A stretch of 64,000 nucleotides of DNA from contig CADBDH010000005.1 of assembly GCA_902793405.1 (NCBI GenBank), positions 58,619-122,618 on the forward strand, in the 5' to 3' direction. The stretch comes from an uncultured Bacteroidales bacterium. Its GTDB lineage: Bacteria > Bacteroidota > Bacteroidia > Bacteroidales > Muribaculaceae. Shown in pieces: positions 1 to 64,000 of the stretch. The notes below the pieces were generated by a model. That model did not search any database and was not told the origin of the DNA. It saw only the letters and a list, made by a program, of their open reading frames with translations. Made by a program: the position numbers and the translations under genes. Positions within the stretch are counted from its first letter, which is position 1; every line of letters begins with the position of its first letter.

Positions 1-1
1 G

Positions 2-1351
2 CCGCTGAACCTGCAGAAGCTTTACGTCTATGGGTCCATTTCCAATTGGTCGCAGAGTGATGCCGACTACCAGATGACAGGCTTCAGTACCGATGGCTGC
101 TTCTACTTGACCTTACCTTACAGCGCCATCGAGCGTACTGGCAATGGTGGCCAACCCGAGTTCCTGTTCAAGGTCTATCACGTGAACGGAAACTCCTATG
201 TCACCCAGTCATGGCCCACGCTGGCCGAGGGATGTGAGGACTACCTGACCTTCTGCTCTAACGGCTGGAAGCAGATTGTAGCCTTCAACGACGATGATGT
301 GGAGGACTTGGCACAGCGCAAGGAGACGGCTTTGTATATCCGTCCGCTGGCCAACTTTGACTTGACCAACAGGATGGAGCAGGAGCGCATTTCCAACTTC
401 CGCCGTGTGCCTGGCACCCAGCACTTATACCGCTCCTACCATCCCTATCACTCATCGCGTGCTCAATATGACACCGAGCGTGCACGTCTCGAGTGGGTTG
501 CCGCCTTGGCAACCGAGGCCGGAATCAATTGCGACATCGCTCTGTCGGGCAATTTGGAGTCGGAGGATGGTACCGCAACTTACACCGTCAACGGCACAAC
601 CTACACCACCAGCATTCCCGATTACTACCGTGCGATTATCAGCAATCACCGTGTGCTCTATGTGGGCAAGCAGAACGGTCACACGCCTTCCTATGACCAT
701 GCCCTCTATTACACCGACCAAAGCCGCTTCGCTGAGTGGATCCAGGAAATTGTGCGCTTTATCAACGATGAGGACCATCCCGTACCGTTCCAGATCCATT
801 GCCACTTGGGAGCTGACCGCACCGGTGTGTTCTCAGGGGTTCTTGCCGCGATGTGTGGTGCATCGTGGGATGACATCGCTGCCGACTACATGCGTACTAG
901 CGACATGCAGATTTCAGAGTATCGCCATTCTAATCAGTTGCGTTACGCCTTCTATCTGCTCACGGGCTTTGACCCGCTGATTTTGCCCTCAGGTCCCAAT
1001 GCCGTGCCCACGGTTTACACTGCTGTGACACTTGATGATGCAATCGCTTCACATGCCGCCTACAGCGGTGGTAGGGTACTCTACACCTATCCGGCTATCG
1101 GCACCTTGTTGCCCACCTTAAAGGATGCCATCGCTGCCCACTTTGTCAATGGCGGCTATCTTGAGATGGAAGAGGTTGAGGCTTGTGTTGCCAAGTTGCG
1201 TGGTGACGAGCAGATTCCGACAGGTGTCATTGACATCCGTGATGATGTGATGTCGCCTCAAGTGCAAAAGATATTTAGCAACGGCCGTCTGCTGATCATT
1301 CGTGACGGTGTTGCTTATGACGCGTGGGGCCACATTGTGGATGTGAAGTAA
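2..1351 (+). CDS. Secreted tyrosine-phosphatase-like protein, 3' part (5' end outside window)
   Basis: The reading frame is open from base 2, so the start lies upstream of the window. The first visible residues (YVYGSISNWSQ) look like a small beta-sandwich module of the kind found in starch-binding or surface-glycan proteins. The core carries the protein tyrosine phosphatase P-loop HCHLGADRTG (bases 797-826), with Cys at 800-802 and Arg at 818-820, matching HCX5R; the NFRRVPG...YRS segment before it fits the Y_phosphatase3 family. The C-terminus (KIFSNGRLLIIRDGVAYDAWG) resembles a short terminal module seen on many exported Bacteroidales proteins. Inference: an exported phosphatase acting on phosphotyrosine, phosphoinositide or another phosphoester. 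The signal peptide cannot be checked. The phosphatase call is firm; the substrate is unknown. Confidence 0.8.
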   Translation, partial: PLNLQKLYVYGSISNWSQSDADYQMTGFSTDGCFYLTLPYSAIERTGNGGQPEFLFKVYHVNGNSYVTQSWPTLAEGCEDYLTFCSNGWKQIVAFNDDDVEDLAQRKETALYIRPLANFDLTNRMEQERISNFRRVPGTQHLYRSYHPYHSSRAQYDTERARLEWVAALATEAGINCDIALSGNLESEDGTATYTVNGTTYTTSIPDYYRAIISNHRVLYVGKQNGHTPSYDHALYYTDQSRFAEWIQEIVRFINDEDHPVPFQIHCHLGADRTGVFSGVLAAMCGASWDDIAADYMRTSDMQISEYRHSNQLRYAFYLLTGFDPLILPSGPNAVPTVYTAVTLDDAIASHAAYSGGRVLYTYPAIGTLLPTLKDAIAAHFVNGGYLEMEEVEACVAKLRGDEQIPTGVIDIRDDVMSPQVQKIFSNGRLLIIRDGVAYDAWGHIVDVK

Positions 1352-1395
1352 CGTTCTCTCTATACTCTCTTCCTCACACTTGAGGAACGTCAAAG

Positions 1396-1426
1396 CGAGG
1401 GGATGGCCACAACAGCCATCCCCTCG
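1396..1426. terminator. Bidirectional terminator between convergent genes
   Basis: A perfect 12-bp stem (CGAGGGGATGGC and its complement) encloses a 7-nt loop. It lies between the phosphatase gene (+) and the DUF6377 gene (-), which converge here, so it can serve both. Confidence 0.75.
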
Positions 1427-1430
1427 TTAT

Positions 1431-3059
1431 TCACAACCGCCTCACGTGTGCGATAAATTCGTCCTTGGGCAGGTCCGAACGGTTACGGGTCTTGAGCCTG
1501 TAGTTATAGACTGTCTGGGGGGAATAATGCAGGAAACTGGCAATCTTGACGCTGTCGTTGATACCCAGCCTGACCAATGCGTAGATGCGCAGCTCGGGCG
1601 AGAGCAGGTTGTTACCCTTAACCTCGATGTGCTCACCTGGGCGTAGCAGAGCATTAAAACGCTCGACGAAATCAGGGAAAAGCTCCAAAAAAATCATGTC
1701 AAAATTGTAGAACAGCTGGCTTAGGTCCTGCTTCATGGTCGATTGGTCGAGCTGAGCCTGTAGCTCCTTGTTTTTGCCCGTTTTGAGTTTGCCGAGGATG
1801 CTGATTCGGTTTTTCTCGGCCTCGCTGATGTAATTGGAGCACAAGTTGAACAACTGCCCGATATACTCTTCCTTAATCATATTGCTCTCGACGAGTTCCT
1901 TGTTGAGCTCTTCTAGTTGGGCATTGAGTGACAGCAGTTTGTCGTTATTGACTGCTAGCTCGTTGTGCATCATCGTCAAGTGTTTGTTTCTCTTATAGAT
2001 ACCCCACAGCAGGATGCTCAATAGGGCGGCGGCAATGAGGACGGCGACAATAAGGATGTTGCGCCTGGTGGATGAGGCCCGCTGTTTTTGTGAATAGGCG
2101 GTAGTGATGATAGGCAGATACTCGCCCACGAGCGAGAGCCTGCTGCGAGCGTTACTGGTCATCACATCATTAAGCGAACAGGTGATGTAGCGGTAGGCAC
2201 GCTCGGTGTCCCCCTCCTTATACAGCATCCAGGCCAGCGATTGCAGTGAGGTATAGGTCTTGTTGCAGTTGCGCTTGTCGATAATTGACGACATGGTGTA
2301 GCAGTATTTTGCCCCTTGGGTGTCACCGATATCGCGATAGGTGTCGCCCAGCACAAACCAGTAGATGGCAGAGTTGGACACCAAGTTGCTGTGCGACTTG
2401 CCGAACTGCAGTAGCCCGTCGAGTGCTTCCTGGATGTGACCGCGGCTCTTCTCAATTTCGCAGGTGTTGACACACACTGTCAATGGGTCATCACTGTTCA
2501 CTATGTTCACTGTGTCGCGGTAGTGCATCAGCAGGGGCTTGTAATAGGCTATCTCGTCGGCATCGGTGGTCATTTGCGACAGGGAGAGCAGGATGCTGTG
2601 GTAGAGGTAATAGAAATGGGCGTTACCCTTGATGTAAGGGGTGTGGGGAATATTGTCGAGTACAGCCAGAGCATCATTAAGGCGCCCTAGGCATTTCAGG
2701 GCATCGGCCTCGTCAAGGCGGGCCGACGATAACGAGTCAAGCGAAAGCACTCCGTCAGCCATCTTGACTCGCTGGCGGGCATAGTAGAGCGCTGAGTCCA
2801 ACCTGTACTTGCGGTAATTGAGAAACAGTGTGTGGGCAAGTTCAAAGCGACCCTCCTGATTGGGAGCATTCTCATACATCTTCTTGTACCGCACCAGATG
2901 CTGCTGCAGTTGCTGGTCATAGTAGGCGCTGCTGTCGATGACGGCATCAAGCATTTTGAGCAGCGAGTCCACGTGATAGCGCTCGCCGGCATGAGCCACG
3001 GAGCAACACATGCATAGCCATATCATTATGGCTATCCGCAGTATTGACCCGGCTCGCAT
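1431..3059 (-). CDS. DUF6377-type TPR/transmembrane regulator
   Basis: 542 aa. An N-terminal signal-like segment (residues 1-24) precedes an alpha-helical TPR-like region to about residue 320, a single transmembrane helix near 333-353 (LIVAVLIAAALLSILLWGIY) and a cytoplasmic coiled coil near 360-400. The C-terminus (residues about 500-542; LVRLGINDSVKIASFLHYSP then TVYNYRLKTRNRS) is a LuxR-like helix-turn-helix typical of the Bacteroidota DUF6377 family. The architecture suggests a one-component membrane regulator that senses in the periplasm and binds DNA in the cytoplasm. It starts 12 nt after panB ends and is probably cotranscribed with it, although no functional link is evident. Target genes are unknown. 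Confidence 0.8.
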   Translation of the reverse strand: MRAGSILRIAIMIWLCMCCSVAHAGERYHVDSLLKMLDAVIDSSAYYDQQLQQHLVRYKKMYENAPNQEGRFELAHTLFLNYRKYRLDSALYYARQRVKMADGVLSLDSLSSARLDEADALKCLGRLNDALAVLDNIPHTPYIKGNAHFYYLYHSILLSLSQMTTDADEIAYYKPLLMHYRDTVNIVNSDDPLTVCVNTCEIEKSRGHIQEALDGLLQFGKSHSNLVSNSAIYWFVLGDTYRDIGDTQGAKYCYTMSSIIDKRNCNKTYTSLQSLAWMLYKEGDTERAYRYITCSLNDVMTSNARSRLSLVGEYLPIITTAYSQKQRASSTRRNILIVAVLIAAALLSILLWGIYKRNKHLTMMHNELAVNNDKLLSLNAQLEELNKELVESNMIKEEYIGQLFNLCSNYISEAEKNRISILGKLKTGKNKELQAQLDQSTMKQDLSQLFYNFDMIFLELFPDFVERFNALLRPGEHIEVKGNNLLSPELRIYALVRLGINDSVKIASFLHYSPQTVYNYRLKTRNRSDLPKDEFIAHVRRL

Positions 3060-3071
3060 GAGTGGTGGGAT

Positions 3072-3893
3072 TTAGTATTGTTCATTCTCGTTGGGGAAGT
3101 CGCCGCTCTTGACGTCGGTGATGTAGTTGCCCACGCTATCGATAATCTGCTCGCCCAGGTTGTTATAGACGCGCAGGAACTTGGGTTTGAACTCACGGTT
3201 CAGGCCCAGCATGTCGTGCAGCACAAGCACCTGGCCGCTGCAAGCTCCGCCACCACCAATGCCTATGGTGGGCACGTTGATGCTCTGGGTGACCTTGGCA
3301 GCCAGCGTGGCGGGAATTTTCTCCAGCACGATACCGAAGCAGCCTATCTCGGCCAGCACCTTGGCGTCGGCCAGCAGGCGTGTGGCTTCGGCCTCACCCT
3401 CGGCACGCGTAGCATAGGTACCGAACTTGTTGATTGACTGCGGAGTAAGTCCCAGGTGGCCCATCACGGGGATGCCGGCACGCAGTATCATCTCGATGGC
3501 TGGACGCATCTCACGTCCACCCTCAAGTTTCACGCCGTCGGCACCGGTTTCCTGCATGATGCGCACGGCATTGCGCTGGGCATCCATTGGGTCGCCCTGA
3601 TAGGTGCCGAAAGGCATATCCACGATGACCATCGCACGCTTGACGGCGCGCACTACCGTGCGGCCATACACAATCATATCGTCGATGGTGATGGGGATTG
3701 TGGTGGCATTGCCCTGCATGACGTTGGAAGCGCTGTCGCCCACCAGGATGATGTCGATACCGGCTTGGTCAACAAGTGTTGCCATGGTGTAGTCATAGGC
3801 CGTAATCATCGCGATTTTCTCGCCTGCGTTGCGCATGTCGGCGATGCGCTTGGTCGTTACCTTGCGGGGGTCGGAAACAGTATAGGTTGACAT
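3072..3893 (-). CDS. panB: 3-methyl-2-oxobutanoate hydroxymethyltransferase
   Basis: 273 aa, the usual length. PanB transfers a hydroxymethyl group from methylene-tetrahydrofolate to alpha-ketoisovalerate, giving ketopantoate, the first committed step of pantothenate and coenzyme A synthesis in the cytoplasm. Family blocks are present in order: MITAYDYTMATLVDQAGID, LVGDSASNVMQG (metal-binding Asp), MPFGTYQ, GVKLEGG, MGHLGLTPQS and the C-terminal IGIGGG plus HDMLGL. A consensus promoter lies upstream and the DUF6377 gene follows after 12 nt. No other pantothenate gene lies in the window. Confidence 0.97.
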   Translation of the reverse strand: MSTYTVSDPRKVTTKRIADMRNAGEKIAMITAYDYTMATLVDQAGIDIILVGDSASNVMQGNATTIPITIDDMIVYGRTVVRAVKRAMVIVDMPFGTYQGDPMDAQRNAVRIMQETGADGVKLEGGREMRPAIEMILRAGIPVMGHLGLTPQSINKFGTYATRAEGEAEATRLLADAKVLAEIGCFGIVLEKIPATLAAKVTQSINVPTIGIGGGGACSGQVLVLHDMLGLNREFKPKFLRVYNNLGEQIIDSVGNYITDVKSGDFPNENEQY

Positions 3894-3935
3894 GATAGTA
3901 ATGTGCTATAATTAAAGATTGTTATTAAGTGGCTG

Positions 3936-3967
3936 CAAATGTACACGTTTTACACTCAACATTCAAA
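3936..3967 (-). promoter_or_regulatory. Bacteroides-type promoter of panB
   Basis: On the minus strand, TTTG (3964-3967) and TACATTTG (3936-3943) are separated by 20 nt, matching the -33/-7 consensus TTTG-N19-20-TAnnTTTG. The box ends about 40 nt before the panB ATG. Confidence 0.75.
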
Positions 3968-4017
3968 TTTTGGGCCAGATTAAACCAAAAAAAGTTTAAA
4001 ACGTCTTATTATTCGGT

Positions 4018-4098
4018 TAATTTTGGCGAAGACAAGGCCGATAAGTGTACTTTTTGACCTCGACTTGCTCAAAATTTCGGTTTTTATTGCTAATTTTG
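4018..4098 (+). promoter_or_regulatory. Two tandem -7 boxes before the Cys-rich gene
   Basis: TAATTTTG occurs at 4018-4025 and again at 4091-4098, each followed by GCG. Neither has a perfect TTTG at the right distance. The first ends about 120 nt and the second about 50 nt before the ATG at 4149. One or both may be used. Confidence 0.4.
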
Positions 4099-4148
4099 GC
4101 GCGCAAAAATCATTAACAACAATAATTAACTTTAAAACGTACACAAAA

Positions 4149-4637
4149 ATGAAGAAATTCTTATTATCACTCGCTCTGGTGGCTTTTGCCGCAAGCGCAT
4201 CGATGGCTCAGGCTCCCGTCAAGACTGCACAAGTTACTGCTCCGAAGCACGAGAAGTGCGAGGGTCACAAGGATGGTCAGAAGTGTAACAAGCCCGCCGA
4301 CCAGCAGTGCCCCGATTGCAAGGAAAAGGCTGCTAAGCAGGAATGCAAGAAAGAGGCTGGCAAGCAGTGCGAAAAGGCTGCCATGATGAAAAAGCAGGAG
4401 TGCAAGGAAGGTATGAAGCACGAATGCAAGGAAGCCAAGAAAGAGTGCAAGGAAGGCATGAAGGAATGCAAAGAAGGCATGAAGCACGAGTGCAAGGAAG
4501 GTGCCGCCAAGCAGTGTGACAAGGCCGCTGCCCCGAAGAAGGACTGCTGCAAAGACAAGAAAATGGAAGGCCAGAAGTGCGACAAGCCGGCCGACCAGCA
4601 GTGCCCCGATTGCAAGGAGAAGGCTAAGAAGAACTAA
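4149..4637 (+). CDS. Small secreted Cys/Lys-rich repeat protein
   Basis: 162 aa from the ATG at 4149. This start is chosen because it opens a clean signal peptide (MKKFLLSLALVAFAASASMAQ); the frame is open further upstream, but that segment overlaps the promoter boxes. The mature part is very basic and holds 17 cysteines, mostly in ECKEGMK-type heptads plus two copies of a KCxKPADQQCPDCKEK module, one near each end. Cysteines at regular spacing in Lys/Glu-rich sequence suggest metal binding (metallothionein-like) or a disulfide-linked envelope protein. I do not recognise a named family. A strong rho-independent terminator follows, and the gene appears monocistronic. Confidence 0.75.
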   Translation: MKKFLLSLALVAFAASASMAQAPVKTAQVTAPKHEKCEGHKDGQKCNKPADQQCPDCKEKAAKQECKKEAGKQCEKAAMMKKQECKEGMKHECKEAKKECKEGMKECKEGMKHECKEGAAKQCDKAAAPKKDCCKDKKMEGQKCDKPADQQCPDCKEKAKKN

Positions 4638-4689
4638 TCCAGGCCCCCGTCAAGGCCTTGGCTTGAATGGCATCGACCATCAAGCCAGC

Positions 4690-4727
4690 AAAAATCCCTG
4701 ATTTCCTCGATGAAATCGGGGATTTTT
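4690..4727 (+). terminator. Rho-independent terminator of the Cys-rich gene
   Basis: A 16-bp stem (4690-4705 with 4712-4727, one wobble) with a 6-nt loop ends in a T-run. It lies about 50 nt after the stop codon. Confidence 0.85.
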
Positions 4728-4863
4728 GTATTTTTAAGCTCCAAACCTAGTAAGACAGGACACTTGGAAATGAATTTAGATAAATCACGTGATTAAAACA
4801 ATTTAATGTTTTCAAAATCAATGAAATAACATTTTAAAGCACTTTGATTTATATTGGATGCCC

Positions 4864-4894
4864 TTTGTTGTGTCGATGCAATGAGATAATTTTG
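4864..4894 (+). promoter_or_regulatory. Bacteroides-type promoter of the 1297-aa secreted protein
   Basis: TTTG (4864-4867), a 19-nt spacer, then TAATTTTG (4887-4894). The ATG follows 38 nt later. Confidence 0.75.
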
Positions 4895-4932
4895 CGACAA
4901 ATTAACATTATATATTAACACGTTCATCAATT

Positions 4933-7900
4933 ATGAAGAAATTCTCAACTTTACTCAATCTTGCCGCCATCATGCTGCTGTCAGTAGCATGGGGAGGCAA
5001 CGTCTGGGCCCAAGATGCACTGCCGCTCACGGCAGATGCACCTCAGGTGACTCAAGACTTTGACGGCATGTGGGATGCTGCAGCACAGGCTGCCACGCTC
5101 AATATGCCGCAGGGCTGGCGCATCGAGCGCCAGATGAGTGCGCCCCGCACGGTGGGCAGCTATGCCTCGGCAGCTACCGAGGTCATGTACACTGGCGGCA
5201 CCAGCCTGGCCAGCAATGCCAAGAACGGCACCTGGAATTTCGCTTCCAGCAGCGTGCCCAGCGATTGCTCGGTAGGCGGCCTGTCGACGACGGTCGACGG
5301 CGGCACCCGCTGCATCAACGTGATGACTTGCCTGCACAATGCGGGCGATGAGGCCATCACCAAGTTGACGTTCAACTACGATATCGAGAAGTACCGCGAC
5401 GGCGACAACCCCGCCGGCTTTGCAGTGCAGCTCTACGTCTCGACCGATGGTGTAACGTGGAACAATGCAGGCGAGGACTTCTACAACTACTTCGCTCCTG
5501 ACGGTGCCACTATCGGCGCCGAGGTCGTGCCCATCAGCACAACTGCTGTGGCAGGCAAGCAGCTCATGGTAGATCTGGCTGCCGGCAGTGACCTGTATCT
5601 GGCTTGGAACATCAGCGTAGCCAGCAGCACCAGCCCCAACAAGGCTATGGGTCTGTCGATTGACAACGTGGTCATCGATGCCACCTTCGCCTCTCAGGAC
5701 CAGTCCTGCTATATCTACGTCGAGGATGTGACCAAGTGGAGTGCCCTGTATATGGCTCTCGACGGCGGCGAGGCACAAGCTGCTGCCAGCAGTGCCGTAG
5801 TCAACGGCGTGACCTACAAGGTGTGGTCGCTCGACATGGACGGCAACGAGCACCAGCTGATGTTCACCGACAAGCTTGGCAATAGTGTTAACTGCAGCGT
5901 TATCGCCGACAATGACCACTACCTGTGCCTGACCAAGGAGGGTGCTACCGAAATCACCGATCCGCAGAATTACGACGGTTATGTTGACCCGACCCGTCCC
6001 CCGTTTGTCGCTTCGGGCATCTACCTGCGCGGCGAGGTGAACAGCTGGGGCGCAGTTGCCGAGTGGGAATTCAGCGACGAGGGCAACGGCACCTATGTGC
6101 TCTATGACAAGACCCTCAGCGGCCAGTTCAAGGTGGCCGATGCGAGCTGGAGCAGTGCATGCAACTACGGCAGCAACGGCACCAGTGTCCAGGTGGACGT
6201 TCCCTACAACCTCGTGTTAGGTACCAACGACAATATCTCCTGCGGCGGCAACACCTACGTGTGCAAGCGCATTGTCCTCAACATCGTTGACGGTGCTGCC
6301 ACGCTGATGCTCGTGAGCGACGATGACGACACGGGCCTGACCTCGGTCTATGTCATCGGTGACAACAACGGCTGGAACTATATGGATACGTCGGGCGAGC
6401 TGAAGCTCGTCGAGGGCAAGACCTTCCAGGGCCAGGTAACCATGCCTGCCGTGGGCGACGGCTACAGCCACTGGCGCATCTATCAGCGCCTGGGCATGGG
6501 CGGCGTGTGGGGCGCCGAGAGCGACCTCACCGGCGACAACACCAGCGGTACGCTCGTCAAGGGCGCCACGGGCAAGGTGTCGACCGCTCCAGGTACCTAT
6601 GACGTAACCTTCAACCTCGAGACTGGCGAGTACAGCCTGACGCTGTCGGCCTCAACGCCCACCACGATGACACTGCAGCCCGCCAATGTCGTGCTCGTGC
6701 CCGAAGTGCCCGAGCAGGTCAAGGTGCTGTCGCTCAACAACAGCCTCATTTATTATAATAACCAGGACGCCATGTTCAACGACATTGCACAAGCCATGGG
6801 CAAGGACGCCAACTGGACCAAGCACACCCTGCTGGGCAAGTCGCTCATGGCCCACTGGGAGGAAGGCGACGGTGTAGCCGAGGACGGTAACCCCGGTGCC
6901 AAGATGCTTGTGCGCAGCGAGGCATGGACCCACATCATCCTGCAGGAGCAGAGTTCACTGCCCCGCACCAATATCGAGTCCTTCCGCGCCAACGTGAAAC
7001 TCTGGGTGGACTACATCCGCGAATACTGCCCCAACCCCAACGCCATCATCATCTTGCCCATCAACTGGGCCTATGCCGGCGACTGGGCAAACTACACCGC
7101 CTTCAACTCGACGTTTGTCAAGAACTACCAGGATGTAGCCCTTGACCTGGGCGTGACGCTGTGCCCCGTGGGCGTAGCCTATCAGGACATCTATGACCGT
7201 GAGGGCACCGCAGGCACCCTGACGTGGTTCCAAGATGACCGCCACCCCACCCCCAAGTCGACCTATGTGGCTGCTGCCATGGAATACGGCCTCATCTACG
7301 GCGTTGACCCGCTCACCATCACCTGGGCACCTAGCGGCATGAGCAGCGACGATGCAGCCGCCATGCGCGGTTATGCCAGCCGAGCCCTGAACGGCTTCAC
7401 CAACTATGTGGACCACACTGCAGGCCAAGTGCATTACAAGGTGACCGTGCGCGACCAGTTCGGCATGGAAATCGAGGCACCCACTCCTGTGGAGATGACC
7501 CTGAGCGACGGCGGTAACATTGACGCCGACCTGGTATTCACCAGCAACGGCATCAACGGTGAATATACCGTGACCGCAACAACCGGTGACTTCACCCAGA
7601 ACGCAACCGTCAAGGTCGCCAGCGCAATGACCGAGGTAGTGACCTACCCCGCCATCGAACTGAACGAGACCGTCTTGAGCGCCAGCGAGAACTTTGACAC
7701 GATGGGTGATGAGGCTACCGCCACCTTGCCCGCAGCATGGCGCATCGACCGCATCCTGACCGCTCCGCGCACCATGGGTAGCTACGAACTGGCCGCCGAC
7801 ACGACGATGTACAGCGGCGGCGTGAGCCTGCCCAGCAATGCCAAGAACGGTACTTGGAACTTTGGCGACAATGCCGGCAACGACCGTGCCCTGGGTGGCA

Positions 7901-8826
7901 TCTCGACCGGTGTAGCCAATGGCACGCGCTGCGTCAACGTCTATGCCCACCTGCTGAACACCGGCAAGAAGGACATCGAGAACGTGAACGTCAGCTACAA
8001 TGTTGAGAAATACCGCAAGGGCAACAACAGCGCGGGCTTTGCCGTGCAGCTCTATTATTCCATCGACGGCCGCAACTGGACCAGCGCCGGCAACAATTTC
8101 TACACCTATTTCGCTCCCGACAGCGAGACGGCAGGTTATGAGACCGTTCCCGGCGAGGTGGTTCCCGTGAGCGCCATGCTCGGCACAAAACTCGCACGCG
8201 GTTGCGACCTGTACCTGGCTTGGAACATCAGCGTGGCCAGTGGCGATGCCGCACAGGGCGCCATGGCATTGGGTATCGACGACTTCGCCATCAGCGGCGA
8301 GCTGCCCACAATTCCCACCAGCCAGCACTACATCTTTGTCAACGACCAGACCGGTTGGGATGCCCTGGGACTGTATGCCTGGGGTGACAGCGAACTCTTC
8401 GGCGCATGGCCCGGCGAGGCCAGCGTGGGCGATTCCATCGTCAACGACATCAAGTACAAGGTGTTCCTGCTCGATACCGAGGGTGGCAACTATCACCTGA
8501 TTTTCAACAATTGGAACAACGGTGTGCAGTTGCCCGACTATGACATCGTAGCCGATCGCGACTACTTCTTCACCATCACGGCCGACGGAGTAACCGAAGA
8601 CGAGACCGCCGTTATCGAGTGCATGCTCGATGCTGCTCCCGTTATCCAAGTCAACGGCAAGCAAGTGACCTATCCTGGCAACATCACCGTTTACAACACC
8701 AACGGCCAGACGGTTGCCATCGGCAAGGACAGCATGGGACTTGCCCACCTGTCACGCGGCATCTACATCGTGCAGGGCCGCAGCGGCAGCAATGTCTCCA
8801 CCATCAAGATCACTATCGGTTCATAA
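4933..8826 (+). CDS. Large secreted SGNH-hydrolase-like protein with duplicated flanking modules
   Basis: 1297 aa with a signal peptide ending near residue 26. Order of parts: beta-sandwich module A1 (about 39-254); starch-binding-like module B1 (about 260-340, YIYVEDVTKW); two beta-rich segments (about 360-575); an SGNH/GDSL-like domain (about 597-810); an Ig-like segment (about 815-905); module A2 (about 915-1124); module B2 (about 1133-1225, YIFVNDQTGWDALGLYAW, CBM26-like); and a C-terminus (ITVYNTNGQTV...LSRGIYIVQG) like a type IX secretion sorting domain. In the SGNH part LSLNNSLIYYNN supplies the nucleophile Ser604 and DDRHP supplies Asp768/His771, so catalysis looks possible; the usual GNS block is NNS. 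It resembles DUF4886-type hydrolases. Likely role: surface or secreted esterase on glycans. The substrate is unknown. Confidence 0.8.
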   Translation: MKKFSTLLNLAAIMLLSVAWGGNVWAQDALPLTADAPQVTQDFDGMWDAAAQAATLNMPQGWRIERQMSAPRTVGSYASAATEVMYTGGTSLASNAKNGTWNFASSSVPSDCSVGGLSTTVDGGTRCINVMTCLHNAGDEAITKLTFNYDIEKYRDGDNPAGFAVQLYVSTDGVTWNNAGEDFYNYFAPDGATIGAEVVPISTTAVAGKQLMVDLAAGSDLYLAWNISVASSTSPNKAMGLSIDNVVIDATFASQDQSCYIYVEDVTKWSALYMALDGGEAQAAASSAVVNGVTYKVWSLDMDGNEHQLMFTDKLGNSVNCSVIADNDHYLCLTKEGATEITDPQNYDGYVDPTRPPFVASGIYLRGEVNSWGAVAEWEFSDEGNGTYVLYDKTLSGQFKVADASWSSACNYGSNGTSVQVDVPYNLVLGTNDNISCGGNTYVCKRIVLNIVDGAATLMLVSDDDDTGLTSVYVIGDNNGWNYMDTSGELKLVEGKTFQGQVTMPAVGDGYSHWRIYQRLGMGGVWGAESDLTGDNTSGTLVKGATGKVSTAPGTYDVTFNLETGEYSLTLSASTPTTMTLQPANVVLVPEVPEQVKVLSLNNSLIYYNNQDAMFNDIAQAMGKDANWTKHTLLGKSLMAHWEEGDGVAEDGNPGAKMLVRSEAWTHIILQEQSSLPRTNIESFRANVKLWVDYIREYCPNPNAIIILPINWAYAGDWANYTAFNSTFVKNYQDVALDLGVTLCPVGVAYQDIYDREGTAGTLTWFQDDRHPTPKSTYVAAAMEYGLIYGVDPLTITWAPSGMSSDDAAAMRGYASRALNGFTNYVDHTAGQVHYKVTVRDQFGMEIEAPTPVEMTLSDGGNIDADLVFTSNGINGEYTVTATTGDFTQNATVKVASAMTEVVTYPAIELNETVLSASENFDTMGDEATATLPAAWRIDRILTAPRTMGSYELAADTTMYSGGVSLPSNAKNGTWNFGDNAGNDRALGGISTGVANGTRCVNVYAHLLNTGKKDIENVNVSYNVEKYRKGNNSAGFAVQLYYSIDGRNWTSAGNNFYTYFAPDSETAGYETVPGEVVPVSAMLGTKLARGCDLYLAWNISVASGDAAQGAMALGIDDFAISGELPTIPTSQHYIFVNDQTGWDALGLYAWGDSELFGAWPGEASVGDSIVNDIKYKVFLLDTEGGNYHLIFNNWNNGVQLPDYDIVADRDYFFTITADGVTEDETAVIECMLDAAPVIQVNGKQVTYPGNITVYNTNGQTVAIGKDSMGLAHLSRGIYIVQGRSGSNVSTIKITIGS

Positions 8827-8846
8827 CCAATTTTTCATTTATTCCC

Positions 8847-8880
8847 GGCTGCCGCATGACCACATGTGGCAGCCTTTTTT
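8847..8880 (+). terminator. Rho-independent terminator
   Basis: A 12-bp stem (GGCTGCCGCATG with CATGTGGCAGCC, one wobble) is followed by six T, 20 nt after the stop of the large secreted protein. Confidence 0.85.
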
Positions 8881-8886
8881 ATCCTC

Positions 8887-8953
8887 AAAAAACCGCTATA
8901 ATTTGCCACGAAAGGGGTAAAATAGTCATTCGTGGCAAATTATAACGGTTTTT
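8887..8953. repeat. Long inverted repeat, 25-bp arms
   Basis: The left arm (8887-8912) and right arm (8929-8953) are reverse complements over 25 nt with one mismatch, around a 16-nt loop. The arms begin with an A-run and end with a T-run. It follows a normal terminator directly, so it is not needed to end transcription. It may be a miniature palindromic element or a second terminator. Confidence 0.7.
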
Positions 8954-9090
8954 CCTTATTGTAAATGGTAGGATTTTTAAAAAAGTTGTTCAATAACATT
9001 TATTTGTTTGAGGTAGATTTGACTGAGCCGCACAATAGCTATGTTTTTCTTTCGTTTATGTTCTTAAAAAAACTGAAGCAGATGGATTAT

Positions 9091-9122
9091 TTTGGTTGAT
9101 TGGGCAAAATGTCGTAATTTCG
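9091..9122 (+). promoter_or_regulatory. Promoter of the dihydrouridine synthase operon
   Basis: TTTG (9091-9094), a 20-nt spacer, then TAATTTCG (9115-9122; one mismatch to TAnnTTTG). The ATG is at 9157. Confidence 0.6.
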
Positions 9123-9156
9123 CAGTGTTAAAACAAATCGAAGGCACATTAGCGCA

Positions 9157-10185
9157 ATGAAAATCGGAAATATTGACTTGGGCGAACGCCCTGTGATGCT
9201 GGCACCCATGGAGGATGTGACTGACCAATCGTTCAGACTCATCTGCCGTGAGCAGGGGGCCGATATGGTCTATACCGAATTCGTTAGTGCCGACGCATTG
9301 ATACGCAGCATCGAACGCTCGTTCCAGAAGATGGCGATTGCCCCTGGCGAGCGTCCAGCCGCTATCCAGATCTATGGACGATACAAGGACGCCATGGTCG
9401 AGGCGGCCCGCATCGCTGCCACTGCCAAACCCGATTTTATCGACATCAACTGGGGCTGTCCCGTCAAGAAGATTGCGGGCAAGGGCTCGGGGGCCGGCAT
9501 GCTGCGCAACGTGCCGCTGCTGCTCGAGATTACCCGTGCCGTGGTCGATGCCGTCGACCTGCCGGTAACAGTAAAAACCCGTCTGGGCTGGGACCATGAC
9601 AACAAAATCATCGTCGACCTGGCCGAGCAGCTGCAGGATTGCGGCATCGCGGCGCTCACCATACACGGGCGCACGCGTTCCCAAATCTACAGCGGCGAGG
9701 CCGACTGGACCCTCATCGGCGAGGTCAAGAACAACCCCCGCATGAAGATTCCCATCATCGGCAACGGCGACGTGACTACCCCGCAGCGCCTCAAGGAGTG
9801 CTTTGACCGCTATGGTGTCGACGGCGTGATGGTGGGCCGCGCCAGCATCGGTGCGCCATGGATTTTCAGGGAGATGAAGCAGTACCTGCTCACGGGCGAG
9901 GTTCCCGCCATCAGCAATACCGAGAAAATGGCGTTGATTCGCCGCCAGATTGACGAGAGCATCGACCGCATCGACGAGTACCGCGGCATCCTCCACATCC
10001 GCCGCCACCTGGCTGCCACACCGCTGTTCAAGGGTATCCGCAACTTCAGGCCGCTACGCATCGCCATGTTGCAGGCCAATACCCGCCAGGAACTCGACGC
10101 CATTCTCGACCATATCGAGAACGACATACTACCGAACATAGAAACTCAGGATCAAGATAATGATGATGAAACAAGGGTTAATTAG
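9157..10185 (+). CDS. dusB: tRNA-dihydrouridine synthase (DusB/Nir3 family)
   Basis: 342 aa. Dus enzymes are FMN flavoproteins that reduce uridines in tRNA to dihydrouridine in the cytoplasm. Visible motifs: MLAPMEDVTDQSFR at the start of the TIM barrel, the active-site INWGCP with its catalytic Cys, KIAGKGSGAGML, TVKTRLGW, IHGRTRSQ (RNA-binding Arg), GNGDVTTP and MVGRASIGAPWIF at the FMN phosphate site. A promoter lies 34 nt upstream. The 3' end overlaps the next gene by 26 nt, which implies translational coupling. The subclass (DusB rather than A or C) is inferred from overall similarity. Confidence 0.93.
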   Translation: MKIGNIDLGERPVMLAPMEDVTDQSFRLICREQGADMVYTEFVSADALIRSIERSFQKMAIAPGERPAAIQIYGRYKDAMVEAARIAATAKPDFIDINWGCPVKKIAGKGSGAGMLRNVPLLLEITRAVVDAVDLPVTVKTRLGWDHDNKIIVDLAEQLQDCGIAALTIHGRTRSQIYSGEADWTLIGEVKNNPRMKIPIIGNGDVTTPQRLKECFDRYGVDGVMVGRASIGAPWIFREMKQYLLTGEVPAISNTEKMALIRRQIDESIDRIDEYRGILHIRRHLAATPLFKGIRNFRPLRIAMLQANTRQELDAILDHIENDILPNIETQDQDNDDETRVN

Positions 10186-10873
10186 TATCATAATGATGGC
10201 TCTCGTGACGATGACTGGGCTTGCCCAGGCTACTCGCCACGAGGTCAAAGTGGGAAACTTTACCCGACTGTCGCTGGTGGACAACATCAACGTCAACTAT
10301 CGCTGCAACGCCGACTCGGCCGGCCTGGCGGTATTCACATGCCCACAAGATGTGGCCGACCGGCTCATGTTCACGTTGAACGCCAAGGGACGGCTGAGCA
10401 TACAGGTCGATGACGAGTATGAACGGATTGGCAAACTGCCCACCATCACCATTTACTCGTCGTCGCTCGACGAGGCCGAGAATGCAGGCGACAGCATCTT
10501 GAGAGTCTCGGAATTGCCGCCCATGAAGGAGTTCAAATTGCGCCTCATCGATAACGGCAAGGTGATTGCCAGGGGATTGAGAGCTTCGCAGCTCGAACTG
10601 CAAATCCTGAGCGGTAAAGGCAAGATCATTGCCGACGGCTCTTGCGACGACCTGTCGCTACGCCTTGTGGGAACCGGCGAGATTCAGGCCGACAATGTCA
10701 CCGCAACCAATGTGTCGTGCCGCATCATGGGCACCGGAAGGATTGGCTGTCACGTCAACGGCGGTGACCTCAAGGTGAGTGGCAGCGGCACGGGCAAGGT
10801 CTATTACAAGGGCAAGCCCAGCAAAGTCACCGTGCGCAAACTCGGCACCATCAAGGCGATTCCCATGGAATAG
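10160..10873 (+). CDS. Secreted GIN-domain (DUF2807) protein
   Basis: 237 aa with an N-terminal signal peptide (ending around TGLAQA). The rest is repetitive beta structure with a late run of short glycine-rich strands (SGKGKIIADGSCDDLSLRLV then GTGEIQADNV and GSGTGKVYYKG), typical of the right-handed beta-helix called the head GIN domain, formerly DUF2807. Its function is not established; adhesin and surface-scaffold roles have been suggested for the family. Three candidate ATG codons lie in tandem at 10160, 10163 and 10166, all inside the end of the dus gene, so expression is probably coupled to it. Confidence 0.8.
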   Translation: MMMKQGLISIIMMALVTMTGLAQATRHEVKVGNFTRLSLVDNINVNYRCNADSAGLAVFTCPQDVADRLMFTLNAKGRLSIQVDDEYERIGKLPTITIYSSSLDEAENAGDSILRVSELPPMKEFKLRLIDNGKVIARGLRASQLELQILSGKGKIIADGSCDDLSLRLVGTGEIQADNVTATNVSCRIMGTGRIGCHVNGGDLKVSGSGTGKVYYKGKPSKVTVRKLGTIKAIPME

Positions 10874-10944
10874 GCTTTAGGACAACTGATAATCGATAGA
10901 AATCATTAACAATAGATCAACCGCAAACTAAAAACGAAATAATC

Positions 10945-12345
10945 ATGTTTAAGAAAGAGACTTACATTGAGAGACGCAACGAGTTGAAAAAACTCGTGGG
11001 CGATGGTGTGATTCTGCTCTTTGGCAACAACGAGTCACCGTGTAACTATCCCAACAACGCTTATTATCCCTTCCGTCAGGACTCGTCGTTCCTGTACTAC
11101 TTCGGTCAACAGCGCGACGGTCTGGTGGGTGTGATCGACATCGACAACAATAAGGAAATCCTGGTGGGCGATGACATCGACATCGAGGATATCGTGTGGT
11201 ATGGCTCGGTAGACAGCGTGGCCGACATGGCTGCCCAGGTGGGCGTCGCCAACTCAGCCCCGATGAAACAGCTGCAGGTTATCTGTGACGAGGCCCGTGC
11301 CAAGGGCCGCCGCATCCATTTCCTGCCTCCTTACCGCCACGACACCAAAATCCAAATCATGGACCTGCTGGGCATCCATCCCGCCAAGCAGGCCGAAGCC
11401 GTCAGCCACGACCTGCGCATGGCCGTTATCAACATGCGCTCGGTAAAGACTGCTGAGGAAATCGTCGAACTGGAACGTGCCGCCGAGGTGGGCTACCTGA
11501 TGCACACTACCGCCATGCGCCTCATCAAGCCGGGCGTGACCGAGAAATACATCGGCGGACAGATTGACGGCATCGCCGAGAGCTATGGCGCCAAGACCAG
11601 TTTCGCCACCATCTTCTCGCAGCATGGCGAGATCATGCACGGCAACCCGTCGATGGCTCCGCTCGAGGCCGGCCGCCTCGCCCTGTGTGACTGCGGTGCC
11701 GAGACCATGGAGTTCTATTGCAGCGACAACACCCGCACGATGCCCGTCTCCGGCAAGTATGACCAGCGACAGCTGGAAATTTACCGCATCGTCGAGGAAT
11801 GCCACGACCTGGCCCTGGATATCTCCAAGCCCGGCATGAAATACATGGACGTGCACATGGCCGTTTGCCGCCGCATGACCGAGCGCCTCAAGGAACTGGG
11901 CCTGATGAAGGGCGATGTTGACGAGGCCGTTGCCGCCGGTGCCCACGCCATGTTCCTGCCTCACGGCCTGGGACACATGATGGGTATGGACGTGCACGAC
12001 ATGGAAGGTCTGGGACAGATTTATGTGGGCTTTGACCAGGAGACCCGCCCCAACCTGGAACAGTTCGGCACGAACTGCCTGCGCATGGGACGCCGCCTGC
12101 AGGAGGGCTTTGTCGTTACCGACGAGCCGGGCATCTACTTCATTCCCGCCCTCATCGACGACTGGCGCGCCAGTGGCCACTGCGCCGAGTTCCTGAACTT
12201 TGACAAACTGGAGACCTACAAGGACTTTGGCGGCATCCGCATCGAGGACGATATCCTCATCACCGCCGACGGTTGCCGATTCCTGGGCGAGAAGCGCATC
12301 CCCTATCATCCCCAGGACGTAGAAGACTTCATGGCTTCGTGCTAA
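10945..12345 (+). CDS. pepP: Xaa-Pro aminopeptidase (aminopeptidase P, M24B)
   Basis: 466 aa. It removes an N-terminal residue preceding proline, using two metal ions. The first about 130 residues form the aminopeptidase P N-terminal domain (NAYYPFRQDSSFLYYFG). The pita-bread catalytic domain follows with metal ligands in CDCGAETMEFYCSDNTRT (two Asp), HGLGHMMGMDVHD (His), TDEPGIYF (Glu) and GGIRIEDDIL (Glu). No signal peptide is seen, so it is cytoplasmic. It lies 71 nt after the GIN-domain gene with no terminator between, so it may belong to the same transcript. Confidence 0.93.
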   Translation: MFKKETYIERRNELKKLVGDGVILLFGNNESPCNYPNNAYYPFRQDSSFLYYFGQQRDGLVGVIDIDNNKEILVGDDIDIEDIVWYGSVDSVADMAAQVGVANSAPMKQLQVICDEARAKGRRIHFLPPYRHDTKIQIMDLLGIHPAKQAEAVSHDLRMAVINMRSVKTAEEIVELERAAEVGYLMHTTAMRLIKPGVTEKYIGGQIDGIAESYGAKTSFATIFSQHGEIMHGNPSMAPLEAGRLALCDCGAETMEFYCSDNTRTMPVSGKYDQRQLEIYRIVEECHDLALDISKPGMKYMDVHMAVCRRMTERLKELGLMKGDVDEAVAAGAHAMFLPHGLGHMMGMDVHDMEGLGQIYVGFDQETRPNLEQFGTNCLRMGRRLQEGFVVTDEPGIYFIPALIDDWRASGHCAEFLNFDKLETYKDFGGIRIEDDILITADGCRFLGEKRIPYHPQDVEDFMASC

Positions 12346-12382
12346 AGCACACCGCCCCCCTCAAGCGAGAGGAATATCAACA

Positions 12383-12422
12383 ACCAGGTCCGCCGGCAGA
12401 TGATCATGCTGGCGGACCTGGT
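12383..12422. terminator. Bidirectional terminator between convergent genes
   Basis: A 16-bp stem (12383-12398 with 12407-12422, one mismatch) with an 8-nt loop lies between pepP (+) and the zinc-ribbon gene (-). A GTTTTG tract follows on the plus side. Confidence 0.75.
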
Positions 12423-12440
12423 GTTTTGAGCTACATGCCC

Positions 12441-13034
12441 TTAGACTGAGGGCTCAATGTTGAGGCCGGCAATGATGATGCACAGCAGCAGGATAATCAG
12501 GACTGCAATGACCGCATAGGCTATCAGCTTGAAGGTGCGGCTGGGCAGGGTGCCGTTTTGATGCAGGCGGGGGCGCACTCCCTCGTTGTAGTGGCGGGGC
12601 ATTGTGCGCAGTTTGTCCTCGAAGTTGGTGTGTGGCGCCTGGCGCGAGGGCTTGGCCTCGTCGGCAACGGGTTTGGCCTCAGGCTTTTTGGGTTCTTCCC
12701 GGACGGGAGCTGGAGCCGGCTCGGGACGCTTGACGGCAGGCTTGGGCTGGTCAAAAGGCGCACTCAGGTCTGCCCCGCAATAAGGGCAGAAGCTGATGCC
12801 ACTGGGCAACTGCTTGCCGCAACTGTGACAATACTTGGTGCTGGTCTGACGAGAGGCCTCGACGCTGGCCGTGTGCCTGTAGGGGGCATCGCTGTCGTCA
12901 CGCACGACAAGGACGCCGTCAATGTAACGGCACACCGCAAGGCATTGCGGGCACACGAGCTGACTGTCGTGAATCACAAGTTCCTCTTGCGACACGGTCA
13001 TCTTTTTACCACATTGGGGGCACTTGAGTTCCAT
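12441..13034 (-). CDS. Zinc-ribbon membrane protein
   Basis: 197 aa. Two zinc ribbons occupy the N-terminal third: CPQCGKKM paired with CPQCLAVC, then CHSCGKQL paired with CPYCGADL. A Pro/Lys/Glu-rich linker (about residues 90-130) follows, with one C-terminal transmembrane helix (about 167-190, AYAVIAVLIILLLCIIIAGL). Topology suggests a tail-anchored protein with cytoplasmic zinc ribbons. No enzymatic domain is visible and the function is unknown. It is transcribed alone from its own promoter. Confidence 0.8.
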   Translation of the reverse strand: MELKCPQCGKKMTVSQEELVIHDSQLVCPQCLAVCRYIDGVLVVRDDSDAPYRHTASVEASRQTSTKYCHSCGKQLPSGISFCPYCGADLSAPFDQPKPAVKRPEPAPAPVREEPKKPEAKPVADEAKPSRQAPHTNFEDKLRTMPRHYNEGVRPRLHQNGTLPSRTFKLIAYAVIAVLIILLLCIIIAGLNIEPSV

Positions 13035-13059
13035 TTTTGTTTTCTACTTGTCGTGACCG

Positions 13060-13091
13060 CAAAAGTACTACATTACTGACAAAAATGCAAA
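13060..13091 (-). promoter_or_regulatory. Promoter of the zinc-ribbon gene
   Basis: On the minus strand, TTTG (13088-13091) and TACTTTTG (13060-13067) are separated by 20 nt. The -7 box ends 25 nt before the ATG. Confidence 0.75.
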
Positions 13092-13194
13092 TAATTTGCC
13101 TCATAGTCGTTTAGAAACCCCCAAAGATGGTCTCAAAAATGGCCTAAAAACAAAAAATGTTGCCTTTTTGCTTTTTCATGTTAATAATATCTAT

Positions 13195-13202
13195 TACTTT
13201 TG
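13195..13202 (+). promoter_or_regulatory. -7 box of the TPR protein gene
   Basis: TACTTTTG matches TAnnTTTG. The nearest TTG upstream (13168-13170) is 24 nt away, longer than usual. The ATG follows at 13246. Confidence 0.5.
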
Positions 13203-13245
13203 CACCCGCTAAAGTGTCGAAAACATTAAAATTAACGCAATAGAA

Positions 13246-13923
13246 ATGGCAAAAAAACAAAATCAAGCTGCCCGTACGACCCTGGAAGAAGTGAATGAAT
13301 CACTGACGTCGGCGGCACAACGCATTGAAGACAACAAGAAGTATATCAGCTGGGCTCTCGCTGCTATCGCAGTGATTGCATTACTGGCTGGTGGTTACAT
13401 TTTCCTCCACAACAAGAACCTGCAGGAGGCAAAGACCAAGATCGGCGATGCCGATATCGCCCTTCTTCAAGGTAATACCGACGAGGCATTGAAGGAATAT
13501 GAGAAGGTTGCCGATGCTTACGGCAACAAGACCGGCGAGCGCGCACACCTCAACGCAGCTATCCTGCTGTATGAAAAAGGTGAGTATGAGAAGGCTGCCA
13601 AGCACCTCGAGGAGTTCAGCCCCAAGGGCAACCTCATTGGTCCGGCTTCACAGTCGCTGCTGGGTGACTGCTACGTGAACCTGAAGAAAATGGACAAGGC
13701 TCTGAGCGCTTATGACAAGGCCATCAGCCTGGCTAACAACAACGAGACCTATGCTCCCGCTTTCATGATCAAGAAGGCTACCGTGCTCCACGAGCAGAAG
13801 AAGTATGCCGAGGAGGCCGCTATCTACCAGACCATCAAGGATCAGTATCCCATGTATGGCCAGATGACCGGTTTCAATGTTGACAAGTATTTGGAGCGTG
13901 CCAACGCACTTGCAGGCAAATAA
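13246..13923 (+). CDS. Membrane-anchored tetratricopeptide repeat protein
   Basis: 225 aa. A charged N-terminus is followed by one transmembrane helix (about residues 34-54, WALAAIAVIALLAGGYIFL) and then TPR-like helices (AYGNKTGERAHLNAAILLYE, GEYEKAAKHLEEF, LGDCYVNLKKMDKALSAYDK). The layout resembles YfgM/TPR_21-type envelope proteins, which assist periplasmic protein handling, with the TPR part facing the periplasm. A terminator follows, so it is a single-gene unit upstream of pyrH. The precise partner is unknown. Confidence 0.85.
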   Translation: MAKKQNQAARTTLEEVNESLTSAAQRIEDNKKYISWALAAIAVIALLAGGYIFLHNKNLQEAKTKIGDADIALLQGNTDEALKEYEKVADAYGNKTGERAHLNAAILLYEKGEYEKAAKHLEEFSPKGNLIGPASQSLLGDCYVNLKKMDKALSAYDKAISLANNNETYAPAFMIKKATVLHEQKKYAEEAAIYQTIKDQYPMYGQMTGFNVDKYLERANALAGK

Positions 13924-13950
13924 TCATCACATTATAATGATTTAAATCAT

Positions 13951-13990
13951 AAAGAGTTGGACAAAACATGGTTTTGTGCCAACTCTTTTT
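13951..13990 (+). terminator. Rho-independent terminator of the TPR gene
   Basis: AAAGAGTTGG plus ACAAAAC pairs with GTTTTGT plus CCAACTCTTT, with one bulged base and a tiny loop, and is followed by a T-run. It lies only about 20 nt before the pyrH start. Confidence 0.8.
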
Positions 13991-14012
13991 TCATAATAAC
14001 ACTAACAGAACT

Positions 14013-14726
14013 ATGACTCCAATCTATCATCGCATATTGCTCAAGCTCAGCGGCGAGTCGCTGGCAGCCGAGCAGGGCACCGGCATCGACGCACAGCGCG
14101 TAGCCGACTATGCTGCCCAGATCAAGGAAATCGTTGACGCTGGCGTACAGGTCGCCATCGTTGTGGGCGGCGGTAACATCTTCCGCGGCCTCAAGGGTGC
14201 CGCCCAGGGCTTTGACCGTGTGAAGGGCGACCAGATGGGCATGCTCGCCACCGTCATCAACGCACTGGCCATCTCGTCGGCCCTCGAGGCCATCGGCCAG
14301 CCCGCCCAGGTATTCACCGCCATCGGCATGTTCCCCATCGGCGAGCCTTACAGCAAGTGGCGCGCCATCGACGCCATGCAGGCCGGCAAGGTAGCCATCT
14401 GCTCCTGCGGCACGGGCAGCCCCTTCTTCACCACCGACACCGGCAGCACGCTGCGTGCCATCGAGGTCGAGGCCGACGTCATGCTCAAGGGCACCCGCGT
14501 GGACGGCATCTACACCGCCGACCCCGAGAAGGACCCCACGGCAACGAAATTTGACCGCATCACCTACGACGAAATCTACAACCGCGGCCTCAAGGTCATG
14601 GACATGACCGCCACTGTAATGGCCCGCGACAACAATCTGCCTATCCATGTGTTCAACATGGACGTAGTCGGCAACCTGCGCAAGGTGATGAGCGGCGAGC
14701 CCATCGGCACCGTTGTCACACTGTGA
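14013..14726 (+). CDS. pyrH: Uridylate (UMP) kinase
   Basis: 237 aa from the ATG at 14013. The frame extends upstream to 13968, but that part lies in the preceding terminator and lacks family similarity. PyrH phosphorylates UMP to UDP in pyrimidine nucleotide synthesis; it is a hexameric amino-acid-kinase-fold enzyme. Motifs: LLKLSGESL, VVGGGNIFRG, RVKGDQMGMLATVINALAIS, GTGSPFFTTDT, LKGTRVDGIYTADP and VFNMD. Its stop codon is followed at once by the hairpin-heptamer element at 14728. Confidence 0.97.
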   Translation: MTPIYHRILLKLSGESLAAEQGTGIDAQRVADYAAQIKEIVDAGVQVAIVVGGGNIFRGLKGAAQGFDRVKGDQMGMLATVINALAISSALEAIGQPAQVFTAIGMFPIGEPYSKWRAIDAMQAGKVAICSCGTGSPFFTTDTGSTLRAIEVEADVMLKGTRVDGIYTADPEKDPTATKFDRITYDEIYNRGLKVMDMTATVMARDNNLPIHVFNMDVVGNLRKVMSGEPIGTVVTL

Positions 14727-14727
14727 T

Positions 14728-14768
14728 GCGGGCTAACGCCCGCAGTTTAGGGTTTAGAGTTTAGGGGA
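14728..14768 (+). repeat. Hairpin plus TTTAGRG heptamer element after pyrH
   Basis: One base after the stop codon lies the hairpin GCGGGC-TAAC-GCCCGC (14728-14743). AG and then TTTAGGG TTTAGAG TTTAGGGG on the sense strand follow. The same plan is seen after gyrB, rdgB and trmH. Confidence 0.75.
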
Positions 14769-14806
14769 TCTGCGCTCCTAATGGAATTTATTCAAGACCT
14801 TACCTA

Positions 14807-14854
14807 TATCGTCCTGAGATAGTTTGAAAAAAGTCAAACTATTTCAGGACGATA
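14807..14854. terminator. Long stem-loop between convergent pyrH and LOG genes
   Basis: Arms of 21 nt (14807-14827 and 14834-14854, one mismatch) surround a 6-nt loop. It is placed to end transcription from both sides. Confidence 0.65.
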
Positions 14855-14900
14855 CTTTATTTCTGGAAAATAAAAGGTTGTTTTTGGTTGTTCCCCGTTG

Positions 14901-15881
14901 TTACGGTTGGTTGAAACAAGATTGCTCAGTTGATTGCTGGCTATAGGCCTGCAGGGTGGCCACGACTTCGTCGATGTCGTCGGTGATGGAGAGCAACAGG
15001 TTACGGTACTTGCCGGTGTTCATCAGGCGATCCATGAGGGGATAAACGGGGATTTCCTCGGTCCAGAATCGCTTGCCCAGGAAAATCATCGGGCTGGAGA
15101 AGCCGTAGGACAGGTAGTGGTTCTGCACCGCTTCCTGGAAAATCTCTTGCAGGGTTCCCGCGCTGCCCGGGGCATAGATGGTTCCGCCAAAGGCCAGCGT
15201 GAGGATATGGTCCTCGCGCAAGCTGTTCTCGAAGTACTTGGCGATGTGGGTGGCGAATGGCGTTGACGGCTCGTGGCCGTAGAGCCACGTGGGAATGCCC
15301 AGACTCACATACTCCTGCTGGGGATACTTGTCGATGACGCTGAAGGCGGTGCGCAGCCATCCTGCATCCCTGAACGACGGCGAGGGCATCATCATAGCTA
15401 GGGCGTCTTCCACGTCACGGGTCGAGAAGCCCGCCATCCAAGCTCCCAGGTGAGTCGCTTCCATGGCTCCAGGCCCACCACCGCTCAACATGACAAACCC
15501 CTCTTGGGTGAGCCGCTGGCTCAGCAAGGCTATGTCGCGGTAAATGCTGTCGGTCCTGAGCAGGGCATGCCCGCCCATGATGCCCACGCTGCGGCGATGG
15601 TCGTAGGTCTTGAAGAACCGTGCCAGCGCCGTGTGGATGCAGTGGTCGTGCAGGGTGCGCGCCAGCAACTCCTTCACATTGTTGGTGTGCTGTCCCATCG
15701 CCTTGTAGCGCTGATAAATCACACTGTCAAAGCAACGGTCAAAACTGCTCTCATCGTCGGGGTCGAAGCCTTCATAGAGTTCGGCCGGATGGTAGAGCGA
15801 CTTGCGCGACACGTCATAGGGCACCTCGGCCAGATAGGCCATCACGTCCTTCAGTTCTTCATATCCTGTTGAGGTAATCAT
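14901..15881 (-). CDS. LOG-family Rossmann-fold nucleotide-binding protein
   Basis: 326 aa. The core carries the LOG/lysine-decarboxylase-like signatures MLSGGGPGAMEATHLG and PGSAGTLQEIFQEA (family PGGxGTxxE, here with SAG instead of GGxG at the second position). LOG proteins are phosphoribohydrolases acting on nucleoside monophosphates; those with long extra regions, like this one with about 100 N-terminal residues, resemble the nucleotidase branch. It is cytoplasmic and transcribed alone. The exact substrate is not predictable here. The Ala in the second motif could alter activity. Confidence 0.82.
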   Translation of the reverse strand: MITSTGYEELKDVMAYLAEVPYDVSRKSLYHPAELYEGFDPDDESSFDRCFDSVIYQRYKAMGQHTNNVKELLARTLHDHCIHTALARFFKTYDHRRSVGIMGGHALLRTDSIYRDIALLSQRLTQEGFVMLSGGGPGAMEATHLGAWMAGFSTRDVEDALAMMMPSPSFRDAGWLRTAFSVIDKYPQQEYVSLGIPTWLYGHEPSTPFATHIAKYFENSLREDHILTLAFGGTIYAPGSAGTLQEIFQEAVQNHYLSYGFSSPMIFLGKRFWTEEIPVYPLMDRLMNTGKYRNLLLSITDDIDEVVATLQAYSQQSTEQSCFNQP

Positions 15882-15927
15882 CGGCTTGTCTTTTTTAGTA
15901 TCAGAGGATGAAATGTTGTGATTGCAG

Positions 15928-15935
15928 CAAAGTTA
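15928..15935 (-). promoter_or_regulatory. -7 box of the LOG gene
   Basis: TAACTTTG on the minus strand, about 46 nt before the ATG. No clear TTTG sits at the -33 position. Confidence 0.4.
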
Positions 15936-16063
15936 GCACTTATTTGCCTCATTTTCCAGCGTTTTTAACAGTTTTGGATTGTTAAAAAATGTAATAATAT
16001 GGTGATATGGGGTAAAAATGCCATTTTTAGTGACTTTTTGCCCACAAATTGGCGTTGCGATAG

Positions 16064-16071
16064 TAATTTTG
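16064..16071 (+). promoter_or_regulatory. -7 box of the FadL-like gene
   Basis: TAATTTTG with TTTG at 16037-16040, 23 nt away, a little long. The ATG follows at 16124. Confidence 0.45.
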
Positions 16072-16123
16072 TAGCCTCAAAATCTCCACTTCAGGTTTGT
16101 ATATATTAAAAAATGTGATAGCA

Positions 16124-17587
16124 ATGAAAAGAATTACAACATTAGTACTCTGTGTCGCTTCCGTGTGCTCGACTGCATTTGCCGGTGGCCTGCTGCATAA
16201 CACCAACCAGCACATCGCTTTCATGCGCATGATGGCTCGTGGCGCTAGCCATGAGATCGACGCCGTCTATACCAACCCCGCCGGTCTGGCCTTTATGGAC
16301 CATGACGGCTGGACCCTGTCGCTGAACATCCAGAGCGCCTCGCAGAGGCGTGACGTGCTCACCACGTTTGCTCTCTTCCCCGAGCCCGACCACACCCGCC
16401 TGTACAAGGGCAAGGCCGAGGCTCCCGTGATTCCGTCGCTCTATGGCGCCTACAAGAAGGACCGCTGGACGTTCTCGGGTTTCTTCGGTTTCACCGGTGG
16501 TGGTGGCAAGTGTAACTTCGACAGCGGACTGCCCGTGTTTGACGCAAGCATCATGGCCGGCATCTATGGCCAGACCGCAGGTCTGAAGAAGACGTTGGCC
16601 GAGAATCCCGCTACGGCTCCTATCCTTGCCGACCCGCGCATCGCATCCTTGCTGCCCTTGACGGCCGACAAGTATGACATCAACTCGGCAATGAAGGGCC
16701 GCCAGTACATTTACGGCCTGCAGCTGGGTGCCACCTACAAGCCCCTGGATTGGCTGAGTGCCTATGCCGGTGTCCGCATGAACTACTTCGACGGCAATTA
16801 CACGGGCTTTGTCAAGGTGATGCCCAAGCCCGACATGGCCTCGACGGTTCAACAAATTGCTCTTGCCTATCCCCAACTGGCTTCTACGTTGAACACTCTG
16901 GTTAACCAGAATGGCGAAATGGCCAACATCGAACTCGACTGTTCACAGACCGGTTGGGGCATCACGCCCATCATCGGCGTGGACCTCGTGTGGAAAGGCT
17001 TTACCCTTGCAGCCAAGTATGAGTTCAAGACCAACCTCAACATCGAGAACGACACCAAGAAGGCCACTGCCGAGCCCGCCGCATTTGAGACGGCCCTCAA
17101 CGACTACAAGCATGGCGTGAACACCCCCAACGACCTGCCCGCAGTATTCTATGCCGCTCTGGGTTATGAGTTCATCCCCAAGAAGTTGCGCGCTACCGTC
17201 GAGTATCACTACTACGACGACAAGCATGCCGAGATGGCCCATGACAAGCAGAAGGCCCTGCGTCACGGCACTCACGAGGTGCTGGCCGGCGTGGAATGGG
17301 ACATCAACAAGATGTTCACCGTGAGCGCTGGTGCCCAGAACACCGACTACGGTTTGAGCAATGCCTTCCAGACCCACACCTCGTTCTCTTGCGACAGCTA
17401 CTCCATCGGCTTTGGTGGCGCTGTGAACGTCAACGAGAATATCAAAGTGAACGTGGGCTACTTCTGGACCACCTACAAGAAATATGACCGCAGCGAGGAG
17501 AACTACTTCAACACCACGCTGCCCGGTAAGGACACCTACAGCCGCACCAACAAGGTGTTTGGCGCCGGTATCGACTTCAAGTTCTAA
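16124..17587 (+). CDS. OmpP1/FadL-family outer membrane transporter
   Basis: 487 aa from the ATG at 16124, which opens a typical signal peptide (MKRITTLVLCVASVCSTAFAG); an in-frame ATG at 16097 would only add nine residues. Near the N-terminus NPAGLAFMDHDGWTLS matches the FadL/OmpP1 plug-region signature (asparagine-proline-alanine). The remainder alternates short strands with aromatic girdles and ends in FGAGIDFKF, a beta-barrel C-terminus with terminal Phe. FadL proteins carry hydrophobic molecules such as fatty acids across the outer membrane. A terminator follows immediately. Confidence 0.88.
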   Translation: MKRITTLVLCVASVCSTAFAGGLLHNTNQHIAFMRMMARGASHEIDAVYTNPAGLAFMDHDGWTLSLNIQSASQRRDVLTTFALFPEPDHTRLYKGKAEAPVIPSLYGAYKKDRWTFSGFFGFTGGGGKCNFDSGLPVFDASIMAGIYGQTAGLKKTLAENPATAPILADPRIASLLPLTADKYDINSAMKGRQYIYGLQLGATYKPLDWLSAYAGVRMNYFDGNYTGFVKVMPKPDMASTVQQIALAYPQLASTLNTLVNQNGEMANIELDCSQTGWGITPIIGVDLVWKGFTLAAKYEFKTNLNIENDTKKATAEPAAFETALNDYKHGVNTPNDLPAVFYAALGYEFIPKKLRATVEYHYYDDKHAEMAHDKQKALRHGTHEVLAGVEWDINKMFTVSAGAQNTDYGLSNAFQTHTSFSCDSYSIGFGGAVNVNENIKVNVGYFWTTYKKYDRSEENYFNTTLPGKDTYSRTNKVFGAGIDFKF

Positions 17588-17615
17588 AAGACAACTAAGA
17601 ATCTTTTCCTATAGG

Positions 17616-17656
17616 CAACGCCGCCACTCGACAGAGAAAATCGAGCGGCGGCGTTG
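17616..17656 (+). terminator. Rho-independent terminator of the FadL-like gene
   Basis: A 16-bp GC-rich stem (17616-17631 with 17641-17656, one mismatch) with a 9-nt loop, then ATTTT. Confidence 0.8.
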
Positions 17657-17730
17657 ATTTTCGGGCCCATCTTCTCATGCCGCAAAGGTGAAATATTATG
17701 CAGGAAAAACAACAATCCAGAAAATAAATG

Positions 17731-17738
17731 TACCTTTG
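17731..17738 (+). promoter_or_regulatory. -7 box that fixes the start of the deiminase gene
   Basis: TACCTTTG matches TAnnTTTG. It overlaps the first codons of the longest reading frame (from 17728), so the real start must lie downstream; the ATG at 17779 is chosen. Confidence 0.6.
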
Positions 17739-17778
17739 CGCTAATAATGAACCAATTCACCCATTAACTCATATTTTT

Positions 17779-19410
17779 ATGAAAAGAAAAAACTCATTTT
17801 TAGCTTTACTCGTTTTTGTTTCGATGATGTCGTCAATAGGCTGCTTGAACGCTCAGGCACAGAAACGTGAAGCGCCCGACTGGAGAAAACTTCATTACAC
17901 GTCCGAAGAAGAAATGCGGATCCCGATGAAGAAGAGCATCAACTTCACAGCGACACCCGCGCCAGCCGAAGCACCCCGATTCGTGGCAGAGTTTGAGCCC
18001 ATGCAGGGCGTGACGATTCGCTATCCGCTGGGCATACCGGTTGCCTTGGTTAAAACGTTGGCCGAGAACTGCCAGGTGTACTGCATCGTGCAGTCGTCCT
18101 ACCAGTCAAGAGCACGATCGGCTTTCAGCAACGCAGGAGTGAATATGAATCGTGTCACCTTTGTGAACGCTGCGTCAGATTCCTACTGGGTGCGTGACTA
18201 CGGCCCCTGGTATATCTTTGCCGGCAAGAATCCTGCCATTGTGGACAACGTGTATAACCGTCCCAGGCAGAACGACGATGTAATACCCTCGGCTTTTGCC
18301 ACGTTCTGGGATATCCCCATGTACAGCATGAACCTGGTACACACTGGAGGCAACATGATGGAGGACGGACGCGGACACGCCGTTAGCGACGTATTGGTCC
18401 TTAACGAGAACAATAATGACGAGGCCACCGTGCGCAGGCTGATGCTCGAATACCTCGGTATCGACAACTACCACATCACCATTGATCCTCAACAAGACTA
18501 CATTGCCCATGTTGACTGCTGGGGAAAATACCTGGCCCCGGACAAAATCCTGATTGCCAAACTGCCGGCGAGCGATAGCCGATATGAGAACTATGAGGCC
18601 GTAGCCAACTATTTCGCTACTACCAATTGCTGCTGGGGCTATCCCTACAAGGTGTACCGCGTCGAGGAACCTGGTGGCAGCACCGTTGCTCCCTATACCA
18701 ACAGCCTTATCCTCAACAAGCACGTTTATGTGCCCATGGGCAGCAACAGCACTTACAATGAACGCGCACTCCAGGTCTACAGGGAAGCCATGCCCGGCTA
18801 CGAGATCGTAGGCGTGTACAACAACACCAGCGGCATCGAGTGGCTCAATACCGATGCCCTGCACTGCCGCACACGCGGTGTGATGGACTTCAACATGCTG
18901 TTTGTTGACCACAGGGACGTTCTCTTCGGCACGCAGGATTGTACCGATTCCATCGCCGTTACGAGCAAGTTCATCGCCTATAGCGGCAAGCCCCTGAAGG
19001 AGGACTCGCTATTGGTATACTACAGCATTGACAACGGCCCCTATCAGGTTGCACACATGAGACCCACTGGCACTCCCGATGAATATGTAGGCTACATCAA
19101 GGGCTATCACCAGGCCTCAGAGGTTGACTACTACGTCTTCGGTGCCGACGAGTCAGGACATCGCTATCAGCAGCCCGTGTTCGGCGAACTGGACCCCCAC
19201 CACTTCACTGTCAACATGACCATTACCTTCATCCTGGGCGACGTGAACAACGATGGTAATGTGAATATTGCCGACATGACCAGGCTGATCGACTTCCTCC
19301 TGGGCGACACTATTTCGCCGTTCAACAGCACGGCTGCCGATATTGACAGCAACGGCGAAATCAACGTGGCCGACGTCACAGCCCTTATCGATTTAATTCT
19401 GGAGAATTAA
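17779..19410 (+). CDS. Secreted peptidylarginine-deiminase-like enzyme with dockerin
   Basis: 543 aa with a signal peptide ending near AQAQ. Residues about 60-385 form the agmatine/peptidylarginine deiminase fold of the Porphyromonas type (PAD_porph). The catalytic set is complete: Asp140 (WVRDYGPW), His244 and Asp246 (AHVDCWGKYL) and the nucleophile Cys363 (ALHCRTRG). VYNRPRQNDD gives Arg161 and Arg163 at the place of the two arginines that bind the substrate carboxylate in P. gingivalis PPAD. An Ig-like segment (about 385-470) follows, then a dockerin-like pair of calcium loops (GDVNNDGNVNIADMTRLIDF and DIDSNGEINVADVTALIDL). Secretion plus the arginine pair favours peptidyl-arginine citrullination over agmatine hydrolysis; this is inference. 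It is monocistronic. Confidence 0.88.
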   Translation: MKRKNSFLALLVFVSMMSSIGCLNAQAQKREAPDWRKLHYTSEEEMRIPMKKSINFTATPAPAEAPRFVAEFEPMQGVTIRYPLGIPVALVKTLAENCQVYCIVQSSYQSRARSAFSNAGVNMNRVTFVNAASDSYWVRDYGPWYIFAGKNPAIVDNVYNRPRQNDDVIPSAFATFWDIPMYSMNLVHTGGNMMEDGRGHAVSDVLVLNENNNDEATVRRLMLEYLGIDNYHITIDPQQDYIAHVDCWGKYLAPDKILIAKLPASDSRYENYEAVANYFATTNCCWGYPYKVYRVEEPGGSTVAPYTNSLILNKHVYVPMGSNSTYNERALQVYREAMPGYEIVGVYNNTSGIEWLNTDALHCRTRGVMDFNMLFVDHRDVLFGTQDCTDSIAVTSKFIAYSGKPLKEDSLLVYYSIDNGPYQVAHMRPTGTPDEYVGYIKGYHQASEVDYYVFGADESGHRYQQPVFGELDPHHFTVNMTITFILGDVNNDGNVNIADMTRLIDFLLGDTISPFNSTAADIDSNGEINVADVTALIDLILEN

Positions 19411-19415
19411 TCATG

Positions 19416-19461
19416 CCTGCTGGCAGAATTAAGTGAGCACATGCTTGATTCTGCCGACAGG
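19416..19461 (+). repeat. Inverted repeat after the deiminase gene
   Basis: Arms of 18 nt (CCTGCTGGCAGAATTAAG and near-complement, three mismatches) flank an unpaired centre. It has no T-run. It precedes the true terminator at 19514 and may stabilise the 3' end of the mRNA. Confidence 0.5.
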
Positions 19462-19513
19462 TCTGCTATTGATTGCTTTCAATAGTATCTATAAAACCTA
19501 AATAGCAATAATG

Positions 19514-19555
19514 AACCCGTCCGCAGCGCCTTATCGGCATTGCGGACGGGTTTTT
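19514..19555 (+). terminator. Rho-independent terminator of the deiminase gene
   Basis: A 16-bp stem (AACCCGTCCGCAGCGC with its near-complement, wobbles only) is followed by TTTTT. Confidence 0.85.
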
Positions 19556-19609
19556 CCTGATATATGTTACCGAGTTTTTGTGATGAAAAACAGGGGTAAC
19601 CGAGATTGT

Positions 19610-21415
19610 CTAGTCTTCTGAGGAATTGCGTTTGATCGTTTTCTTTTTTGTTTCTAATGCCTTATTGGGTAGCACTGTTTGACCTTTTTTAGATTTCGAG
19701 TATTTGATACGTTCTTCTGCAATAATGTCTGGAACACCCTTTTCACTGATGGTGATGATGAGATTGTTGACGCCATCACGCAATGGTTGAACGTCAATTA
19801 GATATTTAGTTTTGCTCAACTGCTTGGTTTTACAAACCACACTATCGCAGATCTCCCCCTCATCATCCAAAATGTATCGATCTTCGACTTCGCAATTTAT
19901 GGACAACGGATAATCAGGTTCACCTGTCTTTTTATCTTTGTTAAGAGTTAATGTAGCGGTGTAGTGATTATTGTTTATCTTCTGGTTAGTAAGATTAAGA
20001 GAAGAGATATATTTGCTGGATAGCGATCTGGACTGAATTGAGAAAACTGGCGACTTGAGATTGTCATATTGAACCTGAACATCATAGTTGATGACAGTGA
20101 CGCTGTTTTCTATATCACTACCCTCATATTTGAGTTCATTGGGATAATACAAGTCACATTTGTATTGGATTGAGTTCCCATGTATGAGCTTAGAGTCTGC
20201 ATTGATTACGCCATTCTCCGATATCATCATTAGCTCAGCGCTGGTTGGCGTGATGGCTTTTGGCAGGTCGACTCGCACTTTGGTATCATAAGCCGCGTGT
20301 CTAAAGTCTATGAGTTTGCCCTCGTTGAGCGACAGGGTAAATTTCTCATCTTTAAAGGTCTTGATTAATCCCCATTTTCCATTGAGTTTAACACAAACTT
20401 TTTCGTCAAAGCGTGTCCCGACTTCATCGAACTGCGGTGCAAGAATCTCGAGCGAATCACCCCACCAGATGGCTTTATTCCTTAGACCTGATTTCACACG
20501 TAATTTTGAAGTGTAATATTGCTGTTCAATGGTTCGAGGTTTAAATACCCTCTCTCCATTGACATATTTGATGGATACAGGAGCGCAGAACGTGTTAAGT
20601 TTTATAATGACATTACCTTCATCACCACATTTTGCCGGAAGTGTAGAATAGCCTCTGAAGTCATAGGTAAGAACCTTTTTCCAATCTTCGACTTCGGCTT
20701 GATGCTTACCATCCCAGTATTCCTGATGCGCATACATGGGCTTGAGAGTCATCACTTCGGGTTTTCCGATCACTTCAAATGTGAATAGTTTGTCTTTAAC
20801 GACCGCGATACCGATGCCTTCATCGTTGATCGATGAAATAAAAGTCATTCGTTCTGGATCTATCGGTTGACCAGATTGATCAACGAATTTAACGGGCTGC
20901 AAATCCTTATTCAATAATACATAGTGCTCATATGGTGTATTCTTAGGTACACAGATAGCATAATCGTTCAAGAACGGGCATGCATCTTTGAAGTTAAAAC
21001 CATGAGGTTTGCCATCAGTACCAATGAAATCATAACCATTCTCGTTCTTGACAAGTAACAAATGGTTGCTGAATCGATTATACTTGTAGGCGAGCTCGTA
21101 ATGACCATCTTTGAGATTTGTAAATTGCCCCTTTGTATCAAAGAAACCTGTAACCTTATAAATGCTGTCAGGGTAAGTCGTGACAGCAAGGTCCTCGACA
21201 AAGGGCATGATATGGTCTTGGGTAAAAGCTAATTTTTCACCGTCAAAAGTCCATAATGAACTCTCACCGTTTAATTCCGAAATAATAAGGGGAGCACCTT
21301 CGGCTATATCCATCTTGTCGTAGTCGGGTTGAATGATCCATTGTGCAATTTGCGCATTGGCAATACTTGCCGTGATAATGGCCATTATCGATAGGAATTT
21401 TCGTATCATATGCAA
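19610..21415 (-). CDS. Exported WG-repeat-like protein of unknown function
   Basis: 601 aa with a signal peptide (MIRKFLSIMAIITASIANAQ; the ATG at 21409 is an equally good start). The N-terminal two thirds contain weak WG-like repeats (KLNGKWGLIKTF, VTGFFDTKGQFTNLKDG, LVKNENGYDFIGTDGKP), and the C-terminal part looks like beta-sandwich domains. The last about 25 residues are Lys-rich. I do not recognise a named family. Base composition is visibly more AT-rich than the flanking genes, suggesting recent acquisition or weak selection. It stands alone between terminators. Confidence 0.7.
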   Translation of the reverse strand: MHMIRKFLSIMAIITASIANAQIAQWIIQPDYDKMDIAEGAPLIISELNGESSLWTFDGEKLAFTQDHIMPFVEDLAVTTYPDSIYKVTGFFDTKGQFTNLKDGHYELAYKYNRFSNHLLLVKNENGYDFIGTDGKPHGFNFKDACPFLNDYAICVPKNTPYEHYVLLNKDLQPVKFVDQSGQPIDPERMTFISSINDEGIGIAVVKDKLFTFEVIGKPEVMTLKPMYAHQEYWDGKHQAEVEDWKKVLTYDFRGYSTLPAKCGDEGNVIIKLNTFCAPVSIKYVNGERVFKPRTIEQQYYTSKLRVKSGLRNKAIWWGDSLEILAPQFDEVGTRFDEKVCVKLNGKWGLIKTFKDEKFTLSLNEGKLIDFRHAAYDTKVRVDLPKAITPTSAELMMISENGVINADSKLIHGNSIQYKCDLYYPNELKYEGSDIENSVTVINYDVQVQYDNLKSPVFSIQSRSLSSKYISSLNLTNQKINNNHYTATLTLNKDKKTGEPDYPLSINCEVEDRYILDDEGEICDSVVCKTKQLSKTKYLIDVQPLRDGVNNLIITISEKGVPDIIAEERIKYSKSKKGQTVLPNKALETKKKTIKRNSSED

Positions 21416-21611
21416 AGAATTAAGCTTAAGATTACAAACTGGAGGAATTAGACAATAAAGAATAAATAGCTACACAATCAATCATTGATTTCATAAGCAA
21501 CTTTTTGCAAAAGTCGCAATAATTCCTGATGTATGCAAATAATCGCCCTATTTTAATTAATGAAACATCTAGTAAACAATGATATAAAGAAAAAAGCATG
21601 TAGAGCCATCA

Positions 21612-21638
21612 TCCGTAAAAACTCATCGGTTTCACGGA
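21612..21638 (-). terminator. Stem-loop downstream of the LD-carboxypeptidase operon
   Basis: Read on the minus strand, TCCGTGAAA pairs with TTTTACGGA (one wobble) around a 9-nt loop, about 35 nt past the last gene. The T-run lies in the descending arm. It is a weak terminator candidate. Confidence 0.4.
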
Positions 21639-21670
21639 CGGGCTAAGGCCATGTGTTGAGCCTCATGTGG

Positions 21671-22213
21671 TTAGCGCAACAGGTTGGACATCATAGTGTT
21701 CCAGTCCTGGGCATCGGAGATGCTGCTGAGCATTCCCTCATGGGCGGGGAAGGCGAGGCTGTCGTTGAGGGTGTAGGTCACCTGAGGCAATCTCACATAC
21801 AGGCTCAACGTGTTCAGCGTCTCGCCGTTCTTGTACTGCTCGCCCAACTGCTTGAAATCGGGCGCATTGATGTAGTACAGACGGTCGCCCTTGTTGCACA
21901 GGTAGATGCGCGTGAAATCGCGGTCGCCCAGTTCCTGAGCGCACTGCAGCAGGCAGCGCGTGACGTCAAAGCGGTCAAAGTCACGCTCGTCGGGCTCGCC
22001 CACGTTGAAGGCCAGTTCCTTGCCGGGGTTGTACCAGGGCTGCCTCACCTCGATGTTGATGCCGTTGTTGGCCGGGTCAAGGTTCTTGAGCTGTACACGC
22101 GAGATGACCTTGCGGCCGCCGCGCACAGCATCCACCGACACAAAAGCATGAGCGGCAACCAGCGCCAGCACCGCAATGATGGCGAGAATGAGCAGTTTAT
22201 CGTTCCGGGTCAC
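21671..22213 (-). CDS. Small membrane-anchored protein, unknown function
   Basis: 180 aa. One N-terminal hydrophobic segment (residues about 7-26, LLILAIIAVLALVAAHAFV) acts as anchor or uncleaved signal; the rest is a soluble alpha/beta region with no motif I recognise. Its ATG overlaps the stop of the LD-carboxypeptidase gene by four bases (ATGA), so the two are translationally coupled and probably work in the same process at the cell envelope. Confidence 0.7.
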   Translation of the reverse strand: MTRNDKLLILAIIAVLALVAAHAFVSVDAVRGGRKVISRVQLKNLDPANNGINIEVRQPWYNPGKELAFNVGEPDERDFDRFDVTRCLLQCAQELGDRDFTRIYLCNKGDRLYYINAPDFKQLGEQYKNGETLNTLSLYVRLPQVTYTLNDSLAFPAHEGMLSSISDAQDWNTMMSNLLR

Positions 22214-23265
22214 GGTTTCTCAAAAGTCAATTTTACACCCTCGGGGGCTACGGTAAGCGTTGCGGGGCAACCCTCGATGATGGGATAGTTCCAGTCCTCG
22301 TCATGGCTGGCGGGGAAGTCATAGCACACGGGGATGTTGTACTTGTTCAGGGTCTCGCTCAGCATCTCGTACATATCGTTATAGCCGTCGCGGGGCTCAT
22401 ATTCGGTGAAACGGCCCACGATGATGCCCTTCACCTGGTCGAGCACGCCCTTGAGGCGCAACTGCTGCAACATGCTGTTGACACGCGGCATATTCTCGCT
22501 CACGTCCTCAAAGAAGAGGATGATGTCTCGGCCCCTGATGTTGTCCCTGTCGAGGAAATCCCACTTCTTGCTGCCGCCGATGTTGGTGAACACGGCCATG
22601 TTGCCGCCGAGGACGATGCCCTTGGCGGTGCCCGGCTTGTTCAGCGGGTGAGCGGGAACGGTGTAACTGGGCATTGTGCCCATCAGCACGTCGCGCAGCA
22701 TCAGGTTGATGTTGTCGTCGGCGCCACGTTCGCCCAGGGCTCCGCCCATGTTGGCATGCAGGCTCATCACGCCGCTGCACACCATGGCACTGTGCAGTGC
22801 GGTGATGTCGCTATAGCCCACAATCCACTTGGGATGCTTTTTGAAGTCCTGGCGTGTCATCGGGTCGAGCAGCATGGCCGAGCCGTATCCGCCGCGCGTG
22901 CACACGATGGCCTTGATGGTCGGATCCTCCAGGGCCCAGCGCAGGTCGGCGCAACGCTCGTCGATGGTGCCGGCATACATGTGGTACTTGGTCAACGCGT
23001 GTTGCCCGATGACCGGAACAAATCCCCAGGCGCGCAGCGTGGCGGCTGCCTTCTCGGGATTCTCGTCACCCGGTGTGCTGGCGGGCGAAATGATGGCGAT
23101 TTTGTCGCCAGGCTTGAGTGCTTCGGGCATCACCAGGGATTTAGCAGTGAGATCGAGTTGCCTGTTGGGTATCACTTTTCCACGGCGACGCTGCTGGTCG
23201 CTTGCTGTCATTGTCATGGTGGTAAGTAGTGCAATTGTAGCTATTAACAAAAAACGTTTCATCAT
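22210..23265 (-). CDS. ldcA: LD-carboxypeptidase (S66 family)
   Basis: 351 aa with a signal peptide (ending near MTMTAS). S66 peptidases cut the bond between an L- and a D-residue in murein tetrapeptides, a step in peptidoglycan recycling. Visible blocks: IISPASTPGDE, CTRGGYGSAML, the nucleophile motif VGYSDITALHS (Ser), ILFFEDVSE (Glu of the triad) and DFPASHDEDWNYP (His of the triad). The signal peptide places it in the periplasm, unlike cytoplasmic E. coli LdcA. It follows the GH3 gene by 51 nt. Confidence 0.9.
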   Translation of the reverse strand: MMKRFLLIATIALLTTMTMTASDQQRRRGKVIPNRQLDLTAKSLVMPEALKPGDKIAIISPASTPGDENPEKAAATLRAWGFVPVIGQHALTKYHMYAGTIDERCADLRWALEDPTIKAIVCTRGGYGSAMLLDPMTRQDFKKHPKWIVGYSDITALHSAMVCSGVMSLHANMGGALGERGADDNINLMLRDVLMGTMPSYTVPAHPLNKPGTAKGIVLGGNMAVFTNIGGSKKWDFLDRDNIRGRDIILFFEDVSENMPRVNSMLQQLRLKGVLDQVKGIIVGRFTEYEPRDGYNDMYEMLSETLNKYNIPVCYDFPASHDEDWNYPIIEGCPATLTVAPEGVKLTFEKP

Positions 23266-23316
23266 AATGTATTTAATCGTTTTATGGACGCAAAATATTG
23301 TGTCTCAGTTTCTTAT

Positions 23317-24447
23317 TCAGTTTGTTGCCGCAAGTTTTTGCTTCTCGGCCAGTTTCATGATTCTGGCATGGGACTCCTCGAGGCGCTGCCAGGGGATGCG
23401 TCCCTCCTTAACCGAGGTGACGATCATGTCCACGAGTTTGAAGGGCCTGTCGGCCTCAAAACCGGTGCTGATGTTATTGCCCACGCAGATGAGGTCGGCA
23501 CCCGCGTTGATGGCAAGTTCCAGTGCTGTGGGGATGCTGTACTGGTTGCGGATGGCCTGCATGTACAGGTCATCGGTCACAATCACACCGTCATAGCCCA
23601 TCTGGCTGCGCAGCAGTCCGTTGAGCGTCTTGGCCGACAATGTGGCGGGGTATTCGTCATCGATATTGCGGTTGAAAAGGTGGGCGGTCATGATCAGATC
23701 GGCCTTACCGGCATCGATGAGCATCTTGAACGGTTCCAACTCCTGGGGCGTCCAGCCGTTGGTCACGTCAACAAAGCCATAATGGGAGTCGTCGATAGCA
23801 TTGCCGTGACCGGGAAAATGCTTCAAAGTGCACAGCACACCCTGGCGGTGGCACTCGTCGATGAACCAGCCGGCATGACGGGCAATCACGACAGGGTCGG
23901 TCGAGTAACAGCGCAAGAAATGTCCCACTGCGGCACAGTCGTGGTTGAGCACATCGACCACAGGAGCCAGATTGACATTAACTCCCGCCTCGCGCATCTC
24001 GCGGGCAAGCCGTGCGGCATAATACCGGGTCGTGTCCTCGTTATCGACGGTGCCCAGATATTCGGCCGTCACCGTGGGCAGGAAACCGTATTGCGGTTTC
24101 AGGCGCGCCACCTTGCCACCCTCCTGGTCGGTGGCGATGAGCAGGGGATAGTCGGCCCAGGCCTGCAGCTGCGACGTCATGCGGGTGAGGCGTTCCTTGC
24201 TGGTGATGTTGCGTGAGCCCAACGTGGCCTCGCCCGTCATGTCGATGTCAAACAGGACGATGGCCCCCACCTTGAGGTCGCGCACATAGCGTGCCGCGTC
24301 ACAATCCTCGGTCACGCTGTCGCCCTTGAAACCCACCATCAGCATTCCGGCGGCATAGCGGCGCAACACCGAGTCGGGCGGCAGTTGTGCAAAAAGGCTA
24401 CTGGCTGCCAGCAGCACAATAGCCAATGTCAACAATATCCTCTTCAT
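23317..24447 (-). CDS. nagZ: Beta-N-acetylhexosaminidase, GH3 (NagZ-like)
   Basis: 376 aa with a signal peptide (MKRILLTLAIVLLAASSLFA). The single GH3 N-terminal TIM barrel carries the NagZ signature LKHFPGHGNAIDDSHYG, where the Asp-Ser-His loop acts as general acid/base, and DGVIVTDDLYM with the catalytic Asp nucleophile. NagZ enzymes remove N-acetylglucosamine from muropeptides. Together with the downstream LD-carboxypeptidase this makes an exported peptidoglycan-turnover pair. Members of this fold can also act on other N-acetylhexosaminides. Confidence 0.87.
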   Translation of the reverse strand: MKRILLTLAIVLLAASSLFAQLPPDSVLRRYAAGMLMVGFKGDSVTEDCDAARYVRDLKVGAIVLFDIDMTGEATLGSRNITSKERLTRMTSQLQAWADYPLLIATDQEGGKVARLKPQYGFLPTVTAEYLGTVDNEDTTRYYAARLAREMREAGVNVNLAPVVDVLNHDCAAVGHFLRCYSTDPVVIARHAGWFIDECHRQGVLCTLKHFPGHGNAIDDSHYGFVDVTNGWTPQELEPFKMLIDAGKADLIMTAHLFNRNIDDEYPATLSAKTLNGLLRSQMGYDGVIVTDDLYMQAIRNQYSIPTALELAINAGADLICVGNNISTGFEADRPFKLVDMIVTSVKEGRIPWQRLEESHARIMKLAEKQKLAATN

Positions 24448-24483
24448 CTGGTTATCACTCCACTTAAAAAGAAGACAATAAGC

Positions 24484-24534
24484 ACAATAAATACAAACAA
24501 TTGAATCTGTAATTGTACTTATTGTATTTATTGT
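24484..24534. repeat. Palindromic ACAATAAATACAA element, copy 1
   Basis: ACAATAAATACAA (24484-24496) and its exact complement (24522-24534) form a 13-bp outer stem, with an inner CAATT/AATTG pair. It lies between two minus-strand genes. A related element is at 56670-56741, and a half copy lies just after 28152. Confidence 0.6.
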
Positions 24535-24549
24535 TTTCCTTTACTTACG

Positions 24550-24981
24550 TTATTTGTCAAAGAAGTGGAAGAAATAGTAGCAGGCGATCCAATCGACACG
24601 CACGCCACGGGCAAAGCCGATGGTCTCTTTGGCGGCATTGGTCACCTTGCCGTCGTTGATATTGATGTAGCCCAGCAGGTTGCTCTCACCGTCGCGCACG
24701 GTGCCATCGGGGTTGATGTAGCCGATGCGAGTGCCCTCGGTATCAAAGATTTCCAATTCCTTGATGACACCCACTGCTGTACCTTTCACATCTCGCACAG
24801 TGCCGTCGGCATCAAACATACCGGCCGAGCGACCCGATTCATTCCTGACAACACCATTGCCGTTGATGCGGCCAATGCTGTTGAAGTCGGCGTCACGCAG
24901 CACCTGTGCGCTCGCCTGGGTTGCCATCATGCCAGCCAGCGCCAGCACCACAACCGTCATGTATAATCTAATCCGTTTCAT
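24550..24981 (-). CDS. Secreted five-fold beta-flower-like repeat protein
   Basis: 143 aa with a signal peptide (ending near ATQASA). The mature part is built of about 20-residue repeats of the pattern IGRINGNGVVRNESG, with further copies AGMFDADGTVRDVKG, IGYINPDGTVRDGES and LGYININDGKVTNAA. This repeat pattern matches the small Bacteroidales family named 5-fold beta-flower protein. The C-terminus is aromatic (IACYYFFHFFDK), which may mark membrane or surface contact. The function is unknown. It has its own promoter and lies upstream of the GH3 gene. Confidence 0.75.
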   Translation of the reverse strand: MKRIRLYMTVVVLALAGMMATQASAQVLRDADFNSIGRINGNGVVRNESGRSAGMFDADGTVRDVKGTAVGVIKELEIFDTEGTRIGYINPDGTVRDGESNLLGYININDGKVTNAAKETIGFARGVRVDWIACYYFFHFFDK

Positions 24982-25039
24982 AATCGTCTCCTCCTGAATT
25001 ATCTTTCTGAATTGTATCCGTTAGACTAACAATAAGGCA

Positions 25040-25071
25040 CAAAGTTAAAAAGATTTTCCAAAATAACCAAA
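25040..25071 (-). promoter_or_regulatory. Promoter of the beta-flower-like gene
   Basis: On the minus strand, TTTG (25068-25071), a 20-nt spacer and TAACTTTG (25040-25047). It lies in the 359-nt gap that also holds the divergent promoter of the restriction-modification gene; nothing else is recognisable in that gap. Confidence 0.7.
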
Positions 25072-25288
25072 TCCGTCTCCATTCACACCTGGGTGGCGGC
25101 ACCCCTACTTTCAGAAGCCAAACGGCCAGTTCATGCGATAAAATAATCGGGGGGGATTGTTAAAATCAGTTAACAAAAACTTCTTATTTATTGGTTATCA
25201 GTGCCTTATCGTCAATTACTGTTTTTCTGTCCCTTTACAAAGGTACAACACGAATCCACAAACAGTCAATGACAAAAAGCAGGGCTGT

Positions 25289-25320
25289 TTTGTTTTTATG
25301 AGTCTTTGTATGTATCTTTG
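25289..25320 (+). promoter_or_regulatory. Promoter of the MmeI-type restriction-modification gene
   Basis: TTTG (25289-25292), a 20-nt spacer, then TATCTTTG (25313-25320). The ATG follows 20 nt later. Confidence 0.75.
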
Positions 25321-25340
25321 CCTTTTCAAAAACTATTGAC

Positions 25341-28151
25341 ATGAACAAGACCGAGAAACAGATGGCTCAGGCCGCCCGCCGCTTTGCCGAGCGCTGGCAG
25401 GGCAAGGGATATGAAAAAGGCGAGAGCCAGACCTTTTGGCTCGAACTGCTCACCGAGGTCTTCGGCGTGAAGGAGCCCTCGACATTCATCACCTTTGAGA
25501 ACCAGGTGAAGCTCGACCACACCTCGTTTATCGACGGCTATATCGAGCGCACCCATACGATGATTGAGCAGAAATCCCTTGACAAGGACCTGCTGGCGCC
25601 CATCAAGCAAAGCGACGGCACATCGCTCACGCCCTTCCAGCAGGCACAGCGATACAGCGCTGCCCTGCCCTACAGCAAGCGTCCCCGCTGGATTGTGACC
25701 TGCAATTTCTCGACCTTTCTTGTCTATGACATGGAGCACCCCGACGGTGACCCGTTCGAAATCAAGCTTGCCGACCTGGGCAAGGAATATTACCACCTGC
25801 GCTTCCTGGTTGAGACGGGTGCCGACCACCTGAAACATGAGGAACAGGTGTCGATGCAGGCGGGCGTTATCGTGGGCAAACTCTACGAGGCCCTGCTCAA
25901 GGAGTATAAAGACCCTACCAACCCCGAGTCGTTGCGGTCATTGAACGTGCTGTGCGTGAGGCTGGTATTCTGCCTCTACAGCGAGGATGCAGGCATTTTT
26001 GGCAAACACGACATGTTTCATGACTACCTGGCGCGCTACGACATCATGGACATGCGCAATGCCCTCATTCGCCTGTTCCAGATCCTGAACACGCCGCTTG
26101 ACGAGCGCGACCCCTATCTGCAGGAAGACCTGGCCGCATTCCCCTATGCCAGCGGTGGCCTGTTCGAGGGTGACATCGAGATTCCCCGCCTCAACGACGA
26201 GATACGCGACCTGCTCTTGCGCCATGCCTCGCTCGACTTTGACTGGAGCGAGATTTCGCCCACCATCTTCGGTGCCGTGTTCGAGAGCACCCTCAACCCC
26301 GAGACACGCCGCAGTGGCGGCATGCATTACACCAGTGTCGAGAACATCCACAAGGTCATCGACCCGCTCTTTCTTGACGACCTCAAGCAACAGCTCAACG
26401 ACATCCTTGCCGAGCCCGTCATCAAGCAGCGACAAAAACGCCTCAGGGAATTTCAAGACCATCTGGCCTCGCTCACGTTCCTTGACCCCGCCTGTGGCAG
26501 CGGTAATTTCTTGACCGAGACCTACCTGTCGCTGCGCAAACTTGAGAACCGCGTCATCCGTGCCCTCTATGAGGGGCATTCGATGTTTATCGGCGGCGAG
26601 GACTTCATCAACCCCGTCAAGGTGAGCATCTACCAGTTCCATGGCATCGAAATCAACGATTTTGCCGTTACCGTAGCCGCCACAGCCCTGTGGATCAGCG
26701 AAGCACAGATGCTGGCCGAAACCGAACGCATCGTCTCACATGACTTCGAATTCCTCCCCCTCAAGGACTACCCCAACATCGTCGAGGCCAATGCCCTGCG
26801 CACCGACTGGCGCAGCCTATTCAATAAAACAACTGAACAATCTGAAATCTCTGAGCCGTGTCCCCATTTGCCCGACTACATCATGGGCAATCCGCCGTTT
26901 ATCGGGGCAAGAATGGCGACTGCCGAGCAAAAACAAGACCTTATCAGTGTCTTTGGTGCCAAGTGGAAAAATGTAGGCAACATGGACTATGTGTGCGGCT
27001 GGCATAAAAAGGCTGCCACACTCATGAAGGGAACCGGTATCAAGGCTGCCCTTGTTTCAACCAATTCCATTTGCCAAGGCGAACAAGTCGCCAACTTGTG
27101 GGAACCCCTCATGCAGGATGGCATCGTCATCAATTTTGCTCACAAGACATTCCGCTGGGACAGCGAGGCCACACTCAAGGCACACGTCCATTGCGTTATT
27201 GTCGGTTTCAGTTATGAAGACAAGAAGGACAAATTACTATTTGATGGTGATGATGTTATCAAGGCCAAGCACATCAATGGCTATCTGCTTGACGGGCCAG
27301 ACGTGTTCGTCAGCAACCGCAGCAAGCCCATTTGTGACGTACCAGAGATGTTGTTCGGGAATATGCCCAATGATGGTGGCCTTTTAAGTTCCTATACAAC
27401 TGAGGACAGAAATTTAATCATAAAGAAGTATCCACAAGCTGAGCCACTTTTCAAATTTTTTCTGGGAGCCCAAGAATTCATAAACAAGAAAGAACGTTGG
27501 TGCTTGTGGCTTAAAGGCATCACTCCTAATGTAATACGGTCCATTCCTCCTGTTTACGAAAATGTGATTAAAGTGCGAGAGCTGAGAGAGAAGAGTACTC
27601 GTGCGGGAACACGCAAAGCCGCTGAATATCCCATGCTTTTTGGCGAGATGCGGCAACCTGACACAAATTATATCTTAGTTCCCAGGCATTCTTCTGAAAA
27701 CCGCAATTACATTCCCTTGGGTTATAAGTCACCAGATATCATTTGTGGTGATTCTAATATGATGGTTCCCGAAGCGTCATTGTATCATTTTGGCGTGCTG
27801 GAGTCAAGTGTCCACATGGCTTGGATGAGAGTCGTTTGTGGCAGATTGGAAATGCGTTACCGCTACAGTAAGGACGTGGTTTACAACAATTTCCCGTGGC
27901 CGGAGGTGAACGATGAGCAGCGAGAGAAGATTGAGCAGACGGCACAGGGCATCCTTGATGCGCGGGCTTTATATCCCGACTCTTCGTTGGCCGACCTGTA
28001 CGACCCCGTGACCATGCCGCCCGAATTGCTGAAGGCCCACCGCGACAATGACCGTGCTGTGATGGCGGCCTACGGATTCCCCGTCTCAATAACGGAAAGC
28101 GACATCGTCGCCCGCCTGTTCGCCCTCTACAGCCAACTCTCCCAACAATAA
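25341..28151 (+). CDS. MmeI-type (type IIL) restriction-modification enzyme
   Basis: 936 aa, close to MmeI in length. One chain combines nuclease, N6-adenine methyltransferase and target recognition, protecting the host strand while cutting foreign DNA. Order: MmeI_N nuclease with Asp65-X10-Glu76-X-Lys78, a helical linker (about 170-330), a methyltransferase with motif I DPACGSGNF (382-390) and motif IV NPPF (517-520), a target recognition domain (about 610-830) and a C-terminal helical part (PWPEVNDEQ...). In this class methylation of one strand can protect the host, so no partner methylase is needed, and none is present. The recognition-domain stretch (about 27380-27830) is more AT-rich than the rest, as if exchanged by recombination. 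The KAP NTPase follows. Confidence 0.9.
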   Translation: MNKTEKQMAQAARRFAERWQGKGYEKGESQTFWLELLTEVFGVKEPSTFITFENQVKLDHTSFIDGYIERTHTMIEQKSLDKDLLAPIKQSDGTSLTPFQQAQRYSAALPYSKRPRWIVTCNFSTFLVYDMEHPDGDPFEIKLADLGKEYYHLRFLVETGADHLKHEEQVSMQAGVIVGKLYEALLKEYKDPTNPESLRSLNVLCVRLVFCLYSEDAGIFGKHDMFHDYLARYDIMDMRNALIRLFQILNTPLDERDPYLQEDLAAFPYASGGLFEGDIEIPRLNDEIRDLLLRHASLDFDWSEISPTIFGAVFESTLNPETRRSGGMHYTSVENIHKVIDPLFLDDLKQQLNDILAEPVIKQRQKRLREFQDHLASLTFLDPACGSGNFLTETYLSLRKLENRVIRALYEGHSMFIGGEDFINPVKVSIYQFHGIEINDFAVTVAATALWISEAQMLAETERIVSHDFEFLPLKDYPNIVEANALRTDWRSLFNKTTEQSEISEPCPHLPDYIMGNPPFIGARMATAEQKQDLISVFGAKWKNVGNMDYVCGWHKKAATLMKGTGIKAALVSTNSICQGEQVANLWEPLMQDGIVINFAHKTFRWDSEATLKAHVHCVIVGFSYEDKKDKLLFDGDDVIKAKHINGYLLDGPDVFVSNRSKPICDVPEMLFGNMPNDGGLLSSYTTEDRNLIIKKYPQAEPLFKFFLGAQEFINKKERWCLWLKGITPNVIRSIPPVYENVIKVRELREKSTRAGTRKAAEYPMLFGEMRQPDTNYILVPRHSSENRNYIPLGYKSPDIICGDSNMMVPEASLYHFGVLESSVHMAWMRVVCGRLEMRYRYSKDVVYNNFPWPEVNDEQREKIEQTAQGILDARALYPDSSLADLYDPVTMPPELLKAHRDNDRAVMAAYGFPVSITESDIVARLFALYSQLSQQ

Positions 28152-28246
28152 AACAACGACAATAAATACAATAAAAACAAAGCTATCCAGCTAACAAATT
28201 ATAACAACTCAGAATGAGTGCACAAAAGACTGATAAACAATAATAT

Positions 28247-29617
28247 ATGAAGAGCTGTCGATTAAAAGAGATAGAAATCAATGAATCTAATCCCTATAGT
28301 GAAGACCTATTACAGAGAAAACTACTGGGGGATAAATTACTTCTGTTAGTAGATTCTTTTTCTAACGGTTTTGTTATGGCCATTAACGGCAAATGGGGTT
28401 CCGGAAAAACCACTTTTGTAAAAATGTGGCAGCAACAAATGACGAATGAAGGATATGAAACTATCTATTATAATTCTTGGGAGAATGATTACATATCCGA
28501 CCCTCTTATTGGAATAATTGCCGAATTCAAAAAAAAGACAAAAACTGGTGGAAAAGATCGAATTGAGAAGTTTACTAATATTGTAAGAAAAGTATCCTTC
28601 TCGATGGTTCCCTCACTTCTTGCACTAATCGTAAAGCACTATACTGGATTAGAGGTGGACGATTTTGATAAGGTAATTAAGGATGGTTCAAAGGAAGCGA
28701 TAGATCTCTTGAATAAATCTGTTGATCATTACATAAAACAGCAAGAATCCATTACTGAGTTCAAAAAAGCGCTCAGTGAATATGTTAATGACATCACGCC
28801 CAACAAACCTCTGGTTTTTATAATCGACGAACTAGATAGATGTAAGCCCGATTTTGCAGTAAAAACATTAGAACGCATCAAACACTTATTTACTGTCAAA
28901 AACGTTGTATTTGTTTTGGCAATTGATCATGAGCAACTTTGCCATTCGGTTAGAGGATATTATGGTTCTGAAAGAATTGCAGCCGATGACTATCTAAGAA
29001 GATTTATTGACTGTCAGATAGAGCTACCAGGAGGCAATTCCGACATTCTGTTACAAGTCTTTGAGAGGTTCAATTTCTCTAATACTTTTCTAAATGAGAA
29101 TAATGAAATAGACCATCGATATGACTATTTCAGGCAATTTGTGAATCTTGTTTTTTCAATAAGAAAACTGAGCATTCGAGACCTTGAGAAATGGATGTTA
29201 CATACACGATTGGTTATCAATCATGCAGAACTCTTGAAAATCTCTCCCGAAACAATTGCTTTCCTTGTCTTTCTAAAAATATTTGATACTGAATTCTTCA
29301 ATCATTTTATCATATCAGAAATTAGTGACGAAGCCGTTCTTGAATATTTGGCACAAAATTTTTCTGCTTCTTTTTTTGATACTGGCTCCTATTCGGCCAA
29401 CTTCACATATACCGTTTTTGCTGAATTAATTCGGATGGGATATTGGAATAATATGGAAGCTTTTCGCCAAAACGTACTCAAAGACACAGGAGACTTCCAA
29501 ATAAAAATACCTGATATTATTGATGAAAAATGGCTTCGAGATTCGTTCCATAGTCAAAAATCCATATCACCATTGTACAAAGTTGTTAATTATTTAAACG
29601 ATATTAATATCAACTAA
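28247..29617 (+). CDS. KAP-family P-loop NTPase
   Basis: 456 aa. Walker A is GKWGSGKTT (residues 48-56) and Walker B is LVFIIDELDRCKPD (189-202), the KAP-typical Asp-Glu-Leu-Asp-Arg form. AIDHEQLCHSVRGYYG and DDYLRRFIDCQIELP after it are further family marks. Between the Walker motifs is one hydrophobic stretch (about 116-134), weaker than the paired membrane helices of classic KAP proteins. KAP NTPases often occur in phage-defence loci and are thought to organise membrane complexes. The gene is strikingly AT-rich beside its neighbours and sits 95 nt after the restriction enzyme, so a shared defence module is likely but unproven. Confidence 0.85.
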   Translation: MKSCRLKEIEINESNPYSEDLLQRKLLGDKLLLLVDSFSNGFVMAINGKWGSGKTTFVKMWQQQMTNEGYETIYYNSWENDYISDPLIGIIAEFKKKTKTGGKDRIEKFTNIVRKVSFSMVPSLLALIVKHYTGLEVDDFDKVIKDGSKEAIDLLNKSVDHYIKQQESITEFKKALSEYVNDITPNKPLVFIIDELDRCKPDFAVKTLERIKHLFTVKNVVFVLAIDHEQLCHSVRGYYGSERIAADDYLRRFIDCQIELPGGNSDILLQVFERFNFSNTFLNENNEIDHRYDYFRQFVNLVFSIRKLSIRDLEKWMLHTRLVINHAELLKISPETIAFLVFLKIFDTEFFNHFIISEISDEAVLEYLAQNFSASFFDTGSYSANFTYTVFAELIRMGYWNNMEAFRQNVLKDTGDFQIKIPDIIDEKWLRDSFHSQKSISPLYKVVNYLNDININ

Positions 29618-29946
29618 AAGAACAGAAAAACAGGGACTGTAATCTTGATGTAAATACAGGAATGGGACATGAATAGTTTTATTTATGAGGATTCGTGGGG
29701 ATTTGTGTAAAAAACAGTTGTTGCAGTTGGTTAATATTGCGTTGTTGTGGTTAATTTTGGTCAATTTCGGGAGAAACAGGGCCTTAGTTTATAAGATTTA
29801 GAGTATCTTTGTCGTTTGGTTAATAACCCTGAACCACTTATTGCGCTAATTGTACCAATGATCATTTGTTGAATTCGCGTAATCCGTAGTTTGAAGAACA
29901 GAAAAACAAAACGAAATAGAACTGATTTTTTGACAAGAAAGAAACG
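29618..29946 (+). promoter_or_regulatory. 329-nt leader of the DUF2723 gene with two -7 boxes
   Basis: TAATTTTG (29752-29759, with a TTG about 22 nt upstream) and TATCTTTG (29804-29811, without a good -33) are candidate promoters. GAATTCGCGTAATCCGTAGT at 29871-29890 is a single copy of the element found as an inverted pair at 57496-57557. No ORF or RNA gene is seen. Confidence 0.45.
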
Positions 29947-32900
29947 ATGAAGAAGTACAAGCTCATCAACAATGTGCTGGGATGGCTCATCTTTGTAGTG
30001 GCAGCGGCGACCTACCTGCTGACCATCGAGCCGACAGCCAGCTTCTGGGACTGCCCGGAATTTATCGCTCAAGGTTTTAAGACAGAAATCGGCCACCCGC
30101 CCGGCAACCCGATCTTTATTCTTGCCGCCAACTTTGCAAGCAAGTTTGCCGGTGGTAACGTGATGGCCGTTGCCAAGTGCGTCAACGCGATGTCGGCCAT
30201 CTTTAGTGCGCTGACGATTCTGCTGCTCTTCTGGTCCATCACCCACCTGGTGAAGAGACTCGTCGTCAAGGACGGCGAGGAGGACAAGATGAGTCTGGCC
30301 CAGTACCTGGTGGTCATGGGCAGCGGCATCTGCGGCGCGCTGGCCTATACCTGGAGTGACACCTTCTGGTACAGTGCCGTCGAGGCCGAGGTTTATGCCT
30401 TCTCATCGTTCTGCACTGCGCTGGTATTCTGGCTCATCCTCAAGTGGGAGAACCGTGCCCATGAACCGGGCAGCGACCGCTGGATTGTGCTCATTGCCTA
30501 TGTGCTGGGCGTGTCGCTGGGTGTGCACCTGCTCAACCTGCTGTGCATCCCCGCCATCGCTCTGATTTTCTATTACCGCCAGTGCCAAGCCAAGGACAAG
30601 AACTCGACGCTCAAGGGCTCGTTGCTCACCCTGCTTGTTTCATTTGTCATCGTGGGCCTGATTCTTTATGGCCTGGAGCCCGGATTCGTCAAGATGGGCC
30701 AGCGCTTTGACCTGTTCTTTGTCAACACGCTAGGCATGTCGTTCAACTCGGGTGTGCTGGTATATGCCATCGTGCTGCTGGCAGCCTTGGCTTGGGCCTT
30801 GTGGGAGCTTTACAGCAACAAGAGCAACCTGCGCATCAAGATTTCGTTCGCACTGTCTATCCTGCTGTCGGGCATGATCTTCATTGGCGACGGCTGGATT
30901 TTACCGCTCATTCTGTTCATCGCCCTGTGCGTCTACCTGTTCCACAAGGACATGAAGCGCATCCCCGTGCGCGTGTTCACCAACATCGTGACCTGCATCC
31001 TGGTGATTTTCATCGGTTTCAGCAGCTATGCGCTGATTTTAATCCGCAGCTCGCAGAACACCCCGCTTGACGAGAACTCACCCAACAACACCTTTGCCCT
31101 GGCCAAGTACCTGAGCCGTGAGCAGTATGGCGAGACCCCGCTGCTCTATGGCCGCACGCTGTACAGCGACATCATGTACGAGCCCGGCAGCAACGGCACC
31201 ATGCAGCCCGCCGTCAAGAACGGCCCGACGCAGTATGCCCCCGAGGTGAAGGAATCGCCCGACCAGCCCGACCGTTACAAGGATCTGGGTCCCAAGAAGA
31301 CCTACCGCTACAGCCCCGAACAGAACATGCTGTTCCCGCGCATCCACGACGATAAGCACGAGAAAGAGTATGTCGAGTGGCTGGGCATGCAGGGCACACA
31401 GGTCGAGGCGACCACACAACTCGACGCCAACGGCAATGCCAGCAGCAAGGAGCTCAAGCTCAAGCCGACGATGATGGAGAACCTGCGCTTCTTTGTCGAC
31501 TACCAGTTGAATTACATGTACTGGCGCTACTTCATGTGGAACTTTGCCGGTCGCCAGAACGATCTCCAGGGCATGGGCGAAATCACCCACGGCAACTGGG
31601 TTTCGGGCATCTCGTTCATCGACAATCCCCGCCTGGGCGACCAGAGCCTGCTGCCCGACGACCTGGGCAAGGGCAACAAGGGACACAACGTGTTCTACAT
31701 GCTGCCGCTGCTCATGGGCATCATCGGCCTGTTGTGGCAGGCCTACCGCGGCCGTCGCGGCATCGAGCAGTTCTGGGTGGTATTCTTCCTGTTCTTCATG
31801 ACGGGTATCGCCATCGTGCTCTACCTGAACCAGACCCCCAACCAGCCTCGTGAGCGAGACTATGCCTACGCTGGTTCGTTCTATGCGTTCAGCATTTGGG
31901 TCGGCATGGGTGTTGCCGGACTGTGGAGTCTCGTGATGTGGGCACTCAAGAAGAAAGACAAGAAAAACGTTAAGCGCATGGCTGCCGACAACAGCCATCA
32001 GGGCGCTGTCGCAACCGCCATTGCCGCCGTTGCCGCCCTCATCGGCCTCGTGGTTCCACTGCAGATGGTGAGCCAGACGTGGGACGACCACGACCGCAGC
32101 GGCCGTACGGCAGCACGCGACTTTGGCCGCAACTATCTGTCGAGTGTAGCCCCCAACGGCATCATCTTCTGTAACGGTGATAACGACACCTTCCCCCTGT
32201 GGTACCTGCAGGAGGTGGAGGGCTACCGCACCGACGTGCGTGCCGTGAACCTGAGCTACCTGGCCACCGACTGGTACATCAGCCAGATGCAGCGTGCCGC
32301 CTATGAGTCGGCTCCGCTGCCCATGTCGGCAGGCAAGAGCACCTATGCCTACGATGAGCGCCAGTTCTGCTACTTCATCCAGCCCGACGACACGCCCACC
32401 GAGGCGCTCAAGTCGCTGGAATCTATCTATAGTGCCGACAGCAAGAACAACCCCTACGGCATCAACGAGATACGCTATCCCAAGATTTACATGAATGTGG
32501 ATGCCGACCAGGCCATCAAGGCCGGTGTGGTGCGCGAGGAAGACCGCGAGAAGATCCAGGAGTCCATCAATCTGGACCTGCAGCGCATGGGCAGCGGCAT
32601 GACCGCCAGCCAGCTGATGTCGCTCGACATCATCGCCAACAGCATCGCCCAGGGTTGGAACCGTCCCTGCTACTTCGCCATGACGGTGCCCAACAGCTAT
32701 TATCTGGGTCTGGATCCCTATCTGCGTTCGACCGGTATGGTCTATCAGGTAACGCCTACCGTCAGCGACACCGATCGCGGCGAGTTTGCGGTTTCGACCG
32801 ATGTCATGTATGACAACGTGGTGAACAAGTTCCTGTGGGGCGGCCTCGACACCGCCAAGCCGGGCGAGATCTATCTCGACGAGACCGTGAGCCGCATGGT

Positions 32901-33504
32901 GACCACCACGCGCAGCGCCATGCTTGACCTGGCCAGCGCCCTGAGCAACGAGGGAACGATGGCCCGTGAGGGTACCATCACCATCCCCGCCGGCATGACG
33001 AGCGATGAGTATGCTGCTGACCGCTACAAGAAGGCCCGCACCATCCTCGACCTGATGATGGAGAAACTGCCCATCAGCATCTGCCCGTTTGTAGTACAGA
33101 TGGGCGAGCAGGTGGCCAACGTTTATTACAACCTGGGCAAGGTCAGCAGCGACAGCACCCTGGTGGACAAGGCCAACAAGATCCTGGAAGATGAAGTTCT
33201 GCGCTATGGCAGCTACCTGCGATTCTACCAGTCGCTGGATGCAGGGCAGTATTCCCGCCTTACCGCTACCGACAAGTTCATCGACCAGCAGTATATGCTT
33301 TTCATGCTCCAGGACTACTACAGGCAGGCAGGTGAGTCGAAGTACACCAAGCTCATGGACAAGCTGGCCGCCAACGGCGTGAATGTGGAGCGTCTGCAGG
33401 CTTACCAGAAATCCTACGACCAGGCCATGCTGCGTCAGCAGCAGGCCCAGGCAGCCGAGGACGAGGAATCCTCCATCAGCCTGGAGGAAGCACTGGGTAA
33501 CTGA
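29947..33504 (+). CDS. DUF2723 multi-spanning glycosyltransferase (GT117/TMEM260-like)
   Basis: 1185 aa. The N-terminal half has about a dozen hydrophobic helices; the first luminal loop carries SFWDCPEFIAQGFKTEIGHPPGNP (quoted in two parts: SFWDCPEFIAQGF and IGHPPGNP), the signature of the DUF2723 family, with the acidic pair typical of GT-C glycosyltransferases. The C-terminal about 450 residues are soluble and helical. Human TMEM260 of the same family is a protein O-mannosyltransferase, so this is likely an inner-membrane enzyme transferring sugar from a polyprenyl carrier to secreted proteins; that is inference. It is followed after 16 nt by a polysaccharide deacetylase gene. Confidence 0.85.
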   Translation: MKKYKLINNVLGWLIFVVAAATYLLTIEPTASFWDCPEFIAQGFKTEIGHPPGNPIFILAANFASKFAGGNVMAVAKCVNAMSAIFSALTILLLFWSITHLVKRLVVKDGEEDKMSLAQYLVVMGSGICGALAYTWSDTFWYSAVEAEVYAFSSFCTALVFWLILKWENRAHEPGSDRWIVLIAYVLGVSLGVHLLNLLCIPAIALIFYYRQCQAKDKNSTLKGSLLTLLVSFVIVGLILYGLEPGFVKMGQRFDLFFVNTLGMSFNSGVLVYAIVLLAALAWALWELYSNKSNLRIKISFALSILLSGMIFIGDGWILPLILFIALCVYLFHKDMKRIPVRVFTNIVTCILVIFIGFSSYALILIRSSQNTPLDENSPNNTFALAKYLSREQYGETPLLYGRTLYSDIMYEPGSNGTMQPAVKNGPTQYAPEVKESPDQPDRYKDLGPKKTYRYSPEQNMLFPRIHDDKHEKEYVEWLGMQGTQVEATTQLDANGNASSKELKLKPTMMENLRFFVDYQLNYMYWRYFMWNFAGRQNDLQGMGEITHGNWVSGISFIDNPRLGDQSLLPDDLGKGNKGHNVFYMLPLLMGIIGLLWQAYRGRRGIEQFWVVFFLFFMTGIAIVLYLNQTPNQPRERDYAYAGSFYAFSIWVGMGVAGLWSLVMWALKKKDKKNVKRMAADNSHQGAVATAIAAVAALIGLVVPLQMVSQTWDDHDRSGRTAARDFGRNYLSSVAPNGIIFCNGDNDTFPLWYLQEVEGYRTDVRAVNLSYLATDWYISQMQRAAYESAPLPMSAGKSTYAYDERQFCYFIQPDDTPTEALKSLESIYSADSKNNPYGINEIRYPKIYMNVDADQAIKAGVVREEDREKIQESINLDLQRMGSGMTASQLMSLDIIANSIAQGWNRPCYFAMTVPNSYYLGLDPYLRSTGMVYQVTPTVSDTDRGEFAVSTDVMYDNVVNKFLWGGLDTAKPGEIYLDETVSRMVTTTRSAMLDLASALSNEGTMAREGTITIPAGMTSDEYAADRYKKARTILDLMMEKLPISICPFVVQMGEQVANVYYNLGKVSSDSTLVDKANKILEDEVLRYGSYLRFYQSLDAGQYSRLTATDKFIDQQYMLFMLQDYYRQAGESKYTKLMDKLAANGVNVERLQAYQKSYDQAMLRQQQAQAAEDEESSISLEEALGN

Positions 33505-33520
33505 TGTTCAATCTGGCACA

Positions 33521-34138
33521 ATGTTAGTTGAACGTCCGCCCCTCATCTATCGAATGATATTTCCCGAGACCGTGTGGCGCATACACAAGCGCGACCACAC
33601 GGTCTATTTGACCTTTGACGACGGACCCATCCCCGAGGTGACGCCATGGGTGCTCGACACACTCGACCGCTACGGCATCAAGGCCACCTTCTTTATGGTG
33701 GGCGAGAATGTGGAGCGTCATCCCGAACTGCTCGAGGAGGTGCGCCGCCGTGGCCACAGCGTGGGCAACCACACGATGAGTCACCTGCAAGGGGCCCACG
33801 TGGGTACCAAGCACTACCTGCACAACGTATTCAGAGCCAATGAGTTAATCGGTTCGACATTGTTCCGTCCGCCTCACGGCCTGTTGCGCTGGGGGCAATC
33901 ACGGGTGCTGCGCTCGCGTTTTGCCATCATCATGTATGACCTGGTGACGCGCGACTACAGCCGCAAACTCACGGGCGAACAGGTGCTGAACAACGTCAAG
34001 CGCTATGCACGCAACGGCTCGATTATCGTCTTCCACGACTCGTTAAAGGCCGAGAAAAACATGAAATATGCCCTGCCGCGCGCCATCGAGTGGTTGCAAA
34101 GCAAAGGCTATAAATTCGATGCCATCCCCGAACTGTGA
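33521..34138 (+). CDS. Polysaccharide deacetylase (NodB domain, CE4)
   Basis: 205 aa from the ATG at 33521; the frame is open upstream but there it overlaps the DUF2723 gene. CE4 enzymes remove N- or O-acetyl groups from glycans with a metal ion. Motif 1 TFDDGP and motif 2 NHTMSH (His-x3-His) give the Asp-His-His metal triad; motif 3 is FRPPHG, and IIVFHDS is the late His motif. No signal peptide is visible, so it is cytoplasmic or membrane-associated via the hydrophobic start (PPLIYRMIF). It ends 10 nt before queG. Confidence 0.9.
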   Translation: MLVERPPLIYRMIFPETVWRIHKRDHTVYLTFDDGPIPEVTPWVLDTLDRYGIKATFFMVGENVERHPELLEEVRRRGHSVGNHTMSHLQGAHVGTKHYLHNVFRANELIGSTLFRPPHGLLRWGQSRVLRSRFAIIMYDLVTRDYSRKLTGEQVLNNVKRYARNGSIIVFHDSLKAEKNMKYALPRAIEWLQSKGYKFDAIPEL

Positions 34139-34148
34139 CATACCGTCG

Positions 34149-35054
34149 ATGATCAAATCCCAGGCTGCGAGCCTGGGATTTGACGCTTGTGGATTTGCTG
34201 CCGCCACCCCCGTCGATGACGAGGCGGTGGCACGCTATGACCGCTGGGTCGAACAGGGTCATCACGGCTGCATGCAGTGGGCAGCGGGCCATCGCGACCT
34301 GCGCCGCGACCCGTCGATGCTGCTCGAGGGTGCCCAGACGGTCATCTCGCTGGCGCTGAACTATTATCCGGCCCGGTTTCAGCCGTCAGATGCGTTGCGC
34401 GTCGCCTATTATGCCTATGGCCGCGACTACCATGAGGTCTTGCGGGAGAAATTGACCAAAATGGCCCATTTCATCGAGGAAATTACCCATTGCACGACCC
34501 GCCCGTGTGTGGATTCGGCACCCATCCGCGAGCGCTATTGGGCACAGCGGGCAGGCATCGGCTTTGTGGGCCACAACAACTGCCTCATCCTGCCCGGCAA
34601 GGGGTCATTCTTCTTCCTGGGCGAGATAGTCACGACGACCCAGTTGCCGCCCGACGAGCCCTGCACGATGACCTGCGGCGACTGCGGCAAGTGTGTTGAG
34701 GCGTGTCCGTCAGGAGCCCTGGATTACCAGGGGGCGGTCGATGCCTCGCGCTGTCTGTCGTGCCTGCTCATCGAGAACCACGACGAGCAGTTGCCCGAGT
34801 GGGTGGGTGACGTCATCGGCAACAGGGTTGTGGGCTGCGACGAGTGCCAGCTGTGCTGCCCCCACAATGCCCATGCCGTGGCAACCACGATCGAGGACTT
34901 TGCCCCGACCGAGGCGGTGATGACGCTCACGCGCGAGCGCATCGAGGCGATGACCGCGGGCGAGTTCAAGCGCACCTTTGCCCACAGCGCCATTTCCCGC
35001 CTGCGCTACAAAACCCTGTTGCGCAATACCGCTCTAGCCACCGGTGAGAAATGA
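34149..35054 (+). CDS. queG: Epoxyqueuosine reductase
   Basis: 301 aa from the ATG at 34149 (the frame upstream lies inside the deacetylase gene). QueG reduces epoxyqueuosine to queuosine in tRNA using cobalamin and two [4Fe-4S] clusters. Cluster motifs are CGDCGKCVEACPSGAL, CLSCLL and CDECQLCCPHN; VDSAPIRERYWAQRAGIGF and GHNNCLI fit the cobalamin-binding domain. It is slightly shorter than E. coli QueG, lacking the C-terminal HEAT repeats, as is common in Bacteroidota. It belongs to the DUF2723-deacetylase-queG transcript by spacing. Confidence 0.95.
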   Translation: MIKSQAASLGFDACGFAAATPVDDEAVARYDRWVEQGHHGCMQWAAGHRDLRRDPSMLLEGAQTVISLALNYYPARFQPSDALRVAYYAYGRDYHEVLREKLTKMAHFIEEITHCTTRPCVDSAPIRERYWAQRAGIGFVGHNNCLILPGKGSFFFLGEIVTTTQLPPDEPCTMTCGDCGKCVEACPSGALDYQGAVDASRCLSCLLIENHDEQLPEWVGDVIGNRVVGCDECQLCCPHNAHAVATTIEDFAPTEAVMTLTRERIEAMTAGEFKRTFAHSAISRLRYKTLLRNTALATGEK

Positions 35055-35064
35055 GATGGGTCCA

Positions 35065-35097
35065 AAATCGCCATGAAGGAAGCGATTTCAGTTTTTT
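35065..35097 (+). terminator. Weak terminator after queG
   Basis: A 7-bp stem (AAATCGC with GCGATTT) and a 10-nt loop are followed by a run of six T. It directly precedes the -7 box of the next gene. Confidence 0.5.
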
Positions 35098-35101
35098 GTA
35101 G

Positions 35102-35109
35102 TACATTTG
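35102..35109 (+). promoter_or_regulatory. -7 box that decides the lipoprotein start
   Basis: TACATTTG matches TAnnTTTG. It overlaps the earliest in-frame start (a TTG at 35107), so the ATG at 35143, which opens a lipoprotein signal, is preferred. Confidence 0.5.
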
Positions 35110-35142
35110 CAGTTCAACAACTTAATGATAATTGAGAAAATC

Positions 35143-36033
35143 ATGAGGACGAATGTTTTAGGCACCATAGTGCTGCTGTGCATGATGGCAGTTTTCACGT
35201 CATGTGGCAGCAAGACAACAGGGAACACCAATGTCAAGGAATCGACAATAGAGCAGTTTGAACCCGACACCCGGTTTGCTACAATCGATACACTGGTCTA
35301 TGTTTTGACCGAAGTCCTGTCGGATAGCTCACTCAACGAGTTGGAGCAGCATTACGATGAGCAGTCGTTGGCCATGAAGTCCTACTGGTATCTGAAGCAC
35401 AAGGGAGGTGACGAAAGCCGTATTGATGAGGATGTGTGCGCCGACCTGAAGGCGCTGGCCGACAGCCTGTCGGGCGGCAACACGTTTGACATGATGCAGA
35501 GCTGCCAAATCGAGTGTGCAGTAGCTCGTTACCTCACCGCTAAGGACTACTGCTGCAATTATAGCAAGAATCCCCTCTATCAGGCCGAAATGCGTGACTG
35601 GCTCGTTCTCGAAGAGGAATTACAAGAGTTTTACTGTACGCTGGCCTCATTGGCTAACTGGGGTGGCTCGATTGTCACCATCACAACCAGCAACGCAATG
35701 GCTGAACTGGCCGAAGCCCGTCAAGCAGATTATGCCCAACTCACAAAAGACGGCCACCATGCTGGAGACGAAGGGATGACCACTAGCGAGGCACGCGCCA
35801 ACCTGATCCAGGAGATGGAGGACGCCAAGAGCCTGGAGGACGACCAGACCGATAAAGAATACACCGAGGCTGTCATGAAACTGTGCAAGAGCTGCGACAA
35901 GGTGACCACACTGCTCGACAAGTGGCTCGAGTCGCGCAATAAGCTATGTGAGGCCGAGGGCATTCCCGAAAGCCATACGGCACAATTTATCGCCCGACTC
36001 GGTCAACTCATTATGGAATACATCGAGGGATAA
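35143..36033 (+). CDS. Putative lipoprotein, unknown function
   Basis: 296 aa. The N-terminus MRTNVLGTIVLLCMMAVFTS ends in a lipobox-like FTSC, so Cys21 is the probable lipidated residue. The mature part is acidic and mostly helical, with several further Cys residues (about 105-155 and 240-270). I recognise no domain. A short tandem repeat follows, then cstA, 83 nt downstream. Confidence 0.7.
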   Translation: MRTNVLGTIVLLCMMAVFTSCGSKTTGNTNVKESTIEQFEPDTRFATIDTLVYVLTEVLSDSSLNELEQHYDEQSLAMKSYWYLKHKGGDESRIDEDVCADLKALADSLSGGNTFDMMQSCQIECAVARYLTAKDYCCNYSKNPLYQAEMRDWLVLEEELQEFYCTLASLANWGGSIVTITTSNAMAELAEARQADYAQLTKDGHHAGDEGMTTSEARANLIQEMEDAKSLEDDQTDKEYTEAVMKLCKSCDKVTTLLDKWLESRNKLCEAEGIPESHTAQFIARLGQLIMEYIEG

Positions 36034-36037
36034 CCAA

Positions 36038-36091
36038 GAGTGAGGAGTGAGGAGTGAGGAGTTATAAGTGAGGAGTTATAAGTGAGGAGTT
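36038..36091 (+). repeat. Tandem GTGAGGAGTTATAA repeat before cstA
   Basis: Three shorter GAGTGAG units lead into a 14-nt unit GTGAGGAGTTATAA repeated about two and a half times. It lies between the lipoprotein stop and the cstA start and ends about 25 nt before the cstA ATG. AACTAGAAACCAGAAATT then runs up to the ATG. Confidence 0.7.
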
Positions 36092-36116
36092 CGCTAACAA
36101 CTAGAAACCAGAAATT

Positions 36117-37664
36117 ATGATTACTTTTATCATCAGTCTTGTGGCCCTGGTACTAGGCTATCTGATATATGGAGCCATCGTGGAGCGCGTGATGCGCCCC
36201 GATGACCGCGAGACACCCGCCGTGCGCCTTGCCGACGGCGTGGACTATGTGGCGTTGCCCACATGGAAGGTGTTTATGATCCAGTTCCTGAACATCGCGG
36301 GAACGGGTCCCATCTTCGGTGCCATTATGGGCATGTGGTTCGGCCCCGCCAGCTACCTGTGGATTGTGCTGGGCTGCATCTTTGCCGGCGCGGTGCACGA
36401 CTTCATGAGCGGCATGCTGTCGCTGCGTCACGACGGTGCCAACCTGCCGACGCTCATCGGCCAGTACCTGGGCGGTGGCGCGCGCAACGTGATGCTCGTG
36501 TTTACCGTGTTGCTGTTGATGATGGTGGGTGCCGTGTTTGTTTATAGTCCAGCCATGATCCTGGCCAACATGAGCGGGGGCGACAGTACCACCATCTGGT
36601 GGATTGTAGCCATTTTTGCCTACTATGTGATTGCCACGCTGCTGCCCATCGACAAAATCATCGGCCGTGTCTATCCCTTGTTTGCCATCGCCCTGCTGGT
36701 GATGGCTGCGGGACTGCTGGTGGGCTTGTTGGTCAAGATGCCGCACCTGCCCGAACTGTGGAACATGGGTGACATGTCGCAATGGACCGGCAGTCAGGTT
36801 GTTGACGGGAAGGACACGCTGGGTATCAGCGCCTTCTTGAGCAAGAATTCCCTCTTCCCCTGCATGTTCATCACCATCGCTTGTGGCGCCATCAGCGGTT
36901 TCCACGCCACACAAAGCCCCCTGATGGCCCGCTGCCTCAAGAGTGAGCGTCTGGCCAGAACCGTATTCTACGGTGCGATGATTACCGAGGGAGCCGTGGC
37001 TCTCATCTGGGCAACCGTATCGTCCTATTTCTTCTATTACGGCGGCTGGAAAGAGATTGTCAGTCCCGAGGTGGTCAACGACTTCATGGCACAGGTGCAA
37101 CTGGCCGACGGCAAGACCTTGATCCAGTACTTCACCGCACCCGAGGTGGTCAACCTGGTGTGCAGCGGCTGGCTGGGCGTCGTGGGTGGCACGCTGGCTG
37201 TGCTGGGCGTTGTGGCCGCTCCCATCACGAGTGGCGACACGGCATTTCGCAGTGCGCGACTCATCATTGCCGAGGCGCTGCACTTTGAGCAAAAGAGCAT
37301 GGTGCGCCGCCTGACGATCAGCGTTCCCCTGTTTGTGGCCTCACTGCTGCTGCTCATCTGGCAAATGGAGAACCCCAATGGCTTTAACGTGCTGTGGCAA
37401 TACTTCGGCTGGTCCAACCAGACGCTGTCGGTATTCACGTTATGGATGATTACCGTGTATCTGGCCCACAACCGCAAGCCATACATCATCACGTTGATTC
37501 CTGCCATCCTGATGACGACAGTATGCACTACCTTCCTGGTGGTGTCGCCCCAGGCATTCGGTCTCAAGGAACTGCTGCCCTGGACCGTCATCGCCGTCAT
37601 TGCGGTAGCTGTCGTGTGGTTTGCCCTCTGGCTCCATAAGGACCGCGCCACCAGCAAGCTGTAA
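36117..37664 (+). CDS. cstA: Carbon starvation CstA-family transporter
   Basis: 515 aa with about 14 hydrophobic helices. CstA proteins import peptides or pyruvate across the inner membrane, often during nutrient shortage. The family blocks FLNIAGTGPIFGAIMG, GCIFAGAVHDFMSGMLSLRH, GFHATQSPLMARCL and APITSGDTAFRSARL are all present. It is shorter than E. coli CstA (about 700 aa) and matches the compact Bacteroidota form. A terminator follows. Confidence 0.93.
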   Translation: MITFIISLVALVLGYLIYGAIVERVMRPDDRETPAVRLADGVDYVALPTWKVFMIQFLNIAGTGPIFGAIMGMWFGPASYLWIVLGCIFAGAVHDFMSGMLSLRHDGANLPTLIGQYLGGGARNVMLVFTVLLLMMVGAVFVYSPAMILANMSGGDSTTIWWIVAIFAYYVIATLLPIDKIIGRVYPLFAIALLVMAAGLLVGLLVKMPHLPELWNMGDMSQWTGSQVVDGKDTLGISAFLSKNSLFPCMFITIACGAISGFHATQSPLMARCLKSERLARTVFYGAMITEGAVALIWATVSSYFFYYGGWKEIVSPEVVNDFMAQVQLADGKTLIQYFTAPEVVNLVCSGWLGVVGGTLAVLGVVAAPITSGDTAFRSARLIIAEALHFEQKSMVRRLTISVPLFVASLLLLIWQMENPNGFNVLWQYFGWSNQTLSVFTLWMITVYLAHNRKPYIITLIPAILMTTVCTTFLVVSPQAFGLKELLPWTVIAVIAVAVVWFALWLHKDRATSKL

Positions 37665-37696
37665 ACAGTCCATAAAACGTGAAACAGATTTACATC

Positions 37697-37732
37697 AAGC
37701 CATCAGGGGCAAAACTCCCTGGTGGCTTTTTG
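37697..37732 (+). terminator. Terminator of cstA
   Basis: A 12-bp stem (AAGCCATCAGGG with CCCTGGTGGCTT, one wobble), an 8-nt loop and a T-run. The T-run is also part of the TTTG of the rpoN promoter. Confidence 0.8.
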
Positions 37733-37760
37733 GGTAATTAAAAACTTTATACTACCTTTG
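37729..37760 (+). promoter_or_regulatory. Promoter of rpoN
   Basis: TTTG (37729-37732), a 20-nt spacer, then TACCTTTG (37753-37760), 30 nt before the ATG. The -33 box is shared with the cstA terminator tail. Confidence 0.8.
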
Positions 37761-37790
37761 TAGGTTACAACGATAAAACCTCTAACGACG

Positions 37791-39269
37791 ATGGCTAAAC
37801 AGGGACTTACACTCGAGCAGAAGCAGACGCAACGGTTGGCATTGGAGCAACAGCGCCTGCTGGGACTCATCTTGGAGAAAAACGATGCCGAGATGGCCGA
37901 ATTTATCGACAACAAGGTCAATGAGATTCAGGCTCTTGAAAAAAAGTCTGACGATGACAACGACGAGTACGGCAATGGCAACGACAACGATGACCGCCAG
38001 TCGGCCGACCGCGACCGTGAGGGCGGTGACACCACCCCCAGCGGTGAAGTGAACAGCGACGGCGACGATGACACGGCGGCCTGGTACCGCTATTTTGCCA
38101 ACAATCGCAGCCGCGACGACGAGTACTATGCTCCTGTTGCCGTGAGCGAGAAGACCCTGCAAGAGTATCTTGCCGAACAACTGGGCGAGCTGGAACTGGA
38201 CGAGACCCAGCAGATCATCGCCCACGCCATCGTGGGCAACCTGGAAGATGACGGCTACCTGCGCCGCACGGTCAGCGAAATCGCCGACGACGTGACGTTT
38301 AACGACGGCTACGTGGTCGATGCCAAGCAGGTCGAGGAGATGCTGAAGGTCATCCAGACGCTTGACCCGCCCGGCATCGCTGCACGCGACCTGAGGGAGT
38401 GCATCCTGTTGCAGCTGCGTCGCAAGCCCAAGAGCGAAGATGTTGATCTGGCCATAGAAATGGTAGAGAAATACTTTGACGATTTTGCCGCCATGCGTTT
38501 CGACACCCTGGCCCGCAAGATGGGCGTGCCCGGCGAGCGGCTCGAGGAGGTGTTCAAGCACCAGATCAGGCGCGGCCTGAACCCCTATCCCGGAAGCGCT
38601 TTCGGCTCACGGTCGGACAGCAGCCAGCAGGTGACACCCGACTTTGATGTGGAACTCGAGGAGGAAACGGGCCGCTTGACGGTAACGTTGCGCAACAACA
38701 TTCCAGCGCTGCAGATCAGCGAGAGCTACGTCCTGATGAATGACCGCTACAAGAGTGCCGAAACGCTGAGCGTGAAGGAAAACAAGGAGAAAAAGCAGAT
38801 TCAGGACGCCTACCAGCGCGCCAGCATGTTCATCGAGGTGCTCAAGCAGCGCCAGGAAACCCTGTTCAACACCATGAGCGCCATTGTCAAGTGCCAGCGC
38901 GAATACTTCCTGCATGGCGATGAGCGCGACTTGAAGCCTCTGGGCCAGCAGCAGATTGCCGACATGATAGGCAAGGACGTGTCGGTCGTTTCGCGAGCCG
39001 TGAGCAACAAATATGTGCAGCTGCCGTGGGGCGTGAAAAGCCTCAAGTCCTTCTTCAGCGAGGACATCAACGGCTCGTCGAGGCATGAGGTGTATGACGA
39101 CTTGAAGAAACTCGTCGACGGCGAGGACAAGAAACACCCCTTGAGCGACGATGCCCTGTGCGACAAACTCAAGGAAATGGGATACAAACTCGAGCGCCGC
39201 ACCGTGGCCAAGTACCGCGATGCCCTCAAGATTCCCAGCAGCACCATTCGCCGCAAGATGGCCCGATAA
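37791..39269 (+). CDS. rpoN: RNA polymerase sigma-54 factor
   Basis: 492 aa. The N-terminal region I is Gln/Leu-rich (LEQKQTQRLALEQQRLLGLI), followed by an acidic region II (Asp/Glu/Asn-rich, residues about 45-100), the core-binding domain, and the C-terminal RpoN box ERRTVAKYRDALKIPSS, almost identical to the consensus ARRTVAKYRE. It directs RNA polymerase to -24/-12 promoters together with enhancer-binding ATPases. No such activator or -24/-12 site was noticed in the window. Probably first in a transcript with the PAP2-like gene and ispG. Confidence 0.96.
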   Translation: MAKQGLTLEQKQTQRLALEQQRLLGLILEKNDAEMAEFIDNKVNEIQALEKKSDDDNDEYGNGNDNDDRQSADRDREGGDTTPSGEVNSDGDDDTAAWYRYFANNRSRDDEYYAPVAVSEKTLQEYLAEQLGELELDETQQIIAHAIVGNLEDDGYLRRTVSEIADDVTFNDGYVVDAKQVEEMLKVIQTLDPPGIAARDLRECILLQLRRKPKSEDVDLAIEMVEKYFDDFAAMRFDTLARKMGVPGERLEEVFKHQIRRGLNPYPGSAFGSRSDSSQQVTPDFDVELEEETGRLTVTLRNNIPALQISESYVLMNDRYKSAETLSVKENKEKKQIQDAYQRASMFIEVLKQRQETLFNTMSAIVKCQREYFLHGDERDLKPLGQQQIADMIGKDVSVVSRAVSNKYVQLPWGVKSLKSFFSEDINGSSRHEVYDDLKKLVDGEDKKHPLSDDALCDKLKEMGYKLERRTVAKYRDALKIPSSTIRRKMAR

Positions 39270-39310
39270 ATATATAGTTTCCAGTTGCTTAAAGCTGATA
39301 TCAACCACGA

Positions 39311-39365
39311 ACTAAAAACTAGAAACTAAGGACTAGAAACTAGGGACTAGAAACTAAGAACTAAA
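39311..39365 (+). repeat. ACTAAAAACTAGAAACTA array directly before the PAP2-like gene
   Basis: Imperfect repeats of ACTAAAAACT, AGAAACTAAGG and ACTAGAAACTAGGG fill the 55 nt up to the ATG at 39366. The array is purine-rich with little T and has no Shine-Dalgarno. It resembles those before ispG and leuS. Confidence 0.7.
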
Positions 39366-40007
39366 ATGAACAGATACTCTGTCAACAAGCTGATTGCGGG
39401 CGTCGCACGATTCATGTCCACGGCACTGACCCCGCTGCTGATGCCCACCTACGGCATATTCCTGATATTGTGGGTGTCGGTGCTTTGCCTATTGCCCTAT
39501 GGCAGCCGGGTGGCCGTGCTGCTCGTGTGCATGGGCATCACCTGTATCGTGCCTCTCATCTTCCTGAGTGTGCTGCGTCACTTCAGCCTCATCAAGGACC
39601 TGCACGTCAACGTGCGCGAACAGCGGCTCTTCCCTTACCTGTTCACCGCCTTGTGCTATGGCGTCGCCGCCTATTATCTGTATTCCTCCTGCCATGCGCC
39701 GCAGTGGTGCGTGATGTTCATGGTGGGGTCGGCCATTACAGTGGTCCTGATGGCGCTGATTAACCTCAAGTGGAAAGTGAGTGCCCACATGGCGGGCATT
39801 GGAGGAGTAATCGGCCTGATTTACCAGATACATGTACAGGGCCTGAGCGCATTCGACCTGTTGTGGTTGTTGTGCCTCAGCATCATTGTGGCAGGTTTGC
39901 TGGGTTCTTCACGCCTGATACTCAAGCGCCACGACATTTGGCAGGTGCTGGTGGGCGCCGTGGTGGGTTTCCTGTGCGTGTCACTGACCATGCGTCTGCT
40001 TGGCTAA
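39366..40007 (+). CDS. PAP2-like integral membrane protein
   Basis: 213 aa with about five or six transmembrane helices. The C-terminal part keeps pieces of the PAP2 (phosphatidic acid phosphatase 2) signature: KVSAHMAGIGG, comparable to the PSGH block, and SRLILKRHDIWQVLVG, comparable to the SRxxxxxHxxxD block, with His kept but the final Asp not obvious. It may be a lipid or undecaprenyl pyrophosphate phosphatase, or a degenerate relative. It lies between rpoN and ispG; polyprenyl metabolism would fit ispG, but this is inference. Confidence 0.7.
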   Translation: MNRYSVNKLIAGVARFMSTALTPLLMPTYGIFLILWVSVLCLLPYGSRVAVLLVCMGITCIVPLIFLSVLRHFSLIKDLHVNVREQRLFPYLFTALCYGVAAYYLYSSCHAPQWCVMFMVGSAITVVLMALINLKWKVSAHMAGIGGVIGLIYQIHVQGLSAFDLLWLLCLSIIVAGLLGSSRLILKRHDIWQVLVGAVVGFLCVSLTMRLLG

Positions 40008-40025
40008 TGGCAGATGGCAGATACC

Positions 40026-40079
40026 ACTAAAAACTAAGGACTAAAAACTAAAAACATAGAACTAAAAACTTAAAACCAG
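40026..40079 (+). repeat. ACTAAAAACTAAGGACTA array directly before ispG
   Basis: Repeats of ACTAAAAACTAAGGACTA and ACTAAAAACTAAAAAC in the same sense orientation as the array at 39311. It runs to within a few bases of the ispG ATG at 40083. Confidence 0.7.
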
Positions 40080-40082
40080 AAT

Positions 40083-41903
40083 ATGCCTTTCAACTATAAA
40101 CGCCGTGCAACCGTCAGTGTCAACGTGGGCGGCATCGCCATGGGTAGCGACTGGCCCATCCGCGTCCAGTCGATGACCAACACGTCAACCGATGATATCG
40201 AAGCCAGTGCGGCCCAATGTCAACGCATTGCCTATGCCGGCGCCGACTATGTGCGCTTGACGGCGCAAGGTGTGAAACAGGCCAACAGCATCGGCGAGAT
40301 ATCGCAAGTGCTGCGTGCCCACAACTGCGACATTCCACTCATTGCCGACATCCACTTCAACCCGCAGGCTGCCCTGGCTGCCGCCGCGGTGTGTGAGGGT
40401 GTGCGCATCAATCCGGGCAACTTCGTGGACCCGGCACGCACGTTCAAGCAGCTGGAATACACAGCCGAAGAATATGATGCCGAACTGGCACGCATCCGCG
40501 AGGCCCTGTTGCCCTTTATCGTGGTGTGCCGCGAGCACCACACGGCGGTGCGCCTGGGTGTGAACCACGGCTCGCTGAGCGACCGCATCATGAGCCGCTA
40601 TGGCAACACGGCCGCAGGCATGGTCGAGAGCGTGATGGAGTTCCTGCGCGTGTTTGTTCAGGAGCAGTTCATGGACGTGGTCATCTCGATGAAGGCCTCT
40701 AACGTGGTTGTCATGGTCGAGGCTGTGCGACGGCTGGTGGATGCCATGGACCGCGAGGACATGCATTTCCCGCTCCATCTGGGCGTGACCGAAGCGGGCT
40801 TTGGCGAGGACGGACGCATCAAGAGCGCTGTGGGAATCGGCGCACTCATGGCCCAGGGACTGGGCGACACCATCAGGGTATCGCTCAGCGAGGAACCTGA
40901 ACTGGAGGTGCCCGTAGCAAGCAAACTGGTTGACTATATCTCTCAGCGTCAGGGACATCCCGCCATCGAGGGGGACTACTGCGAGGGCTACGACCCCTTG
41001 TGCCCCGAGCGCAGGGCCACGGCCACAGTCGATGACCGCATTGGCGGCAACAAGCAGCCCGTGGTCATTGCCACTTACCGCCCTGATGAATTGAGGGACG
41101 CCACCCTTCAACCCGACATCTATTACAGTGCCGACGGACTCATCGACGGCATGCACCGTTTCCTGGTGCCGTTCGGCTGCTGGAACGGGGAACGCAACGC
41201 TTATCCGCTGCTCACGCTGGGCGAGTGGGACCGCTGCCCCACAACGCCGATGCGGTTCCTGCAACTGCCGGCCACCACTCCGGTGCAACGGCTGGAATTC
41301 CTGCGCGGACGCAACGATACCGTCCTGGTGGTTACCCCAGTGGACACAAACATTCCCGGCGAGCAGCAGGCGTTTATCCACGCGCTCGACAAGGCGGGCG
41401 TGAACTGTCCTGTCGTGCTGCGCAACACCTACCCCGACAGCTCCGACGAGTGGCTACAGGTCAAGGCCGGTGCCGACCTGGGCGCGGTATTGCTCAACGG
41501 CAGGGCCGACGGCGTGTGGCTTGAAGCCCCCAACTGCCACAGTTGCGGCGAGGTGGTGCGCTATGCCTTTGCCATCCTGCAAGCCGCCCGTCAACGCATC
41601 AGCAAGACGGAATTCATCTCTTGCCCCGGCTGCGGCAGGACCATGTTTGACCTGCAGACGACCGTGCAGCGCGTGCAGCAGGCGACGGCCCACCTGACCC
41701 ACCTCAAAATCGGTGTCATGGGCTGCATCGTCAACGGACCCGGCGAAATGGCCGATGCCGACTATGGTTACGTCGGCGCCGCGGCAGGCCGCATCAGCCT
41801 GTACAAGGGCAAAGAATGCATCGAGATGAACATCCCCGAGGACGAAGCCATCGACCGCCTGGTCGCCCTCATCAAGCAGCACGGCGACTGGGTCGACCCT
41901 TGA
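40083..41903 (+). CDS. ispG: (E)-4-hydroxy-3-methylbut-2-enyl-diphosphate synthase
   Basis: 606 aa, the long Bacteroidota/plant-like form with an insert between the TIM barrel and the cluster domain. IspG converts MEcPP to HMBPP in the non-mevalonate isoprenoid pathway using a [4Fe-4S] cluster. Blocks: GSDWPIRVQSMTNTSTDDIE, ADIHFNPQAAL, INPGNF, VNHGSLSDRIM, then the cluster domain with CHSCGEVVRYAF, CPGCGRTMFDL and MGCIVNGPGEMADADYGYVG. Cytoplasmic. The next gene starts 25 nt later. Confidence 0.96.
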   Translation: MPFNYKRRATVSVNVGGIAMGSDWPIRVQSMTNTSTDDIEASAAQCQRIAYAGADYVRLTAQGVKQANSIGEISQVLRAHNCDIPLIADIHFNPQAALAAAAVCEGVRINPGNFVDPARTFKQLEYTAEEYDAELARIREALLPFIVVCREHHTAVRLGVNHGSLSDRIMSRYGNTAAGMVESVMEFLRVFVQEQFMDVVISMKASNVVVMVEAVRRLVDAMDREDMHFPLHLGVTEAGFGEDGRIKSAVGIGALMAQGLGDTIRVSLSEEPELEVPVASKLVDYISQRQGHPAIEGDYCEGYDPLCPERRATATVDDRIGGNKQPVVIATYRPDELRDATLQPDIYYSADGLIDGMHRFLVPFGCWNGERNAYPLLTLGEWDRCPTTPMRFLQLPATTPVQRLEFLRGRNDTVLVVTPVDTNIPGEQQAFIHALDKAGVNCPVVLRNTYPDSSDEWLQVKAGADLGAVLLNGRADGVWLEAPNCHSCGEVVRYAFAILQAARQRISKTEFISCPGCGRTMFDLQTTVQRVQQATAHLTHLKIGVMGCIVNGPGEMADADYGYVGAAAGRISLYKGKECIEMNIPEDEAIDRLVALIKQHGDWVDP

Positions 41904-41928
41904 TGCAGTCCTCAATATTTTCTGAAAG

Positions 41929-42918
41929 ATGAACAGATTCAATTTCATATCATTGCTGCTGTTGCTGATTGCCCTGCTGGCCTCGTGCAGCAGCGACAAG
42001 TTCAAGATTGACGGCAATATCGACAACCTCAAGGCCGGGGTTGTAAGGGTAATCTTCATGGGCGACTCGGGCATAGTCGACGAGGAGAAGATCGTGGACA
42101 ATAAAGGGCATTTTACCTTCAAGGGTTCATCGTCGGTGCCTGTGATTGTTAGGGTGATCTACCAGCGTGGCGAGCCGCTGGCCACACTGGTGGCAATCAA
42201 TGGAGACCACCTCAAAATCAAAGGTGACGCCGACAAACCCGCAGATATCAAGACGAGCGGAAACCGCCTCAACAAGGAGTGGCAGCTCTTTCGTGACGAG
42301 CACGCCGCCTTCTATGCCGACCCCAATCCCAGCCGCCTCGACGCCGCTATCGAGAAATATGTGCGCGAACATCCCGCCGACATGCTCTCGACAGTGCTGC
42401 TGATGGCTGACTACAGCGATTACAGCGACTATGACAAGATTGAAAAGATGCTCAAGGGCATCGACGCCGAGGCGCGACCCGAGTCATTGACCCAAACGTT
42501 CAAGAACGACCCCAACGCCCGCAAGAGGAAGCTGTTACCGCGCTTGATGACCCTGACCCTGTGGAAACACGGCGGCAATTTTGACGAAATCAAATTGACC
42601 GGCCACACCTCGTTCATCAACTTCTGGGCCAATCCGCCCAAGGACCGCATGTCGCTGATTAACAAATTAAAGACGCTGGATGCCAAGATTCATGTCATTG
42701 ACGTCCTGACCGAGAGCGACACCCTGCGCTGGCACCAGACCATCGCAGCCGACCCCGAGGGCTGGCGGCACTATTGGGCGCCCGGGGGTCCCATGGAGCA
42801 AGGCATACAGTTGTTGGGGTTCACTTCCCTACCCTGGTTTGCTGTTACCGACAGTACAGGCCTGGTCACCTATTCCGGTCCCGATATCAACGCAGCCCTC
42901 AAGACCGCTCAGCCGTAA
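41929..42918 (+). CDS. DUF4369 thioredoxin-like lipoprotein
   Basis: 329 aa. A lipoprotein signal (MNRFNFISLLLLLIALLASC) gives Cys20 as the anchor. Residues about 24-110 match the beta-rich DUF4369 domain (KIDGNIDNLKAGVVRVIFMG), and the C-terminal half has a degenerate thioredoxin-like fold (HTSFINFWANPPKDRM and a late LGFTSLPWFAVTDSTG) without a CxxC. Related Bacteroidota proteins are periplasm-facing, often with redox partners. The missing CxxC suggests a structural role. It converges on the methyltransferase gene with only three bases between stop codons. Confidence 0.78.
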   Translation: MNRFNFISLLLLLIALLASCSSDKFKIDGNIDNLKAGVVRVIFMGDSGIVDEEKIVDNKGHFTFKGSSSVPVIVRVIYQRGEPLATLVAINGDHLKIKGDADKPADIKTSGNRLNKEWQLFRDEHAAFYADPNPSRLDAAIEKYVREHPADMLSTVLLMADYSDYSDYDKIEKMLKGIDAEARPESLTQTFKNDPNARKRKLLPRLMTLTLWKHGGNFDEIKLTGHTSFINFWANPPKDRMSLINKLKTLDAKIHVIDVLTESDTLRWHQTIAADPEGWRHYWAPGGPMEQGIQLLGFTSLPWFAVTDSTGLVTYSGPDINAALKTAQP

Positions 42919-42921
42919 ACC

Positions 42922-44286
42922 TTACCCGATTACGGTAGGCTTAGCGTCAGGAAGGTGGGTGCTGAGGATGCGCAGTGGCTTGGGATAGAGATTATTGGCG
43001 CGGTTGCCCAGATTGTTGGCAAAGCCCAGCACAGCGCCATTGTGGGCTATGAGGACATAGCCGCGTGCGGCATCGACCGTGATGGACTCGCCGCGCAGGT
43101 AGCGCAGAGCCGTCGGATAATCGACCTCGCAGACGGGAAAAGCATCGGCCGACCGGGCCACCGACATGGCCAGGGCATGGTGAGGCACCGATTTGCGGCC
43201 CATGACGGCTGCCAGTTCCACACCGGCATGCAACACGTTGAGCGAGGCACGCAAGGCTGCCACCTGACGACTGATGTCACGCGGAACAGCGACATAGACA
43301 TCGTCCTGGAGGTCTATCACGTAATCATCGGGCGATTTGAGCCAGTTTTTGCCGATTTCATCGGCTTTTTTTGTGTTTTTCTCCTTGATGCGGATGTCCT
43401 GGCAAGGGGCATCGCCATCCTTGCGTAAGACGGCCATGAACAGTCCCTCTCCGTCCACGCGATGAGGCATGAAACGGTAACAGGGGCAGTCGCTGTCAAT
43501 GGCGGGATGGATGTTCCATGACGGCTCGACGGGAACCTCAAGCGGTGTGGCTCCGAGTTGCCTGATGAAATCGGCCATTTCCTCGTTCTCCTGACGGTTA
43601 TAGGTACAGGTGCTGTAGATGAGCAGGCCGCCGGGACGCAGGGCAGGCCACACGTCGGTGAGGATCTCGCGCTGCCGCTGGGCACACTGGTCCACCAGTT
43701 CGGGCGACCACTGGGCGACGGCTTCGTCGTCTTTGCGCATCATGCCTTCGCCACTGCAGGGCACATCGGTAGCGATGACGTCAAAGAAATGCGTCAGTTT
43801 ACCCACCCGGGCGGGAACATTGCTCGTCACCACGCAGCGGGGATTGCCCCAGCGGATGACATTGTCGGTGAGCACACGGGCACGAGGCGGCACAATCTCG
43901 TTGGCCACAACCAACGAGCGCTGCGGCAACGCCTGCATCGCTGCAGTCGTCTTGCCACCGGGGGCGGCACACAGGTCCAGATAGCGCACCGGCTCGTGAA
44001 CAAAATGCCTGATGACATGGGCAATGAACATCGACGAGGCATCCTGCACGTAGTAGCGTCCGGCATGCCAGTCGGGGTCAAACGTGAACGGCGGGCGATC
44101 ATCGAGATAGAAGCCCTGGTCACACCAAGGCACACGGCGCGCCCCGTCGGGCACTCCCACCCCACGCGCATCGTTGACACGCACGGCAACGCTGGGCTCA
44201 CTCGTCGTGATGGCATCGACCAACGCCTGCCACTCGTCGGGCAACAGGCCGCGTAATTGCTCTATAAATCCCTCATGTAGATTCAT
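42922..44286 (-). CDS. rsmF: RsmB/RsmF-family rRNA (cytosine-5) methyltransferase
   Basis: 454 aa from the ATG at 44286. The frame extends to 44385, but that part is promoter-like and unlike the family. It methylates a cytosine in 16S rRNA using S-adenosylmethionine. Motif I is DLCAAPGGKTTAA, the DVPCSGEGMMRKD block carries the proline-cysteine catalytic motif, and STCTYNRQENEEM holds the second cysteine. The C-terminal about 120 residues resemble the RsmF-type accessory (PUA-like) region. The RsmF rather than RsmB name is a best match. Confidence 0.88.
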   Translation of the reverse strand: MNLHEGFIEQLRGLLPDEWQALVDAITTSEPSVAVRVNDARGVGVPDGARRVPWCDQGFYLDDRPPFTFDPDWHAGRYYVQDASSMFIAHVIRHFVHEPVRYLDLCAAPGGKTTAAMQALPQRSLVVANEIVPPRARVLTDNVIRWGNPRCVVTSNVPARVGKLTHFFDVIATDVPCSGEGMMRKDDEAVAQWSPELVDQCAQRQREILTDVWPALRPGGLLIYSTCTYNRQENEEMADFIRQLGATPLEVPVEPSWNIHPAIDSDCPCYRFMPHRVDGEGLFMAVLRKDGDAPCQDIRIKEKNTKKADEIGKNWLKSPDDYVIDLQDDVYVAVPRDISRQVAALRASLNVLHAGVELAAVMGRKSVPHHALAMSVARSADAFPVCEVDYPTALRYLRGESITVDAARGYVLIAHNGAVLGFANNLGNRANNLYPKPLRILSTHLPDAKPTVIG

Positions 44287-44291
44287 CACCG

Positions 44292-44299
44292 CAAAATTA
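44292..44299 (-). promoter_or_regulatory. -7 box immediately before the rsmF start
   Basis: TAATTTTG on the minus strand ends only five bases before the ATG at 44286. If used, the transcript would start at or inside the start codon. Confidence 0.4.
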
Positions 44300-44486
44300 G
44301 CACAATTGCCGCAATCCCGCCACATCCCGTCCCCGATAAATCGATTTTTGTCCAAATCCTTACTTCTTGCCCCACATTTGGACAAAATACCTTGTTTCCG
44401 TTATTCTTGAAACATCATGTACTTCCCAACGAACTACTACTAAAACCAGTAGGGTTGTAATTAGTGTTTTTTAAGGTTTAAAGGCT

Positions 44487-46554
<2,068 letters not shown>

Positions 46555-46556
46555 TT

Positions 46557-46618
46557 CTAAAATTGCCAGCATGCTGGCAATTTTAGAAGTTTAGAGTTTA
46601 GGGTTTAGAGTTTAGAGA
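46557..46618 (+). repeat. Hairpin plus TTTAGRG heptamer element after gyrB
   Basis: Two bases after the stop codon begins a perfect 14-bp palindrome (CTAAAATTGCCAGC, AT, and its complement; 46557-46586). AG and four heptamers TTTAGAG TTTAGGG TTTAGAG TTTAGAG follow on the sense strand to 46618. Confidence 0.8.
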
Positions 46619-46681
46619 GATTTAAACGAGCCTTTGGCTCCGTGGGGCGTAATCCCCGCGACGATATATACATCTACAACA

Positions 46682-46718
46682 ACCCCTGGGACCGTCATTG
46701 GACCCAGGGGTATTTTTT
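46682..46718 (+). terminator. Rho-independent terminator of gyrB
   Basis: A 12-bp stem (ACCCCTGGGACC with its near-complement, one mismatch), a 6-nt loop, then TATTTTTT. It lies in the 405-nt gap after gyrB together with the two repeat elements; short palindromes (GAGCCTTTGGCTC, GGGGCGTAATCCCC) lie just before it. Confidence 0.85.
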
Positions 46719-46816
46719 ACTGTGAATTATTGCAAGTAACAGTTACCTGACTATTTCTATCATCATTTTAACATGAACTTGATAGAAATAAAACGTTGGC
46801 AATCAACGGATAATAA

Positions 46817-46903
46817 AAGTAGAGACGCAAAATCTTGCGTCTCTGGGTAGGCATGATAGTATCTTTCCACGATTGGGAGACGCAAGATTTTGCGTCTCTA
46901 CTT
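46817..46903. repeat. Perfect 27-nt inverted repeat with palindromic arms
   Basis: The left arm (46817-46843) and right arm (46877-46903) are exact reverse complements over 27 nt. Each arm is itself nearly palindromic (GAGACGCAAAATCTTGCGTCTC type), so each can fold alone or pair with the other across a 33-nt spacer. It resembles REP-like GTAGAGACGC elements scattered in many Bacteroidota genomes. Confidence 0.85.
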
Positions 46904-46959
46904 GCTTTATGGAGGATAAGTCGTTGACAATTAAGGCTTATTCTCGTATTCGCAACCGA

Positions 46960-48063
46960 TTACCACCTGACTGCGTGTGATAGCGTGATTTGGCGGGAAT
47001 CGCCGTTGGCACCGATCACGTCGAGTGTGATTTGGGGCAGTTCATCGATGCGGTATTCTTCATCCCAGGTGAAGTCCTCCACGGGCCTACTGTTGACAGC
47101 GGTGATGCGGTCGTTTAATTGCAGCCCTGCTTGGGCAGCGTCTCCATTGCGCGTGAGCGATGAAACAATCCAGCCCTTGCCGATGTCGGTACGGTTTCTG
47201 AAATCGAAGTCATAGGTGGGCTTAACGGGCTGGTCTTCCTTGAAACGCTTGAGGTAGAGAACACTGTGCGGAATGTCAATAATCAGATTGAACTTGGATA
47301 ACACCTTATTGCCGATGATGCCGACATAATCCTTCTTCTCGATCATTGACTCTTGTGACTTGTCTCCAATGCCAAACTGCGTTATGTCCTTAACATATCG
47401 CTTGCCTGGCAACGATTCAAGTCCGTACTGCTTGACGGTACTTGTCGTGAAGTCGACCGCGGCACCTGAGCCCGTGTCCACAAGAAACCAACCCTGGATG
47501 CTCTTGCCGCCAACGAGGATCTCGGCCTGAACCTGGATTCGGTGGTCATGGCAACGGATAGGTAATTTCTCATAGCCTTCAACCGGTGGATTTCCATCCT
47601 TGTAATACTTCAAGAAACTATGCTCAAAGTTGATTTCCAACGGATGCTGCTCAATGTCCTTGATGCCCCAGATGCCATCGACATGGCAATCCACCACATT
47701 CCTCAACTTGAAAATCGGTACAATCTGGTAAGTGCTCTTTAACGACCCGATGCTCAACGATGTAAGGTCCATGATGACGCGCACACTGGTGCTACCCGCG
47801 GCGCCCCCTGTTCTGGCCCGGCCGAAGCTCTGCGGATGCCATTCCGAGGCCGAGAGATAGACACTGTCGATGCCGAACAGGTCAGAGCCTCCTGTGTCAA
47901 AGATAACGTTGGCCTGATGCTCATAGTTGATACAAGCAGGGAGATAGAGATGCCCACGGTACAGGAACGGGATGCTATCATTGCCCCACGCCACTGCAAC
48001 CCATGACCAAAGTACGGCCAGGACGATGATGGGCAATCGCTGATTATTCTTTAAAAACATCAT
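46960..48063 (-). CDS. Retropepsin-like aspartyl protease with PDZ domain
   Basis: 367 aa from the ATG at 48063 (another ATG follows directly; a GTG at 48099 is less likely). A hydrophobic N-terminus (residues about 9-28) acts as a signal. Two aspartyl protease motifs are visible: VIFDTGGSD (Asp56) and FLVDTGSGAA (Asp196), each followed by a long beta-rich lobe, and a C-terminal PDZ domain (about 285-367; GWIVSSLTRNGDAAQAGLQL). Such proteins are periplasmic or secreted peptidases in Bacteroidota. It lies downstream of the M56-TonB and BlaI genes in the same direction. Confidence 0.85.
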   Translation of the reverse strand: MMFLKNNQRLPIIVLAVLWSWVAVAWGNDSIPFLYRGHLYLPACINYEHQANVIFDTGGSDLFGIDSVYLSASEWHPQSFGRARTGGAAGSTSVRVIMDLTSLSIGSLKSTYQIVPIFKLRNVVDCHVDGIWGIKDIEQHPLEINFEHSFLKYYKDGNPPVEGYEKLPIRCHDHRIQVQAEILVGGKSIQGWFLVDTGSGAAVDFTTSTVKQYGLESLPGKRYVKDITQFGIGDKSQESMIEKKDYVGIIGNKVLSKFNLIIDIPHSVLYLKRFKEDQPVKPTYDFDFRNRTDIGKGWIVSSLTRNGDAAQAGLQLNDRITAVNSRPVEDFTWDEEYRIDELPQITLDVIGANGDSRQITLSHAVRW

Positions 48064-48105
48064 CTTCGTTAATTGATTGTTCGTCAATAATTTGCGCACA
48101 TTTAA

Positions 48106-48140
48106 CGTGAGTCCGACGACTGGGTTTCGTCGAACTCACG
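48106..48140 (-). promoter_or_regulatory. Hairpin between the M56-TonB and aspartyl protease genes
   Basis: CGTGAGTTCGACGA pairs with TCGTCGGACTCACG (14 bp, one wobble) around a 7-nt loop, read on the minus strand. No T-run follows, so it looks like a processing or attenuation structure rather than a full terminator. Confidence 0.5.
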
Positions 48141-48170
48141 CCATTTTAATAACTAAGGGTTGATGTAGAA

Positions 48171-49532
48171 TTACTTGGGGTCTTGAGGTTGAGGTTTGCC
48201 CTGGAGTTTGAAGGAGATGGGGATGGTGTACCATACTGCTACGGGTTTGCCGTCTTGGCGGCCGGGGATGAAGTTGGGCATTGACTTGACCACGCGGAGG
48301 GCCTCGGCATCAAGCTCGGGATCTACCGGGCGGGCAACCTTGACTTCCCCAATCTGTCCGTCCTTCTCAACTACAAACTGCAAAACCACACGGCCCTCGA
48401 TTTTGTTCTTGGCCGCATTAGCGGGGTATTGGATGTTCCCTTGCAGAAATTTCATCATCTCTTCCATACCACCCGGGAATTCGGGCATCTGCTCGACAGA
48501 CTCATAGACCTTCTTGGACTCGGGGACAGGTTCTACGGGAGCATCCTCGACGGGCTGCTCCTCGGCCTCCACTTCGATAGGCTGGGTAGCGGCCTCGACC
48601 TGGGCGGGCTCGGGCGACTGCACCTCGGACTGGACAGCGTTGTCTTGCTGAACACTCGTCACTACTGCTGCTACACTCTTGGTGTTGGCAAAGGCCAACA
48701 GCGCCAATGCTATCACGGGCACCACAGCCAGCGCACGCAACGTCTTCCATTGGCTGCTTTTGTTCATTGTCATCATACGGATTCGTTTTTTTAGTGATTG
48801 ATAATTGAAGTTATTTGCCATCGAGAATAGCTGGTCCCCGACGGACTTTCGTATGAGCAGCAGCTGGTACTGCTTCACGTCGACGCCTTGGTTAAGTACG
48901 GCCATATCGGCCTCATATTCATGCACTTGACGCAACTCACGGCCCAACAGCCAGGCTGCGGGGTTCCACCACTGGAACAGCGTAACCAGGCTCCAGAACA
49001 TCACGTCCAGAGAATGGTGCAAGTCGATGTGCGCCTGCTCGTGGACGAGAATCTCACGCGAGTTGTCGCGATAGTCCTGCTCATTGATTACGATGTGGCT
49101 GAAGTAACTGAACGGGGACATGTCGCCAGGCACCACATGCAGGGTGGCGCCGCCGAGAAGCGCCTCGCGACGGCCTTTCTTCATCAGGCGACGCAGATTC
49201 CATTGGCCATGCAGGAGCCATGCGGCCACCAGTGCCATCCCAATGAAATAGACCACAGTGGCGATGCCCGTCCCGCTCAAGGACGTCTGCGGGGTGGTGA
49301 CTTGACCATTGGGCGTAACGATCAGGCCCTCGAGCACCACCATCTGCTGGGCAACCGGTGCTGCGACATCCAGCGACAGACGCACCCACGGCAACACCAT
49401 AGCGAGCGTCATAGCCGTGAGCAGCGCCACGCGGTTGAACCGGTGGAAAGTCTCGCGGCTGAGCAGCAGCTTCCACAACAGGTAGAAGGCGATGAGGCAC
49501 AGGCCAACCTTTATTTGATAAATGAGTAACAT
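48171..49532 (-). CDS. BlaR1-like M56 membrane metallopeptidase with C-terminal TonB domain
   Basis: 453 aa. Transmembrane helices at the N-terminus (residues about 2-24, 35-55, 85-107) lead to the zinc site HEQAH (His164-His168) with the acidic ligand expected in the following HEYEAD block. One more helix near 265-285 follows, then a Pro/Glu/Val-rich periplasmic stalk (about 300-345) and a TonB C-terminal domain (about 355-440; MPEFPGGMEEMMKFLQGNI...GRVVLQFVVEKDG). In BlaR1/MecR1 systems the M56 peptidase cleaves the BlaI repressor after sensing a signal outside. The TonB tail is common in Bacteroidota members and replaces the penicillin-binding sensor. It lies directly behind the BlaI gene (15-nt gap). 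Confidence 0.92.
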   Translation of the reverse strand: MLLIYQIKVGLCLIAFYLLWKLLLSRETFHRFNRVALLTAMTLAMVLPWVRLSLDVAAPVAQQMVVLEGLIVTPNGQVTTPQTSLSGTGIATVVYFIGMALVAAWLLHGQWNLRRLMKKGRREALLGGATLHVVPGDMSPFSYFSHIVINEQDYRDNSREILVHEQAHIDLHHSLDVMFWSLVTLFQWWNPAAWLLGRELRQVHEYEADMAVLNQGVDVKQYQLLLIRKSVGDQLFSMANNFNYQSLKKRIRMMTMNKSSQWKTLRALAVVPVIALALLAFANTKSVAAVVTSVQQDNAVQSEVQSPEPAQVEAATQPIEVEAEEQPVEDAPVEPVPESKKVYESVEQMPEFPGGMEEMMKFLQGNIQYPANAAKNKIEGRVVLQFVVEKDGQIGEVKVARPVDPELDAEALRVVKSMPNFIPGRQDGKPVAVWYTIPISFKLQGKPQPQDPK

Positions 49533-49547
49533 GGCGATTGGGAATTT

Positions 49548-49916
49548 TTACTGTTGGTTGTTCTCTTCCACTTCTCGAATGAGTTCCTTCAGGTCCTCGA
49601 TGCTCACCTTCTCGCTCTTGACGAGAGCCGAGACGGCGCTCAGGTAGGACTTGCCGAAGAACTTGTTGACCACGTTAGCCAACGAGCCGCCGCGGTACTC
49701 CTCGCGGCTGATGCGGGCAAAATACTGGAAGCAGCGGGCAGTGATGGCCTTGTGGTCCAAGAAACCCTTCTCCTCCAATATCTTCATCAATGTAGCCAGG
49801 GTATTGACATGGGGGCGGGGCTCGTCATAATAAGCCTGCAGCTCACGCACCAGCAGGGGGCCGTGGTCCCACATCCGCTCCATGATTTCCTCTTCTTTTT
49901 GAGTTAACTGTTTCAT
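49548..49916 (-). CDS. BlaI/MecI/CopY-family transcriptional repressor
   Basis: 122 aa. A winged helix-turn-helix with the family start LTQKEEEIMERMWDHGPLLVRELQAYYDEPRPHVNTLATLM (recognised as LTQKEEEIMERMW and VNTLATLMKILEEKGF) and a C-terminal dimerisation tail. BlaI repressors bind palindromic operators and are inactivated by cleavage by the partner M56 peptidase, here the next gene. Palindromic sites upstream of its own start suggest autoregulation. The inducing signal is unknown, and no beta-lactamase is adjacent. Confidence 0.92.
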   Translation of the reverse strand: MKQLTQKEEEIMERMWDHGPLLVRELQAYYDEPRPHVNTLATLMKILEEKGFLDHKAITARCFQYFARISREEYRGGSLANVVNKFFGKSYLSAVSALVKSEKVSIEDLKELIREVEENNQQ

Positions 49917-49950
49917 TTTTCAAGCCTTTATTAGGTTTTACGCCGCAAAT

Positions 49951-50011
49951 TAACTAAATGTTTTAGTTATATAACAAATTATTTTAGTTAATAAAACTAA
50001 AAACATTAGTT
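49951..50011 (-). promoter_or_regulatory. Palindromic operators for the BlaI-type repressor
   Basis: TAACTAAA-TGT-TTTAGTTA (49951-49969) is a perfect 8-bp inverted repeat. TTTTAGTT-N5-AACTAAAA (49982-50002) is a second. ACTAA-N5-TTAGT (49997-50011) overlaps it. All share the half-site TTTAGTT/AACTAAA. The first overlaps a -7-like TTAATTTG of the minus-strand promoter. Confidence 0.65.
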
Positions 50012-50171
50012 TTTCTCGTAACCTTATCGGCCTTGCCTGTACAATTTACTAATGTGAGGCATCAAACTCATGGGCCCAAAGTTGACGGAAAAACTCCACA
50101 GATAACAGTGTGCAGATAGGATAAGCCCCAGGATGTAAAAAGAGACCAATAGGTCATTTTGCAGGATGTAA

Positions 50172-50203
50172 CTTGCGTTGAAGGCCGATAGATACTATCT
50201 TTG
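50172..50203 (+). promoter_or_regulatory. Promoter of the MATE gene
   Basis: CTTG (50172-50175), a 20-nt spacer, then TATCTTTG (50196-50203). The ATG at 50209 lies five bases past the box, so the mRNA would be leaderless or start at 50221. Confidence 0.6.
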
Positions 50204-50208
50204 CAGGC

Positions 50209-51522
50209 ATGAAAGAGGGCATGAATCGGGAGATATTGAGGATTGCGTTGCCGGCGATTGTGGCAAACATCACGGTGCCGTTGCTGGGACTGGTGGACAC
50301 GGCCATCGCGGGACACCTGGGTGACAAGGTGTTTATCGGTGCCGTGGCAGTGGGCGCGATGATGTTCAACCTGGTGTATTGGAACTTCGGGTTCCTGCGC
50401 ATGAGCACATCGGGCATGACGGCGCAAACTTGCGGCAGCGGCGACTTCAACGAGAGCGCCAAACTGCTGGGTGAGTCCACAGCGCTGGCCATCGTCATCT
50501 CGGCCCTCATCATCGTGCTGCAGTGGCCCATCAGGCTGCTGCTGTTGTGGATTATCGGGCCCTCGCCCGAGGTTACCTCGCTGGCTATCACCTACTTCAC
50601 CATCTGCATCTGGGGTGTGCCTCCCGTACTGGTGATGATGGCCTTCAAGGGTTGGTTGCTGGGTATGCAGGACTCGCAGAGCGCGATGTGGATTTCCATC
50701 ATGACCAACGTCTTTAACATTGCTGCAAGCCTGATCTGCGTCTATCTGCTGAAGATGGGCTTTGTGGGCATTGCCGTGGGCACCCTGGCAGGCGAATGGC
50801 TGGGACTGCTGTATGCCGCCCTGACGGTACAGCGCAAATTTCCGCGCCTGAACGGTCTGCTGGACTGGCACCGTGTGTGGCGCTTCAAGGGGGCAGGGCG
50901 TTACTTCAGGGTGAGTCGTGACATCTTTGTGCGCAGTTTCCTGCTGATGACCGTGAGCCTGGCCTTTGTCTCGATCGGAGCCCGCAGCGGCGACCTCATC
51001 CTTGCCGTCAATGCCCTGATTCTGCAACTGTTTACCCTCTACAGCCACTTCATGGACGGCATCGCATTTGCCGGTGAGGCCGTGGTGGGCAAATACTACG
51101 GCATGGGCGACATGGGGCGCATGAGGCGATGTGTGAGGCTGCTGTTCCTGTGGGGGCTGGGCTTCGCCGCCGTGTTCACGTTGATATACTCGTTCCCGCG
51201 GGTGGCCTTCGGACTGCTCACCGACCAACAGAGCGTCATCGAAGCCGCAATGGACTACCGCGTGTGGTGCGCGCTGATTCCCGCCGCCGGCATGGCTGCA
51301 TTTGTGTGGGACGGCGTGTTCATCAGCCTGACGCGCTCGATGGGCATGCTCATCAGTGCCAGCATCGCCTGGACGCTGTTTTTCGTCATCTACTGGATCA
51401 CGCCCAATGAGTGGGGCAACAACCGCCTGTGGATTGCCTACCTGAGTTTCCTGGCCCTGCGCGGCATCATCCAGACCGTCCTCTACAGCAGCTACCTGCG
51501 CCACGGCGTGCTGGAGCACTAA
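50209..51522 (+). CDS. MATE-family multidrug/sodium antiporter
   Basis: 437 aa (433 if it starts at the ATG at 50221, which would leave room for a short leader). Twelve hydrophobic helices in two halves; early LRIALPAIVANITVPLLGLV with VDTAIAGHLGD is the classic MATE/DinF start. It exports cationic compounds in exchange for sodium or protons. DinF-type members are single-gene units, as here. The gene converges on the M6 protease gene and a stem-loop separates them. Confidence 0.92.
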   Translation: MKEGMNREILRIALPAIVANITVPLLGLVDTAIAGHLGDKVFIGAVAVGAMMFNLVYWNFGFLRMSTSGMTAQTCGSGDFNESAKLLGESTALAIVISALIIVLQWPIRLLLLWIIGPSPEVTSLAITYFTICIWGVPPVLVMMAFKGWLLGMQDSQSAMWISIMTNVFNIAASLICVYLLKMGFVGIAVGTLAGEWLGLLYAALTVQRKFPRLNGLLDWHRVWRFKGAGRYFRVSRDIFVRSFLLMTVSLAFVSIGARSGDLILAVNALILQLFTLYSHFMDGIAFAGEAVVGKYYGMGDMGRMRRCVRLLFLWGLGFAAVFTLIYSFPRVAFGLLTDQQSVIEAAMDYRVWCALIPAAGMAAFVWDGVFISLTRSMGMLISASIAWTLFFVIYWITPNEWGNNRLWIAYLSFLALRGIIQTVLYSSYLRHGVLEH

Positions 51523-51525
51523 AAA

Positions 51526-51553
51526 TTAACCGCCCTGAGGCCAGGACGGTTAA
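51526..51553. terminator. Stem-loop between the MATE and M6 protease genes
   Basis: TTAACCGCCCTG pairs with CAGGACGGTTAA (one wobble) around a 4-nt loop. There is no long T-run. It is placed between two convergent genes. Confidence 0.6.
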
Positions 51554-51585
51554 TGATTCAAAAATCTGTATTTCAAGCAATTATT

Positions 51586-53367
51586 TCACTCACCTGTCAG
51601 CAATTTGTCGACGAGCATCGTAACGTCGGCAATGTTCATCTGGCCATCGCTGTTCACGTCGGCACAGTTGTCACACACGACCACACTGTTGCCCAGGAGC
51701 ATGTCGATAAGGGCAGTGACATCGGCAATGTTCACGGCGCCGTCATGGTCCACGTCGCCCTTGACATAGTCGTGAACGATTCTCATGTACCAGAAACTGG
51801 CGGTACCATCCTTGTTGATGACCATATCGGTCACGGGTTTGCCCAGATAACCTGCTTTGCCGGTAATGTCACCGTATGCTTCCATGTTGAGCACGGTGGC
51901 CGGCGTGGTTTCATCGGTCAACGCGTTGCGGCCATATTGCGGCCATAAGTCTCCACTCTCGGAGTAGCTGCTCAGTTTGTTGTCGGCAGGCAACAGGGTC
52001 ACCAGCTGAATTTTATCGTTGTTGGGCTTGTTGTTGCTCCAGGCGCTGGCGCTATAGGTGATATGTGTCACCATGATGCCTGTTCCGGGCAGCCAACGGT
52101 CCCAACCGACGCGCTGGCGGTTCTCGAGGATGAAATACTCGTTCTTGTTCACATCGCTCACGATGCACACGGCCTGATCATCTTTTAATACTTTCTGGTT
52201 CCACACAGATAGCGTGTAGTAGGTATTGGGCACGGGAGTGATATATTGCACCCACCCCATGAACACCTTTTCATAGGCCGAATAACCCACGGGCGAATAG
52301 CCGTCGTCAGCATAGCAGCCCAGACACATGACGTCCCAGTTGCCCATGCCGTAGTTGTCATTGTTGCCCGTATCGTAAAGGTCGGGCAGGCCCAGGCAGT
52401 GGCCAAACTCATGGACAAAGGTGCCGATGCCATCGATTCTCTTGCCTGTGTCACTGCTGCCGTGCAACTCGTTGAACACGGCAAAATTGTTGACATAAGG
52501 GTCACCGACGCTTGGACTGAAAGCACCATTGCCACCACGCGAATAATACTTGGCGGCATCCAGGGTCCAGTTACAGGGCCAGATGGCATCGGGATGATAA
52601 CCCGAAGATTGAGCCTCGCCCACACCGGCAAAGATGACAATCACCACGTCGCAGTAGTAGTCATTGTTGGTGTCATAGGGCTTGAACGAAATGCCGTCGG
52701 CAGCTGCCAGCTGGCAGGCCTCGGTCACCAGCCAGCCGATGCCCTTGTCCTTGGTAGCGCTGGCGCGGCCACCATAATATTCACGGTTCTCCGAGAGGCT
52801 ATAGATGCCATACACGTCAAACACAGGCTTGTACAAGCCGTTGGACTGATCACGGAAGTACTGGCCCACGCTCTCGTTGCCGGTGAGCATCGATTCAATA
52901 ATCTGATCGGCCGTATGATTGAACTTAATGTCCTGGAACTCCACCAGGATGATGGGGATGCGGCGCTCGCCCATGGCTGGCACCGATGCCGATGCGTTGC
53001 TGCCTGTGGCCGATAATCTGCCTTTTTTACCAGGCAATTGATAAGACTTGGTTTGCATGGTCAATGAACTGCGCTGAGCGCTGACAAAAGCGCGCTCGGC
53101 AGGCGTGCGGTATTCCGGGTCGTGGGCACGCATGGCCGTGAGTCCGGTCAGCGACGAGACATAGTAGAAGTCACCGTCGTTGCCGCGTTCAACAGTCAAG
53201 CCGTCGGTGGTGAGAATGGCATTGTTAAAGGCATTGCCCACAGCCTGGACTTGCAAGGAGGAACCATCACTCTGAGTAACGGTGTGCCATCCGGGTTTGG
53301 CGGGTACAGCAAGTGCCAATGCCACATAGCACAGCATTACAGAAAGGGTAAAAAGGTTTCTTTTCAT
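51586..53367 (-). CDS. Secreted M6-family metalloprotease with dockerin (paralogue 1)
   Basis: 593 aa with a signal peptide (ending near LALAVPA). A propeptide-like segment (PGWHTVTQSDGSSLQVQAVG) precedes the immune-inhibitor-A-like M6 catalytic domain with HEFGHCLGLPDLYD (His319-Glu320...His323...Asp329, the HExxHxxGxxD metzincin form) and a Met-turn NWDVMCLG. The C-terminus is a dockerin-like pair of calcium loops (GDVDHDGAVNIADVTALIDM and DVNSDGQMNIADVTMLVDK). It acts outside the cell on host or dietary proteins; the target is unknown. It is a tandem paralogue of the gene upstream, with its own promoter. Confidence 0.9.
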   Translation of the reverse strand: MKRNLFTLSVMLCYVALALAVPAKPGWHTVTQSDGSSLQVQAVGNAFNNAILTTDGLTVERGNDGDFYYVSSLTGLTAMRAHDPEYRTPAERAFVSAQRSSLTMQTKSYQLPGKKGRLSATGSNASASVPAMGERRIPIILVEFQDIKFNHTADQIIESMLTGNESVGQYFRDQSNGLYKPVFDVYGIYSLSENREYYGGRASATKDKGIGWLVTEACQLAAADGISFKPYDTNNDYYCDVVIVIFAGVGEAQSSGYHPDAIWPCNWTLDAAKYYSRGGNGAFSPSVGDPYVNNFAVFNELHGSSDTGKRIDGIGTFVHEFGHCLGLPDLYDTGNNDNYGMGNWDVMCLGCYADDGYSPVGYSAYEKVFMGWVQYITPVPNTYYTLSVWNQKVLKDDQAVCIVSDVNKNEYFILENRQRVGWDRWLPGTGIMVTHITYSASAWSNNKPNNDKIQLVTLLPADNKLSSYSESGDLWPQYGRNALTDETTPATVLNMEAYGDITGKAGYLGKPVTDMVINKDGTASFWYMRIVHDYVKGDVDHDGAVNIADVTALIDMLLGNSVVVCDNCADVNSDGQMNIADVTMLVDKLLTGE

Positions 53368-53463
53368 TGATACTAGTGATTTGAGTTATTGATAAAATGA
53401 TTATTTTTCATATTCAAGTATTCTGTCATGCCCTGTAATAGTGGCATTTACAAAATTTGCCGG

Positions 53464-53494
53464 CAAAATTAAGGATAAAAATTCATATAACAAA
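53464..53494 (-). promoter_or_regulatory. Promoter of M6 paralogue 1
   Basis: On the minus strand, TTTG (53491-53494), a 19-nt spacer and TAATTTTG (53464-53471), about 96 nt before the ATG. Confidence 0.7.
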
Positions 53495-53610
53495 AACCAC
53501 AGCAGCAATATGCCTGTAAACCTACGGAATATAGGAGCCAAAACATACAACAATAAATGTGACGGGAGCGTGCACCCCCGCCACATCGGTATTTTCTATA
53601 GAAAAAACCT

Positions 53611-56469
53611 TTACTTGGAAGAGAGCAGCATATCGATGAGGGTGGTGACATCGGAAATGTTCACGGTGCCATCACCGTCCACATCGGCACAGATGCCGCA
53701 AGCGCCATCACTGCCGCTGCCCAAGAGCATGTCGATGAGTATGGTGACATCGGCAATGTTCACGCTGCCGTCATGGTCCACATCGCCCGGCTCAAAGCCG
53801 TGACCGTTGCCGAACAGGGTTACTTCCTCGATATTGCTCCAGGCACTCTCGCTGCCGTCGGCAAAGATGCCCTTCACCTTATAGACATAGGTGCCCTCGG
53901 CGGGCAAGTCGAGCACGGTATAGAACATATCGGTAATGCCCGATATCAGGCGATAGACATTGTCCACAGTCTCGTCACCAGCCTTGAGCGCGGGAACAGA
54001 GGTCAAATCGCCCGCATAGATGGTCACTTGATAGATGCTGGCGTAGTTGGTCAACGACTTGAAAGTCACCGCATCCAGGTCGGCACAGTCAAGCACGACA
54101 GTGTATTCCATTCTGTCGTTGTTGAGCGTGAGGTCCTGCGAACCCCTGCTGGTCGAGACGCTGATGGTGGCATTGTCGTAGTAGTAGGAAGCAGCCCTTA
54201 CAACTGCGGTTACCTTGTTGCCATAGCCTGCCAGGTCATAGGTCGGTGTACTGAGGGTTCCTTCGTAGGCGAGAAGCGCTGCACCGCCATAGGCACCCAG
54301 ATAGGAGGTTCCCGACCAGCCCTCGGGCAGATAGTCGCTGTAGTGGCCACTGATGTCGTCCAGAGCCGTTCCATCCTCGGTCAGCACATCGGGCAGGCCG
54401 CTGAAGTCGGCGGTTTCAAGCAGCTGAACCTTGGGTTTGCTGCTCACCTCCAGAGTGTAGCTGATTACATTCTCGGCGGGGGTCTGGTCGGTCCAGTCGG
54501 CACGGAACTGCGTCAGGTTGATGAAACGCTCGTCGGCAGGCAGCATCACGGGAGCATAGCCCTCGATGAGTCCATGGCCCGTGAGGGTCACTATCACATC
54601 CTCGGCACCGTTGCTGCTCACCGTCAGGATAGCGCTATAGTCCTGGATGGCCGTTGGAGAGAACGTCACAACCACATCCTTGCCAACCGACGCATCGGCA
54701 TTGCTGATGGTAACAGGCTCAACGGCAAACACGCCATTGGCATCGTCGATGGTGATGTTCACATCACCCGTCAACGACTGTCCCATCACCTTGAACGAAT
54801 GGGTGTCGCTGGTGCCCATCATCACACCGCCAAAGTCAATTTCCTGTGATGACAGCGAAATCGTGGGCTGCGTAGCCGAGCCTTTCATGTACCAGAAACT
54901 GGCGGTGCCGTCAGGGTTGATGACCATTTCGGTCACAGGTTTGCCCAGATAACCGGCGTTGCTGACAATGCTGCCGTTGGCCCGCATATAGAGTCTGGCT
55001 GCGGGAGTGGAATTGTCGGTGAACTCGGTCTTGCCGTTCTGAGGCCACAGGTCGGTCTCCTCATCGTAGTAGGACCAGGAGTTGTCGGCATTCACAAGGG
55101 TCATCAGCTGGATATCTTCATTATTGGGTGAATTGCCCCACCAGCGGTCTTGACTATAGGTGACATGGGTAATCATGATGCCGTCGCCGGGAGCATAGCG
55201 GTCCCAACCCTGCCTCTTGCGGTTCTCCAGAATGAAGAACTCGTTGGAATTCAGGTCGCTCTTGATGCACAAGGCCTTGTCGGTGGACTGCTGTTTCTGG
55301 TTCCACACGGGCAGCGTATAGTAGGTGCCGGGACGCGGAGTGATGAGTTCAATCCAACCCATGAAATTTTTCTCATAGGCCGAATAACCCGGCGGGGTGA
55401 AACCGTCATTATTGTAACATCCCATGCACATGATGTCCCAGTCGCCCAAGCCATAGTGATCACTATTGCCCGTGTCATAGAAGTCGGGCAGACCCAAACA
55501 GTGACCGAACTCATGGGCAAACGTGCCGATGCCGTCGATGGTCGTGCCATTATCGTTACTGCCGTGCAACTCATTGAACACCGCAAAGTTATCTACCAGC
55601 GGGTCGCCATTGTTAGGACGGAAAGCACCCGTGCCGCCCATGTCATAGTAAGCGGCCGACGACAGGTTCCAATTGCAGGGCCAAACGGCCTCGGGATGGT
55701 TCCACGATGCCTGAGCCTCGCCCACACCGGCATAGATGACGATGACCACATCGCAGTAGTCGTCATTGTTGGTGTCATAGGGCTTGAACGAGATGCCGTC
55801 GGCTGCAGCCAGCTGGCAGGCCTCGGTTACCATTGAGCCCAAACCCATGTCGTTGGTGCTGCCTTGGTTTCTTCCGTAATACTGACGGTTTTGGGATAAT
55901 TCATAGATGCCGAACACTTCAAAATCAGGCTCATACAGTCCATTAGACTGGTCACGGAAGTACTGGCCCACACTCTCGTTGCCCGTGAGCATGGCATCGA
56001 TGATGGCTTGGCGCGTGTTGTTGAACTTCTTATCCTTGAACTCCACCAGGATGATGGGAATGCGGCGTTGGCCCTTGGCGGGAACGCCAGCCTCGTCATT
56101 GCTGCCGCCCACGCCCAACTTGCCACTCTGGCGTGGCATCTGGTAGGATTTGTACGTCATGGCCAGGCTGCCACGCTGCACGTTAATAAACGCGTTTTCG
56201 CTTGCCGAGCGCTCACTGACCTCGTGGGCACGCACGGTGGTAAGTCCCGTCACCGACGAGATATAATAGAAATCGCCGTCACTGCCACGGGCCACCGTAA
56301 GACCATCGCTTGTCAGCAACGCGTGGTTGAAGGCATTACCCACGGCCTGCACCTGCAGGGTGGTGCCGTCGCTCTGTTTCACAGTGTGCCAACCTGGCTT
56401 AGCGGGCATGGCCACAGCAGCAAGAGCGCAGGTCAACAAGAAAAATAAAGAAAGGAATTTTTTCATCAT
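53611..56469 (-). CDS. Secreted M6-family metalloprotease with Ig/FN3 domains and dockerin (paralogue 2)
   Basis: 952 aa. The first about 550 residues run parallel to paralogue 1, with the zinc motif HEFGHCLGLPDFYD starting at exactly the same residue (His319), so the two arose by duplication. About 370 further residues follow: a choice-of-anchor/ASPM-like beta-sandwich (IDFGGVMMGTSDTHSF, VVVTFSPTAIQDYSA), an FN3-like segment (TPAENVISYTLEVSSKP) and another beta-domain, then the dockerin-like GDVDHDGSVNIADVTILIDM and DVDGDGTVNISDVTTLIDM. The extra domains probably bind a surface or substrate. A -7-like TATATTTG lies at 56529-56536 with a TTTG 24 nt away. Confidence 0.9.
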   Translation of the reverse strand: MMKKFLSLFFLLTCALAAVAMPAKPGWHTVKQSDGTTLQVQAVGNAFNHALLTSDGLTVARGSDGDFYYISSVTGLTTVRAHEVSERSASENAFINVQRGSLAMTYKSYQMPRQSGKLGVGGSNDEAGVPAKGQRRIPIILVEFKDKKFNNTRQAIIDAMLTGNESVGQYFRDQSNGLYEPDFEVFGIYELSQNRQYYGRNQGSTNDMGLGSMVTEACQLAAADGISFKPYDTNNDDYCDVVIVIYAGVGEAQASWNHPEAVWPCNWNLSSAAYYDMGGTGAFRPNNGDPLVDNFAVFNELHGSNDNGTTIDGIGTFAHEFGHCLGLPDFYDTGNSDHYGLGDWDIMCMGCYNNDGFTPPGYSAYEKNFMGWIELITPRPGTYYTLPVWNQKQQSTDKALCIKSDLNSNEFFILENRKRQGWDRYAPGDGIMITHVTYSQDRWWGNSPNNEDIQLMTLVNADNSWSYYDEETDLWPQNGKTEFTDNSTPAARLYMRANGSIVSNAGYLGKPVTEMVINPDGTASFWYMKGSATQPTISLSSQEIDFGGVMMGTSDTHSFKVMGQSLTGDVNITIDDANGVFAVEPVTISNADASVGKDVVVTFSPTAIQDYSAILTVSSNGAEDVIVTLTGHGLIEGYAPVMLPADERFINLTQFRADWTDQTPAENVISYTLEVSSKPKVQLLETADFSGLPDVLTEDGTALDDISGHYSDYLPEGWSGTSYLGAYGGAALLAYEGTLSTPTYDLAGYGNKVTAVVRAASYYYDNATISVSTSRGSQDLTLNNDRMEYTVVLDCADLDAVTFKSLTNYASIYQVTIYAGDLTSVPALKAGDETVDNVYRLISGITDMFYTVLDLPAEGTYVYKVKGIFADGSESAWSNIEEVTLFGNGHGFEPGDVDHDGSVNIADVTILIDMLLGSGSDGACGICADVDGDGTVNISDVTTLIDMLLSSK

Positions 56470-56669
56470 TTGAATTTTTGGTTGATAGTTATTTAGACTT
56501 ATTGATTAAATAAATTACAATATTGCTGCAAATATACTATCATTTTCCCATTGAATACTACAAACCACGACAGTTTCTCACATAACTATCCACATAGAAT
56601 GTAAATTCAAGCCTAACGCCACTCATGATGCTCCCCTTCCCTACAATAAAACAACTGCCATATAAAAAG
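56470..56669. other. Upstream region of M6 paralogue 2
   Basis: AT-rich non-coding DNA. On the minus strand TATATTTG (56529-56536) with TTTG (56561-56564) 24 nt upstream is a possible promoter. No ORF is seen. Confidence 0.4.
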
Positions 56670-56741
56670 GAAAACAACAAGTACAACAAATACAAAAACT
56701 TTGATTTTCAGTAATTTGTATTTATTGTACTTGTAGTTTTC
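56670..56741. repeat. Palindromic ACAAATACAA element, copy 2
   Basis: Arms of 27 nt (56670-56696 and 56715-56741) pair with two mismatches around an 18-nt loop. The core ACAAATACAAA/TTTGTATTT matches the ACAATAAATACAA core of the element at 24484. Confidence 0.7.
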
Positions 56742-56780
56742 TACTTCCCAAAAAACGTCGTTTTGAATGCCAAAAATGAC

Positions 56781-56857
56781 CGCTCGCGCCAGCGAGCGCT
56801 AACGCGGATGCCCCCTAAACTCTAAACCCTAGACCCTAGACGCTCGCGCCAGCGAGC
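56781..56857 (-). repeat. Double-hairpin plus heptamer element overlapping the rdgB end
   Basis: Two near-identical hairpins (CGCTCGC-GCCA-GCGAGCG at 56781-56798 and GCTCGC-GCCA-GCGAGC at 56842-56857) flank a block that reads, on the rdgB sense strand, CTAGGGTCTAGGG, TTTAGAG, TTTAGGG, then GGGCATCCGCG. The second hairpin encodes the last residues of RdgB. The plan matches that after trmH. Confidence 0.8.
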
Positions 56858-57429
56858 ATCAAGTATTCCACGAGGCGGGCGACAGCGCGGCCGCGGTGGC
56901 TGATGCGGTTCTTGTCTTGGGGCGACATCTGGGCAAAGGTACTGCCGTCACCCTCGACGGGCTGGAAAATGCTGTCGTAGCCGAAGCCACCCGTGCCGTG
57001 GCGCTCGGTAAGGATAACGCCCTCGACCTGTCCCTCGAACAGGTGCATCTCGTCACCCTGCAACAGGGCTATAGCGGTGCGGAAACGAGCCGTGCGATTG
57101 CCGATTCCATCGAGTTTTTTCAGCACTTTGTCAATATTGGCCTCGCTGTCATGACCTGGTCCGGCATAACGTGCCGAGTAAACTCCCGGCTCACCATCAA
57201 GGGCATCAATTTCCAGTCCAGTGTCGTCGCTGAAGCAGTCATAACCGTAATGCTCCTTGACATAGCGGGCCTTCATTTGGGCATTTTCCTCGATGGAATG
57301 GCCGGTTTCGGGAATATCCTCATGGCATCCGATGTCGGCCAGACCCAGAATTTCATAGGTATCGCCCAACATCTGACGCAGCTCCTGCAGCTTGTGTGCA
57401 TTGTTGGTGGCAAAAACAATCTTCTTCAT
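56836..57429 (-). CDS. rdgB: XTP/dITP diphosphatase (non-canonical purine NTPase)
   Basis: 197 aa. It hydrolyses XTP, ITP and dITP to monophosphates and keeps them out of nucleic acids. Motifs: FATNNAHKLQELRQML at the N-terminus, SDDTGLEIDALDGEPGVYSA with metal-binding Asp residues, FGYDSIFQP and SHRGRAVARL. The last eight residues (LMLAGASV) and the stop codon come from the hairpin-heptamer element, so the native C-terminus has been replaced or extended. It is last in the nadA-gpx-leuS-rdgB run. Confidence 0.95.
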   Translation of the reverse strand: MKKIVFATNNAHKLQELRQMLGDTYEILGLADIGCHEDIPETGHSIEENAQMKARYVKEHYGYDCFSDDTGLEIDALDGEPGVYSARYAGPGHDSEANIDKVLKKLDGIGNRTARFRTAIALLQGDEMHLFEGQVEGVILTERHGTGGFGYDSIFQPVEGDGSTFAQMSPQDKNRISHRGRAVARLVEYLMLAGASV

Positions 57430-57495
57430 CTATTAAACTACGAATTACACTAATTAAACTAATTGGCATCCGCACCTTACAACTACTATCTATAA

Positions 57496-57557
57496 AACTA
57501 CGAATTATGCGAATTGAACTCATTTATTAATTCGTAAAATCCGCGTAATTCGTAGTT
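57496..57557. repeat. AACTACGAATTACGCG inverted pair between leuS and rdgB
   Basis: AACTACGAATTATGCG (57496-57511) and CGCGTAATTCGTAGTT (57542-57557) form a 16-bp stem with one wobble. A partial copy (AACTACGAATTACACTAATT) lies just before the rdgB start at about 57434, and one half occurs at 29871. Confidence 0.7.
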
Positions 57558-57565
57558 GAAAAAGA

Positions 57566-60337
57566 TTAAACGACTACGTTGACGATCTTGTTTGGAACGA
57601 CGATGACCTTCTTGGGCTGCTTGCCGTCGAGCCAGCGGGCAGCACCCTCGTCGCTGAGGGCGATGCGCTGCACCTCGTCCTGGGCGGTACCGGCGGGCAC
57701 CTCGATGTTGTAACGGGGCTTGCCGTTGAACAGAACGGTATATTTCACCGTCGATTCCTTGAGGTATTCCTCGTTCCAGGTGGGCCACTCGGCGTCACAC
57801 ACGGTGGTGTCGTGACCCAGCACGTGCCACAATTCCTCGGCAATGTGCGGGGCGAAGGGTGCCAGCAACACTACCAGCGGCTCATAAATCTCACGGGCAC
57901 GGCACTTCATGGCGGTCAACTCGTTGACACAGATCATAAAGGCGGCTACCGATGTGTTGTAGCTGAAGGTCTCGACGTCGCCACTCACCTTCTTGATGAG
58001 TTTGTGGAGCGACTTGAGAGCCTCGGCACTGGGCTTCTCGTCGGTGAGTTGCATGTTGTCGCCCTTGTAGAACAATGCCCACAGACGCTTGAGGAAGCGG
58101 TTCACGCCGTCGATGCCGTTGGTATCCCAAGGCTTGCTGGCCTCGACGGGACCCAGGAACATCTCATACAGGCGCAGGGTGTCGGCACCATAGCGGTCAA
58201 CGATATCGTCGGGGTTAACGACGTTAAACATCGACTTGGACATCTTTTCGATGGCCCAGCCGCAGATGTACTTGCCGTTCTCGAGGATGAACTCGGCATC
58301 CTTGAACTCGGGGCGCCACTCGCGGAACTTTTCGATATCCAGTGCATCGGCATGAACGATGTTGACATCCACATGGATGGGCGTCACGTCATACTCGTCT
58401 TTGTGATTCAAGGTGACGAACTTGTTGGTGTCCTTGATGCGGTAAACGAAGTTGCTGCGACCCTGAATCATACCCTGGTTGACCAGTTTGCGGAAAGGCT
58501 CGGCCTCGCACACATAGCCGTAGTCATAGAGGAACTTGTTCCAGAAACGGCTGTAAATCAAGTGACCAGTGGCGTGCTCGGTACCACCCACATAGAGGTC
58601 CACCTGACGCCAATACTCGTTGGCCTCGTGCGAAACGAGTTCCTTGTCGTTGCGCGGATCCATATAGCGCAAGTAGTAGGCCGAAGAACCGGCAAAACCA
58701 GGCATGGTGTTCAATTCCAGGGGATAACCCTCGGTGGTTACCCAACCCTTGGCACGGCCCAGGGGCGGCTCACCCGTCTCGGTGGGCAGGAACTTGTCCA
58801 CCTCGGGCAGCTGCAACGGCAACTGGCTCTCGTCGAGGGCCTGAGGCTGATTGTTCTCATCATAATAGATGGGGAACGGCTCACCCCAGTAGCGCTGACG
58901 ACTGAAGATGGCGTCGCGCAAGCGGTAATTCACCTTAACGTGGCCGATGCCCGATTCCTCGATATACTGCTTGGTCTTGGCAATGGCTTCCTTGACCTGC
59001 AATCCGTTGAGCTGCAGGCGCTCGTTGGACGAGTTGGCCATGATACCCTCCTTGGCGTCGAAGCTCTCCTCGCTCACGTCGGCACCCTCAATCAGCGGAA
59101 TGATGGGCAGGTCAAAATGCTTGGCAAAAGCATAGTCGCGGCTGTCGTGGGCAGGAACTGCCATGATGGCTCCCGTGCCGTAACCGGCCAGCACATAGTC
59201 ACTGATATAAATAGGTATGTTCTTGCCCGTGATGGGGTTAACGGCATAGCTGCCGGTAAACACACCGCTCACCTTCTTTTCAATCATGCGCTCGCGCTCG
59301 GTCTTGTGCTTCACCTCGTCGAGGTAGGCATCGACGGCGGCACGCTGGTCGGGAGTGACCACGTCGTCCACGTAGATGCTCTCGGGCGCCAGTACCATAA
59401 AGGTGACACCAAAGATGGTATCGGCCCTGGTGGTGAAAATCAACAGGCTCTTGTCGCTGTCGGCGATGGGGAAGGTCATCTCGGCACCCTCGCTGTAGCC
59501 AATCCAGTTGCGCTGGGTTTCCTTGATGGACTCGGTCCACTCGATGGTGTCCAAATCACGCAGCAGACGGCCGGCATAGGCCGACACGCGCAAGCACCAC
59601 TGGCTCATCATCTTCTGCTCGACGGGAAAACCGCCGCGCACCGACACACCCTCGCTCACCTCGTCGTTGGCCAGCACGGTACCCAACTTGGGACACCAGT
59701 TCACCATCGTGTTGCCAAGATAGGCAATGCGGTAGTTCATGAGCACGTCGTTCTTCTGTACCTGGGTCATGGCGTTCCACTCGTCGGCGGTAAATTCGTC
59801 GGTGCAGTTGGTGTGTGCATTGCAGCCTTCGGTACCATGCTTCTCGAAGTGGGCCACCAGCTCGGTAATGGGACGCGCCTTGTCGAGCTCGGTGTTATAA
59901 TAGCTCTTGAACATCTGCAGGAAGGCCCACTGTGTCCACTTGTAATAGGTGGGGTCACAGGTGCGCACCTCACGGTCCCAATCGTAGCAGAAACCTATCT
60001 TGTCCAACTGCTCACGGTAGCGGGCAATGTTCTGGTTGGTGGTGATTTCGGGATGCTGTCCGGTCTGGATAGCATATTGCTCGGCGGGCAGACCGTAGGC
60101 ATCATAGCCCATGGGATGCAACACGTTAAAACCTTTCAGGCGCTTGTAGCGCGCATAGATGTCGCTGGCGATGTAGCCCAGCGGATGCCCCACATGCAAA
60201 CCTGCTCCCGAGGGATAGGGGAACATGTCGAGCACATAGAATTTGGGTCGGCTGTTGTCAATTTCGCATTTATAGGTGTGATGGTCACGCCAGTATTGTT
60301 GCCACTTTTGTTCTATCTCTTTATAGTTGTAGTCCAT
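57566..60337 (-). CDS. leuS: Leucyl-tRNA synthetase
   Basis: 923 aa. It charges tRNA-Leu in the cytoplasm. Class I signatures: [16 protein letters not shown] (HIGH region, residues about 38-53) and EKMSKSMFN (KMSKS). The CP1 editing domain lies between ([16 protein letters not shown]). The length is slightly above the bacterial average of about 860. A long open frame on the opposite strand is a shadow. An array of ACTAAAAACTA type lies directly before the ATG. Confidence 0.97.
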
Positions 60338-60396
60338 TTAGAGTTTTAAGTTGTTAGTTTTTAGTTGTTAGTTGTTAACCTCTAAACTTTAATTTA
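60338..60396 (-). repeat. ACTAAAAACTAACAACT array directly before leuS
   Basis: Read on the minus strand, repeats of AACAACT, AACTAAAAACT and AACAACTTAAAACTCTAA run straight into the leuS ATG. This is the same orientation relative to the gene as the arrays before the PAP2-like gene and ispG. Confidence 0.7.
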
Positions 60397-61005
60397 TCAG
60401 AGGAGTTTTTTGATGGCTTCCTCGATGACTTTGCAGTCGGTGGTGGGCTCATAGCGCTCAACCACGTTGCCCTCGCGGTCGACGAGGAACTTGGTGAAGT
60501 TCCACTTGATGTCGGGCTTGCTGGCATAGTCGGGATCGGCCTTGGAGAGCATCTCGTCGAGCAGGGCACCAATCTTGTGATCCTTGTCAAAACCCTTGAA
60601 ACCCTGCTGAGCCTTCAGGTAGGTGAACAGGGGCGACTCATTCTCGCCGTTGACCTCGATTTTCTTGAACTGCGGGAACTCGGTGCCGAAATTCAAGGTG
60701 CAGAACTGATGGATTTCCTCCTCGGTGCCGGGTGCCTGCTCGCCGAACTGGTTGCAGGGGAAGTCGAGAATTTCCAGGCCCTTGTCCCTATATACCTTAT
60801 ATAATGCCTCCAGTTCCTCGTATTGCGGGGTAAAACCGCAACGGGTGGCGGTGTTGACAATGAGCAGCACCTTGCCATTATATTCGTTTAACGACACGTC
60901 GTTACCACGACGATCCTTCACTGTGAAGTCATAAACGTTCTGTGCCATAGCAGTATTCATTAAATTTATAATGATTAATAATGATAAAATTCTTAATGTC
61001 TTCAT
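60397..61005 (-). CDS. Glutathione-peroxidase-family thiol peroxidase
   Basis: 202 aa from the ATG at 61005, which opens the signal-like MKTLRILSLLIIINLMNTAM; an in-frame ATG at 61020 adds five residues. The peroxidatic motif is LLIVNTATRCGFTPQY with Cys in place of selenocysteine, followed by LDFPCNQFGEQAPG and WNFTKFLVDREGNVV. It reduces peroxides, usually with thioredoxin in bacteria. The N-terminal signal suggests periplasmic location. It lies between nadA and leuS, 21 nt after nadA. Confidence 0.92.
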   Translation of the reverse strand: MKTLRILSLLIIINLMNTAMAQNVYDFTVKDRRGNDVSLNEYNGKVLLIVNTATRCGFTPQYEELEALYKVYRDKGLEILDFPCNQFGEQAPGTEEEIHQFCTLNFGTEFPQFKKIEVNGENESPLFTYLKAQQGFKGFDKDHKIGALLDEMLSKADPDYASKPDIKWNFTKFLVDREGNVVERYEPTTDCKVIEEAIKKLL

Positions 61006-61026
61006 ATATACTTGTATCATAAACGG

Positions 61027-62013
61027 TTACTTGATAATTCCCAGTTCACGGGAAATGTCGAGCATGCGCTGGATGGGACGCACGGCGCGCTCGGCGATGT
61101 CCTGGTCCACCTCGATAGTGGGTGCCATGAATTTGAGAGAATTATACAATTTCTCCAGGGTTATCAATTTCATGTACTCACACTCGTTGCAGGCACAGGT
61201 GCCGTCCTCGGGCGGAGCGGGAATAAAGGTCTTCTCGGGGCAACGGCGCTGCATCTCAAATAGGATGCCGCTCTCGGTGCACACGATGAACTCCTGGCTC
61301 TCGTTGTCCACGGCATAATTGAGCAGGGCCTGGGTCGAACCCACCTTGTCGGCCATGATGCGCACGGGCTTGGGACACTCGGGATGCACAAGCACCTTGG
61401 CATCGGGATGTTCCTGCTTGAGGTCGGCCAGCTTCTGTACACTGAATTTCTCGTGCACATGGCAAGCGCCGTCCCACAGCAGCATCTCACGTCCCGTGAT
61501 GCTGTTGATGTAGTTGCCCAGGTTGCGGTCAGGGCCGAAAATGATTTTTTCATCCTCGGGCAGGCTGCCCACGATCTCCTTGGCATTAGACGAAGTCACC
61601 ACCACGTCGGTCACCGCCTTGACGGCTGCGCTGGTGTTGACATAGCTCACTACCGTGTGGTCGGGATGCTCGTTGACAAAGCGTTCAAACTCGTCGGCAG
61701 GGCAACTGTCGGCCAGAGAGCAGCCGGCACTCAAGTCGGGCACGATGACCGTCTTGTCGGGGCACAGGATCTTGGCCGTCTCGCCCATGAAGTGCACACC
61801 GCACAGCACGATGACCGGTGCATCGGTCTTGGCCGCCAGCTGGGCCAATGCCAGACTGTCGCCGATGTAATCGGCCAGCTGTTGGATTTCCTCGCGCTGA
61901 TAATAGTGCGCCATGATGACAGCGTTGCGCTCACGTTTCAAGCGCAGGATTTCCTCTCTCAGGTCGATACCCTCTTCGATGGGTTCATCGACATAGCCTT
62001 TTTCAACATTCAT
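61027..62013 (-). CDS. nadA: Quinolinate synthase
   Basis: 328 aa. It condenses iminoaspartate with dihydroxyacetone phosphate in NAD synthesis and needs a [4Fe-4S] cluster. Motifs: MAHYYQREEIQQLADYIGDS, VLCGVHFMGETAKIL with the first cluster Cys, the VTSSNA loop, HPECPKPV with the second and CACNECEYMKL with the third. The first gene of the minus-strand run; its promoter lies in the 441-nt gap upstream. No nadB or nadC is in the window. Confidence 0.95.
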   Translation of the reverse strand: MNVEKGYVDEPIEEGIDLREEILRLKRERNAVIMAHYYQREEIQQLADYIGDSLALAQLAAKTDAPVIVLCGVHFMGETAKILCPDKTVIVPDLSAGCSLADSCPADEFERFVNEHPDHTVVSYVNTSAAVKAVTDVVVTSSNAKEIVGSLPEDEKIIFGPDRNLGNYINSITGREMLLWDGACHVHEKFSVQKLADLKQEHPDAKVLVHPECPKPVRIMADKVGSTQALLNYAVDNESQEFIVCTESGILFEMQRRCPEKTFIPAPPEDGTCACNECEYMKLITLEKLYNSLKFMAPTIEVDQDIAERAVRPIQRMLDISRELGIIK

Positions 62014-62454
62014 ATTATATATTGTGTTTTTAAATTTTTTAAAATCTTTATTTTAACTACAACAATAATGCCTGTTAATTGTGTAGAAAACTTTTTCGCT
62101 CTGCTCCCCACCCCATCGATTGTCAACGTCAAAAACGAGTTATCGATAGTTTATCTACAAGCCTAATGGCTGTGTCATAGTGGTTAAGGCTGTTTATTAA
62201 CAGGGTGTAAACAACCTGCAAAGTTAATAAATTCTCATGGAATTTCATCCTAAATTGTGATGAAAACCGTGTTTATAGGCTAAGAAAAATTTATTGCTAA
62301 CTTTTTTGGCCGCCAAGAAAAGATTGATAATCCGTATCGATTTGAAATTGTCAAGTGTTTTATGTGATTTTTTTTGAAATAGTTTTGAACAACAATTATC
62401 AGGGTTATTGACACGATTATTGTACCTTTGTGCTGATAAATATATAATGAGAAC
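62014..62454. other. Divergent regulatory gap between nadA and trmH
   Basis: 441 nt, AT-rich. On the minus strand TAACTTTG (62219-62226) is a candidate -7 for nadA, about 205 nt from the start, without a clear -33. On the plus strand TACCTTTG (62423-62430) is the likely -7 for trmH, 25 nt before its ATG. No ORF, riboswitch or RNA gene is recognised. Confidence 0.45.
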
Positions 62455-63009
62455 ATGTCAAGGAAAAAAACGATGATAGAACTGCACCGCATGGGTGTAG
62501 AAGAATATAAAGAGGTGGAGAAGCTGCCGGTGACGGTGGTATTGGATAATGTGCGCAGCGAGATGAACGTGGGTTCGGTAATGCGCACGGCCGACGCCTT
62601 CCTCATCGAGCGCATCGTGTTGTGCGGCATCACGCCGCAACCGCCCAAACCCGAAATTCACAAGACTGCCCTGGGAGCCGAGGAATCGGTCGACTGGCAA
62701 TACTATCCCACTACCATTGCTGCAGTCGAGGATCTGAAACGTGACGGCTACCTGATTTGTTCGATCGAGCAGGTACATGACAGTGTGAGCCTCGAACAGT
62801 TTATTGTCGAAAAAGGGAAAAAGATCGCTGTGGTGATGGGCAACGAGGTCAAGGGCGTGAGCCAGGAGGTGGTCGATGCCAGTGACGTGTGTGTCGAAAT
62901 TCCGCAGCATGGCACCAAGCACTCGTTGAATATTTCGTGTTGTGCCGCCATCGTCATGTGGCATTTGTATGCTCGCTGCGCGAGCAGTCTAGGGTCTAGG
63001 GAACTTTGA
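62455..63009 (+). CDS. TrmH/SpoU-family RNA 2'-O-methyltransferase
   Basis: 184 aa. SPOUT-fold enzyme that methylates a ribose in tRNA or rRNA. Three family blocks are visible: LDNVRSEMNVGSVMRTADAF, VMGNEVKGVSQEVVD and IPQHGTKHSLNISCCAAIVMW, the last forming the trefoil knot. The last twelve residues (ARCASSLGSREL) are encoded by the hairpin-heptamer element, as in rdgB. The natural end was probably near MWHLY. Confidence 0.92.
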   Translation: MSRKKTMIELHRMGVEEYKEVEKLPVTVVLDNVRSEMNVGSVMRTADAFLIERIVLCGITPQPPKPEIHKTALGAEESVDWQYYPTTIAAVEDLKRDGYLICSIEQVHDSVSLEQFIVEKGKKIAVVMGNEVKGVSQEVVDASDVCVEIPQHGTKHSLNISCCAAIVMWHLYARCASSLGSREL

Positions 63010-63098
63010 TGTTCGCTTTGCTCACAGTTTAGGGCATAGAGCTTAGTGCTTAGGGATGGGGCATCCGTATTCATTCTGTTGAATGGAGCGCGGATGCT
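62971..63098 (+). repeat. Hairpin plus TCTAGGG element overlapping the trmH end
   Basis: GCTCGC-TGC-GCGAGC (62971-62985) then AG TCTAGGG TCTAGGG lies inside the reading frame. A second weaker hairpin and AGTTTAGGG, CATAGAG, CTTAGTG, CTTAGGG follow, ending in GGGGCATCCG, which pairs with CGGATGC at 63091-63097 as a possible terminator. GGGGCATCCG is also the end of the rdgB element. Confidence 0.8.
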
Positions 63099-63470
63099 AT
63101 CCTTTTAATCCATATAATCCGCCGGCAGTTAAATTTTGCCGACAAAAATATCTTAGTGACTTGGCGTGAGAATATCCCGAAAAAAGTTATTAACAAGGGG
63201 AGAAATGCCCTAATAATGGTGGTTTTTGGCAAATATGGTTTGAAAAATGCCAGTTTTTTTGTTAAAATTAAAATGTTAAAAGGTGTTGTTTTTAACATTC
63301 AATTTAGAATATAACTTTTTTATTCAAAAAATTCAAATTTTCTCTTAATTATTTGTTTATCAGATTATTAATATATTTTTCGTTTGATTTTGTAATTTTT
63401 TTTACAAAATATTTTTAAATGCCCCAAAAAGTCAGAAAATAAGGGCATTTAGTTAAAATCTTCCTTTTGT
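63099..63470. other. AT-rich gap with three palindromes before the SusC-family gene
   Basis: No ORF. Palindromes: AATGTTAAAA/TTTTAACATT (63272-63281 with 63290-63299); ATTTTGTAA/TTACAAAAT (63387-63395 with 63402-63410); TAAATGCCC/GGGCATTTA (63416-63424 with 63443-63451). The last lies just upstream of the -33 box and could be a regulator site. Confidence 0.5.
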
Positions 63471-63502
63471 TTTGCCCATTTCACATTTATTGACTAGTTT
63501 TG
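63471..63502 (+). promoter_or_regulatory. Promoter of the SusC-family gene
   Basis: TTTG (63471-63474), a 20-nt spacer, then TAGTTTTG (63495-63502). This leaves an untranslated leader of about 110 nt before the ATG. Confidence 0.8.
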
Positions 63503-63620
63503 CGTACTTGTAAATAATCGATTGCGGCTATCGAAAAGCACCATCGAGACCTTACAGTAACTGATGAAATAAACACAATTTTTTAACTATATTGTATTAA
63601 TTAATAAACATCACTATTTT

Positions 63621-64000
63621 ATGAAGAAGCTATTTATGCTGCTGATAGCCATTTGTGCTATCTCATTGGGCATGAGTGCCCAACAAGTAGTGAGGGGCCA
63701 AGTTACCGATCCCAACGGCGAACCGCTGATTGGTGCAACGGTACAGCCCGTTGGAGGAGGAAACGGCGCGGCCACCGACGTTAACGGTGAGTTCTCGCTG
63801 AGTGTTCCTTTCAACGTGAAGACCCTCAAGGTTTCGTATGTGGGTTATAAGACCCAAGAACTTCCCATTCAGCCCAGCATGGCCATCACGATGAGTGACA
63901 GTGGCACCGCTCTGGACGAGGTGATGGTAGTTGCCTATGGTACTGCCAAGAAGACCTCTTACACCGGTTCGGCCGAGGCTGTGACCAACAAGAAACTGGA
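63621..64000 (+). CDS. SusC/RagA-family TonB-dependent receptor, N-terminal part (runs off window)
   Basis: 126 codons are visible. A signal peptide (MKKLFMLLIAICAISLGMSA) is followed by the carboxypeptidase-like regulatory domain VVRGQVTDPNGEPLIGATV, and then the TonB-box/plug start LDEVMVVAYGTAKKTSYTGS, the mark of SusC/RagA outer membrane transporters. Such receptors import glycans or peptides with a SusD partner lipoprotein, expected just beyond the window. The long leader and palindromes upstream suggest regulated expression. Confidence 0.93.
   Translation, partial: MKKLFMLLIAICAISLGMSAQQVVRGQVTDPNGEPLIGATVQPVGGGNGAATDVNGEFSLSVPFNVKTLKVSYVGYKTQELPIQPSMAITMSDSGTALDEVMVVAYGTAKKTSYTGSAEAVTNKKL

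Follow-up and report, generated by a model that had tools for sequence, protein, structure and literature searches.

Introduction

Direct repeats of the heptamer TAACTGA have been described in Beggiatoaceae, Cyanobacteria and a few Bacteroidetes (MacGregor, 2015; PMC4679880), and heptamer repeats of the form GGGNATC in Xanthomonas and Nostoc (Rehm, 2015; PMC4692102). Like the element reported here, the TAACTGA repeats are heptanucleotide arrays located between genes, of which one genome has 169 sets; they are distributed sporadically between relatives, give stops in three frames in the forward orientation, overlap stop codons in some cases, and are assigned no function in the available parts of that paper (PMC4679880). 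However, they consist of a different heptamer and are located mostly just 5' of start codons, and the same parts describe no adjoining palindrome and give the repeats themselves no predicted structure (PMC4679880). According to the available parts of the second study, the GGGNATC repeats are also sense-strand heptads at most 50 bp from stop codons, genome-wide and unlinked to mobile elements. Nevertheless, they form quadruplexes with a preference for four units, for which 4 of 95 arrays here qualify, and their stem-loops arise from two facing repeat sites, whereas here a separate palindrome is located at the stop codon (PMC4692102). In addition, hairpins can be created and maintained by template switching, which, as in the present case, is associated with perfect stems formed in one step and with multibase compensatory change; that work concerns RNA genes, and its available parts link the hairpins neither to a repeat in common nor to stop codons (Monttinen and Loytynoja, 2022; PMC8794818). 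For the combination of a palindrome at the stop codon with heptads, no description was recognised in the open-licence PMC literature, mostly judged from listings, and the heptad letters used as a literature query returned unrelated matches only.

Palindromes that protect mRNA ends are familiar in 3' UTRs, namely the REP elements and the 3' inverted repeats of plastids. Loop inversions are known for the plastid hairpins, which have no heptad array, while REPs have a common sequence and accompany a transposase. The palindromes described here are likewise located in 3' UTRs, and loop inversion is found here as it is in plastids.

Elements in the window

The window is the whole stretch of 64,000 nucleotides that was analysed, from an uncultured Bacteroidales bacterium whose genome is termed G000 below. 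The initial annotation of the window claimed a hairpin followed by heptamers at the 3' ends of pyrH, gyrB, rdgB and trmH. All four were re-read as claimed, with the heptads sense-oriented at each site, and the window contains 14 heptad matches with no more than two mismatches, versus 0.59 expected. The heptad sequence (TTTAGRG/TCTAGGG) was right, but its register had to be corrected, since the unit that abuts the hairpin is RGTYTAG. Similarly, the placement at gene ends holds for pyrH and gyrB, where the hairpin is flush after the stop codon, but the rdgB and trmH hairpins lie inside the open frame. The features are as follows.

14724-14726, + strand: pyrH stop codon
14727..14744, + strand: pyrH hairpin, 7-bp stem, 0 nt after the stop codon
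14746..14766, + strand: pyrH heptad array, 3 units of TTTAGRG
46552-46554, + strand: gyrB stop codon
46555..46588, + strand: gyrB hairpin, perfect 15-bp stem, 4-nt loop, 0 nt after the stop codon
46590..46617, + strand: gyrB heptad array, 4 units
46644..46657, + strand: GGGGCGTAATCCCC stem 3' of the gyrB element, context rather than part of it (read by eye)
46683..46718, + strand: separate stem and T-run 3' of the gyrB element (context)
56842..56857, - strand: rdgB hairpin, GCTCGC class, within the open frame
56813..56840, - strand: rdgB heptad array, 4 units
56838-56836, - strand: stop codon of the rdgB open frame, which is the TAG of heptad 1
56782..56797, - strand: second, identical GCTCGC hairpin of rdgB, behind the GGGGCATCCG block
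62970..62986, + strand: trmH hairpin, GCTCGC class, within the open frame
62988..63001, + strand: trmH heptad array, 2 perfect units

The pyrH and gyrB hairpins are locus-specific, while rdgB and trmH have, as the annotation noted, both the GCTCGC hairpin and the GGGGCATCCG block in common. The trmH hairpin and heptads fall inside the open frame, in its final 40 nt, and the array is followed by a GTTCGC-like motif and then by degenerate units to about position 63055. At rdgB and trmH the element overlaps the open-frame end, and is therefore now part of the protein end. The separate terminator that had been assigned to gyrB is indeed present further downstream, as a stem and T-run at 46683-46718. 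For pyrH, the orthologue in the sister species G208 is without the element, and the hairpin in the sister species G207 is nearly identical. Within the window, Rfam gave 0 matches at the gathering score.

Genome-wide anatomy and placement

Many copies exist beyond these four, so that in this genus the composite signature ends several dozen genes that are unrelated to one another. The genome contains 231 overlapping TYTAGRG pairs, versus 0 for the reversed-pattern control, and the heptads, which are tandem, non-coding and overrepresented, can be classified as a heptanucleotide simple-sequence repeat (LSSR/STRR). The pairs were grouped into 94 arrays; totals vary with the rule (95, 94 or 98 arrays; 86 clusters), and duplicates as well as arrays at most 60 nt or, in another count, at most 70 nt from the end of a locus were omitted. 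A hairpin is located flush before 61 of the 94 arrays, compared with 8/940 shuffled flanks (0.9%) and 6/375 offset positions (1.6%) by the same rule. With an earlier hairpin rule, the figures were 57/95 arrays versus 3.6% of shuffles and 12/95 at the opposite end of the array. A GCTCGC-like motif occurs in 22 of the 33 arrays that have no flush hairpin by score. The element can thus be written as stop codon, palindrome with a loop usually of 3-4 nt, and n units of RGTYTAG.

The 61 flush hairpins are composed of 46 mostly locus-specific ones and 15 of the GCTCGC class. Most non-GCTCGC hairpins are locus-specific and therefore do not constitute one dispersed sequence family, so the term 'repeat family' used in the annotation applies to the heptads and the GCTCGC subset but not to most other hairpins. 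The palindromes are not all independent of one another, and a T(T)CAAG-type end begins 14 of 47. As for the position, 61 of the 86 clusters have a stop codon on the same strand at most 60 nt away, 72 are behind a same-strand gene, and none is more than 30 nt inside an ORF. Among the 42 locus-specific hairpins with a readable stop codon (that of the longest open frame nearby, possibly wrong in a few cases), 29 start 0-4 nt after it and 10 before its end. The copies are neither random in placement and orientation nor confined to the window, which supports the reading of a family interspersed at gene ends rather than a simple terminator.

Then, could the hairpins be ordinary intrinsic terminators, behind which the heptads are tolerated as neutral simple-sequence repeats? 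In one pair of convergent genes, an array is flush behind an A/T-tract bidirectional terminator where the sister species G221 has a plain terminator, and heptads of the same sequence are common between genes of other, mostly Bacteroidota, genomes, mostly without hairpins among the matches listed. However, most flush hairpins have no U-tract, only a few include an A/T tract in the stem, and the stem is followed by RGTYTAG units instead of the T-run that directly follows the G+C-rich stem of an intrinsic terminator. The starting point differs as well. In a survey of 498 gene ends (the window and stretches of ten sisters), in which hairpins between convergent genes may count from both sides, 41 gene ends have a perfect hairpin of at least 9 bp. 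Twelve of these hairpins have flush heptads and start at a median of 0 nt from the stop codon (7 are gyrB, and 5 distinct loci are represented overall), while the others, 6 with a T-tract and 23 of other kinds (including one G208 hairpin with a different heptad flavour), start about 20 nt from it. Moreover, the gyrB terminator is separate and is also present in relatives without the element, where the hairpin is missing too, and tolerance by chance does not produce a junction of zero bases. The element is not a U-tract terminator, and the terminator explanation appears doubtful. T-tract terminators are not clearly depleted at gene ends with arrays (2/60, versus 11/235 without), by a caller that found few anywhere.

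Sister species and other genomes

The search in relatives that the annotation proposed repeated the flush-hairpin rule in two sister species. In G207, a flush hairpin was found at 34/55 arrays versus 4/550 shuffles and 2/217 offset positions; G221 follows the rule more weakly (8/21 arrays versus 1/210 shuffles and 1/84 offset positions). The copy number varies greatly among sister species, from 157 heptad matches in G221 to 0 in G208. In other, mostly Bacteroidota, genomes, a hairpin occurs at 9/122 arrays versus 3.2% expected among the matches listed, the scan of named genomes covering 80 of at least 117 stretches. Clear flush hairpins are present in two named records not placed in this genus (L119 and L139). 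The composite signature is strongly enriched in one Bacteroidales genus. Behind some relatives' hairpins the heptads are of GATTAG or GGTTAGA flavour, which differ by locus.

The orientation bias that the annotation proposed to test is present in this genome, but the arrays of the other, mostly Bacteroidota, genomes have no strand bias. The orientation bears on whether the heptads could be a translation insulator, whose 7-nt period would set UAG in three frames behind a possibly readthrough-promoting hairpin. A heptad does supply the stop codon of rdgB, and among the off-consensus units of G000 and G207 pooled, a stop triplet is kept in 42/45 and the TA core is never changed, although these units were picked by similarity and are not independent. 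On the other hand, arrays occur in both orientations in the other genomes (among the matches listed), and all-frame-stop heptads are simply kept out of genes according to the available parts of MacGregor (2015; PMC4679880). A translation insulator is therefore very unlikely.

The heptads might also be binding sites for an RRM (Rbp)-type RNA-binding protein, or G-quadruplexes. The repeat is of UAG type, and the Bacteroides RRM protein RbpB has peaks in 3' UTRs, among others, in the available part of the published record. However, RRM_1 was found in 0/101 genomes of the genus (E 1e-5), with a positive Bacteroides control, and the four-tract quadruplex form is possible in 4/95 arrays only. Both readings are largely refuted, and that either holds is most improbable, but a protein of another type may bind the repeats.

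Filled sites, empty sites and stem replacement

For gyrB, 29 of 30 loci were read by eye (L246 was left out), of which 19 are filled by the element and 10 are empty. For a second gene, 24 loci were read by eye, with 9 filled, 14 empty and 1 unclear, and the other 6 of 30, unread by the regular expression, were left out. At these two genes, the hairpin and the heptads come or go jointly. In the second gene, the last coding bases fall within the 5' arm, to which the 3' arm is reverse-complementary. The GGGGCGTAATCCCC stem 3' of gyrB is retained in 7/10 relatives without the element (by eye). On the gyrB tree, presence and absence are unclustered, with 8 changes versus a shuffled mean of 8.4 and 2 forced by well supported branches, which reflects either fast turnover or a poor tree.

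Covariation in the hairpins, which the annotation proposed to look for, was found at gyrB, where 97.4% of cells are paired in an alignment of 17 species (16 distinct; the short hairpins of L231 and L238 were left out of 19). Double changes occur in 8/15 pairs of the stem, a number equally high in 0/500 shuffles. In addition, the loop is inverted between the orthologues L048 and L391, and the entire hairpin is replaced in the pairs L042/L412 and L043/L403. Stem mismatches in non-GCTCGC hairpins amount to 0 in 25 for G207 and 8 in 47 for G000 (G-T 4, A-C 3, C-T 1), small numbers for a wobble test, obtained with a stem finder biased to perfect stems.

Could the element instead be a mobile repeat family of REP or MITE type, inserted in one orientation at stop codons? 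The GCTCGC class is a shared multi-copy sequence with a GCATCCGC flank, occurs as tandem units 53 nt apart at L040, and the great differences in copy number among sister species also fit. However, outside this class the hairpins share little sequence that could be mobilised, and in the compared orthologues the 3' arm corresponds to local sequence, part of it coding. The palindrome conservation of REP/RAYT systems is found for the GCTCGC subset only, 46/61 flush hairpins being outside that class. Searches with the RVT_1 and Y1_Tnp profiles found no driver gene. A reverse transcriptase was rejected with 0 RVT_1 matches in G000 (E 1e-5; genome about 90% complete), and a HUH/Y1 transposase because Y1_Tnp is unlinked to the heptad number in the genomes compared (3 versus 231 heptad matches in G000, 0 versus 157 in G221 and 5 versus 0 in G208), unlike REP/RAYT copy number, which tracks the Y1 transposase. 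Mobility of this kind is rather unlikely.

Discussion

Our preferred explanation, tentative and somewhat short of probable, is that this genus has a 3' UTR element anchored at the stop codon, with a palindrome that arises and is renewed in situ at the DNA level. Short template switching would copy the gene-end sequence in reverse complement, and would also keep the stem perfect at the DNA level. The heptads may be copied and homogenised among loci through slippage and conversion. Once transcribed, the hairpin could form a stem-loop at the 3' end and either protect the end of the message or slow down the polymerase, for which the plastid 3' inverted repeats and REP hairpins provide a model, and the heptads would form an exposed tail behind it with UAG in every frame. 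However, template switching alone does not account for the presence of the same heptads after palindromes that are unrelated. In a bolder reading, an active process at stop codons or transcript 3' ends might write the last bases of a gene as an inverted copy, followed by a heptad tail made from a template, so that perfect 3' hairpins are renewed gene by gene, with structure and position inherited and the sequence replaceable; we consider this unlikely.

If the palindromes are indeed made and renewed in situ, this would be a natural case in which hairpins arise and are exchanged as entire units at dozens of fixed positions at gene ends, and the filled and empty sister species would provide before-and-after pictures. 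Consequently, the origin of perfect RNA stems and the maintenance of their pairing would become directly testable in bacteria, and Bacteroidales would gain an added class of 3' UTR that is missed by U-tract-based terminator finders.

Re-reading of the four gene ends

The initial annotation had described a hairpin followed by sense-strand heptads at the 3' ends of pyrH, gyrB, rdgB and trmH, and all four elements were found as described when re-read. Within the window, TTTAGRGTTTAGRG with no more than two mismatches gave 14 matches against 0.59 expected. The source genome G000 (3.19 Mb, 72 contigs, completeness 90.27) contains 231 overlapping matches to TYTAGRGTYTAGRG and none to the reversed pattern; all 231 were listed in full (56 + 88 + 87), and 69 stretches, mostly of about 6 kb, were taken around the matches outside the window. 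The window also contains other repeats, as follows.

39310-39366 and 40026-40076, arrays of a different heptad type (AACTAAG/AACTAGA, ACTAAAA), which reach or nearly reach the ORF starts at 39366 and 40083
36038-36091 and 60342-60378, two further arrays of period 7/14, AGTGAGGAGTTATA and AGTTTTAAGTTGTT
46820-46900, palindrome pieces of the AGAGACGCAAAATCTTGCGTCTCT type

ACTARRR arrays similar to the first type stand behind several TTTAGRG arrays. The AGAGACGCAAAATCTTGCGTCTCT motif is found again in sister genomes, and its pieces are apparently a distinct palindromic repeat.

Anatomy of the element

The anatomy of the hairpin-heptad element and its enrichment hold genome-wide. Most of the 95 printed G000 arrays abut the 3' arm of a palindrome directly, in the register RGTYTAG. 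By our first rule, a stem ends at the array in 57 of 95 cases; dinucleotide shuffles gave such a stem in 3.6%, 569 offset positions gave it in 4.0%, and the opposite side of the array had one in 12 of 95. When arrays were extended across imperfect units, 61 of the resulting 94 had a flush hairpin (46 outside the GCTCGC class of shared-sequence hairpins, 15 within it), compared with 8/940 shuffles and 6/375 offsets; among the other 33, 22 carry a GCTCGC-like motif below score. The non-GCTCGC hairpins, numbering 47 with a looser seed than that giving 46, have loops of 4 nt (24) or 3 nt (18) in most cases. They are mostly locus-specific, yet a T(T)CAAG-type end opens 14 of the 47, two (L031 and L092) resemble GCTCGC variants, and two (L098 and L099) sit behind near-identical genes. 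A further common hairpin, TGCAGGCCATGGGCCTGCA, precedes heptads at five loci of the sister species G207 (L393, L404, L405, L407 and L408, with one variant in L405) and at L071 of G000.

For the 42 non-GCTCGC hairpins with readable stops, 29 start 0-4 nt past the stop and 10 before its end. Perfect hairpins of at least 9 bp were present at 41 of 498 gene ends in the window and the stretches of ten sisters; the 12 backed by heptads, which represent five different loci and include seven gyrB orthologues, have a median start distance of 0 nt to the stop codon (interquartile range 0-2.25), while the 6 with a T-tract and 23 others start about 20 nt away. No cluster out of 86 lies more than 30 nt deep within an ORF, and the trmH array falls within the final 22 nt of its open frame. 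The upstream gene is on the same strand for 72 of the 86, and a same-strand stop lies within 60 nt for 61; some of the 14 opposite-strand clusters may be misses of the ORF caller. At rdgB (56813-56857) and trmH (62970-63009), the GCTCGC element now forms the end of the open frame, and relatives without the element end differently.

The order of heptads is not random: 12 of 47 non-GCTCGC arrays of G000 open with TTTAGAG-TTTAGGG-TTTAGAG, and TCTAG units cluster near the hairpin (21/47, 18/47, 9/46, 7/40 and 2/16 by successive position), which suggests that heptads were copied between arrays rather than arising by independent slippage. The stop triplet is kept in 42 of 45 off-consensus units (G000 and G207 pooled), weak evidence consistent with a function as stops in three frames. 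Stops in all frames are likewise noted for TAACTGA repeats by MacGregor (2015, PMC4679880).

Distribution in the genus and beyond

RGTYTAGRGTYTAG is present in 63 of 101 genus genomes; counts across the 101 range from 0 to 232, with 0-4 per genome for the reversed control. It is lacking in G208, G165 and G232, including species whose GyrB is at least 96% identical. The anatomy is repeated in G207 (flush 34/55) and more weakly in another sister species, G221 (8/21).

Hairpin and heptads are present or absent jointly at two genes. Read by eye, both stand behind the gyrB stop in 19 of 29 readable relatives and neither in 10. A GGGGCGTAATCCCC stem behind gyrB (46644-46657) occurs, also by eye, in most element-bearing relatives and in 7 of 10 element-free ones; it had no Rfam match in the window search. 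On the gyrB tree, presence and absence require 8 changes, about as many as when the labels are shuffled (mean 8.4); only 2 are forced by well supported branches. At the second gene, 24 readable relatives comprise 9 with a hairpin, 14 with none and 1 unclear by eye. Here the 5' arm takes in the end of the coding sequence, and the 3' arm copies the gene end in reverse complement. In G204 and G218 the stem is mismatched at the point of difference on the coding side; G000 and G200 have imperfect stems.

Named genomes were compared at 80 of at least 117 loci, mostly from Bacteroidota MAGs, many of them from ruminants. Among these loci, heptads show no strand preference (52 vs. 42), and a flush hairpin is infrequent (9 of 122 arrays, compared with 3.2% of shuffles). 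Three of the nine (L142, L169 and L174) probably belong to this lineage, since their DNA identity to G000 is 79-85%; L119 and L139 have clear hairpins in records without lineage placement. Flush hairpins are therefore a strongly enriched feature of this lineage, though perhaps not one exclusive to it; the TTTAGRG-type heptad itself is not confined to it.

Possible drivers and origin of the palindrome

RVT_1 had no match in G000, RRM_1 had none in the 101 genus genomes at E 1e-5 (a Bacteroides control genome has one), and Y1_Tnp count does not track heptad number in the genomes compared. Only 4 of 95 arrays are quadruplex-capable. Rfam gave no match in the window. The gyrB 3' region folds far more stably than shuffles (z -8.0), much of which is due to the palindrome itself and the terminator; the element might plausibly act as a 3' stem-loop of the mRNA.

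Alignment A1 of 17 gyrB hairpins, 16 of them distinct, has 97.4% of cells paired and changes on both sides in 8 of 15 pairs, values reached by none of 500 shuffles. Under selection at the RNA level, G-U would be expected to be better tolerated than A-C. Stem mismatches are infrequent, with 8 in 47 G000 hairpins (G-T 4, A-C 3, C-T 1) and 0 in 25 G207 hairpins, small numbers from a stem finder biased to perfect stems. Between G000 and G207, orthologues of 85-91% DNA identity can carry different palindromes in the same place (L042/L412, L043/L403 and L080/L401), and in L048/L391 (95.5%) the stem is unchanged while the loop is inverted. Template switching at the DNA level, which Monttinen and Loytynoja (PMC8794818) describe as making hairpins, fits the near-equal counts of G-T and A-C mismatches, the loop inversion and the wholesale exchange of palindromes. 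The best-supported inference is that the palindrome is made and renewed in situ at the DNA level.
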